Source of the DNA: Actinomycetota bacterium | GTDB lineage: Bacteria > Actinomycetota > AC-67 | Length of the DNA: 36,730 nucleotides | Direction: 5' to 3' | Assembly: GCA_040905475.1 (NCBI GenBank) | Contig: JBBDRM010000066.1 | Location: forward strand, 1 to 36,730 | Part shown: positions 1 through 36,730 of the stretch, piece after piece | Position numbering within the stretch: position 1 is the stretch's first letter | Layout: each line of letters opens with the position of its first letter | Notes under the pieces: generated by a model | What the model was told of the DNA's origin: nothing | Seen by the model: the letters and a program-made list of their open reading frames with translations, nothing else | Databases searched by the model: none | Position numbers and translations under genes: made by a program

Positions 1-1
1 T

Positions 2-106
2 CATGCGATGCCGCTCGTCGATGGACATCCCCGCATCATCGGGGCGATCAGCTCGTCGCGACCCCCGACGCAGATCGCCGTGGCGACTTCCGGTACGGGT
101 AAGTAG
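2..106 (+). CDS. possible 3' end of a gene entering from the left edge
   Basis: The frame beginning at base 2 is open from the window edge and reads about 34 codons, ending GTSGTGK-like (…VATSGTGK), to a TAG at 104-106. Third positions are mostly G or C, as in the real genes here. No family can be recognised from so little sequence, and the rest of the gene, if there is one, lies outside the window. The stretch between this stop and the convergent NUDIX gene (107-213) shows nothing recognisable. Confidence 0.25.
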   Translation, partial: HAMPLVDGHPRIIGAISSSRPPTQIAVATSGTGK

Positions 107-213
107 CCCTGCTTCGCTGCCCGTTGGAGCGTGGAGAGCGACGCTTGTCTGTGCGAGCGTTCGGGAATGTTCCCTGAGCCGGGGGATGAATAGGTGTCCT
201 CTCGAGCACTCGG

Positions 214-681
214 CTAGGGGTCGAACATGACGCCCTCTTGCAAGCGCTCGAGCATGTGGCGCGTGGAAGGCGAAATCCCGAGCTCGAATGCCTCGGCAAT
301 CGTGACCCACCGGACGTCGGCGATCTCGTCGTCCCCCGGGGCCGGGGCGCCGTCGACGATGTTCGCCTCGAACAAGGTCGTAACCCATGCAACCTCGTCG
401 CCGTTCGCGTATGTCATGCGGAAGTGGGGATCGCCGCCGAAGACACCAGCAACGCGGACGAGCTCGAGTTGGACCGACGCCTCTTCACGCGCCTCGCGTC
501 GCGCCGCCTCTGCGGGCGTCTCTCCCGGATCGACAGCCCCGGCCGGAAGCATCCAGTGGCCCTCGACATGCTGAACGAGCAAGATCTTCCCGTCCCGGTC
601 TCTGACCAGGACGGCAGCAGAAGGCCAGAAGAGCAGGTCGTGGCCGACCTTCTCCCTCAGACGTCGCACGTACTCAGACAT
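214..681 (-). CDS. NUDIX hydrolase
   Basis: A 155-residue NUDIX-fold hydrolase, which would cleave a nucleoside diphosphate linked to another moiety; the substrate cannot be told. The NUDIX box is intact at about residues 48-70 (GAVDPGETPAEAARREAREE), with the glycine, the RE and the EE metal ligands in place. N-terminal to it is the usual strand pair around the LLVQH and WMLPAG segments. I chose the ATG at 681 (MSEYVRRL); a GTG two codons upstream (687) is the alternative. The length is normal for a single-domain NUDIX protein. It stands alone, with no operon partner, and looks like ordinary chromosome to the left of the mobile region. Confidence 0.9.
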   Translation of the reverse strand: MSEYVRRLREKVGHDLLFWPSAAVLVRDRDGKILLVQHVEGHWMLPAGAVDPGETPAEAARREAREEASVQLELVRVAGVFGGDPHFRMTYANGDEVAWVTTLFEANIVDGAPAPGDDEIADVRWVTIAEAFELGISPSTRHMLERLQEGVMFDP

Positions 682-787
682 GCCCACGCCGCGAGCCTAG
701 AACAGCCGTCGGTTAGCCCTCAAGGTCGAGACCGCCCGTCTGCGCCAGCGCTCGGGAATGACGCCTGAGAGGTGGTCGCGAGCCGTA

Positions 788-1193
788 TCAGCCGATCAAG
801 ACCACGGGTCCCTCGTCGTGCTGCGGGAGGTCGTCGAGGATCTCATACCACGGAGCCTTCGACCCGACGAACATGTGGGCCGTCGGCTTGAGCGCCGGCT
901 TGTCGATCAATGACCCATACGGCACACGGATCTTGCCTTCGTGGCCCGTCCAATACAGCAGTGAGAAGCACTTCCCGCAGCGCCTCGCGTGGTGGCCATC
1001 GGCGTCGCCGATCAACATCAACGGGTCCACACCCTCGGTCACCCTCAACTTCTCGGGCTCGATCTCGCCCCACGGCAAGAAGGCCGAGCCCGTCATTGCA
1101 CAGCAGTTCGAGCAGGTGGCAGTTGAACGCGACGATAAACTCGTCAGACACCTTGAACCCTGCGGCATTGCATCCGCAGCGCCCTCTCAGCAC
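788..1193 (-). pseudogene. GFA/CENP-V family protein, frameshifted
   Basis: A small zinc-binding protein of the glutathione-dependent formaldehyde-activating (GFA)/CENP-V family, split by one base. The N-terminus (MLRGRCGCNAAGFKVSDEF, ATG at 1193) and the rest (CSNCCAMTGSAFLPWGEIE… to the TGA at 788-790) lie in different frames. They join exactly if one C is removed around 1115-1116. The repaired protein reads FNCHCSNCCAMTGSAF, the family's Cys-x-Cys-x2-Cys zinc site, followed by the second cysteine pair in RRCGKCFSLLYW and the PTAHMFVGSKAPWYEI tail. The repaired length, about 134 residues, is full. Either the gene is dead or the base is a sequencing error; the otherwise perfect conservation favours a recent event or an error. 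Confidence 0.85.
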
Positions 1194-1335
1194 GACGACA
1201 CTCTAGTACCGCCTCGAAAGCGCCAGTGTCCGCGAGTACACCGGAACGGACGAGCCGGTCAGTGCCAGGCTAAAGGAGGAAGCCGAGGAGCCTGGTCACG
1301 ACAAGCTAGGCGCCCGTGACCGTCGCGACCCCGGC

Positions 1336-1617
1336 TTACCCCTCGATGATCTCGTAGTGCGACACGTCTTCGATCGACACGCTGGCTGCTTCCGCAGCGC
1401 CGCTGCGAATCCGATTGGCAGCTTCGACGCTCGAGAGGAGCGTCTCCTCGCTGTCCCAGACAGTGACCGTCACTGCCTTACCGCTCGAGCGGTCGACGAG
1501 CAGCTCGGCGCGCTCGAGTCCGGGTTCCTGTACCTCACCGAGCGCTTGGCTGAATCGCCCGATAGCGCCCTCGACGTCATCGGCGGGAAGTTTGTATGTG
1601 CTCACGCGAGCCCACAT
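1336..1617 (-). CDS. dimeric alpha/beta-barrel (ABM-like) protein
   Basis: A 93-residue protein that reads like the ferredoxin-like, dimeric alpha/beta-barrel group that includes antibiotic-biosynthesis monooxygenase (ABM) domains. It opens with a strand (MWARVSTYKLP), then a helix, a second strand in AELLVDRSSGKAVTVTVWDSEE, and a further helix with an SVSIEDVSHYEII end. The ATG at 1617 is preceded by an excellent ribosome site (AAGGAGGA, about 6 bases upstream), so the longer reading frame to 1674 is not used. No catalytic residue is diagnostic, so whether it is an enzyme cannot be said. It is an isolated gene. Confidence 0.7.
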   Translation of the reverse strand: MWARVSTYKLPADDVEGAIGRFSQALGEVQEPGLERAELLVDRSSGKAVTVTVWDSEETLLSSVEAANRIRSGAAEAASVSIEDVSHYEIIEG

Positions 1618-1978
1618 GGAGTCCTCCTTTTCGCCCTGTGCGACGAGCCTACGACATGAACCGCGGCGAGGCAACGCCAGCCTTCTCCCAGGCGCGCCCG
1701 CCTGGAGCGATGGCTAGTCGCCGCTCGCGCAAGTTGATCGACGCCGCGACGTTGCCGGACGAATAATCGTCTGCGCGATCCTGAACGACGTGACCGACGA
1801 CGAGGAACTCGCCGCGCACCTGCGGATCGAGGGGCGCCAGCTCGAGGCCGGCAACCGGAACTAATCGACGGGAAAGATGAACTCTGGTTCGTCGGGTCCA
1901 TGTCGTTGTACGCGATTTGGAACGCCTCTCTCTACGTGAGGTCGAACCAACATGCCTATTTGCAGGCTCTTTGAGTTA
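1618..1978. other. gene-poor stretch with a decayed coding remnant
   Basis: No intact gene. One plus-strand frame around 1764-1864 is codon-biased (…IIVCAILNDVTDDEELAAHLRIEG…) and ends at a TAA, but it has no start and matches no family I know, so it looks like a remnant. From about 1952 to 1974 runs CCTATTTGCAGGCTCTTTGAG. Similar runs precede the tRNA-Thr cores at 10893-10913 (CCCATTTGCAGGTACTTT) and 34542-34560. This suggests an old element end next to the tRNA-Asp fragment. Confidence 0.4.
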
Positions 1979-2018
1979 CGGAAGCGACGGGACTCGAACC
2001 TCCGGCGTGACAGGCCGA
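1979..2018 (-). pseudogene. tRNA-Asp(GTC) 3'-half remnant
   Basis: Read on the minus strand this is the 3' half of a tRNA-Asp: anticodon arm with loop CTGTCAC (anticodon GTC) between TCGGC and GCCGG, then GGAGG, T-loop TTCGAGT, CCCGT, and an acceptor strand CGCTTCC with discriminator G. About six bases that should form the 5' side of the T-stem (a TCGCGG-like stretch between GGAGG and the T-loop) are missing, so it cannot fold normally. No D-arm or 5' acceptor strand is visible beyond 2018. Such 3' halves are typical scars of elements that integrate into tRNA genes. Confidence 0.6.
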
Positions 2019-2135
2019 GTCGGATGGCCGCGAGGCGTCTTGAAGCCCCGCGCTCGGCGCGTCTCCATATGCGAGTCTTGACGCCTTCACGATGGCATCT
2101 GGACGGCGATCAAGCAGCATGGAGGGAGAGAACGG

Positions 2136-2549
2136 ATGGAGCGATCGCCCGAGTTGGAAGAAGTGATCGTCGACTGGTGGGACGCTTTCTCCAGAGGAGA
2201 CGGTAGTTGGTTCGACCGCCATGTCTCGCGCGGGGCCGCTGTGCGTCTCGCCGGAACGGACTCGAACGAGTGGCTGGCGGGTGGGCGCGTGGGCGAGTTC
2301 CTCAAAGGGGCGGTGGAGGCGCTGGGTGGCACTCTCAAGATCTCCCCCGGCGAGCCCGTTGCCTTCCGTGAGGGCAACGTCGGCTGGGGGAACACGCGCC
2401 CGACTCTTACCTTGCGCGGCGGGAACGAGATCAATTTTCGCTGGAGCGCCGTCTTTCGCCGGGAAGACGGCGAGTGGAAGGCCGTCCAGATCCATGCCTC
2501 CGTCGCCATCCCCGACGAGGAGCTATTAGGGACGGACTCCCTGGGCTGA
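2136..2549 (+). CDS. NTF2/SnoaL-like protein
   Basis: A 137-residue protein with the cone-shaped NTF2-like fold pattern: an N-terminal helix pair (ELEEVIVDWWDAFSRGDGSWFDRHVS), the WLAGGRVGEFLKGAVEALGG helix, then four strands ending in FRWSAVFRREDGEWKAVQIHASVAIPDEEL. The last strand pattern (GEWKAVQIHAS) is characteristic of the SnoaL-like branch. These domains bind small ligands or act as simple isomerases and cyclases; no specific reaction can be read. The ATG at 2136 has a good ribosome site (GGAGGGAG, about 8 bases upstream). It stands alone between two degenerate tRNA-Asp fragments. Confidence 0.75.
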   Translation: MERSPELEEVIVDWWDAFSRGDGSWFDRHVSRGAAVRLAGTDSNEWLAGGRVGEFLKGAVEALGGTLKISPGEPVAFREGNVGWGNTRPTLTLRGGNEINFRWSAVFRREDGEWKAVQIHASVAIPDEELLGTDSLG

Positions 2550-3134
2550 TCGCTGACCGACGTCGTGATCGTGGATCGCAGCCGGCACGGACGTCAGCGA
2601 CGAGGCAGCCAATTTGGCTTCCCCATAGCGCGCTGCCAAACCGACGAACGTTCGAACCCGCGAACCCGCGACCTCCGGCGTGGCCAGACCGGCGGTCGTC
2701 TTGTTCCCTCTTCATTCGCGCAAAGGTCGCCGGCCAGGAACATAGATCGATCGTAGTTTCGGACGGAAGCGCGACCCTCCCCGCCTCGAGACGCCCCGAT
2801 AGTTCGACCTCGACCCGCTTCGAGTCGACTCGACACCCCGTCGATGCTACTCCGGCGCGGGTTTCGACGGTGATCTCCGGCCACTGAGACCTCGCGCGAT
2901 TTCGCCGATGCGACAGGTCCGTCTCCTGCGCCAGCGTGCTTTGGCCAGACGCGCGCGTCGGTCGGATTGCCACCGGTGGGGCCTTCACGGCACCGAAGTC
3001 GGTGTCGGCTGTGTATCACGCGGTCCGGCCAACGTGGGGGCTCAACCGGTGACGCCCTCTGGGTGAGTGGGGTGGTCATGGCCGCTGCGCCGGTGTGATT
3101 CCTCGGTCTCGTTGTCGATCGAGGAGGTTCGGAG
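2550..3134. other. gene-free stretch with a second tRNA-Asp-like fragment
   Basis: Nearly 600 bases with no supportable gene; open frames on both strands have poor codon bias and no recognisable domain. At about 2661-2686 the plus strand reads CGAACCCGCGACCTCCGGCG followed by TGGCCAG. This is the complement of a tRNA-Asp T-arm/variable/anticodon segment, here keeping the GCG piece that is missing in the 1979-2018 copy. It is a second, shorter scar of the same tRNA. The bases just before the integrase (3121-3129, GAGGAGGTT) form its ribosome site. Confidence 0.4.
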
Positions 3135-4349
3135 GTGATTCAGCAGGGTCAGGTGTTCAAGCTGAAGGCGAGGTCGGCGGAGGGGGAGCCGTTGTGGGCT
3201 TACCGGTATCGCGTCGCGGGCCGCGAGTCCGCGAGACTGCAGGTGGGCGGGTTCAGCAGCAGGGCGGAGGCGCAGCGGGCGCTTCAGAACAAGCTGGCCC
3301 GGCTGGTGCCCGGTGGCCGTTCGGCGACGCTGACGCTCGGTGAGTGGGTGGCGGAGTACCTGGAGGCTCATCAGGGTGAACGGGTCACGGTCGCGAAGCT
3401 TCGCTGGCTGCTCGGGAAGGCGACGGCCGAGCTGGGTGGAGTGCATCTTGTTGAACTCTCGCCGGAGCAGGTTTGTGCGTGGCGGCTGACGGTTCCGGAG
3501 GGGCATCGCTTCGAAGCGACGCAGGCGCTGCGGCAGGTGCTGAATCGGGCGGTCGCATGGAAGCTGATCGACGAGAACCCGGCCAAGCGCGGGGTGCCGA
3601 ATCCCGGCCGGCGCTGCCGGGAGCAGCGGCCGTTCGATTCCTGGCCGCAGATCCGGTCGGTCGCCGAGCGGCTCGGGCCAATGTTCGGGCCGATGATCGT
3701 GTTCGCGACCGCGACCGGACTCCGGCCCTCGGAGCTGTTCGCGCTCGAACACGGCGACATCGATCGCGCCGCCGGCGTCGTCCAGATCCGACGGGCGTAC
3801 GCGAACGGACGGGTCAAACACCCGAAGACGCGGCTGAGCAGACGTGCGGTTCCGCTGCAGGCGATCGCGTTCGAGGCGCTCGAGCAGCTACGGCCGCGTA
3901 AAGAGAGCCCGCTGCTGTTCCCGAACTCGCGCGGCGGTTACCTCGATTTCCGCAACTTCAACCGCCGCCACTGGAAGCCCGTCCAGAGAGCGGTCGGGAT
4001 CGAGCCGTTACGTGACCTCTACGACTTGCGCCACACCTACGCGACCTTCGCGCTCCGCGCCGGCGTCCCGGTGTTCGCGCTCTCGCGGTTCATGGGCACG
4101 AGCATCGCGATGATCGACCTCCACTACGGCCACCTCGCGATCGACAGCTACCAGCACGCCGTCTCGCTCCTCGATGCGCTCGCGCTCGAGCGGGCCGTGG
4201 ACGCTGGGTGGACGCCGGCGCTGAGACCCGCAAAGCCGCATCACGGCACGGTTTCGAGCTCTCGCGAACGCGGCTCTCGACGGACGGTGGACGCTCGGTG
4301 GACACCGACGCCACGACAGGGCGCGGCGACGGCACGCGGAAGGGGCTGA
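3135..4349 (+). CDS. tyrosine recombinase (integrase 1)
   Basis: A phage/ICE-type site-specific integrase of 404 residues. It has an N-terminal arm-binding region, a SAM-like core-binding domain (about 65-155) and a catalytic domain (about 165-345). Visible catalytic residues are Arg197 (TGLRPSE), Lys231 in the beta-hairpin (HPKTRLS), Arg299 (YDLRHTYATFAL) and nucleophile Tyr331 (DLHYGHL). The first His of the HxxR box is Tyr296, and the usual His/Trp after the Gly is Thr322 (FMGTS). The start is GTG at 3135 behind GAGGAGGTT. Its closest relative in the window is integrase 2 (7697-8845), sharing MIQQGQVFKL and most of the catalytic core. The 3' coding end contains GTGGAC repeats that look like arm-type sites, and a tRNA-Thr core begins 19 bases after the stop. 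It probably inserts its element into tRNA-Thr(GGT). Confidence 0.93.
   Translation: MIQQGQVFKLKARSAEGEPLWAYRYRVAGRESARLQVGGFSSRAEAQRALQNKLARLVPGGRSATLTLGEWVAEYLEAHQGERVTVAKLRWLLGKATAELGGVHLVELSPEQVCAWRLTVPEGHRFEATQALRQVLNRAVAWKLIDENPAKRGVPNPGRRCREQRPFDSWPQIRSVAERLGPMFGPMIVFATATGLRPSELFALEHGDIDRAAGVVQIRRAYANGRVKHPKTRLSRRAVPLQAIAFEALEQLRPRKESPLLFPNSRGGYLDFRNFNRRHWKPVQRAVGIEPLRDLYDLRHTYATFALRAGVPVFALSRFMGTSIAMIDLHYGHLAIDSYQHAVSLLDALALERAVDAGWTPALRPAKPHHGTVSSSRERGSRRTVDARWTPTPRQGAATARGRG
4197..4306 (+). repeat. left arm-type repeats of att core A
   Basis: Two paired copies of GTGGACGCTNGGTGGACRCC at 4197-4216 and 4287-4306; within each pair the GTGGAC units start 11 bases apart. They sit inside the 3' end of integrase 1, just left of the tRNA-Thr core at 4368. 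Inverted forms (GTGTCC) lie to the right at 4516-4532. Spacing by one helical turn on both sides of a crossover core is what lambda-type integrase arm sites look like; binding itself is an inference. Confidence 0.5.
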
Positions 4350-4367
4350 TTAGCAGGAACTTCGCAG

Positions 4368-4408
4368 AGCCCTCTGACGGACTCGAACCGTCGACCCCCT
4401 CCTTACCA
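4368..4408 (-). repeat. attachment core A: tRNA-Thr(GGT) 3' half
   Basis: Forty-one bases that, on the minus strand, give tRNA positions 33-73 of a tRNA-Thr: anticodon GGT followed by AA, stem GGAGG, T-arm GACGG-TTCGAGT-CCGTC, acceptor AGAGGGC and discriminator T. The identical 41 bases occur at 10916 and 34564, and 36 of them at 8851. The 5' half of the tRNA is absent on the right side, so this is a duplicated att core, not a tRNA gene. Confidence 0.88.
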
Positions 4409-4515
4409 CGTCACGCGCGTGCATGAACGAACATTCGCGGCGCCGTTTCCGCTGCAAATCAGTCGGTTACCGGAAGTGGACATGCGTCGCGGGACGTCGC
4501 GCGTGTCGTTCTGAT

Positions 4516-4532
4516 GTGTCCGTTTTGTGTCC
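4516..4532 (+). repeat. right arm-type repeats of att core A
   Basis: GTGTCCGTTTTGTGTCC: two GTGTCC units 11 bases apart. The same block, preceded by a similar stretch (GACGTCGC.CGTGTCGT.TCTGAT), is found to the right of core B at 8991-9007. The unit is close to the reverse complement of the GTGGAC units left of the core, so core A is bracketed by inverted arm sites. Confidence 0.5.
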
Positions 4533-4579
4533 GCGTTCTGTCGCATGACCAGACAACGCGCGTCTCACCGGCGATCGGT

Positions 4580-4984
4580 TCAGGGAACGAGTTCGAACGC
4601 CGCGGCATGACGCGGTCGCACGGTGCCGAAGTGGCGGCGGTCGAGGGTGGCGATCTGCGTGGCCGTGAGCCGCTCGGCGATGGCGATCAGGCTTGCGTCG
4701 GTTCCGCTCAGTCCGAGGTCGGCGTACCTCTCGATCAGGTCGGCGATCCGGCGGCCATCCGCGGGCGTGAGCGGCTCGACTTGGAGCTCGCCTGCAGCGA
4801 CGGCGCGGAAGAAGGCTGCTTCCGCGGCGGCGCCGAGCTGCCGGCGGATCAGGTAGGCGGTCTCCGCAATCACGAGCGGCGTGGTGATGAGCGGACCTGC
4901 GCCCGCTACCGCCTGGGCGCAGGCCTCGTGATCGGGGTCGGCATTGTCGGCGGCCGCGAGCAGAACGCTCGTGTCGACGAGCAC
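4580..4984 (-). CDS. vapC: VapC-type PIN-domain toxin
   Basis: The toxin half of a type II VapBC module: a PIN-fold ribonuclease of 134 residues, expected to cut RNA (tRNA in characterised VapCs) when freed from VapB. PIN acidic residues are visible: Asp4 (MLVDTSVLL), Glu at ITTPLVIAETAYL, Asp at LSGTDASLIAIAERL, and Asp in ATLDRRHF near the end. The start is GTG at 4984, three bases after the vapB stop, so the two genes are co-translated. The pair lies downstream of the primase-helicase gene inside the 4.5 kb element between att cores A and B, where it could serve to stabilise the element. Confidence 0.92.
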   Translation of the reverse strand: MLVDTSVLLAAADNADPDHEACAQAVAGAGPLITTPLVIAETAYLIRRQLGAAAEAAFFRAVAAGELQVEPLTPADGRRIADLIERYADLGLSGTDASLIAIAERLTATQIATLDRRHFGTVRPRHAAAFELVP

Positions 4985-4987
4985 GCC

Positions 4988-5218
4988 TCAGTCTCGGCCG
5001 AAGCCGTCGGCTAGGAGGTCGTCGGTATCTCGGGCGTAGCGGCCGGAGGTTGACGAGCCGAGGCCGACGAACGAGAAGGTCCGCGGAGCGGCTGAGCTCT
5101 CAACGGGAAGGGCTTCCGCCAACTCCGCGATCACTAGGTCGATGCTGACGCCGCGTCGCGTCGCCTCGGCCTGCAGCCGCGCGAGCGCATCCTCGGGAAG
5201 ATCGATCGTGACGGTCAT
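4988..5218 (-). CDS. vapB: VapB-type ribbon-helix-helix antitoxin
   Basis: A 76-residue antitoxin. The N-terminus (MTVTIDLPEDALARLQAEATRRGVSIDLVIAELAEAL) is a ribbon-helix-helix DNA-binding domain: one strand followed by two helices. The tail (SFVGLGSSTSGRYARDTDDLLADGFGRD) matches the VapC-binding tails common in actinobacterial VapBs. Its ATG overlaps the TGA of the repaired primase-helicase frame (ATGA at 5215-5218), so antitoxin translation would be coupled to that gene if the frameshift were absent. It probably represses its own operon, although no separate promoter is obvious. Confidence 0.9.
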   Translation of the reverse strand: MTVTIDLPEDALARLQAEATRRGVSIDLVIAELAEALPVESSAAPRTFSFVGLGSSTSGRYARDTDDLLADGFGRD

Positions 5219-7580
5219 GCAGCCAGTATAGGAACGCTGAGCTGCGCTGAGGGCGCGGCGGCGGGCGACTGCCCGCTGGTGAATCCCAGCGTCTTGTAGG
5301 TGCTCAGGCGGCGGGCGTGCATTGCGCGCAGTACGGGGACGCGGACGTCGGCGTAGTCGTAGACGCGAACGCTGCGCTTGTTCTCGTGGGCGCGCATGAG
5401 CCGGCCGGTGTATTGGACGAGGCGGCCCTTGAAGGAGACGGGAAAGGCGAGGAAGAGGGTGTCGAGCTGGGGCAGTCGAAGCCCTCGCCGAGGTACTGGC
5501 CGGTGGCGACGACGGCGAGCGGCTCGTCCGGTGCCGAGCGCTCGATCCGGTCGAGGAGGGCGGTGCGTACGCGCTTGCCGAGACCGCCCTCCAGCACGAT
5601 CGGTTCCACGCCGCTGCTGTGCAACGCGTCAGCCAGGAGGGCGCAGTGCTCCCTCCATTGGCTGAGCACCAAGCAGCGTCGGCCCTCTGCGAGCGCGTCG
5701 ATCACGTCGTCGCAGACAAGCGTCCTGCGTCTTTGGTCTTGCACGAGCAGCCGGAACATCTCCTGGATCGGCGTCTCGGCGGCGCCGGCCGGCGCGAACG
5801 TCGTCTGGCGTACACGGAGTTCGAGGTCGATCTCTCCCGCCGGGCCTTCGCGCGTTCCGATCTGGTGGCGGATCGGTCCGCACTGCATGGCGACGATCTC
5901 CTGCAGACCGTCGCGACGGTAGGGAGTGGCGGTGAGGCCGAGAAAATGGCGGACCGGCGCGCGCCGGACCGCTGATTCGAACGAGAAGGCGGGTAGGTGG
6001 TGGCATTCGTCGATGACGACGAGCCCGTAGCCGGCGAAGAACGCTTCCAGGTCGTCGACTGCCTTCAGGCTCTGGATCATTGCGAGGTCGACGATCCCGG
6101 TGAGTTTCCGCCTGCCGCCGCCGCGCTGCCCGATCTGTTTCGAGGGGAGACCAAGCAGCGTCTGGAGCCGCGTCCGCCATTGCTCGAGCAGCGGCTTGCT
6201 GTGGGCGAGGATCAGCGTCGGCAGCTGGCGTTCCGCGATGAGCGCGCAGGCGATTACCGTCTTGCCGGCGCCGGGCGGGGCGACGAGCACGCCGCCGTCA
6301 TGTGCCAGCATCGCCACGACCGCCTGCTGTTGCTGAGGCGTCAACTCGCCGCGGAACTCGAGCGGCAACCGTTCGTGTGCCGGCCGGTGATCGTCGGTCA
6401 CAAGCCGGCTACCTGCAGCTGCGACCGCGTCCTCGACTTGGGCGAGCAGGCCACGCGGTAGGTGGAGGTGGGTGAGGTCTTCCTCGTAGCAACGGATCAG
6501 ACGTGGCGTCTGGTGGGTCGAGAGGCGCAGCCGCTGCCGCTCGTAGAAGAGCGGGTTGTGCAGCGAGGCAAGGTGTTTGAGCTTGGAAAGCAGCGACGGC
6601 GGCAGCGCGCCACGCGGAATGGCGAGATCGGTTGCGATCGCGCACGGCACTTCCTCGGGCACGCGCTCGTCATGCCGTGCCCGCCAGCGCGCAGATAGCG
6701 CTTCGAGGCCGAACGCGACCTCGTCGTGCTCGTCGAGAAGATGCTCGAGCCGTTGGCTCGAAACGCGCTCCAGCGAACTCAGGAATCCCCACTGGTCTGG
6801 CCACGGCTCCATCGTCTCCGGGTCGAGGAAGACACTCGTTTCGGCGACACGGCAGCGGCCTTGCAGCGGCAGCGCGATCAGGTTCCCGAACCCCTTCTGG
6901 GGCAGGAAGTCCTGGTTCGGGAACAGCCGGTCGTAGCTCGCGAGGTCCAGCTCGGCTCGGCGGCCGATCGCGTCCCGGAGCAGCAGTGCTCCCAGCCGCC
7001 GCGCCGAGGCAGCGCGGACAGGCGCTGAGAAGAAGATCCAGACGTGGCCGCCCTCGCCCGAGCGGCTGCGCTCGAGCGCGGCCGCCACCTTGCGCTCTGC
7101 GCACGCCTCGAGCAGGGCGAGCGCGTCGAGCTGCCACGTCTTGCCGTCGAGGTCGCACGCGAGGAACCAGCAGCTGTCGTCCTCGAGCAGCGGATAGACG
7201 CCGATCGACTCCCGTCCGTGAAGATGCCGCGCGATCGCCTCGTCGGTCAGCGGCAGGTACGTCCTCGGCCCGGTCTTCGTCCAGCCGCCGGCCGTTGCGG
7301 GCACGTAGCCGCTCTCTCCCGTGCGGGTGTTCTCCCAGCGCAGCGCGTAGACATCCTCGCGGCCGCGGAAGAGGCTCCGGATCAACGCGACCTTCTCGAC
7401 CGCGGAAGCACCGGAATCGAGGTGAGCCGGAGAGCGAGCGTCACCGTTCCCGGCATCGATGATCGCTCGCGTGTCTTGCGCGAGCGCGAGCAGCATGCGC
7501 AGCCTCTCGTTCTCGGCGCGCAGGCGCTCCAGTTCGCTCAGGGCCGCATCGAGCCGGTGCTGAAGGTCTTTTCCGGGCAT
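5215..7580 (-). pseudogene. TOTE-type primase / SF2 helicase fusion, frameshifted near its end
   Basis: A large protein of the kind annotated as a TOTE conflict system primase. It has an N-terminal leucine-rich coiled coil (about 10-35, LERLRAENERLRMLL), an archaeo-eukaryotic-type primase domain (about 65-260; CDLDG at 142-146 for the metal pair, GGHVWIFF at 177-184, FPNQDFLP at 220-227) and a superfamily 2 helicase domain. Helicase motifs are Walker A APPGAGKT at 434-441, DECH at 524-527 and TATP at 550-553. The frame breaks at a C run (5469-5472 on the plus strand): after GEGFDCP one C is missing. The other frame continues QLDTLFLAF…, VQYTGRLMRAHENK to a stop at 5215. The conserved C-terminal helicase motifs are therefore lost unless the base is a sequencing error. 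Start: ATG at 7580 is my choice; a frame to 7655 is possible. Its stop overlaps vapB. Confidence 0.85.
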
Positions 7581-7696
7581 GGCCGCGATCGGCGGGGACC
7601 CTAACGAGCGCGTCTGTCGGCACCCGCGGGCGCGGACGGCGGGCCGATGCGTCACCGTCAGGGCTGGAAGGGGGTCGCTATCGAGAGGAGGCTCTC

Positions 7697-8845
7697 ATGA
7701 TCCAACAGGGACAGGTCTTCAAGCTCGCATCCGTCGCGCGCGACGGCGGCGAGCTCTGGGCGTACCGCTTCCGGACCGGCGGACGTGACTCGAAACGGGT
7801 GCAACGCGGCGGCTTCAGGAGCGAAACGGACGCGCGGGCGGCGTTGGAACGCGCATTGGAGAAGTACCGGCGCGACAGCGGAGTGGGGAGAAGGATCACC
7901 CTCGCTGAGTTCGTCGACGAGTACCTCGCGCAACACGAGGTCTCGCCGGTAACGCTGGCGAAGCTGCGTTTCCTACTCAGCCGCGCGATACGAGCCTTCG
8001 GAGACCACTACCTCGACGAGCTCGACCCGGTCGACATCTCGGCGTGGCGGATGACCGTTACACCCGGCTACCGCTTCGAGGCCACCCAGGCGCTTCGCCA
8101 GGTGCTCGCCAGAGCGGTTGTATGGCGGCTGCTCGAAGTCAACCCCGCCAAGCAAGGCGTCGAGAACCCGCAGCGGCGGCGCACCGAGAAACGGCCATTC
8201 GAGTCGTGGGCGCAACTCGAGGCGCTCGCTAACCGACTCGGCCTGCGCCTCGGAGCGATGGTGCTCTTCGCCGCTGCGACCGGTATGCGACCCGGGGAAT
8301 GGGTCGCGCTCGAGCATCGGGACATCGACCGCGCCGGCCGCGTCGCCTACGTGAACCGCTCCTTCAGCAAAGGCCGCCTCACCCACCCGAAGACCGAGGC
8401 GAGCATCCGCGCCGTGCCGCTCCAGGCTCGCGCGCTCGCTGCGCTCGACCAGCTACCGCCTGGCGGCCCTGGCGACCTGCTCTTCCCCGCCGAGCGCCGC
8501 GGCTACCTCGACCTCCACAACTTCCGAAACCGCAACTGGAAGCCCGCCCAGATCGCGGCCGGGATCGAGCCCTTCCGCCGCATCTACGATCTCAGGCACA
8601 CCTTCGCGACCTTCGCGCTGCGTGCCGGTCTCTCAACCTTCGAGCTCTCACGCTACATGGGCGCCAGCCTGACCATGATCGACCGCCACTACGGCCACCT
8701 CGCCCGCGACGGCCGCGAGCACGCGATTCGGCTGCTCGACACCCTCAGTGCCGAGGTGGTGGACGTTCGTGGACGCCCGGTGGACGTCGAAACGCGCGAA
8801 TCGCGTCCGAGCAGACAACGAAAGCAGGCGCTGAGCAGGAGATAA
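7697..8845 (+). CDS. tyrosine recombinase (integrase 2)
   Basis: A 382-residue integrase with the same layout as integrase 1 and the same first ten residues. Catalytic residues: Arg198 (TGMRPGE), Lys232 (HPKTEAS), Arg300 (IYDLRHTFATFALRAG) and nucleophile Tyr332 (DRHYGHL). As in integrase 1, the HxxR histidine is Tyr (Tyr297) and the second histidine position is Ala323 (YMGAS). The ATG at 7697 follows AGAGGAGG. Core B begins six bases after the stop, so gene and att site are physically linked as in tRNA-targeting elements. It is divergent from the primase-helicase gene and, with it and vapBC, makes up the 4.5 kb element between cores A and B. Confidence 0.93.
   Translation: MIQQGQVFKLASVARDGGELWAYRFRTGGRDSKRVQRGGFRSETDARAALERALEKYRRDSGVGRRITLAEFVDEYLAQHEVSPVTLAKLRFLLSRAIRAFGDHYLDELDPVDISAWRMTVTPGYRFEATQALRQVLARAVVWRLLEVNPAKQGVENPQRRRTEKRPFESWAQLEALANRLGLRLGAMVLFAAATGMRPGEWVALEHRDIDRAGRVAYVNRSFSKGRLTHPKTEASIRAVPLQARALAALDQLPPGGPGDLLFPAERRGYLDLHNFRNRNWKPAQIAAGIEPFRRIYDLRHTFATFALRAGLSTFELSRYMGASLTMIDRHYGHLARDGREHAIRLLDTLSAEVVDVRGRPVDVETRESRPSRQRKQALSRR
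8759..8785 (+). repeat. left arm-type repeats of att core B
   Basis: Three GTGGAC units at 8759, 8769 and 8780, 10 and 11 bases apart, inside the 3' end of integrase 2. This is the same unit and roughly the same position relative to the core as the repeats left of core A. Helical phasing suggests protein binding on one face of the DNA. Confidence 0.5.
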
Positions 8846-8850
8846 GCGGA

Positions 8851-8886
8851 AGCCCTCTGACGGACTCGAACCGTCGACCCCCTCCT
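8851..8886 (-). repeat. attachment core B: tRNA-Thr 3' half
   Basis: Thirty-six bases identical to core A from the discriminator to the anticodon stem; it then diverges before the anticodon loop (GTAG instead of TACC). It lies six bases after integrase 2. The 120 or so bases to its right resemble those right of core A, including TTTCGCCTGCAAAT (8925-8938; TTTCCGCTGCAAAT at A) and the GTGTCC pair at 8991-9007. Elements beginning at A and at B therefore share a left-end sequence. Confidence 0.85.
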
Positions 8887-8990
8887 GTAGTCGTACACGC
8901 GCGATCATCTGCGACGCAGTTTCGCCTGCAAATTAGGCTGATCCGGACGCTGGAGATGTGCCGCGAGACGTCGCACGTGTCGTTTCTGAT

Positions 8991-9007
8991 GTGTCCGTTT
9001 TGTGTCC
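8991..9007 (+). repeat. right arm-type repeats of att core B
   Basis: GTGTCCGTTTTGTGTCC, identical to the block at 4516-4532, with units 11 bases apart. The stretch from here to about 9250 contains no supportable gene. Confidence 0.5.
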
Positions 9008-9252
9008 GTCAAGCGTTGCTTGCACAGCCAACATCACTGCGAGTCGACACGACAAGCGCGGCGCGAGCGGATGCTGTGCGGCGGCGAAGACATCCCAAGC
9101 TCGGTCGAGTGCCATGGGTCCTCTCCTGTCGACCGTCCGAACACGACGCTGAGTTTGGCTCGCAAGTTCGCGCACGTATGTGGTGTGCCGACACAGGTGC
9201 CCCTCCGCGGAAAGCAGGCGCGAGTTCGGCGTCGGCGTGGACGACTGCGTCT

Positions 9253-9837
9253 CGTCCAACCAGGGCTACCGGGATCGGGACCACGACCCGTCCCACGTCG
9301 TGGAGCCGCTCGCCGTTCCTCGCCGGGCTCGCCCCGGTCGCAACCGCCCACCACGAGCGACTCGACGGATCGGGCTACCACCGCGGGGCGGCGGCCGCGG
9401 CGCTCATACCGGCCGCGGATATTGGCCGTGGCCGACGCCTACCACGCCATGACCGAGCCGCGCCCTCACCGCCAGGCGCTGGCGCCCGAGCAAGCCTCAG
9501 AGACGCTGGGCCAGGAGGTACGCGCGGGGCGCCTCGACGCCGAAGCAGTCGCCGCGGTGCTTGCCGCCGCTGGCCGGCCCGTCCCCCGAATCGAGCGGCC
9601 CGCTGGTCTGACCGATCGCGAGGCCGAGGTCGTGGGGCTGCTCGCGCGCGGCCTACAGACGAAGCAGGTCGCGCACGCACTCGGGATCGCCGTCAAGACG
9701 GCCGACACACACGTCCAGCACGCCTACCGCAAGATCGGTGTCTCGACACGCGCGGTGGCGACGCGCTGTTCGCGATGCAGCACGGCCTAGCGGCATCGGG
9801 AGAACTCCCGATTGATCGCCGCGCCCGCCGCTCGTAG
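9253..9837 (+). pseudogene. HD-GYP / LuxR-type regulator remnant
   Basis: The 3' part of a gene for an HD-GYP phosphodiesterase-like domain joined to a LuxR-type helix-turn-helix, scattered over two or three frames. One frame gives SRSPFLAGLAPVATAHHERLDGSGYHRG (HD-GYP motif HHERLDGSGY). After a shift near 9410-9420 another gives RILAVADAYHAMTEPRPHR… and GLTDREAEVVGLLARGLQTKQVAHALGIAVKTADTHVQHAYRKIGVSTRA (LuxR helix-turn-helix). After a last shift near 9760 the first frame resumes with ALFAMQHGLA and stops at 9835-9837. The N-terminal part of the HD domain is not readable. Several shifts make real decay more likely than sequencing error. It lies in the 2.1 kb segment between att cores B and C. 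Confidence 0.75.
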
Positions 9838-9880
9838 CGCCTACGATGAGGAGACGCGAGCGACAGTTGAGGAGGAAACG

Positions 9881-10732
9881 ATGAGCACTCACGAGGTCGT
9901 GACCGCACAGGAGCTGGAGGAAACGCGTATCGCCTGGGACCGGATCGCCTCGGGCTACGACAGGAACGTCACCCCGACACACATGTGGCTGGGCAATGAA
10001 GGTCTGCGCCGTGCCCAGCTCCGTTCAGGGATGCGATTCCTCGATGTGGCGGCGGGCAACGGCGCCCTGAGCATCCCGGCGGCGCGCCTGGGCGCACAGG
10101 TCGTGGCGACGGACCTGTCCCCGGCCATGCTCGAGCAGCTCGCGGCGCGCGCGCGCAAGGAGGGGCTGGAGATCGAGACCCGCGTCATGGACGGTCACGC
10201 GCTCGACCTCGACAACGACAGCTTCGACATGGCCGGATCGCAGTTCGGGGTCATGCTGTTTCCCGACATGCCGAAGGGGATCAGCGAGATGGTGCGCGTC
10301 GTCAAGCCGGGCGGCCGCGTGCTGATGAACGTGTATGGCAACCCACATGAGATCGAGTTCTTAGGCTTCTTCGTGGCCGCTATCCAGTCCGTTCGCCCCG
10401 ACTTCGACGGCCCGCCCGCGGATCCGCCTCCGCTCCCGTTCCAACTGCAGGATCCCGAGAGGCTGCGAAGGGAGCTCGAGGTGGCCGGACTGAGAGACGT
10501 CGTCGTGGAGACGATCACGGAGAGCCTGGAGTTCGAGACCGGAAGAGAGCTCTGGGAGTGGCTCGTGTCGAGCAACCCGATCGCGGAAGGGATCCTCGGA
10601 GACCTGGGCATCTCCGATGACGAGCGGGTGGTGATCGAGCAGTCGCTGGAGCGACTGGTGCGCGAGCGCGCCGGTAGCAGCGAGAAGGCTGTGCTAACCA
10701 ACCCGATCAACATCGGCATCGGGACGAAGTAG
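9881..10732 (+). CDS. class I SAM-dependent methyltransferase
   Basis: A 283-residue Rossmann-fold methyltransferase resembling the UbiE/Methyltransf_11 group. An N-terminal helix (IAWDRIASGYDRNVTPTHMWLG) precedes motif I FLDVAAGNGALSIPAARLG. Motif II has ATDLSPAMLEQL (Asp binding the ribose) and motif III RVMDGHALDLDNDSFD; the post-core region is VVKPGGRVLMNVYG. The substrate cannot be deduced; small-molecule targets are usual for this group. The ATG at 9881 has a strong ribosome site (GAGGAGG, 8 bases upstream), so an earlier in-frame start at 9812 is unlikely. It is intact although it sits between a pseudogene and att core C, perhaps as element cargo. Confidence 0.88.
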   Translation: MSTHEVVTAQELEETRIAWDRIASGYDRNVTPTHMWLGNEGLRRAQLRSGMRFLDVAAGNGALSIPAARLGAQVVATDLSPAMLEQLAARARKEGLEIETRVMDGHALDLDNDSFDMAGSQFGVMLFPDMPKGISEMVRVVKPGGRVLMNVYGNPHEIEFLGFFVAAIQSVRPDFDGPPADPPPLPFQLQDPERLRRELEVAGLRDVVVETITESLEFETGRELWEWLVSSNPIAEGILGDLGISDDERVVIEQSLERLVRERAGSSEKAVLTNPINIGIGTK

Positions 10733-10915
10733 CCGCGCCCTACGCCCGACGCGTGAGTTCCGCTTCGGGGTGAGTAGCTCTGGTCGGGTTCGGGCGGATC
10801 GAACGGGTGATGGGTTCCGGCACTCCACCCCGCGTACCGCAGATGTGTCCGAAATGTGTCCGCATGTTTAACAAACAGACACCAAGATAGTGCCCATTTG
10901 CAGGTACTTTAGCTA
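10733..10915. promoter_or_regulatory. arm-type repeats left of att core C
   Basis: No gene. GTGTCC units at 10845-10850 and 10856-10861 (GTGTCCGAAATGTGTCC), 11 bases apart, match the blocks right of cores A and B. Next come ACAAACAGACACC and CCCATTTGCAGGTACTTT (10893-10910), the latter also seen near 1952 and 34542. The whole stretch reads as the end of an integrated element whose integrase gene has been lost. Confidence 0.5.
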
Positions 10916-10962
10916 AGCCCTCTGACGGACTCGAACCGTCGACCCCCTCCTTACCATGGAGG
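10916..10962 (-). repeat. attachment core C: tRNA-Thr(GGT) from the anticodon stem to the 3' end
   Basis: The same 41-base core as A and D, plus six more bases of tRNA. On the minus strand it gives a complete anticodon arm, CCTCC-ATGGTAA-GGAGG, with anticodon GGT in the loop. This identifies the target tRNA. Beyond 10962 there is no D-arm or 5' acceptor strand. To the right, ATTCGCGG and GGCCGTTTCC…CTGCA recur from the right flank of core A with about 30 extra bases between them. It marks the left limit of the 23.6 kb defence-rich island that ends at core D. Confidence 0.87.
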
Positions 10963-11252
10963 ATTCGCGGTGCGACTGCCGTGGGCGGGAATCGCGCTCG
11001 TGAGGCCGTTTCCCCTGCATTCTCTGCTGTTCAGGCGCTAAGCATCACCTGCCTCGGAGACCCCTGAGTCGCCTTCAGTATCCCCGCACCTGTCCCCAGA
11101 ACCCATCCCCAACGGCGGCTCGGTCACGTGCCTGGTCACGCGCGTCGCGGAGCGCGTGATCCAAGGTCCCTGCGCGCTCAACTCTTCCAGAGGCGGGAGC
11201 TTCCGGCGACCTCCCGCGTGATATCTGCGGGATGGAGTGTTGTCTTGATTGG

Positions 11253-11745
11253 CGACGTGCGGGACGTTTTGCGGCATGCGCGTACCAGTCGAAGCGAGGG
11301 TCGCGCACTCGAGATCGCCGCCGCGGGCTCGCACAACCTGCTCCTCATGGGCCCTCCCGGAACGGGGAAGACCATGCTCGCCCGGCGGCTGCCGGGCATC
11401 CTTCCCAGGCTGACGCGCGAGGAGGCGCTCGAGGTGACGCGCATCCACTCGGTCGCCGGCCTGCTCCCCCAAGGGCAGACGCTCGTTGCGGTGCCGCCCT
11501 CTCGCGCTCCTCATCACGGAGCCTCCGCTCCGGCGATCGTCGGCGGCGGCCCGACCCCTCGGCCCGGCGAGGTCTCGCTCGCACATCGCGGAGTCCTGTT
11601 CCTCGACGAGCTGCCGGAGTTCCCGCGGCCGGCCCTCGAGTCGCTCAGGCAGCCGCTCGAGGACGGATTTGTCGCGGTCGCGCGCGTGGGCGGGCATGCG
11701 ATCTTTCCGGCCCGCTTCCAGCTCGTAGGAACGGTCAATCTCTGA
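11253..11745 (+). pseudogene. comM: comM (YifB/Mg-chelatase-like ATPase) internal fragment
   Basis: About 165 codons of the central AAA+ domain of a ComM/YifB protein, which in other bacteria is a helicase promoting branch migration during transformation. It contains [36 protein letters not shown] (Walker A), [17 protein letters not shown], the [17 protein letters not shown] segment and [28 protein letters not shown] (Walker B). It ends at [13 protein letters not shown] and then a stop, where the full protein would continue with the MNPCPCG zinc region. The family is about 500 residues long, so both ends are missing. It is a scar, probably carried in or cut off by an integration event near core C. 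Confidence 0.88.
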
Positions 11746-11983
11746 GTTTTTCGGCGTCATCCGTCCCGTGGCAGAGACGTAGCTCCTCGCGAGTGTGTCT
11801 GGTGCCAAACCCGGTTCTCCCTGCAAATCGGCCTGACCAGTGGCGCGAACGGAGTTTTGGCACCCCACAGGTCAGTTCTCGATTTTGGAGGTGAGCTCCG
11901 CACGGAGCTCTCGCCGGCAAGCTACGCCGACCGTTGTCAGAATGCGGAAAAATCTCGCCTCCGTGTCAGCGGAATGACCAGTC
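11746..11983. other. intergenic stretch after the comM fragment
   Basis: No gene seen. At about 11819-11837 the run CCCTGCAAATCGGCCTGACC resembles the sequences right of cores A (GCTGCAAATCAG) and B (GCCTGCAAATTAGGCTGATCC). This suggests another leftover of an element left end. No terminator hairpin is evident for the convergent genes here. Confidence 0.3.
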
Positions 11984-13102
11984 TCACACAGGGGGATCCG
12001 CCTCGGCAGCTTTGAGAAGGTCGAGTGCCTCGGCTCGAGAACTGACGCCAAGGCGGCGGCGGGCGTTCCTAACGTGTGTCCGGACTGTGTGCGGGGAGAG
12101 AACGAGGAGTTCAGCGACTTGATCCGTTCGAAGTCCCTCGCCGTATAGGCGGAGTATCGCGAGCTCGCTCGGGCGGAGGTCGTCGCTGCGGGCTTGCGCG
12201 GCCTCGCGTACGTCCGTGTTCACACGGGCCATCTCGAGAGAACGGCTTCGAAGGAACTGTGGGCTCCGCTCAATGTTTTCCAAGGCGTGGCCGAGCTGGA
12301 CTGATGCCTCGTTGAGCAGCGTGAGGTCGTCCTTGGGCGGACGCCGCTTGCTGCGTGCAGCGATCGTCAGAGTCCCGACCTGTTCGCCGCCGGCCTCGAG
12401 CCACCGCACCTCGACCCAGTGGAGGCCCAGCGATCCGAGGGCTGTCGGCGGACCGCTTTCAATCATCGTCTTGAGCCGGCGGACGCTGATCGGGTTCAGG
12501 GCGAGGCGTCGAGTCTCGGCGGGGCGAAGGCCGCTAGCGGCGACGAGGTGGAGCTTGGCGTCTGTGTCGAGCAGTCGGATCGCAGTCACGTCGGCAGGTA
12601 GGGCGAGGATGAGGCCATCGGCAACCTGCTGGAGGGAGGCGACGAGGTTGTGGCCCGAAACGGCGGCAATCTCTTGCTTCAGTGCTAGGCGCCGCCGTTC
12701 CCGCTCCTTCAGTACGTGCCGGGCGCGAACCTGGTCGGTCGTGTCCACCGCCAGCGTGACTACGACTGGGCCCCAGCGATCGGTGTCGATGCGGCGGAGG
12801 GTTGCGCTCCACCAGCTCGGCTCGTGCCCCGGGGAGTCGTGACGGAACTCGGACAGGTGACGCGGCCTTCCCGTCGCGGCGACGTCTGCGACGAGCGCCG
12901 TCAGTTCATCTGCTTGGACGTGCGGCACTCGTTCGTCGTGGTGCGACTGGATCAGCTGCTCGAGCGGCAGGTCGTGACCGGCGAGACCCGGAAGCGGGGG
13001 GTTCGCGTAGAGGATCTCGAGCGTGTCGGCGTCGTTGACGAGCAAGCCGACCGGCAAGTGGGCGTGGAGTTCCTCCAGCAGGAGCAGGTCGGTGACGTGC
13101 AC
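11984..13102 (-). CDS. PAS-GAF-LuxR transcriptional regulator
   Basis: A 372-residue cytoplasmic regulator. Residues about 5-120 look like a PAS domain (LLVNDADTLEILYANPPLPGLAG … VVVTLAVDTTDQ), followed by a short helix linker (RARHVLKERERRRLALKQEI). Next is a GAF-like domain at about 135-285, with ALPADVTAIRLLDTDAKLHLVAASG and GTLTIAARSKRRPPKDDLTLLNEASVQLGHALEN. The LuxR helix-turn-helix is C-terminal (LRPSELAILRLYGEGLRTDQVAELLVLSPHTVRTHVRNARRRLGVSSRAEAL). I start it at GTG 13102, 7 bases after GGAGGAG; a frame to an ATG at 13174 would overlap kaiC-like. It is the last gene of the merR-receiver / kaiC-like / luxR operon, 37 bases after the ATPase. It probably reads out the signalling state; its ligand is unknown. 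Confidence 0.88.
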   Translation of the reverse strand: MHVTDLLLLEELHAHLPVGLLVNDADTLEILYANPPLPGLAGHDLPLEQLIQSHHDERVPHVQADELTALVADVAATGRPRHLSEFRHDSPGHEPSWWSATLRRIDTDRWGPVVVTLAVDTTDQVRARHVLKERERRRLALKQEIAAVSGHNLVASLQQVADGLILALPADVTAIRLLDTDAKLHLVAASGLRPAETRRLALNPISVRRLKTMIESGPPTALGSLGLHWVEVRWLEAGGEQVGTLTIAARSKRRPPKDDLTLLNEASVQLGHALENIERSPQFLRSRSLEMARVNTDVREAAQARSDDLRPSELAILRLYGEGLRTDQVAELLVLSPHTVRTHVRNARRRLGVSSRAEALDLLKAAEADPPV

Positions 13103-13139
13103 GTGCGCGCTCCTCCGCTTGCCCGTCGCGCGGCTCGTG

Positions 13140-14531
13140 CTAGTCGAACCTTTGTGCAGGGATGAACGGGTCACCGAGCACGATCCCTTCGGGGGTGATT
13201 CTGAACTCGCGGGTTTCCGGTTCGTGTCGGCTCGCGCGGGTCTTCAGGACGGTGAGGGCGCGGCGAACGGTTGCTTGGTCGCGGGTGTATTGGAGGAGCA
13301 CGACGTTGTCGGAGAGGTGTGAGACGCCGAACTCGGAGAGTCGCCTCACGTGGAAGAGGTCTGGTACCTCCGAGGTCATGAACACGCTCACTCCCTGGCG
13401 GGAGAAGCGCTGGACGAGCGAGTACATGTATTCGCGGAACCGGACCTCGTCCGGCGAGGCGAGCTTGAGATCGGTGAGGCTGTCGATGAGGACACGGCGT
13501 GCGCCGGTGCGCTCCACCGTCTCGAGGAGGTCGTAGACCCACTCGTCGATGTACATGTCGACAGGCGAGCGGTACATCGCCTCGACGCCATCCTCGTCAA
13601 CCGACCACCCGAAACCCTCGACGATCCGCGCGAGCTGGGTCGGGTGTTCCTGGAGCGTCGCCAGCACGCCGGGTTCGCCCTGGCGGACGCCGTTGAAGAT
13701 GAAGTGCAGGCCCATCAGGGTCTTGCCGCAGCCCGAGGGGCCGGCGCAGAGCGTGGAGGCGCCGGGCCAGTAACCGTCGGCGAGCATGTCGTCGAGGGCG
13801 GCGATCCCGGACGAGTGCCTGGCTCCGTCGAGCGGGTAGCTGGTCATGTCGATCTGGTCGGCGAGTCGCGGGAAGACGTCGATCCCATTGGCCGAGAGGC
13901 GGTAGGCGTGCTGGCCGGGAGCGAATTCGCTTCCCCGTAGCTTGAGGACGCGGAGGGAACGCGTCTCGCGCTCGGACGCTCGCGTCGTGGAGAGGCTGAT
14001 GATGGCGTCGGCGACCGCGAATTCGGGTGCCACGGCGATCTCGTCCTCGCCGTACTCGCCGACCCAGAACGACGAGGCCGGGAAGGCGGAGAGGTGGCCG
14101 GCGAAATCGTGGAGGAAGCGGCGAAACTCGGCAGCCTCCGCGTAAGCAGAGAGGGCCTTGAAGCTGTCGATCACGATGATTCCCGGACGGCGCTCCTTGA
14201 TCAGCGCAGTCACCTGCTCGAGGACGCCTGCGAGGCCGCGCTCGTTGAGAGCCGGGCCGAGATCCTCGTAGAAGACGGAGTGGCCGACCGCTTCCGGGTC
14301 GAAGAAGCGGAGGGTCTGCCCGTAGCGGAGGATTTTGTCGAACGGCTCCGACACCGTGGCGAGGTAGAGGGCGGGCCGATCGAGCGTCGCGTTCGCAAAC
14401 AGGTATTGCTGAGCGAGGATCGTCTTGCCGGTTCCCGGAAGCCCGATGAGCATGTTGATTGCGTCCACCGGGAGGCCGCCGCCGAGCACGCCGTCGAGGC
14501 GGGAATGGCCGCTCAGGAGACGCTCGCTCAT
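13140..14531 (-). CDS. KaiC-like double-domain ATPase (RAD55 family)
   Basis: A 463-residue tandem RecA-fold ATPase like circadian KaiC but without kaiA or kaiB nearby. Domain I has Walker A GLPGTGKT at 30-37, a catalytic acid in ATVSEPFDK (Glu62) and Walker B PGIIVIDSFKAL at about 116-127. Domain II has Walker A GPSGCGKT at 264-271, ATLQEHPTQ with its acid, and RRVLIDSLTDLK as Walker B. The C-terminal tail is short. Its ATG overlaps the TGA of the upstream merR-receiver gene (ATGA at 14528-14531), so the two are translationally coupled. KaiC-like proteins outside cyanobacteria act as phospho-relay or protein-interaction switches. Here the context (a receiver domain upstream, a LuxR regulator downstream) suggests a signal hub; that role is inferred. 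Confidence 0.92.
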   Translation of the reverse strand: MSERLLSGHSRLDGVLGGGLPVDAINMLIGLPGTGKTILAQQYLFANATLDRPALYLATVSEPFDKILRYGQTLRFFDPEAVGHSVFYEDLGPALNERGLAGVLEQVTALIKERRPGIIVIDSFKALSAYAEAAEFRRFLHDFAGHLSAFPASSFWVGEYGEDEIAVAPEFAVADAIISLSTTRASERETRSLRVLKLRGSEFAPGQHAYRLSANGIDVFPRLADQIDMTSYPLDGARHSSGIAALDDMLADGYWPGASTLCAGPSGCGKTLMGLHFIFNGVRQGEPGVLATLQEHPTQLARIVEGFGWSVDEDGVEAMYRSPVDMYIDEWVYDLLETVERTGARRVLIDSLTDLKLASPDEVRFREYMYSLVQRFSRQGVSVFMTSEVPDLFHVRRLSEFGVSHLSDNVVLLQYTRDQATVRRALTVLKTRASRHEPETREFRITPEGIVLGDPFIPAQRFD

Positions 14532-15190
14532 CGCGACGTCGCGCCTTGCAGGAAGGCGCTCTTCCCGAGCAAGTCCTTGACGGTCGAGACGAACTGCAGC
14601 GGGTCGAGCGGCTTCCGCAAAAAGGCGTCGGCGCCGGCTGCGAGCGCCTGGTCGCGCGCGTCGAGCGTCGAGATCACCAGGCACGCAGGCACTCCGGCTT
14701 CCTTCAGACGCTGGCACAGATCGGCGCCCGTTCCGCCGGAGATGAGCAGCTCGATCACCGCGAGCTGGGGCAAGAGTTGCTCGAACTTGCGCGCTGCGTC
14801 ATCGGCATCGAGCGCGAGAGTGACGTCGTAGCCCTCGGTCTGAAGGAAGAACTCGGCGAACTCTGCCGCGTACGGATCACGCTCGGCGAGCAAGATCAGG
14901 AGGCGAGGCGCCTGCTCCCGCTCATCCGCTGAGCGGAAGCCGCTCCCGCGCTCGAGCTGCTCACCGAGCAGGCGATGGGCCTCGGCCGGCTGTAGCCCTC
15001 GATCGAGTCCCTCCTTGACGAAGCGGAGCTGCTCGACCTCTCCGCGCGTGTAGAGCCGATGGCCGCCGGTGCTCCGCTCGGGCTTCACGAGCCCATAGCG
15101 CTCTTCCCAGTTGCGGATCGTCGCGGCCGGGATGTCGAGCATGCGCTCAACGGCGCCAATGCTGTAGATCGCGAGATCGCCGTGCTCCAT
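14528..15190 (-). CDS. MerR-type regulator with a receiver-like domain
   Basis: A 220-residue fusion. Residues about 6-75 are a MerR winged helix-turn-helix (YSIGAVERMLDIPAATIRNWEERYGLVKPERSTGGHRLYTRGEVEQLRFVKEGLDRG). Residues about 94-210 have the receiver fold (RLLILLAERDPYAAEFAEFFLQTEGYDVTLALD … FLRKPLDPLQFVSTVKDLL). The receiver lysine (RKP) and the Ser/Thr (VISTLD) are present, but the phosphoacceptor Asp is replaced by Glu (LAVIELLISGG), and only part of the acidic pocket remains (AERD). It may therefore be locked or regulated without phosphorylation. The ATG at 15190 is divergent from the STAS gene across a 130-base region with repeats, a likely operator for this protein. Confidence 0.9.
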   Translation of the reverse strand: MEHGDLAIYSIGAVERMLDIPAATIRNWEERYGLVKPERSTGGHRLYTRGEVEQLRFVKEGLDRGLQPAEAHRLLGEQLERGSGFRSADEREQAPRLLILLAERDPYAAEFAEFFLQTEGYDVTLALDADDAARKFEQLLPQLAVIELLISGGTGADLCQRLKEAGVPACLVISTLDARDQALAAGADAFLRKPLDPLQFVSTVKDLLGKSAFLQGATSR

Positions 15191-15252
15191 GGTGACCAGC
15201 TTACTTCCTCAGCACTTCCAGCGCTAGGAACGTTATATCATCAATCCTTCCT

Positions 15253-15276
15253 AAATACCTCATCAAATACCTCATC
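15253..15276 (+). repeat. perfect tandem 12-mer in the divergent promoter region
   Basis: AAATACCTCATC occurs twice head to tail. The surroundings (15220-15300) are the most AT-rich stretch for kilobases, between the divergent merR-receiver and STAS starts. The position suits a regulator-binding site or promoter element for one or both operons; the MerR-type protein encoded next door is the obvious candidate binder. Confidence 0.55.
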
Positions 15277-15281
15277 GTAAG

Positions 15282-15305
15282 GCCCATAGTTCATCAGAAC
15301 TGGGC
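15282..15305 (+). promoter_or_regulatory. inverted repeat before the STAS gene
   Basis: GCCC-at-AGTTC-atca-GAACT-GGGC: a nine-base-pair inverted repeat with a two-base bulge, ending 15 bases before the STAS start codon. It could be an operator (dyads of this size bind MerR dimers) or a hairpin in the STAS leader RNA. Only its symmetry is visible. Confidence 0.45.
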
Positions 15306-15320
15306 TAAGGTGGCAGCGTG

Positions 15321-15842
15321 ATGAGACAACAAATCACCACCGCTCCGCCCGAAGCAGGTGCTGTGGGATGGGGGCCAGCTGGGGCCCTCGAGAGCGAATT
15401 GCCGCAAGCCCGGACCGTGCAAGCCGAGTTTTCGCTGGCCCTCGAACGGTATGGGCGCGAATCAGCGGTTCTCGTCCTCGCTGGCGAGCTCGACCTCTTC
15501 CGCGCCCCGGCGATCAAAGACGCGTTGGCAGAAGTGCGCCACCTGACCGTCGACCTTCGCTTGGTCACCTTCATCGACGCGACGACGCTCGCCCTGCTCC
15601 TCAGCGCGAGCCGACGCCAGCAGGCGCAGGGTGGCCAGCTGCTCGTCCTCATTGGGCCGCGGACGCCGATGACTGCGTTCGAGGCAACGGGCTTCGATCG
15701 TCTCCTCGCTCTCAGGCGACTGGACGACGAGCCAAGAAACATCACTCCATGCACGGCAAGTAGCGAGAGGACTCGTGTGAGTCCTCCACCTCGTCCGACC
15801 CTCAAGAGGAGGAACAGCAATGGCAACAATGGAAACCACTGA
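15321..15842 (+). CDS. STAS-domain protein (anti-sigma factor antagonist-like)
   Basis: A 173-residue protein with one STAS domain at about 50-140: VLVLAGELDLFRAPAIKDALAE, then LTVDLRLVTFIDATTLALLLSASRRQQAQGG and LLVLIGPRTPMTAFEATGFDRLL. STAS proteins of this type bind anti-sigma kinases. The usual phosphorylated serine after FID is ATT here, so a threonine may take its place or the site may be lost. The first 45 residues and the last 35 (SSERTRVSPPPRPTLKRR…) look disordered. I prefer ATG 15321 to GTG 15318 because of its distance from AAGGTGG. It is divergent from the merR-receiver operon, and its 3' end contains the ribosome site of the next gene, giving a 23-base overlap. Confidence 0.85.
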   Translation: MRQQITTAPPEAGAVGWGPAGALESELPQARTVQAEFSLALERYGRESAVLVLAGELDLFRAPAIKDALAEVRHLTVDLRLVTFIDATTLALLLSASRRQQAQGGQLLVLIGPRTPMTAFEATGFDRLLALRRLDDEPRNITPCTASSERTRVSPPPRPTLKRRNSNGNNGNH

Positions 15843-16104
15843 GCGGGCGCGCACGAAGACGCCGGCCTACGCCGGCGATCGCACCACAGACGAAACCAAG
15901 CACTCGCTGAAGACCACCGAGTTCTGGGCGATGGCCGGCCTCATCGTGGCCATCTTGGCTGCCTCGGCCGTATCCGACTCACTCGACGATGTCCGCGCTT
16001 GGACGCTCGTCGCCGCCGTCGGGATCGGCTACATGATCAGCCGCGGCCTCGCCAAGACTGGCACCAAGTACGCCGGCGGCGAAGACCCGCTCAACAACCG
16101 CTAG
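15820..16104 (+). CDS. small two-TM membrane protein
   Basis: A 94-residue protein with a charged, soluble N-terminus (about 1-33) and two hydrophobic segments (about 36-53, EFWAMAGLIVAILAASAV, and 60-77, WTLVAAVGIGYMISRGLA), then a short polar tail (KTGTKYAGGEDPLNNR). Its ATG sits inside the end of the STAS gene behind AAGAGGAGGAA, a strong ribosome site. The two are therefore one operon. No family function is recognisable; such proteins are common partners of stress regulators in actinobacteria. Confidence 0.8.
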   Translation: MATMETTERARTKTPAYAGDRTTDETKHSLKTTEFWAMAGLIVAILAASAVSDSLDDVRAWTLVAAVGIGYMISRGLAKTGTKYAGGEDPLNNR

Positions 16105-16231
16105 ACGCACCCAGTCAGGTTCGTGCTCGGGGCGCATTCGTCCCGCTCGACCTGCAGGCGCTCGTCGCTGCCGAGCAGCCTCTCGGCCGCTCTCGGCTGG
16201 TTCGTCGATAACCGAGCTGCTGCTCGAGCGC
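16105..16231. other. short gap before the nuclease gene
   Basis: No gene called here. The frame of the downstream nuclease gene stays open through much of this gap (…SSITELLLERVLFEPL), so its true start could be up to about 100 bases earlier, but no start with a good ribosome site is visible. Confidence 0.3.
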
Positions 16232-16825
16232 GTGTTGTTCGAGCCACTCGACGTCGGCGACGCCGCACGGGCGGCCGTCATCGCCGCCACCGTTCGCCGG
16301 GCAACCGAGACCATTCTTAAGTCGGCGCATGCCGCTCGCTGGCAGCTCGACCGCAGCGAGCGCGACGCGACGGAACTGATGGTCAACCTCTGTCGCCGCT
16401 TCCCGCGCTTCGCCCGCCAGCTTGCGACGCGGCACGACAACCGCGCAGCGCTGACGATCGACGATGAGTACGACGTCCAAGACACGCTGCATGCCCTGCT
16501 GCAGCTGCACTTCGATGACATCCGCCCCGAGGAGTGGGCGCCGAGCTACGCCGGCTCGCGCACGCGCATGGACTTCCTCCTGAAGCGCGAACAGACGGTG
16601 GTCGAGACCAAAATGACGCGCGAGCGTCTCGACCAGCGGCGCGTCGTCGAGGAGCTAACGATCGACAAGGCGCACTATCGTGGCCACCCCGACTGCAAGA
16701 CGCTGGTCTGCTTCGTCTACGACCCGGAGCACCGCCTGACCAACCCCGATGCGCTCGAGGGTGACCTCAGTGGCGACGACGACGGCTTGGCCACGCGGGT
16801 GGTCGTGGCGCCGCGGCCAAGCTGA
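16232..16825 (+). CDS. PD-(D/E)XK nuclease-domain protein (DpnII/MboI-like)
   Basis: A 197-residue protein. The C-terminal half reads like the restriction-endonuclease fold found in DpnII/MboI-type and stand-alone REase proteins: DTLHALLQLHFDDIRPEEWAPSYAGSRTRMDFLL … VVETKMTR … CKTLVCFVYDPEHRL. The catalytic set Asp (RMDFLL) and Glu-x-Lys (VETK) is present. The N-terminal half is helical (AARAAVIAATVRRATETILKSAHAARWQL) and matches no domain I know. The GTG at 16232 is the first plausible start; the frame is open further upstream. It lies 47 bases before hsdM on the same strand, perhaps as an extra nuclease of that operon or an independent defence gene. Confidence 0.7.
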   Translation: MLFEPLDVGDAARAAVIAATVRRATETILKSAHAARWQLDRSERDATELMVNLCRRFPRFARQLATRHDNRAALTIDDEYDVQDTLHALLQLHFDDIRPEEWAPSYAGSRTRMDFLLKREQTVVETKMTRERLDQRRVVEELTIDKAHYRGHPDCKTLVCFVYDPEHRLTNPDALEGDLSGDDDGLATRVVVAPRPS

Positions 16826-16872
16826 AGCGGCAAAGGACTCGCCGGTTGCTGGCCCTCCCTACGATTGACGCG

Positions 16873-18660
16873 ATGGCCACGAGCGAGCCTGCTCCCCTGA
16901 CCCTGCGCCGCCTCGAGGACCACCTCTGGCAGGCAGCCGACCTATTCCGCAACAAGGTCTCGAACCAGAAGGACTACATCCTCGCTCTCCTTTTCTTTAA
17001 GCGGGCCTCCGACCTCTACAAGGAGGAGACGGAGCGGGCGCTCGAGCAGCTCGGTGAGGCCGCCACCGACGAGCTCGCGCGCGACCCCGCCTTCCACGTC
17101 CTGCAGGTCCCGGCCGGCCACACCTGGGACGACGTCCGCGACACCGACGAGGCGCTCCAGGGCCAGGCGCTGAACGACGCGCTGGCGGCGATCGGCCGTG
17201 CCAACCCGAAGCAGCTGGCCGGCGTGTTCGAGCGGACCGATTTCAACAACAAGATGGCGCTGCCGAGCGACGACCTCGCGCGCATCGTCGAGCACTTCCA
17301 CGAACTCGGGTCGCTCGACTCCACCCGCGTTTCGACAGACATGCTCGGTCAGGCTTACGAGTGGCTGATCGCCAAGTTCGCTGCCGCCTCGGGCAAGGGC
17401 GGCGGTGAGTTCTACACACCGGCCGAGGTCGGCAAGCTGATGGCCGGGCTGCTCGAGCCGCAGACCGGCGACCGCATCTACGACCCGACCTGCGGGTCGG
17501 GTGGTCTCTTGCTTCAGTGTCTCGCCCGCGCGGACGCGCAGGGAGTGAACGTGCGCTCGCTGTTCGTCTACGGCCAGGAGCTCAACCCGGAGACGTGGGC
17601 GATCGCGCGCATGAACATGTTGCTCCACGGCGCCGGCGACGCAGCCGAGATCAAGCTCGGCGACACGCTGGCGACGCCGGCGTTCGTCGAGGGCGTGAAG
17701 CTGAAGACGTTCGACGTCGTGATCGCCAATCCGCCGTTCTCGTCGAAGAACTGGGGCCACGAGCGGCTGAAGGCCGGCGGCGACCCGTTCGGGAGGATCA
17801 AGCACCTGCCGCCGAAGAGCCACGGCGAGATGGCCTTCCTGCAGCACATGGTCGCGTCGATGAACGAGAACGGACGGCTCGCGGTCGTGCTACCGAACGG
17901 CGTCTTCTTCCGTGGCGGCGCCGAGCTAGCGGTGCGTAGGGACCTTATTGACGCCGACCTCGTCGAGGCGATCATCCAGCTGCCGGTCGACCTGTTCTAC
18001 GGCGCGGGGATCCCCGCGTGCGTGCTCGTCATCAACCGGGCGAAGGCGAGCGAGCGCGAAGGCCGCGTCCTGATGATCGACAACTCGGGTGGCTTCGAGC
18101 GCCGGGATACCAAGAACATTCTCAGCGACGAATCGATTGAGCACGCAGTCGCCATTTTCAACGGCGGCGAGGAGCGTGAGGGATTCGCGCGCTGGGTGGG
18201 TTGTGAAGCGATCGCGAGCGAGAAGTACCACCTTGTCGTCCGCCGCTACGTCGGAGGAGAAGGCCGGTACAAAGGTGCAGCTCGCCGGGAGAAGTCGGAG
18301 CTCGGATTTGAGGAGTCGGTCGAGGCCTACGTGGCCACGCGCCGCACGCGCTCGACCGAGGCTCACGTCGATGCCCTGATCGTGGCGGTGCGCGACATCT
18401 CCGGCCGCGGACACGAAGCGTGGCGGCATATTGCATTGCGAGAAATCGCCACCGTCGATGGTGCGAAGGTCAGGGTGGATGCGGCCGAGGAGTATCCGAT
18501 CGTCGGTGTCCTCAACGCTGGTCAGGGGCTGTTCTGGCGCGAGACGATCTTTGGAGCCGACACGACCTACGCGACCCTCCAGCGCCTTCGGACTGGACAG
18601 CTCGTCTATCGCAAGCTGACGGCATGGGAGGGCCCGATCACCGTCGTTCCGGCCGAGTGA
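16873..18660 (+). CDS. hsdM: type I restriction-modification methylase HsdM fused to the start of an HsdS target-recognition domain
   Basis: The N6-adenine methylase subunit of a type I system. An HsdM N-terminal helical domain (about 12-150) precedes the methylase domain, with motif I DPTCGSGG at 204-211, motif IV NPPF at 286-289 and the long EMAFLQHM … FYGAGIPACVLVINR region, to about residue 505. Unusually the reading frame continues into a single HsdS-type target-recognition domain (about 518-595, WRHIALREIATVDGAKVRVD … GQLVYRKLTAWEGPITVVPAE). A TGA at 18658-18660 stops it, but the domain continues one frame over, so the stop comes from a one-base insertion (T at 18658). The ATG at 16873 is my start; TTG 16846 is the alternative. 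The methylase part itself is intact. Confidence 0.92.
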   Translation: MATSEPAPLTLRRLEDHLWQAADLFRNKVSNQKDYILALLFFKRASDLYKEETERALEQLGEAATDELARDPAFHVLQVPAGHTWDDVRDTDEALQGQALNDALAAIGRANPKQLAGVFERTDFNNKMALPSDDLARIVEHFHELGSLDSTRVSTDMLGQAYEWLIAKFAAASGKGGGEFYTPAEVGKLMAGLLEPQTGDRIYDPTCGSGGLLLQCLARADAQGVNVRSLFVYGQELNPETWAIARMNMLLHGAGDAAEIKLGDTLATPAFVEGVKLKTFDVVIANPPFSSKNWGHERLKAGGDPFGRIKHLPPKSHGEMAFLQHMVASMNENGRLAVVLPNGVFFRGGAELAVRRDLIDADLVEAIIQLPVDLFYGAGIPACVLVINRAKASEREGRVLMIDNSGGFERRDTKNILSDESIEHAVAIFNGGEEREGFARWVGCEAIASEKYHLVVRRYVGGEGRYKGAARREKSELGFEESVEAYVATRRTRSTEAHVDALIVAVRDISGRGHEAWRHIALREIATVDGAKVRVDAAEEYPIVGVLNAGQGLFWRETIFGADTTYATLQRLRTGQLVYRKLTAWEGPITVVPAE

Positions 18661-18985
18661 TGGTGGGTACGTTTCCAGCGAGTTCCCCACCTTCACGCTC
18701 GACGAGGACGCGGTGCTTCCGGAGTTTCTCGCCCTTGTCTGTCGGAGGCCGAGCTTCTGGAACGAGATGCGGATTCGCTCGAGGGGCACAGCCGAACGTC
18801 GTGGCCGCTTGAACCCGCAGGATTTTCTGAACGTGGAGATCCAGCTGCCCGACCTCGACGCTCAAACCCGGTTCGTCGAACTCGAGCGCGTGATCAGGCG
18901 CATTGACGCCGAACGAGCGGCCCTTGGCGCTGTCGTCGCTGCTGCTCTCGAGCGTTTGCTGTCTTCCGGCAAAGACCCTGCATGA
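18659..18985 (+). pseudogene. remainder of the fused HsdS target-recognition domain
   Basis: After removal of one base the protein above continues DGGYVSSEFPTFTLDEDAVLPEFLALVCRRPSFWNEM…, the characteristic second half of an HsdS TRD, and ends in a helix (FVELERVIRRIDAERAALGAVVAAALERLL) like the HsdS spacer helix. The stop TGA (18983-18985) overlaps the ATG of hsdR. The whole would make a chain of about 700 residues with only one TRD; type I enzymes need two, so it would work as a dimer of half-S modules. With the frameshift the complex probably lacks specificity, unless the extra base is an error. Confidence 0.85.
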
Positions 18986-21900
18986 CGATGCTCGGCACCG
19001 AGAAGCCCGTCCAGCAGAAGATCGTCGGCGATCTTGCCGCCATCGGTTGGCGCCCTGTCGAGCGCAAGGCGATGAACGAGCTGCGCCAGGGGCGCATGGG
19101 GGAGGCGCTCGTCGAGCCGCTGCTCGTCGACGCCCTGCGCCAGCTCAACGACGACCTCAGCGAGACCGAATCGCTGCAGATCGTCGAGGCGTTGCGGCGC
19201 GTCACCGACTCCGAGTCGTTCCTCGAGATGCTGCGCGACGGCTTCGACATCCCGCTCAATCCCGACCAGGGCTCGCGTCACATCACCGTCGTCGACTGGT
19301 TGCGTCCCGAGCGCAACGGCTACGTCGTCAGCGACGAGTTCGCGCTCGAGACCGGAGCGATCCGCGAGCCGCGGGTCGACGTCGCCTGCCTGATCAACGG
19401 CATCCCGCTCGGCCTGGTCGAAACCAAGGCTTTCAACGAGGACTGGAAGGAGGCCGTCTCGGACTTCGAGGGCTACTGGGCCGACGCGCCCGAGCTCGAG
19501 CGCTACGCAGCCGTCTGCGTCGCCACCAACGGCTTCCGCTTCCGCGCCGCGCCGAGTGGCGCGCGTGGCGTCTCGAGCTACGCCGAGTGGAAGGACACCT
19601 GGCCGTACGAGAGGCCGGCAGCGCAGGAGGGGGAAGACCGTGAGCTTGAGATCGGACTGCTCGGCCTGCTCGATCCGCACAACTTGGCCGACGTCGCCGC
19701 CAACTTCGTCGTCTTCGAGACGCGCGGCGGCCTCACCAAGAAGAAGCTGGCCCGCTACCAGCAATTCCGCGCCGCGAACAAGCTGGTAAGGCGCGTCCTC
19801 GACGGCGAGCACGATCGCGGCATCGTCTGGCACACCCAGGGCTCCGGCAAAAGCCTGACCATGCTCTTCGCCGGACGGAAGCTGAAGAACGTGGGACTCA
19901 ACAACCCGACGATCTTCATCGTCATCGACCGCCGCGACCTCGACGACCAGATCAACGAGACGTTCACCGCGTGTCAGTTCAAGGGCGTCAGTCGAGCGAC
20001 GACGCGCACCAGGCTCAGCTCGCTGCTCTCCGCCGACGCTCGCGGGGTCATCATCACCACGGTCCAGAAGTTCGACGAGCAGACGTCGACGCTGGCCGAC
20101 CGCGACAACGTGATCGTCCTCGTCGACGAGGCCCACCGCACGCATGAGGGCCTCTACGGGATGCGCATGCGCGGCGCGCTGCCGACGGCGAAGTTGTTCG
20201 CCTTCACCGGCACGCCGATCGAGTCGAGCGACCATTCGACTCGGCGGGCGTTCGCGCCGGAGATCGACGGCAGGTACGAGAGCTACCTCGACGCCTACTC
20301 GCCGAAGGAGGCGATCGAGGACGAGGCGACCGTCGAGGTCGTCTACGAGCCGCGGCTCGTCGAGCTGGCCCACTTCACAGGCGAAGACCTCGATCGCTCC
20401 TTCGCCGCCTTGGTCGACGAGCTGCCCGAGGAGGAGCGGGAGAAGGTCAAGGCCGATGCGGCGCGGCTGAAGGTGGTGGCCAAGGCGCCTGCGCGGGTCG
20501 CGGCGGTCGTGACCGACGCGCTCGCCTACCTCCGCGAGCGCACCTTCCCGCAGGGCTTCAAGGCCCAGTTCGTCGCCGTCGATCGTGAGGCCTGTGCGCT
20601 TGTCGCCGACGCTCTGCTCGAGCTCGGCATGCCGGCCGAGGAGCTCGCCGTCATCTACACCCCGCACGTCAAGGAGGACGCCAAGCCGGAGAACGATCAT
20701 CTGCGCCGCTGGTCGGCCGACGCGCAGTGGCGCCGGCTGCACGGTTCGCAGGCGAGTGGGGAAGACGTCGTCGTCGACGAGGACTCCGAGCTCGACGTCG
20801 GCGAGGTGCAGGCGCGCAAGAAGTTCATCAACGCCTTCAAGGACGACGACTCGCCGCTCAAAGTGTTGATCGTCACCGACATGCTCTTAACCGGCTTCGA
20901 CGCTCCGGTCGAGCAGGTGATGTTCCTCGACAAGCCGCTGCGAGGCGCCAAGCTTCTGCAGGCGATCATGCGCACCAACAGGCCCTACCCGGAGAAGGCC
21001 AAGGACCGCGGCGTGATCGTCGACTACTGGGGCGTCTTCGACCGCCTCCAGGCCGCGTTCGCCGAGTTCTCGCCCGAGGACGTCGAGATGGCCGTCCTCG
21101 ACCTGCAGTCGCTCAAAGACAGCTTCCCGACGCTCGTTGCCGAGGCGCTCGCGCTCGTAGCTGCCATGCCGCGCGACGACGACGAGTACGAGCAGATGAT
21201 GTGGTTGCTGCGCCGGTTCATGGGCGACAAGGCAGCGGCCGAGTCGTTCGAGGAGCGCTTCCAAGCCGCCCAGTCGGCCTACGAGACGCTGGCGCCGGAC
21301 CCCGCGCTGCTGCCTCATCTCGATGACTACCGTCGGCTCGTGCGGGTGCGCGCACTGTGGCGGCGCGGGGCGAGGCTCGACGATCGCGACAGCGACTTCG
21401 ACATCCGCGAGTACCGCCCGCACACGCATGCCCTCGTCCAAGAGGCGGTCGCCGTCGAGCGTCTCCGGCGCGACCTGCCGATCTACCGCATCGACGGCCA
21501 GTACCTCAAGCGCCTGGAGGAGGCGCCCGGTTCGCCAGAGGAGAAGGCAGCCGAGGTCGAGGCGGCGATCGAATACGAGATCCGCGCCCGCGGCGGCGAC
21601 ACGGATCCCGTCGCGCGCTCGCTGGCTGAACGGCTCGAGCGCATCCGTCGCCAGAAGGAGGAAGCCGATGCCGACATGCTCAGCCTGCTCGAAGACCTCG
21701 TCGCCGACTGGGCCGCCGAAAAGGAGGCCCACGAGGCGCTCGGCCTCTCCGAGCGCGCCCAAGGGTTCTTGAGCCTGACGCGTGCCCAGGCGCCGGCGGG
21801 TCTCGGCGACGACGCTCTCGTCGACCTGGCGCGGCGGCTCGACGAAGCCGTGGCCAAGCACGCGACGGTGAGCGACTGGGCCGAGCGCGACGATGTCCGT

Positions 21901-22026
21901 CGCGACATCCGCGGCGAGGCCATGCGGACGCTGCTGGCTGACGAGCAGACGCGATCGTTCGTGACGCCGGCGTTCCTCGACGAGCTGATGACCGTCGCGA
22001 CAGCCAGGGAATCGACGACAGCATGA
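18982..22026 (+). CDS. hsdR: type I restriction endonuclease subunit HsdR
   Basis: The 1014-residue motor and nuclease subunit. An N-terminal PD-(D/E)XK domain (about 30-200) has Asp133 and Glu147-x-Lys149 (PRVDVACLINGIPLGLVETK). The SF2 translocase follows: Walker A HTQGSGKS at about 284-291, DEAH at 382-385 (LVDEAHRTHEG), TGTPIE and, in the second half, ILIVTDMLLTGFDAP-like and QAIMRTNRPYP motifs. The C-terminal helical region (about 750-1000) would contact HsdM. Full length for HsdR. The ATG overlaps the TGA of the HsdS part (ATGA), and its own TGA overlaps the next ATG, so translation is chained. The frame is intact although its partner HsdS is broken. Confidence 0.96.
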   Translation: MTMLGTEKPVQQKIVGDLAAIGWRPVERKAMNELRQGRMGEALVEPLLVDALRQLNDDLSETESLQIVEALRRVTDSESFLEMLRDGFDIPLNPDQGSRHITVVDWLRPERNGYVVSDEFALETGAIREPRVDVACLINGIPLGLVETKAFNEDWKEAVSDFEGYWADAPELERYAAVCVATNGFRFRAAPSGARGVSSYAEWKDTWPYERPAAQEGEDRELEIGLLGLLDPHNLADVAANFVVFETRGGLTKKKLARYQQFRAANKLVRRVLDGEHDRGIVWHTQGSGKSLTMLFAGRKLKNVGLNNPTIFIVIDRRDLDDQINETFTACQFKGVSRATTRTRLSSLLSADARGVIITTVQKFDEQTSTLADRDNVIVLVDEAHRTHEGLYGMRMRGALPTAKLFAFTGTPIESSDHSTRRAFAPEIDGRYESYLDAYSPKEAIEDEATVEVVYEPRLVELAHFTGEDLDRSFAALVDELPEEEREKVKADAARLKVVAKAPARVAAVVTDALAYLRERTFPQGFKAQFVAVDREACALVADALLELGMPAEELAVIYTPHVKEDAKPENDHLRRWSADAQWRRLHGSQASGEDVVVDEDSELDVGEVQARKKFINAFKDDDSPLKVLIVTDMLLTGFDAPVEQVMFLDKPLRGAKLLQAIMRTNRPYPEKAKDRGVIVDYWGVFDRLQAAFAEFSPEDVEMAVLDLQSLKDSFPTLVAEALALVAAMPRDDDEYEQMMWLLRRFMGDKAAAESFEERFQAAQSAYETLAPDPALLPHLDDYRRLVRVRALWRRGARLDDRDSDFDIREYRPHTHALVQEAVAVERLRRDLPIYRIDGQYLKRLEEAPGSPEEKAAEVEAAIEYEIRARGGDTDPVARSLAERLERIRRQKEEADADMLSLLEDLVADWAAEKEAHEALGLSERAQGFLSLTRAQAPAGLGDDALVDLARRLDEAVAKHATVSDWAERDDVRRDIRGEAMRTLLADEQTRSFVTPAFLDELMTVATARESTTA

Positions 22027-22841
22027 GTGCAGCAGGCCGCGCCAGTGTCCGGAAGGTGTCGCCGCCGCTACGGGATCGGAGGCCGCACCGCTTCGTCATC
22101 GGGGAAGAGACGTTGGTGGTGCGTGTCCGCGAATCGCGGCGCGCGAAGACCTTACGGATCATCGTCGGGCCGCGCCGACCGCTGGAGGTGATCGTTCCCC
22201 GCGGCCTCGGCGCCGGAGACGTCGACGCCTTCCTCGAGGAGAAGCGCCGTTGGGTCGAGACCAAGATCGCCGAAGCGCGCGCGATCAGCGACCGGCCTCC
22301 CGAGCTTGGCCTCGAACGCGCCGGCACCGTCTGGCTCGCAGGCCGCGAGCTTCCGATCGAGCGCCGCAACGCACGACGCGCGATCGCGATGGTGGAGGGC
22401 GATCGCTTGGTTGTCTTCGGCCCCGACGAGAGTGCGGCGGCGGCCGTCGAGCGTTGGTACCGCCGTGAGGCGCGCCGTCGCGTAGCGGATGTCGTGCGGC
22501 GGGAGGCCGAGCGGCTCGGGTACGAGTACCAGGCGATCGGCATCCGCGACCCGCGCACGCGCTGGGGCTCGTGCTCGCGTCGCGGCAACCTCTCGTTCTC
22601 TTGGCGGCTGCTGCTTGGGCCCGACGACGTGCTCGAGTACGTCGTCGTGCACGAGCTCTGCCATCTTCGCGAGCCGAGTCACCGGAAACCGTTCTGGCGA
22701 CTGCTCGAGTCGGTTCGACCGGGCTGGCAGGAGCAGGCGCGGTGGCTCCGCGAGCACGGACAGGAGCTGCACGCGTACGACCCAGCTGTCTCATTGGCGA
22801 GCGCTTCCCCGTCTCCACCGCTCGCGACGGCTGCTGGTTAG
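22023..22841 (+). CDS. YgjP/M48-like metallopeptidase
   Basis: A 272-residue YgjP-type (DUF45) zinc metallopeptidase related to SprT/WLM proteins. The DUF45 signature WGSCSRRGNLSFSW is at 181-194, HELCH (zinc ligands and catalytic Glu) at 210-214 and the third His at 220 (SHRKPFW). The N-terminal part (LVVRVRESRRAKTLRIIVGPRRPLEVIVPRG) is the usual beta region. The ATG overlaps the TGA of hsdR (ATGA at 22023-22026), so it is translated as the last gene of the restriction operon. DUF45 genes often follow hsdR in other genomes. Its role there is not known to me; turnover of HsdR or of stalled protein-DNA complexes is a guess. The stop overlaps the convergent qatD stop. Confidence 0.9.
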   Translation: MSAAGRASVRKVSPPLRDRRPHRFVIGEETLVVRVRESRRAKTLRIIVGPRRPLEVIVPRGLGAGDVDAFLEEKRRWVETKIAEARAISDRPPELGLERAGTVWLAGRELPIERRNARRAIAMVEGDRLVVFGPDESAAAAVERWYRREARRRVADVVRREAERLGYEYQAIGIRDPRTRWGSCSRRGNLSFSWRLLLGPDDVLEYVVVHELCHLREPSHRKPFWRLLESVRPGWQEQARWLREHGQELHAYDPAVSLASASPSPPLATAAG

Positions 22842-23596
22842 ACCGTCTCGGCCGACGCCGTTTTCGCGCTGCGGTGGATCTCGGACATCGTCGTGAAGAT
22901 CGAATCGCGCGCCTCGTCGGGCGTAAGTCCCCACCTGTGCGCGAGTTCCAGGACGACCGTCGGCACGTCGCGCGGCTCGGAAGGCCGCCCGCCAACCTTC
23001 GTGTAGGGGGCATCGGTCTCCGTGACGACGCGCTCGTGCGGCAAGGCGGCGATGACGCGGCCTCCGTTCTTGCTGCCCAGCATGGCTGGGTTGACCGAGA
23101 AGTAGAGCCCGGCCTCGAGCGCCCGTTCGATCGCCCTGAGCGGGCCCGAATACCAGTGCAAGATCGCGGTCGTGCCCGCGGCGGCCAGCAGCTCGATTGT
23201 CTCCTTCTCGGCGCCTCTCGAGTGCACCGTCAGCACCTTCTTGCCGATCTCGGGGAGCGCCAGGATCCGCTCGAAGACCTCCCGTTGTCGCCGTGCTGAG
23301 TCGCGCCCTTGCTGCGAGTGGTCGAGCCCGACCTCTCCGATGTAGTCGGTCCGTTCGAGCATGCGCCGGAACAGAGCCAGCTCGTGGGCGAGGTCGCGTG
23401 GCACGACGAGCGGGTGGAAGCCGAGTGCGACGCGGACGCGCTCGCGCCCGCGCAGTTGCGTCTGCAGCATCTGGAAGTGCGACGGCAACTCGGTGACGGC
23501 GATGGTGACCACGCCGGCGCGTTCGGCGGCGTCGAGTACCGCCGGCGGGTCGTCGAAGCGGTCGATGTGACAGTGGCTGTCGACGTACAGGCTCAG
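22838..23596 (-). CDS. qatD: QatD, TatD-like nuclease of the Qat anti-phage system
   Basis: A TatD-family metal-dependent hydrolase (about 252 residues) and the fourth gene of the Qat system. Metal and active-site residues are visible: HxH (VDSHCHID, about residues 8-10), GEVGLD, VHSRGAEK, ILHWYSG and TETDAPY. No ATG, GTG or TTG precedes the HxH motif after the qatC stop. The frame opens at CTG 23596, which overlaps the qatC TGA as CTGA exactly where ATGA would be expected. Translation could also begin at the second CTG (23590) or, less well, inside at 23512, which would remove the HxH motif. The gene ends at 22838 with stops overlapping the convergent metallopeptidase. Confidence 0.87.
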   Translation of the reverse strand: MSLYVDSHCHIDRFDDPPAVLDAAERAGVVTIAVTELPSHFQMLQTQLRGRERVRVALGFHPLVVPRDLAHELALFRRMLERTDYIGEVGLDHSQQGRDSARRQREVFERILALPEIGKKVLTVHSRGAEKETIELLAAAGTTAILHWYSGPLRAIERALEAGLYFSVNPAMLGSKNGGRVIAALPHERVVTETDAPYTKVGGRPSEPRDVPTVVLELAHRWGLTPDEARDSIFTTMSEIHRSAKTASAETV

Positions 23597-24939
23597 CCGC
23601 GGTCCCCTCCGGCGGTGAGCGCGTCAAGCAGCTCCTGTCCCGCGCCGGCGGTGATCCAGGACAAAAACTCGTCCCTGCCGCGGCGGTAGACCGCGTCGAA
23701 GGCGGCGGCGTCGTCGGCGGGGACCGCTCCGTTGCGGAGCACATCGGTCCGGTGCGGGTCGCGCGCGAGCCCGCGCACCAGGGCGCGCAGGTCGGCGCCG
23801 CGATCGGATTCCTCCTCGAGCAGGTCGGCCTCGGTCAGCGCGTCGTGACGGTAGCTGGCGCCAGCGTCGAGGCTGATGCCGTGGAGGGCTCCTCGTCGGA
23901 TCAAGCACGGGAAGCAGTAGCCGCAGTTCGACGGCGGCAGCCTGTCCCAGCGCGCCGATTCCGGGTGCGCGCAGGAGATCGAGTCGTCGACGAGTGCCGC
24001 GAGCAGCTTCTTGTTGCGGCACTCGGCAAGCGCCTCGCCCTTCGTCTTGACACGAAATGGGTTGACGATCTCGTTGCCGATTCCGAGCGCGTCTAGCGCG
24101 TCCTCGAGTTGCGCCATGAAGTAGGGGTGGGTCGTCCGGGTGCTCAAGCTGCCGGCGCGCGAGGCTACGAAGGGGACGTTGATGCCGATGAAGCCGTTCT
24201 CCGGCACGTAGAGCGGCACCTCCTCGCCGAAGGCACTCGCGACGGCGAGTCCGGCGGCGACGAACAGGAAGGACCGCGCCCGTGTCGTGACCTCGCGCTC
24301 CTTCTCGCTCGGCAGCGGGCGCGCCTGCAGGCGGTTCGGCTTTGCGGGCCCGAGCCGGAGCTGCCGCAGACGAACACGATCGCGGTAGTTGCGCCGTAGC
24401 TCTCGGGCGAGCGTCTCCTGGACGCCGCCGATGAAGCCGCTCTCGAAGTGGCCGACGAGGATTACGTCTCGACCTTCCTCAAGGAGGTCGATCGCCCCGG
24501 CCAGCGAGTCGAGGCCTCCGGAGAAGAGACAGATGGCGTCGGGCGGGCGCACGCGAGTCTCACCGCTGACGCCCCCGGCCCCGGCGCGGAAGCGCAGCTT
24601 CCAGCGGTCGCCACTCAAGAACGCGAGCGCCTCGGTGAGCGCCTGCCGCGCCGTCTGCCAGTCGGAACGCGTCGTGACCGGGGCGGCGAGGTCGAGCTCA
24701 CGTGTCCACGCGTCCGCTGTCCGGTCGCGGCGGGCGACCTTGTCGACGCAATAGACCGCGCCGCCGAGGCGGAACAGGTCGCGCGCAGCTGGAGTCGGGG
24801 CCAGGCCGTAGAGGAGGTCGGTCGTTGCCGACACTGTCGAGCGTTGGCGGTGGGCGCCGCCGAACCAGTCGAGGACGAACGTATCGGCGTCGGTCGGCAG
24901 CGGCTGGTCGCGCGCGGTGCGGAGGTGGAAGCCGGTCAT
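23593..24939 (-). CDS. qatC: QatC, QueC-like protein of the Qat anti-phage system
   Basis: A 448-residue protein with the adenine-nucleotide alpha-hydrolase fold of QueC. A PP-loop CLFSGGLDSLAGA at about 137-149 is followed by VILVGHFESG. Further on are ENGFIGINVPF and a zinc-type cysteine cluster (CAHPES … NCGYCFPCLIRR) like that of QueC. QueC makes the preQ0 nucleobase; in Qat the homologue is required for defence, possibly through nucleobase-like modification of QatB. The first 130 residues are specific to this group. The ATG at 24939 overlaps the qatB TGA (ATGA). It is full length and intact. Confidence 0.92.
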   Translation of the reverse strand: MTGFHLRTARDQPLPTDADTFVLDWFGGAHRQRSTVSATTDLLYGLAPTPAARDLFRLGGAVYCVDKVARRDRTADAWTRELDLAAPVTTRSDWQTARQALTEALAFLSGDRWKLRFRAGAGGVSGETRVRPPDAICLFSGGLDSLAGAIDLLEEGRDVILVGHFESGFIGGVQETLARELRRNYRDRVRLRQLRLGPAKPNRLQARPLPSEKEREVTTRARSFLFVAAGLAVASAFGEEVPLYVPENGFIGINVPFVASRAGSLSTRTTHPYFMAQLEDALDALGIGNEIVNPFRVKTKGEALAECRNKKLLAALVDDSISCAHPESARWDRLPPSNCGYCFPCLIRRGALHGISLDAGASYRHDALTEADLLEEESDRGADLRALVRGLARDPHRTDVLRNGAVPADDAAAFDAVYRRGRDEFLSWITAGAGQELLDALTAGGDRG

Positions 24940-25643
24940 TCCTCGAGGTCCTCCAAGACGCCGTAGACGCTCCGCAGCGCCGACTCGATCAGGCGCCGTC
25001 CCTCGGCTCCTGACCAATCGACGGCGAGCGGGTCAACGTCCCGTAGCCGGATGCGGACCTGGGCCCGGATCAGCTGCCGCAAGTCACCGTCCAGTCGCTC
25101 GGCGCGGGCGGCGTCGGCGTAGCGCGTCAGGCGTTCGTCGATCTGGGGCAGCAGGCGGTTGTAGATGTAGTAGGCGATGAAGGCCTCGAGCGCCCGCACC
25201 AGCCCGTCGGCGTCAAGGGTGAGGTCTGCGAGCTCGTCGTAGGCCTCGGCGTCGGCGAACAGCTCGTCGATCACATCGAGGGCCGCCGCCCGCGCCGCCT
25301 GGCCTTCGAGGTCGCTGCCGGCGCCGGCGATCACGTCGACCAGCGCGCGGACGACGTCGAAGCGGCCGCGGCCGACTAGGTCGCCGAGGCCAGCGTCGCG
25401 GAGGGTTGGCGTCAGCCCGTCACGGGCGATGCCGGCGAGGAGGTCGGCGAAGTTGGCCGCTCCGGCGATCCCGGCTCGCGCCGACCGCGTCGCCCCGGCG
25501 GCACCGCCGAGGGTGCCGACGTGGCGGGCGACCACCCGCTCGGCGCGACTGCGGCCGCCGTGCTTGGCGTAGCTCGTCGCCGCGCGTTTGAACGGCGTCC
25601 ACGCGCCGCCTTGGCCGCCGCCGTAGTCGGTCGAGGTACCCAT
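24936..25643 (-). CDS. qatB: QatB of the Qat anti-phage system
   Basis: A 235-residue protein with the hallmarks of QatB. The start is Gly-rich and Ser/Thr-rich (MGTSTDYGGGQGGAWTPFKRAATSYAKHGG), followed by an alpha-helical body with the AYYIYNRLLPQIDERL segment and a short VYGVLEDLEE end. It has no enzyme motif. In studied Qat systems QatB is essential and pairs with the QueC-like protein. The assignment rests on its position between an unmistakable QatA and QatC and on the N-terminal pattern. The ATG (25643) shares its last base with the qatA stop (TGATG) and the gene ends in ATGA with qatC, so the set is translationally coupled. Confidence 0.87.
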   Translation of the reverse strand: MGTSTDYGGGQGGAWTPFKRAATSYAKHGGRSRAERVVARHVGTLGGAAGATRSARAGIAGAANFADLLAGIARDGLTPTLRDAGLGDLVGRGRFDVVRALVDVIAGAGSDLEGQAARAAALDVIDELFADAEAYDELADLTLDADGLVRALEAFIAYYIYNRLLPQIDERLTRYADAARAERLDGDLRQLIRAQVRIRLRDVDPLAVDWSGAEGRRLIESALRSVYGVLEDLEE

Positions 25644-27448
25644 CAGCGGCCGCCCCCGAGCGCTTCTGCGGCGGCGCGCTTGAGCCCACCCGACCCCGAC
25701 GTTCCCCACCGCTCGAGGAGCTTCGTCAGCTCCGGTGGACGCGGGTCGATCGCGGCGACCAGCTTCGCCGGCAGCTGCAGGGGCACGCTCGCCGGCGGGA
25801 GCTCGTCGAGCGCCGAGGCGAGTCGTCCGACGAGCTCGGTCTTGCGCGCCGCGATCTCGATCGCGCTGTCGAGCGCGTGGCCGCGCGGATCGCGCGAGCC
25901 GCGTTCGAGCAGGACGTCGAACACCTGCACCATCTCGGCGGCGCCGAGGTCGACGCCCTCCTCGATCGCCGTCCGCCGCGTCGCTGCGACGGCGTGCTCG
26001 AGGCGTCCGAGCAGCTCTTGCAGCGCCGCCGGCAGCCGCGCTGCGGGCGCTGCCGGCGAGAGGCGGTCGCGCGAGAAGTAGAAGTACGGTGCGAGGTCGA
26101 CATCGGCGAGCGCCGGTTCGAGCCGAAGCCAGGGGCCGATGTGAAGCTGTGCCGCCCACGTCGCCGCCTCGTCGCTCATGCCCTTCGGCTTCTTGTCGGT
26201 CGCGGCGAGCGACTCGGCCTGCTTCAGCTCGACGGGCTTTCCGTGCTGGTCGATCTGCCACGCGAACAGCTGTGCGAAGTCCTTCAGGTGCAGCTGCTCG
26301 AGGATCATCAGCTTGGACAAGACCGCGGGGTCGAGCTCGATCCCTCGCCCGCCTGCGGCGCGACGGCGGACGCTCAAGATGTTCAGGAACCGCTTCAGCT
26401 GGCGCGGGTTCCCGCGCAGGCCGCGTGCGAGGACCGGCGAGATCTGGTTCGCGAGCGCGAACGCCGCCTCGAGGCCGTCGGGCGGCGAGTCGAGGATCTC
26501 GCGCGCGATGCCCCAGTTCATGACCACCGTCAACTGCTCGCTCTTCCGGCGCTCCTGTGCCGCGGCTTGCAGGCGCTCGAGCGGTCCGGCGTCGAGATAG
26601 AGCTCGGCCAGGAGCAGGTTGATGTACGTCTCGGCCTCCGGCTCCGAAAGCGGCGGGATGTTGACCGAGATCTGGATGATCTTCTCCAGGTAGTCGACGC
26701 CGAGCGTCTCGTCGCCTTCGCGGTTGACCGGGTAGCGGGCCTCGATCGCGGCCTGGACGATGCGTTGGTCGGCGGCGATCACGTAGGCGGTCTTCGGCAC
26801 GTGCAGGAAGAGGCGGATCGCCTCGAAGGTGTCGACGATCGAATCGGGCAGGCAGCGGTCGAGGTCGTCAATAAACACGACCAGCGCCTGCAAATCGTCG
26901 AGGTCGGCCATCAGCGCCTCGAACTCGGTGCGGAACTCGGCGATCGAGTGGAGTCGGTCGGGCGCCTCTGTCTCGTCCTCCTCCTCGACCGGCGCCGGCT
27001 TCAGCAGCTGGGCGTCCGACAAGGCCGCCATCTCCGGCGGCACGTCCGCGCCGTGAGAGAGCAACGCCAGCCGCCCGAGGAGCTTCGCCGCCCCGAGCAT
27101 GTTCACCCGCCGCACCATCTCGCCGAGCCGCTTGCCGGCCTTGTCGGCGAAGGTCACGTCGGTCTGCGCCCGCTCCTGCACCGCGCCGATGACCGACGCC
27201 ATGAGCGCAGTCTTCACGTCCTCGTAGTCCTCAAAGCGCCAGGGGCTGAACGAGACGGTCAGGAACTTCTCTTCCGCGGCCAGGGCCTCCTCGGCCATAC
27301 CGATTAAGCTGCTCTTGCCGGAGCCCCAGTCACCGGCCACGCCAACGGTGACCGGCAGGAGGCGCGGGTCGCGCAGGATGATCAGCAGCTCGTCGACCAG
27401 GAAGTCGAAGCCGAGCAGATCGATCCGAGTCTCGTTGTCAGCCCACAT
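25643..27448 (-). CDS. qatA: QatA, KAP-family P-loop ATPase of the Qat anti-phage system
   Basis: A 601-residue KAP P-loop NTPase, the first gene of the Qat operon. The start MWADNETRIDLLGFDFLVDELL is typical of soluble KAP proteins. Walker A GDWGSGKS is at 39-46, FSPWRFEDY at 67-75 and Walker B LVVFIDDLDRCLP at about 189-201, and the sensor region GNPRQLKRFLNIL is visible. Unlike many KAP proteins no transmembrane segments are seen in the insert (about 100-170). The C-terminal helical region (about 440-600) carries many Leu-Ala repeats. Together with qatB, qatC and qatD it makes a full, uninterrupted system on the minus strand. No clear ribosome site precedes the ATG at 27448. Confidence 0.94.
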   Translation of the reverse strand: MWADNETRIDLLGFDFLVDELLIILRDPRLLPVTVGVAGDWGSGKSSLIGMAEEALAAEEKFLTVSFSPWRFEDYEDVKTALMASVIGAVQERAQTDVTFADKAGKRLGEMVRRVNMLGAAKLLGRLALLSHGADVPPEMAALSDAQLLKPAPVEEEDETEAPDRLHSIAEFRTEFEALMADLDDLQALVVFIDDLDRCLPDSIVDTFEAIRLFLHVPKTAYVIAADQRIVQAAIEARYPVNREGDETLGVDYLEKIIQISVNIPPLSEPEAETYINLLLAELYLDAGPLERLQAAAQERRKSEQLTVVMNWGIAREILDSPPDGLEAAFALANQISPVLARGLRGNPRQLKRFLNILSVRRRAAGGRGIELDPAVLSKLMILEQLHLKDFAQLFAWQIDQHGKPVELKQAESLAATDKKPKGMSDEAATWAAQLHIGPWLRLEPALADVDLAPYFYFSRDRLSPAAPAARLPAALQELLGRLEHAVAATRRTAIEEGVDLGAAEMVQVFDVLLERGSRDPRGHALDSAIEIAARKTELVGRLASALDELPPASVPLQLPAKLVAAIDPRPPELTKLLERWGTSGSGGLKRAAAEALGGGR

Positions 27449-27483
27449 GGTGCATTCTCAAAGAATGATGGCCTGCGCCCAAG

Positions 27484-27648
27484 ATGACCGACGTCCGCCT
27501 TCGCCTCCATCCCGCGGACCGACCCCGGCGCGCGCTCGTCGATGTCGTGTTCGCGCGCGGGGGGCCCTATCGCGGAGCGGCCTGCTGGAGTAGGTCGCTT
27601 CTCGCGAGCGAGCACGCCTTGATGATCGGGGCGTTCGAGCCAGCCTGA
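27484..27648 (+). CDS. small hypothetical ORF (54 aa)
   Basis: An ATG-to-TGA frame (MTDVRLRLHPADRPRRALVD … HALMIGAFEPA) with G/C in almost every third codon position, lying in the gap between qatA and the TIGR02391 gene and divergent from qatA. There is no good ribosome site and no known domain. It may be a remnant of a larger gene. Confidence 0.3.
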   Translation: MTDVRLRLHPADRPRRALVDVVFARGGPYRGAACWSRSLLASEHALMIGAFEPA

Positions 27649-28476
27649 CTAGGCTTGGCTGATGGGTGCGGCGGGGGTGACGTGAGCCGCATCGAGGCGA
27701 CGATGAAGCATCGAGGCGAGAGTCAGAAGATCCAGCGCGTCCTCGAGTCCGATGGGCCAGCTGATCTTCGGGGCGTGAGCGGTTGTGTTGCGGAACGTCC
27801 CGAACATGCCTTTCACCAACATCGCCAGGCCCTTGTGCTCGCTCTCCTCCGTCGGCGACTGGAGCAGGTTGAACGCCAACGCCGGCATCCCACCCTTTAT
27901 GCCAAACGCGTCGTCGACGAGTTGGCCGCCGTCGCTCTTGAGGCCAGTCCTAGTGCGGATCTTGTCGGCGACGCTTTTCGTCGCCTCGAAGACAGCATGG
28001 AAGTAGTTCCTTTGCACGAGCTCGGCACGGCAGAAAGCGAGTACGTCGGGATGTACGTTGCGCTCGCGAAGCTTCGCCTTCAGTGCGTTCGCCCGCTCTT
28101 GCGCCTCGGTAAGCGTGGTCGTCGGCGCTGCCGGATAGAGCTTGCCGTTCTCACGCAGTTCGAGACCGACGAAGCCCAGCGTTAAGTTGAGCCCCTCGCG
28201 GTGTGCCTCGAAGCGCTCCGGCTCGCTGCCAAACCGTTCCGGCGCCATCGCCACTTTGATGAAGCGGCAGACGGCGTTGGCGTTGCTGTCTTGGTTCTGT
28301 CGAGATGCGAGCGATTCGTACAGGCGCTTCCACTTCGTGCTCTGTTGCGAAGTGTCGGCGATGCTGGCCGCCGGCAGCAACCGGTCCATCTGACTGCCGG
28401 TCATGGCCTCGCCGAGTTCGCGACACAGCGCTTCGAGCTGACCGGCCGTGAAGGGCGGAACCGTCTTGTGAGGCAT
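27649..28476 (-). CDS. TIGR02391/Ymh-domain protein
   Basis: A 275-residue protein. The last 130 residues match the TIGR02391 (Ymh) domain pattern: VHPDVLAFCRAELVQRNYFHAVFEATKSVADKIRTRTGLKSDGGQLVDDAFG, then MPALAFNLLQSPTEESEHKGLAMLVKGMFGTFRNTTAHAPKI and EDALDLLTLASMLHRRLD. The RN-TAH motif recalls HEPN-like RNases (RX4-6H), which would make it a toxin-like RNase; that link is inference. The N-terminal part (QLEALCRELGEAMTGSQMDRLLPAASIAD …) resembles the TIR-less abortive-infection N-termini that often precede this domain. The start is ATG 28476; the longer frame to 28746 has poor codon use and overlaps the divergent gene. It sits between Qat and the small cassette, probably a defence gene. 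Confidence 0.82.
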   Translation of the reverse strand: MPHKTVPPFTAGQLEALCRELGEAMTGSQMDRLLPAASIADTSQQSTKWKRLYESLASRQNQDSNANAVCRFIKVAMAPERFGSEPERFEAHREGLNLTLGFVGLELRENGKLYPAAPTTTLTEAQERANALKAKLRERNVHPDVLAFCRAELVQRNYFHAVFEATKSVADKIRTRTGLKSDGGQLVDDAFGIKGGMPALAFNLLQSPTEESEHKGLAMLVKGMFGTFRNTTAHAPKISWPIGLEDALDLLTLASMLHRRLDAAHVTPAAPISQA

Positions 28477-28657
28477 GTCGAGCACGCTAGCGCCTACCCC
28501 AGGGAGAGGCCCTGTGTGGTCGAGCACGCAGTCCAAGCTCTTGCCTCGCGCTCGAGCTTCGAGCGTCCCTGAAGCCAAGACCTGCACACGTAGTCCTGGC
28601 TGCGCCCGCTCTTCGCCTCCTTCAGTCTCCATCCGGTGGGCGACGTACGTTCCTCGG

Positions 28658-28993
28658 GTGGTTAGAGACGCAGATGTCGTGCTCGCGACCTTGGGGGCCA
28701 CAACGGCGCTCGCAGGGTTCACGCTCGTCTTCCTGGGTGTCGTCATTACGCGCTACGAGGAGACGATCCCGGGTGCGTCCGTACGTGTGCGAAGCCGCTT
28801 CGTCGGTCCAGCGGGGGAACTCCTTGGCGCATTTATGCTGGGCCTGGCAACCGTCGGTATGAGTTTCGCGTGGCTCGTCGCACGTGGCGGACACGGCTTC
28901 TACGTTGTTGTCGTCGTTCTGTTCGCGGTTCAGATCGTCTCGACTGCGCTCGCGTCCGGACACGTGACGCGGGGTGTCCTACGGAAGACGTGA
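28658..28993 (+). CDS. small membrane protein, three predicted TM segments
   Basis: A protein of about 111 residues, if started at GTG 28658, with hydrophobic stretches at about 9-30 (VLATLGATTALAGFTLVFLGVVI), 56-73 (LLGAFMLGLATVGMSFAWLV) and 80-97 (GFYVVVVVLFAVQIVSTAL). The frame is open upstream to 28475, but that part has poor codon bias and overlaps the divergent TIGR02391 gene start, so I exclude it. The start is therefore uncertain. It heads a tight run of three plus-strand genes. A small TM protein next to short helical partners is the layout of many membrane-effector defence cassettes, but no known family is recognised. Confidence 0.65.
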   Translation: MVRDADVVLATLGATTALAGFTLVFLGVVITRYEETIPGASVRVRSRFVGPAGELLGAFMLGLATVGMSFAWLVARGGHGFYVVVVVLFAVQIVSTALASGHVTRGVLRKT

Positions 28994-29000
28994 GGTCACG

Positions 29001-29318
29001 TTGGCGCTCAACGCAACAAAGTCAAAGCGACTTGAGGACGCTGGCCTAGATCAGTACTTCGATCAGCACCGCGCGCTCTGGGATCAGAAGGCGCGTCGCG
29101 CTCATGACTACGCGAAGGCGTTCGTGGTCGAGAGCGGCGAGGAGGTCCGACAGGACGACGTCGTGCCGCTGCTCGTGCCAGCACTCGAAGTGTTCGACGA
29201 CTTCAGAGACCATCTCGCAACTCAGAAACTGACGCAGAAGTACTGGTACACGTACTTCGCCGAACTCATCGTCGATCGGCTTTGGAGAGAACTCACCGAT
29301 CAGGAAGGAGGAGCATGA
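29001..29318 (+). CDS. hypothetical helical protein
   Basis: A 105-residue all-helical protein rich in aromatic residues (LDQYFDQHRALWDQKARRAHDYAKAFV … TQKLTQKYWYTYFAELIVDRLWREL). The middle segment (GEEVRQDDVVPLLVPALEVFDDFRDHL) could be a helix pair for binding a partner. No family name known to me. I start it at TTG 29001 behind GAGGT, because the GTG at 28974 would overlap the previous gene by 20 bases and adds residues of poor codon use; either is possible. Its TGA overlaps the next ATG (ATGA at 29315-29318), so it is co-translated with it. Confidence 0.65.
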   Translation: MALNATKSKRLEDAGLDQYFDQHRALWDQKARRAHDYAKAFVVESGEEVRQDDVVPLLVPALEVFDDFRDHLATQKLTQKYWYTYFAELIVDRLWRELTDQEGGA

Positions 29319-29500
29319 AACGCGACATTCGGGCTCTGGCAACCAAGTACATCGATGAGGTGATCAAAGACCAACAGGAGCTCGGCTACACCGATGTCGT
29401 GGCCGCCGCTACACGTGAAGCGGCCATCGGAGATGCCGAGGCGGCTCTCGGCGAGCTAGCCGCGAGCACGACCGACTCGACAAAGGCGGTTGCCGCGTAG
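29315..29500 (+). CDS. small hypothetical protein (61 aa)
   Basis: Starts at ATG 29315 with a very good ribosome site (AGGAAGGAGGA) and overlaps the previous stop. The product (MKRDIRALATKYIDEVIKDQ, then helix TDVVAAATREAAIGDAEAALGELAAS) is a charged helix pair with an acidic or neutral tail, the size of an antitoxin or regulatory subunit. No known domain. With the preceding helical protein and the membrane protein it forms a coupled three-gene cassette. Confidence 0.7.
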   Translation: MKRDIRALATKYIDEVIKDQQELGYTDVVAAATREAAIGDAEAALGELAASTTDSTKAVAA

Positions 29501-29504
29501 GTAG

Positions 29505-29750
29505 ATCCGCCGGTGCTCTTTCGTCGACGCCGAGTGGTCGCTGTGTCGGCGAACCTATCCGCTCGGCGGCGTCGGTCGAGGAGCCCCGGCGAACGGCTGC
29601 GTCCTACCAGGGCCGCTCTCGCCCGACCACGTGCAGACGCTCGCGAACAATGTCGCAGCGGCACTCCGGTCGCCTTACGCGGAGCGCAACGTGCCACGAG
29701 TCTCGCGTCCCGACTGTTCCCGGCTCTCGCCGACTCGCTCATTCGGTTGA
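29505..29750 (+). other. codon-biased open frame without a start
   Basis: From just after a TAG (29502-29504) a plus-strand frame runs to a TGA at 29748-29750. It has strong G/C third-position bias and plausible protein content (FVDAEWSLCRRTYPLGGVG … LSPDHVQTLANNVAAALRSPYAERNVPR), but no usual start codon before its middle. It overlaps the end of the convergent ATPase gene by 12 bases. It is either a 5'-truncated gene piece or a fourth member of the small cassette whose start is damaged. Confidence 0.3.
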
Positions 29751-32700
29751 CGGCGACGTCGACCTTCCGCTGCTCACCTCATTGGGCTTCGACGTTGCTG
29801 CCGAGGTCGGGAAGACGTATTCCAAAGCTTCGGCTTCGCGGACGCCGCCAAAGGTGAGATCGTTGCGGAGGCGAAGCGGGAGTCGTGCGAGCGGGTCGAA
29901 GATGAAGCGCACCCGAAGCTCGCCGGCGCCCTCCTCGAGGCCGGCGACGACCGCGAGGAAGAAATCGTGGTCAGTTCTGGCGCGTTCGACCTCGTTCGGC
30001 GTCAGCGTGATCTCGTTCGGGATCTCGTTTCCCGACGACATCTTGATCTCGAAGCACTGGCGCAGTTCGTCGATCGCATCGGCGCCGACTCCGCGTCGGT
30101 GACGGAGATCGGCTACCTCGCCATCCCCGAGCGCGAGCGCAGCCATCACAGCGTCGTATGCGAGCTGCTCTCGCGCGCTCATCGGCGGCAGCACGCTTGG
30201 CGGCACCGGCGCGCCGATATCCGTCGTCCTTCCGTCTGGGTCGTCGCTGGTGGTCGTGCCGGTCTTCGGCGGCGTGCCGTCGCCGGTTATCGTGCGCTTT
30301 CGGGGCGGTGGAACGATGATCCCGCCGCGTGGAGCCCCCGCATTGACGATCGTCCCCTGCGACGGCTCGAGCTTGTCGATCTCCTTCAGCTTGCGCACCT
30401 TGACGCCGCCGACGCCGTTGGACGTCGTGCCGGCGGCCGGTTTTTTGGTCGTCTTACCCCTGCGGGTGCGTCGATCGTCGGCCTGGGTACGCAGATGAGC
30501 GAGCCGATCGTCCTCGGCTTCGTCCGCGTTGCCGTCGCTCGAGAGGACGATCTTCTGGGCTCCGAGACCGCTCTCGGCCTTCTGCCACATCGCCACCCAC
30601 GCCCACGCGACCTTTTGCCGGTCGCCGTTGAACAGGTCTGCGATCGCGCGGCCACCACCTTCGGCCGAACCGACGTCTTCTGCGGACCGGGCGAACAGCG
30701 TCAGCGGTTGCCGGAGCAGGTGCGCCTCGGCCGGCGCGACAAGCCGGCGACCGCCGGGGACGGTCGCCGCGACCTCTAGATCACGGTCGAGAACAAGGAG
30801 CGCCGCTGCGAGCTCGTCCCAGGCGACGGTCAGCGTCTCGTAGAGCGTCTGGTCGCGGCGGGCGAGCTCGGTGCGGAGGTGCTCGACCGCGAGCACGAAC
30901 CGCGGCCGGAATTCGTCGCCGACGGCCGCGCCGTAGCCGGCGTTCGCAACCGGCATGAACTGCTCCGCACCGATCAGCGTGAGCCCGAGCGCCTCGATCA
31001 GCGATTCCATGTCGTCGATGGCGAATCCGGGCTGCCAGACGCGTGCTTGATCGGCGACTGCGCCGGCCACCGCTTCGTCCGCGATCGCGTACACGGGTCG
31101 TCGTGTTGTCCACTCCTCGCCAGTCCAGACGGGAAGCGACCGCAACGTCGCGCGCAGTTGCGGGGTCGCATCTCCGAGCGCGCGAGCCAGTGTCCGCATC
31201 GTCTCGATGATCACCGGACGATCGCCATCGCCAAGTGGCCCGTCGTCTGCGATGTCGCGCAGGACCGCGACGCAGTCTCGTGCCTCGGGAAGCGGGATCT
31301 GGAGGGTCCGCCAGAGCGGTTCGAGCAGCGACGTGTTCGCAACGAACGGCCGCCGGCGTCCGAAGATCGGCGGCCCGCTCAGCACCTGCGCCGGCGCGTA
31401 CCAGCGACCGTTGATCAAGAGCAGCCCGCGCGCGCGCCCGCCGCGGCCGCCGGCGAAGTGCGACCGTAGCGCGGCGACCGTCATGTCGTCGACCGGTCGC
31501 TGGCCGCGGCCATCCGCCGGGCAGGCGAGTGCAAGGATCCGGTACGCCGTCCGCGTCTGCTCCTCGATCGATGCCCGGGTCTTGCCGGCGTCGCGTAGCT
31601 CTTCGAGCCGGGCGACGATGCTCGTCGCCGACGGGCCGCGTCTGATTCGCAGCGCCGGCAACGCAGGACTCCGCAGCACGTGGTCATCGACGCGCATCAG
31701 GTACAGGCTGCGTTTGTCGCCGACCGTCAGACGGTTTGCCTCGCTTGGGAGGTGCAGGTCGAGCGGTGCGTGCAGTGCGCCGGTTGCGCACGGAAGCCAC
31801 GGTTCGGATGCGGCTCGAGCGAGCCAGGTCGCTAGCACCTCGCCGCGGGCGTGCCAGTAGCCGTCGTAGCCCCAGACCGCCTGCGCGGTCGCGTGATCGG
31901 CGAACTGACGCTCCCAGCCGCGCGCCACGAGCCCGAGAAGTGCGCTTGCCCGTCGTTTGCGGCCTGTGCCCGGTCGGTCAGCCTTGATGTTCTCGATCAC
32001 TGCGTCCAGATCCGGCGACCAGCGGTCGTCGATCAGATGGGTGGCGCGTTGGTTGAGCGCGCGCAGCTCGGTCGCCTGCACCTCGGGGAGGCGCCACTGT
32101 TCGAGTGGGCTCACGAGTCGCGGGTCGCGGCTGTAGCGCTGGATCTCGTTCGGGGGCCGCACTAGGCGCGGGAACGTCTGCACCCCAAGCCGCGCGAGCA
32201 GACGCTGTGCGCCGAGTTCGCGTCGACCGCCGGCGCGTTTGAGCACCAGCCTGTAGTCAGGTGATACCCAGGTGAGCTGCGGCGTCTTGCCGGCGGCACG
32301 CGCGAAGCTGTCGGTCTCGCGGTCGATCTGCGGTGGCAGATAGGCCGTGCTCGGGGAGACCCAGAGCGGCTCGGTCTTACCGCGGTCGTCGTAGCGGAAG
32401 CCCCGAAGCTCGATCGCTCGGCCGATCTTCGGTCCGAGCTCGCGTTGCTCGTCGTCGCTGAGTCGCTCGAAGGCGTCGCGGAGGGAGAGGAGCGGGCCGT
32501 CGTCGAGCGGGATCGGCTCACGCCTCCCGCGCGCAAGCAAAGCGAGCGCTTCGCCGTCGGAGTCGTACGCGCCGACAAGCAGCTTTTCCTCCTCGAGCTC
32601 GCTGCGCACGCGGCGTGCCATCTTGTCGCCGCCGAGGTAGACGGGGTGGATGGCGAGGGTCAAGCCGAGCTGCGAGGCCAGGCTTTGCGGTTCGTCACGA

Positions 32701-34340
32701 ACGACCAGCGACCGGGGTTCATCCGGGCGCGGCGGCGCGACGCGCGTTCCGTCAGCAAGCATGACGCCGCGCCTATCGCAGAACTTGCCGAACACCCCAT
32801 CCTCGACCGCGGCTGCGGCGAACGCCACATACCACTGTGGTTGACGCTCCCCGAGCTCGGCGTCGTCGAGCTCGAGCAGCTCGAGCGCTTCTTCGACATC
32901 GAGCAGCTGTGAGCGTCCGAGCTCTTGCAGGACGCGTCGCCAGCGACCGAACCGGTCGCGCTGCGTAGGAGGAACAGCCGAGAACCCGTCTGCGAGTCGT
33001 TCCTGGTCGCTCCCGGTCAGGACGCCGTCGAGACCTGAGTCCTCGAAGACGATCTCGTCGAGCGGCTGCGGCGCGTCTTCCCGCCCCAGCCGAAGCTCGT
33101 CGGCGAGGCGGAGATGACAGCGGCCGATCACGTCGAACAGGAACCGCTCGCGCAGCCATTCGCTGATCCCGTCGGGAACGTCGTGCAGCAGCGGCACCGC
33201 ACCCCAGGCACGTCGCGCGTCGTGGCTAAACAGCTCGAGTGCGACAGCGGCGAGCAGATCGCCGAGCTCGGCGAAGCGGTGCGCATTCCAGGCCCGCTCA
33301 TGCAGGGTCGAGCGTGCGGTGTCGGGGTCGAACTGCGCGTTGAGGCCTACAGGCAAGTTGGATGCAACCGGCAGCGGCAGCCGGTCGTACAGCAGCCCCT
33401 GTTCGGGCCGCCGAGGTACGCAGATGCCGAGTGTGGTCGTCGGCCCGGTAGCCTTGTTGTGCCGGCGCTCGTCCGCCTTCAACGGAATCTCGACCAGGTA
33501 GCGCGAGTAGGTCTGGCTCCGGTCACGATCCGTGAGCTCGACGACCTCGACCTCGAGCTCGCGCCCGTGAAGCTGGAGCTGCGCCATGCGGCGCTGCCGT
33601 GCGTGGAGCTGATGGTCGACGACAGCGGAGCCGCGTTTCAGATCGATCTGCGCGACGCGCCGGATGCTTCGCAGGAAGACGAGCGAGCGTGTGCCGAGCT
33701 CGGTCATGAACTGCTCGAGCGCCGCCGTGTCGACCTCGTCGTCGAGCGGTACGACGAGCAGCGTCTCGCTGGCCGAGGGGTCATAGAAGCCGTCGATCGC
33801 CGGCTCGGGCGGGCAGGGGGCCGGTACCTCGCCCATGCGGAAGTGGTAAGGATGGCAGTGTGCGTCGATCGGACCGCCGAGCGCGCGCAGCGTCTTCTGG
33901 CCGATCCCGAACCTTCCGGAGGCGCTCGGGTCGTCGGCTTTTGTGCTCACCCAGGGAAGCACCATCGCGCCGACATGCGCCAGTGAGATCGGTGCCCCAT
34001 TGTGGACGATCAGCAGCTCCCGGCGCGGCCCCTTCACGCGTAGCGCGACCCGGAGCTCAGTGGCGCCGAGGTCATCGCCGTTCTGTATCGACTCGACGAT
34101 GCCCTGGAACGGGCGGGCGCTCAAGCTCTCTGCGCCGCGTTCGGATCCGCGGCGGCTCGCCTGCAATAGTGCCGGCTGGTCTTCGATCAGCTCCGCCAGC
34201 CGCTCAATCGCGGCCGCCGCGAATTCCGGCGAGGCGAGATCGGTCAAGCCGTCCATCTCCGGCCAGCTATGAGCGAGGTGCTCAGCCGCCTTCCGGCCAA
34301 GCTGGGCGTCTGTCGTGGTGGCTGCCGAGGGTTCCGTCAC
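29739..34340 (-). CDS. sacsin/NO VEIN-like ATPase with a C-terminal nuclease-like domain
   Basis: A 1533-residue protein. The N-terminus is a GHKL/Hsp90-type ATPase: N-box PFQGIVESIQNGDDLGATEL (Glu83, Asn87, Asp90) and G-box SGRFGIGQKTLRALG at about 141-155, as in sacsin-type proteins. About 1200 residues without recognisable motifs follow, rich in Arg and Asp pairs. A basic, low-complexity linker then begins (KTTKKPAAGTTSNG … PPPRKRTITGDG). Last is a domain resembling the NO VEIN C-terminal domain (DUF3883): ELRQCFEIKMSSGNEIPNEITLTPNEVERARTDHDFFLAVVAGLEEG, with an E-x-K of the PD-(D/E)XK type. It starts at GTG 34340 with no clear ribosome site. Proteins with this architecture occur in bacterial defence islands; function and trigger are unknown. 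The gene is intact and stands alone, 220 bases left of att core D. Confidence 0.8.
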   Translation of the reverse strand: MTEPSAATTTDAQLGRKAAEHLAHSWPEMDGLTDLASPEFAAAAIERLAELIEDQPALLQASRRGSERGAESLSARPFQGIVESIQNGDDLGATELRVALRVKGPRRELLIVHNGAPISLAHVGAMVLPWVSTKADDPSASGRFGIGQKTLRALGGPIDAHCHPYHFRMGEVPAPCPPEPAIDGFYDPSASETLLVVPLDDEVDTAALEQFMTELGTRSLVFLRSIRRVAQIDLKRGSAVVDHQLHARQRRMAQLQLHGRELEVEVVELTDRDRSQTYSRYLVEIPLKADERRHNKATGPTTTLGICVPRRPEQGLLYDRLPLPVASNLPVGLNAQFDPDTARSTLHERAWNAHRFAELGDLLAAVALELFSHDARRAWGAVPLLHDVPDGISEWLRERFLFDVIGRCHLRLADELRLGREDAPQPLDEIVFEDSGLDGVLTGSDQERLADGFSAVPPTQRDRFGRWRRVLQELGRSQLLDVEEALELLELDDAELGERQPQWYVAFAAAAVEDGVFGKFCDRRGVMLADGTRVAPPRPDEPRSLVVRDEPQSLASQLGLTLAIHPVYLGGDKMARRVRSELEEEKLLVGAYDSDGEALALLARGRREPIPLDDGPLLSLRDAFERLSDDEQRELGPKIGRAIELRGFRYDDRGKTEPLWVSPSTAYLPPQIDRETDSFARAAGKTPQLTWVSPDYRLVLKRAGGRRELGAQRLLARLGVQTFPRLVRPPNEIQRYSRDPRLVSPLEQWRLPEVQATELRALNQRATHLIDDRWSPDLDAVIENIKADRPGTGRKRRASALLGLVARGWERQFADHATAQAVWGYDGYWHARGEVLATWLARAASEPWLPCATGALHAPLDLHLPSEANRLTVGDKRSLYLMRVDDHVLRSPALPALRIRRGPSATSIVARLEELRDAGKTRASIEEQTRTAYRILALACPADGRGQRPVDDMTVAALRSHFAGGRGGRARGLLLINGRWYAPAQVLSGPPIFGRRRPFVANTSLLEPLWRTLQIPLPEARDCVAVLRDIADDGPLGDGDRPVIIETMRTLARALGDATPQLRATLRSLPVWTGEEWTTRRPVYAIADEAVAGAVADQARVWQPGFAIDDMESLIEALGLTLIGAEQFMPVANAGYGAAVGDEFRPRFVLAVEHLRTELARRDQTLYETLTVAWDELAAALLVLDRDLEVAATVPGGRRLVAPAEAHLLRQPLTLFARSAEDVGSAEGGGRAIADLFNGDRQKVAWAWVAMWQKAESGLGAQKIVLSSDGNADEAEDDRLAHLRTQADDRRTRRGKTTKKPAAGTTSNGVGGVKVRKLKEIDKLEPSQGTIVNAGAPRGGIIVPPPRKRTITGDGTPPKTGTTTSDDPDGRTTDIGAPVPPSVLPPMSAREQLAYDAVMAALALGDGEVADLRHRRGVGADAIDELRQCFEIKMSSGNEIPNEITLTPNEVERARTDHDFFLAVVAGLEEGAGELRVRFIFDPLARLPLRLRNDLTFGGVREAEALEYVFPTSAATSKPNEVSSGRSTSPSTE

Positions 34341-34474
34341 ACCATCAGGATTGCAGCCTCGAGGAGTGAACGAGTAGCCGCCGTTCGTCGCTGCGAGTTT
34401 GGCGGTTTTGCCAGAGCATCCGACCGCGTCTCAGGCCGCTGTTCGACCTCATTACGTGCGTCGTGGACCTGAAA

Positions 34475-34493
34475 GCTCCATAAACGGCTCCAT
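34475..34493 (+). repeat. left arm-type repeats of att core D
   Basis: GCTCCATAAACGGCTCCAT: two GCTCCAT units 12 bases apart, 70 bases left of the tRNA core. The same unit, in the same orientation, is repeated right of the core at 34725-34742. It differs from the GTGGAC/GTGTCC units of cores A-C, so a different integrase family is implied. Confidence 0.5.
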
Positions 34494-34563
34494 ACCCTAT
34501 GCACCCCGGAACATATGCAAGTGGATCCGAGTGGAAAAGGCCCCATTTGCGGCGACTTTGCAG

Positions 34564-34604
34564 AGCCCTCTGACGGACTCGAACCGTCGACCCCCTCCTT
34601 ACCA
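34564..34604 (-). repeat. attachment core D: tRNA-Thr(GGT) 3' half
   Basis: Identical over 41 bases to cores A and C (tRNA positions 33-73 on the minus strand). The sequence just left (CCCCATTTGCGGCGACTTTGCAG) resembles that left of core C. The D-arm half of the tRNA is again absent on the right. It bounds the 23.6 kb island that starts at core C. A complete tRNA-Thr gene is not in the window and should lie outside it. Confidence 0.88.
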
Positions 34605-34884
34605 TTTGACGGCTCAGGCAACGCACGGCAACGCAGGGCAAGGGATTTGGCTTGTTTTTGCGCATTTCGCGGTCGGGCGATTTGCCGCTGATTGCCGCTG
34701 ATTGCCACTGGTTGCGCCTGCTGGGCTCCATAAACGCTCCATCCCCGTCGCACCAATCCCTGATGAGTAAGACGGATTCGAAAAGGCAGTCCAGCAGGCC
34801 CCGGCGCGTCACACATTCCCTTGCGGCGCCTGCCCCGGTCGAGCGAGAGGACGCTGGCCCAGGCGGCCGTTGTCTCGCTTCCGG
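34605..34884. repeat. gene-free left end of a further element, with short repeats
   Basis: No gene. Contains CAACGCACGGCAACGCAGGG (34618-34637), a run of GATTGCCGCTGATTGCC-type units (34685-34712) and a GCTCCAT pair at 34725-34731 and 34736-34742, 11 bases apart. Iterated short units right of a tRNA core are consistent with the regulatory end of an integrative element that continues to the right of the window. Confidence 0.45.
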
Positions 34885-35517
34885 TCAGCTCGGAATCGGT
34901 TCGGCCGAGGTCGTACTGCGCCGGAAGAGCCACAGCCCCACCACTATCAACCACACCGGAACGAGGACGAACCCGAAGAATCCCAGTGGGGTTAAGAGCG
35001 ATGCTCCGATGACGATCGTCACCCACACAAGCGGCGTCGGCAGCATCCCATTACGGCGAGCGCCAAGGCCTGTTGCGAGGAGCATTGCCGCGAACGCGAC
35101 GTTCCACCCCAGCCAGTCGTAAGAGTGCAGCTGGTTCAGCGTGTAGACGGTTTCCCGCTCTCCTTCGTGGGCTGCGTTCGTCATCGCCCCTTCGAGCATC
35201 GCGACAAGGGCGAAGGTCGCAGCGGCAAGAAGCGCCCCGCCGAACGCGACCGAGCCGTGGCCAGCGTCGCCGTTACCCTGCGCGAGTCTTCGCCGCAAAC
35301 CGGCCCCGAAGAAGAGGAGTAGGAACGCGATGAGTGGTGCCACCAAGAGTGCGACGATCTGGTGCTGGCCGCGGTCGTCCTGCCAGTAGGCGAACGTCTC
35401 CGCAGGCCCGGTCTCGCTGCTCGGATCGTTCCATAGCAGGACGAGACCGACGAAGAACAACAGCCCCGCTAGCACTCCAGCGAGCGGTAGGAAGCGGTCG
35501 AATCGGTCGGAAACCAC
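34885..35517 (-). CDS. multi-pass membrane protein
   Basis: A 210-residue integral membrane protein with about six hydrophobic segments: FLPLAGVLAGLLFFVGLVLL (about 9-28), IVALLVAPLIAFLLLFF, VAFGGALLAAATFALVAML, WNVAFAAMLLATGLG, LVWVTIVIGASLLTPLGFFGFVLVPV and a last LIVVGLWLF before a short polar tail. The loop SETGPAETFAYWQDDRGQHQ and the TLNQLHSYDWLG segment resemble DUF4386-like or similar uncharacterised actinobacterial proteins; I cannot name a function. The GTG at 35517 has AGAGAGG about 6 bases upstream. It is an isolated gene to the right of core D, either next-element cargo or chromosome. Confidence 0.8.
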   Translation of the reverse strand: MVSDRFDRFLPLAGVLAGLLFFVGLVLLWNDPSSETGPAETFAYWQDDRGQHQIVALLVAPLIAFLLLFFGAGLRRRLAQGNGDAGHGSVAFGGALLAAATFALVAMLEGAMTNAAHEGERETVYTLNQLHSYDWLGWNVAFAAMLLATGLGARRNGMLPTPLVWVTIVIGASLLTPLGFFGFVLVPVWLIVVGLWLFRRSTTSAEPIPS

Positions 35518-35575
35518 GCAGGTCCTCTCTTTCGGGTTCCGCGACCCTACCGCTGCCGGTGAGTAGCGAAGGGTC

Positions 35576-36730
35576 TCAGGTGCGCGCAGCCCGCTGCGTG
35601 TCCAGGCGGCCCGCGAGCTGGTCGTAGATGTCGACGACGCGGGCGACGATCAGCGGCCAGCCGTAGCTGGCGCGGCTGTGCTGGTGGGCGCGGGTGCCGC
35701 GCCGCTTTCGCTCCTGCGGGTCGGAGGCGACGGCCAGTAGGGTCTCTGCGAGCGCGTTCTGGTCGTCGGCCGGGACGAGCCAGCCCGTTCCCGCAGCGAC
35801 AAGCTGGCCGGGTCCGTGAGCGTTGGCGGCGATCACCGGCAGGCCGCAGGCCATCGCCTCGACGAGGACGAGCCCGAACGCTTCGGCGACGGAGGGAAGC
35901 ACGAGCAGGTCGGCGGCATTCAGCGCCGCCGGCAGCTCGTGGTGGGGCCGCCAGCCCGCGAGGAAGAGTTGCCTGTTTCCGAGTGCACGGGCGACCGTGA
36001 GGGGGTGTTCGCCCTCCCACTCGCCGGGGCTGCCGCCGACCAGCACGAGCGGCAGCGGCCGGCCGAGCCGCGTGAGCGCCTGGGCGTGCGCTCTGAGCAG
36101 GAGCGGCAGCCTCTTGACCCCCGTGAAGCGGCCGACGTACAGCAGGATTGCCTCCGCCTCCTGGAATGGCCACAGGTCGTCGTCCTGGTAGGCGACGCTG
36201 CCGGGAATGCCGCTCTCGTCCCAGCCGAGCGGCTGCTCGACCAGCCACCGGCGCCAGTGGGCGAGCCGCTGCCTGCGGTCGAGCGGTCGACGCCGGAACA
36301 GGTCGAGCTCGACACCGCTCGGAAGCTCGACCATCGCTTCGCGTGGGAGGGTGAGGAGGCGTGCGATCTCGGCGCTCGCGCCGAGCGGAACGATCAGCCG
36401 CTCGCAGGCGCGCGCCCACCTGCGCATGCGTTGCTGCCAGCGCTCCGCGAACCGCCAGCCAGCAGGCGCACCTGCTTCGATCGCGCGCAGCAGCGCAAGC
36501 TCGGTGCCGTGCAGCTGCCCAACGACCGGGACCGCCGGGAAGGCGCGCAGCGCGGCCTCGTTGGCCGGGGTCAGATGGTGGAGGTGAAGCACCTCCGCGC
36601 GCGCCATGCCGGCACGGTCGAGCGCGTCCACCCAGACGTCGACCAGCCGTTCGTACGCGAGGTCGTCGACCGCGGCGAAGACGCGATCGGGCGCGCCCGG
36701 CCGGTCCTCGTACGACGGCTGGAACGGCAC
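35576..36730 (-). CDS. GT4-family glycosyltransferase, 5' end outside the window
   Basis: At least 384 residues of a GT-B fold, family 4 (GT1-group) glycosyltransferase. The N-domain has a sugar-acceptor region with LHLHHLTPANEAALRAFPAVPVVGQLHGTEL. The C-domain has LLYVGRFTGVKRLPLLLRAH, LVLVGGSPGEWEGEHP, LAGWRPHHELPAALNAADLLVLPSVAEAFGLVLVEAMACGLPVIAAN with the EAFG-x7-E motif that binds the nucleotide sugar, and TGWLVPADD. The frame is still open at the right edge (the first codon there reads GTG but need not be the start). The likely job is making a glycolipid or cell-surface glycan. It looks like ordinary chromosome or cargo. Confidence 0.92.
   Translation of the reverse strand: MPFQPSYEDRPGAPDRVFAAVDDLAYERLVDVWVDALDRAGMARAEVLHLHHLTPANEAALRAFPAVPVVGQLHGTELALLRAIEAGAPAGWRFAERWQQRMRRWARACERLIVPLGASAEIARLLTLPREAMVELPSGVELDLFRRRPLDRRQRLAHWRRWLVEQPLGWDESGIPGSVAYQDDDLWPFQEAEAILLYVGRFTGVKRLPLLLRAHAQALTRLGRPLPLVLVGGSPGEWEGEHPLTVARALGNRQLFLAGWRPHHELPAALNAADLLVLPSVAEAFGLVLVEAMACGLPVIAANAHGPGQLVAAGTGWLVPADDQNALAETLLAVASDPQERKRRGTRAHQHSRASYGWPLIVARVVDIYDQLAGRLDTQRAART

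Follow-up and report, generated by a model that had tools for sequence, protein, structure and literature searches.

The window analysed here, the whole stretch of 36,730 nucleotides, is interpreted, at a probability of roughly 0.88, as part of the interior of an array in which small integrative elements have accreted in tandem at the tRNA-Thr(GGT) gene of Gaiellales. Exact matches to GCCCTCTGACGGACTCGAACCGTCGACCCCCTCCT, identically oriented and 35-40 nt each, were found at 4369, 8852, 10917 and 34565, which confirmed the preliminary description of one tRNA segment recurring at four sites. The chance expectation for such matches was 0.00, and none of 100 shuffles gave four. The measured spacings of 4483, 2065 and 23648 nt agreed with the unequal segments of 4.5, 2.1 and 23.6 kb described earlier. 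The cores are as follows.

4369-4408, minus strand: core A, 40 nt, the 3' half of tRNA-Thr(GGT) from the anticodon loop to the acceptor end, equal to the 3' half of the intact gene of relatives
8851-8886, minus strand: core B, 36 nt, with a replaced anticodon loop, exact matches
10917-10961, minus strand: core C, 40 nt, extended by the 5' strand of the anticodon stem
34565-34604, minus strand: core D, 40 nt, exact matches

Cores A, C and D have 40 nt in common, core B being shorter at 36 nt, and a left flank of about 25 nt is also common to C, A and D. The right flank had been described as shared by A, B and C; this was found for A and B (79% over about 165 nt including the core) and not for C, the right flank of which gave no significant match to those of A and B. 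The window contains no complete tRNA, and therefore the 5' half is absent from every core, as claimed earlier; core C also retains CCTCC, the 5' strand of its anticodon stem. An Rfam search of the window gave no matches. At least three same-orientation att cores with differing content between them, the arrangement expected of tandem accretion, were found both here (A-D) and in relatives.

The relatives, in which the core was sought by blastn, were Gaiellales-type MAGs throughout, with FR_16 a single contig and mis-binning possible. In these genomes the core forms the 3' half of an intact tRNA-Thr(GGT), with 30 intact genes against 49 fragments. Where both occurred on one contig, the tRNA came first and the fragments lay 3' of it on the same strand, so that the pair by which Islander recognises an island, a same-orientation 3' fragment and the intact cognate gene, was present in FR_16, palsa_556 (C14), LS_ISSM_2_bin.116 and Ca. 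Gaiellasilicea. In the window the 3' fragments were present and the intact tRNA was absent from contig and bin. Fragment identity to the tRNA was 94-98% down to TGGTA, 83% at the next base and then 31-54% over several bases. The fragments thus end abruptly at the anticodon loop, and this edge, which marks the crossover subsite, was seen in 48 fragments and in two near-identical junction pairs. Up to nine cores per Gaiellales genome were counted with at most 3 mismatches, and contigs with 3-5 cores were recurrent. Of the Gaiellales loci with enough upstream sequence, most were preceded by a tRNA-Tyr on the same strand, and the 3' flanks differed.

Two integrase genes and several arm-type repeat pairs are associated with the cores in the window. 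Distances of the arms are given from the core named.

3135-4349, plus strand: IntA, tyrosine integrase (PF00589 Phage_integrase, 2.5e-12), gene end 19 nt from core A
7697-8845, plus strand: IntB, tyrosine integrase (PF00589 Phage_integrase, 1.2e-13), gene end 6 nt from core B
4287-4303, minus strand: GTCCAC pair, +100 from core A
4197-4213: second GTCCAC pair, +190 from core A
8769-8785, minus strand: GTCCAC pair, +101 from core B
4515-4532, minus strand: GGACACA pair, -129 from core A
8990-9007, minus strand: GGACACA pair, -121 from core B
10844-10861, minus strand: GGACACA pair, +90 from core C
34475-34493, minus strand: ATGGAGC pair, +106 from core D
34725-34742, minus strand: ATGGAGC pair, -143 from core D, the end of another element past core D

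The position of cores A and B directly downstream of integrase genes, pointed out earlier, was borne out by these gaps. Homologues of IntA (68% and 80% identity) lie 25 and 31 nt from the intact tRNA-Thr in FR_16 and JAICTB, and a homologue of IntB (82% identical) adjoins the second core of Gaiella FR_16; this genome thus holds homologues of both window integrases, one next to the intact tRNA-Thr and the other next to the following core. Related integrases of another genome were found at tRNA-Asp and tRNA-Val in the same geometry. Among phages and plasmids, all matches were below 60% identity (best about 31%), and no relatives of the integrases were found among viral contigs. The arm pairs kept fixed distances from the core, 29 of 36 falling inside about 7% of the sequence.

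The segments between the cores differ in content.

4369-8886, no strand assigned: element B-A, 4.5 kb, with IntB, a TOTE-type primase-helicase and a PIN toxin-like gene
4580-4984, minus strand: PIN-domain (VapC-like) gene (PF01850, 1.1e-18)
5304-7655, minus strand: TOTE-conflict primase (AEP-TOTE) with helicase (PF22548, 3.9e-82)
8852-10956, no strand assigned: element C-B, 2.1 kb, with a LuxR-type remnant and a methyltransferase, and GGACACA arm pairs at either end
10917-34604, no strand assigned: element D-C, 23.6 kb, the defence segment
16232-22026, plus strand: DpnII/MboI-like nuclease, type I restriction HsdM-like gene (16846-18660) and HsdR (18982-22026)
22838-27448, minus strand: Qat anti-phage system (QatA 25643-27448, QatB 24936-26261, QatC 23593-25017, QatD 22838-23512)
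27649-28746, minus strand: PD-Lambda-3_B-like defence protein (Hypoth_Ymh)
29739-34340, minus strand: TmtA-like defence protein, 1533 aa (PADLOC TmtA, 1378 bits)

Segment B-A (IntB) and the segment to the left of core A (IntA) carry their own integrase, and so contain the tyrosine integrase that Islander expects inside an island; D-C and C-B do not. In the latter two, none was found by profile search or among the Pfam-scanned ORFs (very short ORFs excepted). Relaxase and type IV secretion genes, the marks of an ICE or IME, were likewise absent from the Pfam-scanned ORFs of the window, in which elements may be truncated by the contig ends. Since D-C and C-B have att cores at both ends and lack recombinase and transfer genes among the scanned ORFs, as is characteristic of CIMEs, they resemble cis-mobilizable elements, and their gene content is best read as that of cis- or trans-mobilizable modules whose integrase was lost or never present.

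Comparison of genomes indicated that whole elements have moved. Window positions 4946-6978 and 7706-8692 matched the core-bounded second element of FR_16 at 80-81%; the 4.5-kb IntB/TOTE element lies between cores in that genome too, with the order of the IntA and IntB elements swapped. In the MAG pair L077/L127 (99.93% over 1462 nt) and in the pair L100/L102 (99.95% over 5596 nt), differences occurred only 5' of the core edge. In relatives, an intact tRNA-Thr is thus followed by same-strand fragments and core-to-core segments are rearranged between genomes. The preliminary interpretation was supported in part: repeated integration at one tRNA-Thr, with tandem elements sharing cores, is strongly supported by the geometry, the homologous integrases and the core-edge breakpoints of these relatives.

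These data also bear on the idea that the cores, rather than being attachment sites, are SINE- or REP-like repeats derived from a tRNA and dispersed by copying, beside which integrases happen to lie. An integrase is missing next to several cores (C, D, C159b and many in relatives), and some are separate from tRNA-Thr: in palsa_556, Thr cores were found also on long contigs away from this gene, one of them 136 nt past a tRNA-Lys, and therefore not all copies are at the tRNA-Thr locus. However, the copies on any one contig all point the same way, the tRNA lying at the 5' edge; the integrases of the window and of relatives abut the core at 6-31 nt, the arm pairs stand at constant core distances, and entire core-to-core segments shift between genomes, the breaks falling at the core edge. 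Copying of a dispersed repeat is therefore highly improbable and already largely refuted.

Alternatively, the array could have been built once and be fixed now, its elements decayed and its cores fossils without present movement. Decay is visible: the integrase gene IntC159 is frameshifted, the IntA-like gene of FR_16 is split across two frames, the flanks of cores C and C159b are partly degraded, and C-B and D-C lack an integrase. However, seven cores are letter-perfect over 35-40 nt, IntA and IntB are both full-length, and elements that are 99.9% identical differ between MAGs in what lies to their left, an indication of recent recombination. A purely fossil array is thus unlikely.

For accretion at the tRNA-Thr gene, the following mechanism is proposed. 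Each element would carry an attP core, a copy of the gene that extends from the anticodon loop as far as the 3' end, with arm-type repeat pairs on either side, and a tyrosine integrase would recombine core with core inside the anticodon loop. The target could be the intact gene, restored on insertion, or a fragment that a previous insertion had left behind, so that fragments would accumulate 3' of the gene in one orientation. The identity of the core with the tRNA, the geometry, the fixed arms, the core-bounded rearrangement and the junction breakpoints can be read from the sequences themselves. We infer integrase activity, excision, the pairing of integrases with segments and the route between cells.

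The ownership of the contig was also considered. The same draft bin contains three further core copies on two other contigs (C44 and C159), none of them an intact gene. No intact tRNA-Thr(GGT) of the core's type (GCCCTCTTAGCTCAG...) was found in this assembly, contig and bin both searched, because the array is cut by both ends of the contig. The bin's own tRNA-Thr(GGT) has a different sequence and is uninterrupted, with a tRNA-Met 11 nt further on; therefore, the array cannot have formed there, and the contig is probably Gaiellales DNA sitting in this bin. The uninterrupted Thr-Met arrangement was seen only in the bin's own class; an empty-site comparison within Gaiellales found no intact Thr-Met pair, the upstream tRNA-Tyr being common. 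In five genomes of the same order and class, no core was found outside the bin. Two candidate connections were rejected: contig C119, which ends at a tRNA-Tyr, as the missing locus, that tRNA-Tyr being of the type of the bin's own class, and a join of this contig to C44 through a 160-nt overlap (96%), which proved to be a shared left-edge repeat. Nor could the right end be recognised as chromosome, the glycosyltransferase neighbours in four relatives showing no conserved context.

It is conceivable, though rather unlikely, that the binned organism is the real owner of the contig, having received the array in a single block from a Gaiellales donor at a site outside tRNA-Thr. The bin is reported as 97% complete with only 4.4% contamination, and palsa_556 does have Thr cores away from tRNA-Thr. 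Against this, all three contigs with cores have tetranucleotide profiles closer to Gaiellales loci than to the bin, and a comM remnant is 74-78% identical to Gaiellales versus 69% to the bin's own comM. Moreover, the glycosyltransferase gene at the right end (92%) and the RM-Qat block (89-95%) match Gaiellales MAGs and are unmatched in four same-family genomes, although block transfer would yield part of the same signals.

Tandem accretion at a tRNA is of a known kind; the place and the member are new. In ICESt1-type accretion of ICEs, IMEs and CIMEs, elements sharing an att core stack at the 3' end of one gene, integrase-less segments retain both att sites, and an incoming element may use a resident att site (PMC5704250). 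The stacking and the integrase-less segments with both att sites are alike here, whereas the scanned ORFs included no recognisable genes for conjugation or mobilization, and the host group and the target, tRNA-Thr, are different. The layout is almost the same as that of the ssrA islands of Dehalococcoides, where the 3' end of the gene recurs downstream in more than 12 direct repeats and integration genes stand at one edge of some islands and are missing from 15 (PMC3146451); those islands, however, have a tmRNA gene, serine recombinases and reductive dehalogenase cargo instead of tRNA-Thr, tyrosine integrases and phage defence. Islander islands share with this array the tyrosine integrase and the anticodon-loop (subsite A) crossover, and with its relatives the intact tDNA with a displaced 3' fragment, but tandems of at least three occur in only 4 of the Islander cases (PMC4383910), whereas contigs with 3-5 cores recur here and the common integrase-less segments would fail the Islander filter. 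Tycheposons of Prochlorococcus and Methylophilaceae are likewise cargo islands that are bordered by tRNAs and have a tyrosine recombinase, although their cargo is metabolic; another Methylophilaceae island has recurrent 20-bp tRNA-Lys 3' repeats (PMC10872708). No earlier description in Gaiellales was found in the open-access literature, by which absence is not proven.

A broader possibility may be offered tentatively: the 3' half of the Gaiellales tRNA-Thr might serve as a community-wide exchange site, at which integrase-less cargo, including multi-system defence blocks, would be moved in trans by a resident compatible integrase. Modules with ATGGAGC or GGACACA arm pairs at fixed core distances would take part, and species would exchange defence modules at the core in new combinations, in a manner reminiscent of cassette shuffling by integrons.

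The array yields exact att cores, arms and integrases that are open to testing, together with near-identical junction pairs from different MAGs. It accounts for the many MAG contigs that break just 3' of this tRNA-Thr and is a caution that arrays of this kind may be assigned to the bin of a wrong organism. For Gaiellales, a soil order with few cultured members, tRNA-Thr(GGT) is a recurrent integration hotspot, and the array in this window bears defence cargo.

The draft genome (4.24 Mb in 173 contigs; 97.4% complete, 4.4% contaminated), in which the window makes up contig C66 from end to end, was searched for the tRNA-Thr(GGT) 3' half, read on the tRNA strand as TGGTAAGGAGGGGGTCGACGGTTCGAGTCCGTCAGAGGGC. 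The preliminary description of four copies of this core in one orientation was borne out, since the four matches were exact against a chance expectation of 0. Three more copies were found on contigs C44 and C159. ARAGORN detected no tRNA gene around any copy in the window or on these two contigs.

Features of the window
4369, 8852, 10917 and 34565 (-): cores A, B, C and D
3135..4349 (+): IntA, full-length tyrosine integrase beside core A
7697..8845 (+): IntB, full-length tyrosine integrase beside core B
Segment B-A (4.5 kb): TOTE-type primase-helicase and PIN gene
Segment C-B (2.1 kb): GGACACA pairs at both ends, no integrase detected
Segment D-C (23.6 kb): restriction genes (HsdM-like, HsdR, DpnII/MboI-like nuclease), QatABCD, PD-Lambda-3_B-like and TmtA-like genes
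11128-11745: remnant of the chromosomal gene comM (Mg chelatase family), within D-C
16846-22026: type I HsdM-like and HsdR, without a separate HsdS

To trace the origin of the core, its exact 36-nt pattern was scanned in one genome per species. This yielded 66 stretches, nearly all of which came from MAGs named Thermoleophilia, Gaiella, Gaiellaceae or Actinobacteria. Including the bin's own copies, there were 79 sites: 30 intact tRNA-Thr(GGT) genes, in which the 5' half (GCCCTCTTAGCTCAGTTGGTAGAGCACCTCCATGGT) was present, and 49 fragments. Identity of the fragments to the tRNA was 94-98% as far as TGGTA, dropped to 83% at the base after that and was 31-54% across the several bases beyond; therefore, the common unit begins at the anticodon loop, a crossover position known as subsite A in Islander (PMC4383910). 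Three loci in Acidobacteria-labelled MAGs, L090 and L129 (JAGWRZ, Acidobacteriota REEB338) and L105 (QHWF, Acidobacteria gp6 AA50), carried either this core or a complete tRNA-Thr of Gaiellales type and are likely mis-binned or mislabelled contigs. Locus L061 of another family (genome G059) had a lone core with an altered T-stem, no tRNA and an ATGGAGC-like arm; there, a CCCCCTCCT/AGGAGGGGG inverted repeat surrounds the anticodon loop.

On contigs with both kinds of site, the intact tRNA came first and the fragments lay 3' of it on the same strand: two fragments in Gaiella FR_16 (a single 3.28-Mb contig), four on contig C14 of palsa_556, one in LS_ISSM_2_bin.116 and two in Ca. Gaiellasilicea. 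Upstream, most Gaiellales tRNA-Thr loci with enough sequence had tRNA-Tyr on the same strand, and the 3' flanks had little in common apart from integrases. The contig ended within 0.8 kb downstream of the intact gene in 13 of 30 cases and within 0.8 kb upstream in 1 of 30, as expected where repeats break assemblies. The 160-nt stretch shared at 96% identity by the edges of C66 (1-160) and C44 (L007, 8032-8192) is an assembly break at common element sequence. In some fragments the T-stem was altered yet still paired (e.g. CGCGG/CCGCG), as would be expected if functional tRNA genes in other hosts had been their templates. The T-stem of one intact tRNA-Thr (TCCGG/CCGGA; L208, Ca. Gaiellasilicea C153, 9077-9149) differed from its two downstream fragments, which fits replacement of the tRNA 3' half by a later element. 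Elsewhere in palsa_556 (G398), contig C24 had a 21.8-kb segment delimited by Thr cores at ~162.7 and 140.9 kb; it lies 136 nt downstream of a tRNA-Lys gene, within a cluster of tRNA-Glu, -Val and -Lys and not at tRNA-Thr.

In FR_16 and JAICTB010000097, integrase homologues lay 25-31 nt from the intact tRNA-Thr; the next core of FR_16 had an IntB homologue (82%) at 23 nt. The C44 integrase was a relative of IntA and IntB (all about 55% identical to IntA), and that of C159 was frameshifted. In genome G100, two related integrases were found with the same geometry at tRNA-Asp and tRNA-Val, each gene running convergently towards the 3' end of its tRNA. Three kinds of repeat pair recurred at near-constant distances from cores, 29 of 36 pairs falling within the 7% of 314 kb near cores; these may be integrase arm sites.

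Repeat pairs and their positions relative to the core
GTCCAC: +100 (and +190), beside integrases
ATGGAGC: about +105 and about -133 to -143
GGACACA: -121 to -144 or +90

An ATGGAGC pair to the right of core D suggests a further element abutting D, so the array probably runs past the right end of the window.

No integrase was detected in 14 of the 22 core-to-core segments on the contigs examined, which is comparable to the 15 Dehalococcoides ssrA islands without an integration module (PMC3146451). A coreless contig of Ca. Gaiellasilicea had the restriction and Qat block of 16.2-27.4 kb at 89-95% identity; thus, this block is also present outside the segment. The HsdM-like protein had a short specificity-like match at its C-terminus. 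On C159 (L008), ThiF-like (weak BilD) and JAB-like (weak BilC) genes at 8484-11113, 11655-12671 and 14486-15271, with DprA-like and proteasome-like genes nearby, are a possible ubiquitin-like conjugation system beside a core. Between two cores of the same contig (4103-7984), kinase genes of PEP-utilizer/PPDK type together with an EryCIII-like glycosyltransferase are possibly antibiotic-modifying cargo.

The bin's own tRNA-Thr(GGT), GCTGGCG...CGCCAGC, is followed by tRNA-Met at 11 nt and is therefore an uninterrupted locus of different sequence. In tetranucleotide profile, every 8-kb piece of C66, C44 and C159 was nearer to Gaiellales loci (0.118-0.160), a reference set itself rich in mobile DNA, than to the bin (0.159-0.220). 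The comM remnant (11.3-11.7 kb) was 74-78% identical to Gaiellales comM vs 69% to the bin's, and the right-end glycosyltransferase gene had a 92% identical counterpart in MAG AC_19. Positions 17000-36730 had no match in four same-family genomes. The likeliest reading, to which we give about three chances in four, is that these are Gaiellales contigs mis-binned with another actinobacterial class; the less probable alternative is transfer of the array DNA as a block into the binned organism.

Positions 4946-6978 and 7706-8692 were 80-81% identical to the second core-bounded element of FR_16, where the IntA-like element is the one adjoining the tRNA and the IntB element comes second; the window has the reverse order. 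Loci L077 and L127 agreed at 99.93% across the 1462 nt that lead up to the core; past it, one has the 5' half of the intact tRNA and the other unrelated DNA. For L100 and L102, identity was 99.95% over 5596 nt, with different left neighbours. The members of each pair came from different MAGs, and two distinct junctions exist even if these were mis-binned. Judging from the FR_16 match and these junctions, the elements appear to move as core-to-core units. The mechanism first proposed, repeated integration at one tRNA gene, was right in kind, with units rearranged among relatives. The window is very probably part of a tandem accretion array whose intact tRNA would lie outside the contig; arrays of this type have been described for ICESt1-related elements (PMC5704250) and for the Dehalococcoides ssrA islands.

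Follow-up and report, generated by a model that had tools for sequence, protein, structure and literature searches.

What does a bacterial protein of 1533 residues do that carries the nucleotide-binding boxes of a GHKL ATPase at its front and a nuclease-like domain at its end? The question is raised by the minus-strand gene at positions 29739–34340 of the window, by which we mean the whole stretch of 36,730 nucleotides analysed here. An earlier note on this DNA had described an Hsp90-type ATPase joined to a NO VEIN-like end across some 1200 residues without known motifs, and had placed it among defence-island proteins. We examined the gene, its homologues, its predicted structure and its surroundings, and see the value of the analysis in the concrete proposal it yields for the mechanism of a defence family that has a name but no explanation.

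Gene and Family Identity

The frame is intact over all 1533 residues, as had been noted before, and opens with a GTG start codon. That the frame is long merely by chance in GC-rich DNA was rejected on two grounds: the longest frame among 30 dinucleotide-shuffled versions of the window has 536 residues, and the GC content at the three codon positions (0.74/0.50/0.82) is as in a real high-GC gene. The gene is present in one copy in its genome. Its product matches PADLOC TmtA model PDLC03968 from residue 8 to 1511, on model positions 6–1481 (1476 of the 1486 covered), at 1376.9 bits, and the earlier note missed that it thereby belongs to an anti-phage system that already has a name. TmtA is the protein of Tiamat, a system that Millman et al. 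named in 2022. The model that matches the window protein also takes in homologues from Pseudomonas and Kluyvera. The remaining PADLOC TmtA models score only 20–35 bits against the window protein, and the experimentally tested Tiamat may belong to any of the models. In distant proteins that score high on the remaining models, a GHKL front is likewise combined with an E-x-K-containing, NOV-like end. The gene is real and well conserved. It is a new, divergent member of the Tiamat/TmtA kind, sharing about 46% identity with the nearest relatives known, and not a new system. A 2026 review gives the mechanism of Tiamat as unknown (PMC12926258). The features discussed below are collected in Table 1.

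Table 1. Coordinates of TmtA, its parts and the flanking direct repeats in the window
Feature	Position	Strand	Evidence
TmtA-like gene, 1533 aa, GTG start	29739..34340	-	full-length PADLOC TmtA match PDLC03968, 1376.9 bits; single copy
Hsp90/sacsin-type ATPase module (N domain and Hsp90-like middle domain), residues ~60–420	33081..34163	-	AF2, Foldseek, sacsin SR1 profile
N-box E83xxQN87xxD90	34071..34094	-	E83, Q86, N87 and D90 invariant in 65 homologues
G1 region H113-[ND]-G115, His where Hsp90 has Asp	33996..34004	-	H113 and G115 in 65/65
G2 motif GRFGIG, residues 142–147	33900..33917	-	G142, F144, G145 and G147 invariant in 65
R343, candidate catalytic-loop arginine (Hsp90 R380/sacsin R474 equivalent)	33312..33314	-	invariant in 65 homologues and 29/29 distant relatives
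Tandem repeat of ~115 aa, residues ~895–1017 and 1011–1122	30975..31658	-	hhalign of family profiles
Flexible linker, residues ~1281–1385	30186..30500	-	much low pLDDT; low conservation; relaxed dN/dS
C-terminal NOV_C/DUF3883 PD-(D/E)XK nuclease-like domain, residues 1387–1510	29811..30182	-	NOV_C in family, AF2, Foldseek
D1421, first acidic residue of predicted active site	30078..30080	-	65/65 homologues
E1431-x-K1433, predicted catalytic E-x-K	30042..30050	-	65/65 homologues
tRNA-3'-end-like direct repeat, probable attachment site, ~220 bp upstream of TmtA start	34563..34599	-	repeat search
Matching tRNA-3'-end-like repeat, other end of TmtA segment	10915..10951	-	repeat search

The ATPase Module

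The AlphaFold (AF2) model of residues 1–1190 has a pLDDT of 90, and comparison of its N-terminal part with the PDB by Foldseek returns full-length HSP90 (HSP90B) as the best match (E 6.2e-8) with TRAP1 next, followed at about 1e-4 by MORC2, including a structure with DNA, and MORC3. The likeness to Hsp90, HtpG and TRAP1 lies in the fold of the N and middle domains, at sequence identities of about 11–13%, while no Hsp90 C-terminal dimer domain is recognised in TmtA. By sequence profile the solved relative is animal sacsin, which had escaped the earlier note: the NCBIfam sacsin ATP-binding model matches residues 80–154 (E 3.5e-14), and the family profile finds the crystal structures of sacsin SR1 (PDB 5v44–5v47) at E 2.5e-10 over two stretches, with equivalent N-box, GRFGIG motif, threonine and candidate catalytic arginine. 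Sacsin differs in having three such modules and a DnaJ-HEPN end (PMC3710099), where TmtA has a single module and a nuclease-like end.

Invariance was counted over 65 full-length homologues, and in the front part comprises E83, Q86, N87, D90, H113, G115, K134, G142, F144, G145, G147, T150, T193, K296 and R343. The N- and G-boxes claimed earlier therefore stand: the N-box E...N..D, the GxxGxG of G2 and the fold are those of a GHKL ATPase, and the ATP site is predicted to be intact. The exception is the G1-box aspartate, the adenine contact of GHKL ATPases, which is His113 in 65/65 (the window protein reads H113-N-G115); the same position is mostly Asn or His in the wider circle of distant bacterial sacsin-type relatives. 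Histidine here is thus a group trait, and nucleotide use could differ, since the canonical aspartate is replaced in all 65. In the model R343 lies in the loop between strand 332–335 and the long helix 350–373, a strand–loop–long-helix arrangement (332–373) that is the setting described for the catalytic-loop arginines Hsp90 R380 and sacsin R474 (PMC9880540). From this position we infer that R343 is their equivalent, and every one of the 29 distant relatives aligned at this position has it too. K296 was considered as a phosphate-contacting lysine and set aside in favour of R343, being invariant in the close family and not in distant relatives.

The Middle Part and the Nuclease-like Tail

Structure prediction, the check put forward with the original description, gives a GHKL/Hsp90 fold at the front and a nuclease-like fold at the tail, neither end lacking the fold claimed for it, and also defines what lies between. 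Rather than some 1200 motif-less residues we find an Hsp90-like middle domain with the conserved arginine, then further folded modules, two of which repeat in tandem, and last a disordered linker. Comparison of family profiles by hhalign gives the repeat a probability of 91% for overlapping and 85% for non-overlapping blocks, and supports the pair listed in Table 1 only; a repeat of at least five modules across the whole middle was rejected on the same comparison. The linker shows the lowest conservation in the TmtA gene outside the termini.

The tail carries the motifs GAD1421-x9-E1431-I-K1433 and LTPNEVERA, with G1419, D1421, E1431 and K1433 invariant in the 65 homologues. Assignment to DUF3883/NO VEIN, as first proposed from the E-x-K and LTPNEVERA pattern, holds at the level of the family: Pfam NOV_C (PF13020) aligned to the window protein alone covers residues 1408–1470 at E 0.27 and 11.8 bits, below the 22.1-bit cut-off, whereas 17 of 46 family members match at E ≤ 0.01, the best at 2.8e-8. 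The AF2 model of residues 960–1533 has a pLDDT of 85, with 1387–1510 mostly above 90, and this domain is modelled as helix, three strands, helix and strand, the order of the PD-(D/E)XK fold, with E1431-x-K1433 on the third strand. Its best Foldseek match is the N-terminal domain of Eco15I (E 0.05, probability 0.92), with PvuII at 0.15; these fold matches are suggestive and by E-value not significant, and when the PDB was searched by sequence with the C-terminal profile, the only matches were chance or low-complexity ones. As a lead only, Asp precedes the E-x-K Glu by ten residues in the PvuII site as well.

DUF3883 has earlier been called a novel REase domain and predicted to be a restriction-type endonuclease (PMC3710099). 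Plant NO VEIN, the source of the NOV_C name, has this end in common with TmtA by name and motif. Similar by description are the paraMORC3 GHKL-nuclease proteins of Iyer et al. (2008), in which a GHKL-S5 ATPase is followed by a restriction-fold E-D-ExK nuclease at the C-terminus and whose genes lie in restriction-type neighbourhoods, the difference being that their nuclease is related to RecB and not to NOV_C (PMC2292703).

Homologues, Spread and Selection

A scan of genome contigs with the single sequence gave no matches, and an alignment-based scan limited to a single genome of each species found 80 loci, the majority full length. These are spread patchily over Alpha-, Beta- and Gammaproteobacteria, Actinomycetota, Chloroflexota and Planctomycetota, and the homologue nearest to the window protein is 46–47% identical. 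Within the window's own phylum, full-length matches occur in only two other genomes among the 397 sampled. The homologue from relative G161 is identical to that of a named Streptomyces, which makes Actinomycetota the probable phylum. In the tree the window protein clusters with proteobacterial, planctomycetal and chloroflexotal sequences, and this grouping with sequences of other phyla suggests that the gene was acquired by horizontal transfer.

For ten close pairs of homologues dN/dS was determined domain by domain, giving 0.11–0.27 for the ATPase module, 0.13–0.22 for the middle, 0.18–0.90 for the linker and 0.03–0.15 for the nuclease domain. These ratios directly show purifying selection on TmtA in close homologues. 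Selection had been claimed before from the intact frame; the claim stands on the dN/dS values, and the frame alone is a weak argument for it. The nuclease domain has the lowest dN of all domains, and a dN/dS below that of the middle, in all ten pairs, which speaks directly for the importance of the nuclease end. In one pair (L036/L041) dS is 0.87 in the ATPase part against 0.13–0.17 in the rest of tmtA, a contrast that seems to point to recombination exchanging front ends between homologues.

Two IMG/VR contigs classed as viral (L137, L138) carry full-length TmtA. Among the eight neighbouring frames tested on them no phage structural genes were found, only one C5 DNA methylase, and these contigs may be islands rather than phages. 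A separate, common protein of Streptomyces type (frames of ~900–1100 residues at L018–L030, about 10 genomes), has a sacsin-like ATP site as well, with the motifs ELAQNAADAAA, ANTGAPLD and GRFGVGFAAV.

Proposed Mechanism

The reading we favour, at a probability of roughly 60%, is that the gene encodes a TmtA (Tiamat-family) protein acting as a single-protein anti-phage effector, in which ATP-driven, Hsp90-like closure would license a tethered nuclease. The long middle part would meet an infection-specific ligand, which might be the phage's DNA, one of its proteins or a DNA structure; ATP binding would then close the N and middle domains, as in Hsp90, MutL and MORC, and closure would release or position the tethered nuclease to cut DNA. 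Cutting could be aimed at the phage DNA itself, or hit DNA indiscriminately and thereby halt the infected cell. What computation contributes to this proposal is the predicted ATP site, the predicted D-x9-E-x-K nuclease site, the tether, purifying selection and the defence-island setting described below; GHKL-S5 proteins with a C-terminal E-D-ExK nuclease have likewise been predicted to work in restriction (PMC2292703). The invariant residues and the models make the mechanism concrete, with E83, N87 and R343 at the ATP site, D1421, E1431 and K1433 at the nuclease site, and a flexible tether.

The best fold match of the tail, the Eco15I N-terminal domain, was solved with methylated DNA, and it is therefore possible that the tail binds without cutting. 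The tail would then be a sensor of modified or foreign DNA, and the Hsp90-like part the effector, clamping or looping DNA or blocking replication, an arrangement in keeping with the DNA clamping of MORC-type GHKL proteins and with MORC2 on DNA being among the fold matches. We consider it unlikely, for in a domain that only senses, loss or diversification of the catalytic residues would be expected, but all 65 homologues keep the D-x9-E-x-K of PD-(D/E)XK catalysis unchanged and the tail has the lowest dN.

Kinship in sequence with sacsin SR1 and the Hsp90-like N and middle fold could also mean that TmtA acts on phage proteins that are misfolded or assembling, recognising them as a sacsin-like chaperone or a protein-remodelling ATPase, with the tail secondary, and the sacsin literature does argue for ATP-driven chaperoning (PMC9880540). 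This appears quite improbable: family scans show no J-domain or HEPN-like end, and the sole end recognised is the nuclease-like domain, the most conserved part of the protein.

With the nuclease-licensing effector as the preferred reading, a wider proposal may be entertained tentatively, though we hold the odds to be against it: Tiamat proteins would be ATP-gated restriction-like enzymes, in which an Hsp90/sacsin-type clamp and a repeat-bearing middle sense infection and a tethered PvuII-like NOV_C nuclease fires, and eukaryotic sacsin and NO VEIN would descend from such bacterial immune proteins. The analysis links an immune protein of bacteria with sacsin, which is known from ataxia and over whose ATPase activity debate continues.

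Genomic Surroundings

TmtA sits on a mobile defence island. Beside it lie a gene for a Ymh/PD-Lambda-3_B-like protein (27649–28746), a complete-looking QatABCD operon (22838–27448, minus strand) encoding a KAP ATPase, QatB, a QueC-like QatC and a TatD-like QatD, and a type I restriction locus (16846–22026). In the latter, hsdM is fused to a half-size hsdS (16846–18990, plus strand) with its reading frame broken near 18660, and is followed by hsdR (18982–22026) and then a YgjP-like metallopeptidase gene (22023–22841). These genes and the repeats described next support the defence-island setting proposed at the outset. The accompanying picture of a region full of pseudogenes was overstated, as the QatABCD frames are open and the one clear frame break is that in hsdM-S.

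A 37-nucleotide repeat resembling a tRNA 3' end occurs in four copies of the same orientation (4367–4403, 8850–8886, 10915–10951 and 34563–34599), and TmtA lies in the 23.6 kb segment bounded by the last two, at a distance of 220 bp from the edge of that segment. Tyrosine integrase genes (3135–4349 and 7697–8845) end just before the first two copies, and three more copies are found on two other contigs (C44, C159), two of them beside related integrases. ARAGORN detects no complete tRNA at the repeat sites, those on the other contigs included; judged by eye, the repeat is probably the end of tRNA-Thr(GGT). Together the four repeats and the integrases make up a series of islands inserted in tandem at a single tRNA end.

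Beside most of the roughly 80 homologues there is no recurring partner gene. One gene alone recurs as an immediate neighbour, encoding a TM0106-type RecB-like nuclease-helicase of ~1120 residues and found near TmtA at nine loci (L003, L036, L041, L042, L044, L049, L050, L073 and L095) on about six separate branches, upstream and on the same strand in eight of the nine and within 400 bp in five of those. A recurrent 'UvrD' group among the neighbours proved to be antisense open frames over the TM0106 gene and was dropped. The TM0106-family protein is a possible partner of Tiamat, and TmtA might be one part of a larger system with it or with QatABCD. We hold such a system to be very improbable: a search of this genome, run without a positive control, gives no TM0106 match, and most homologues have no such gene nearby. 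QatABCD as an obligate partner was rejected, for of the window's Qat proteins only QatA was matched beside the 80-odd homologues, by one weak match.

Frames are broken inside the match at 12 of the 80 homologous loci, which is consistent with turnover, draft-assembly errors being a further possible cause, and which shows that loss of tmtA is tolerated. That the gene is a relic or a housekeeping gene without a role in defence is nevertheless the most improbable reading of all, given the intact frame here, purifying selection in close relatives, the defence-island setting and the patchy, horizontal distribution. Elsewhere in the window, at 5304–7655 on the minus strand, lies a gene for a TOTE-type archaeo-eukaryotic primase fused to a DEAD/ResIII helicase.
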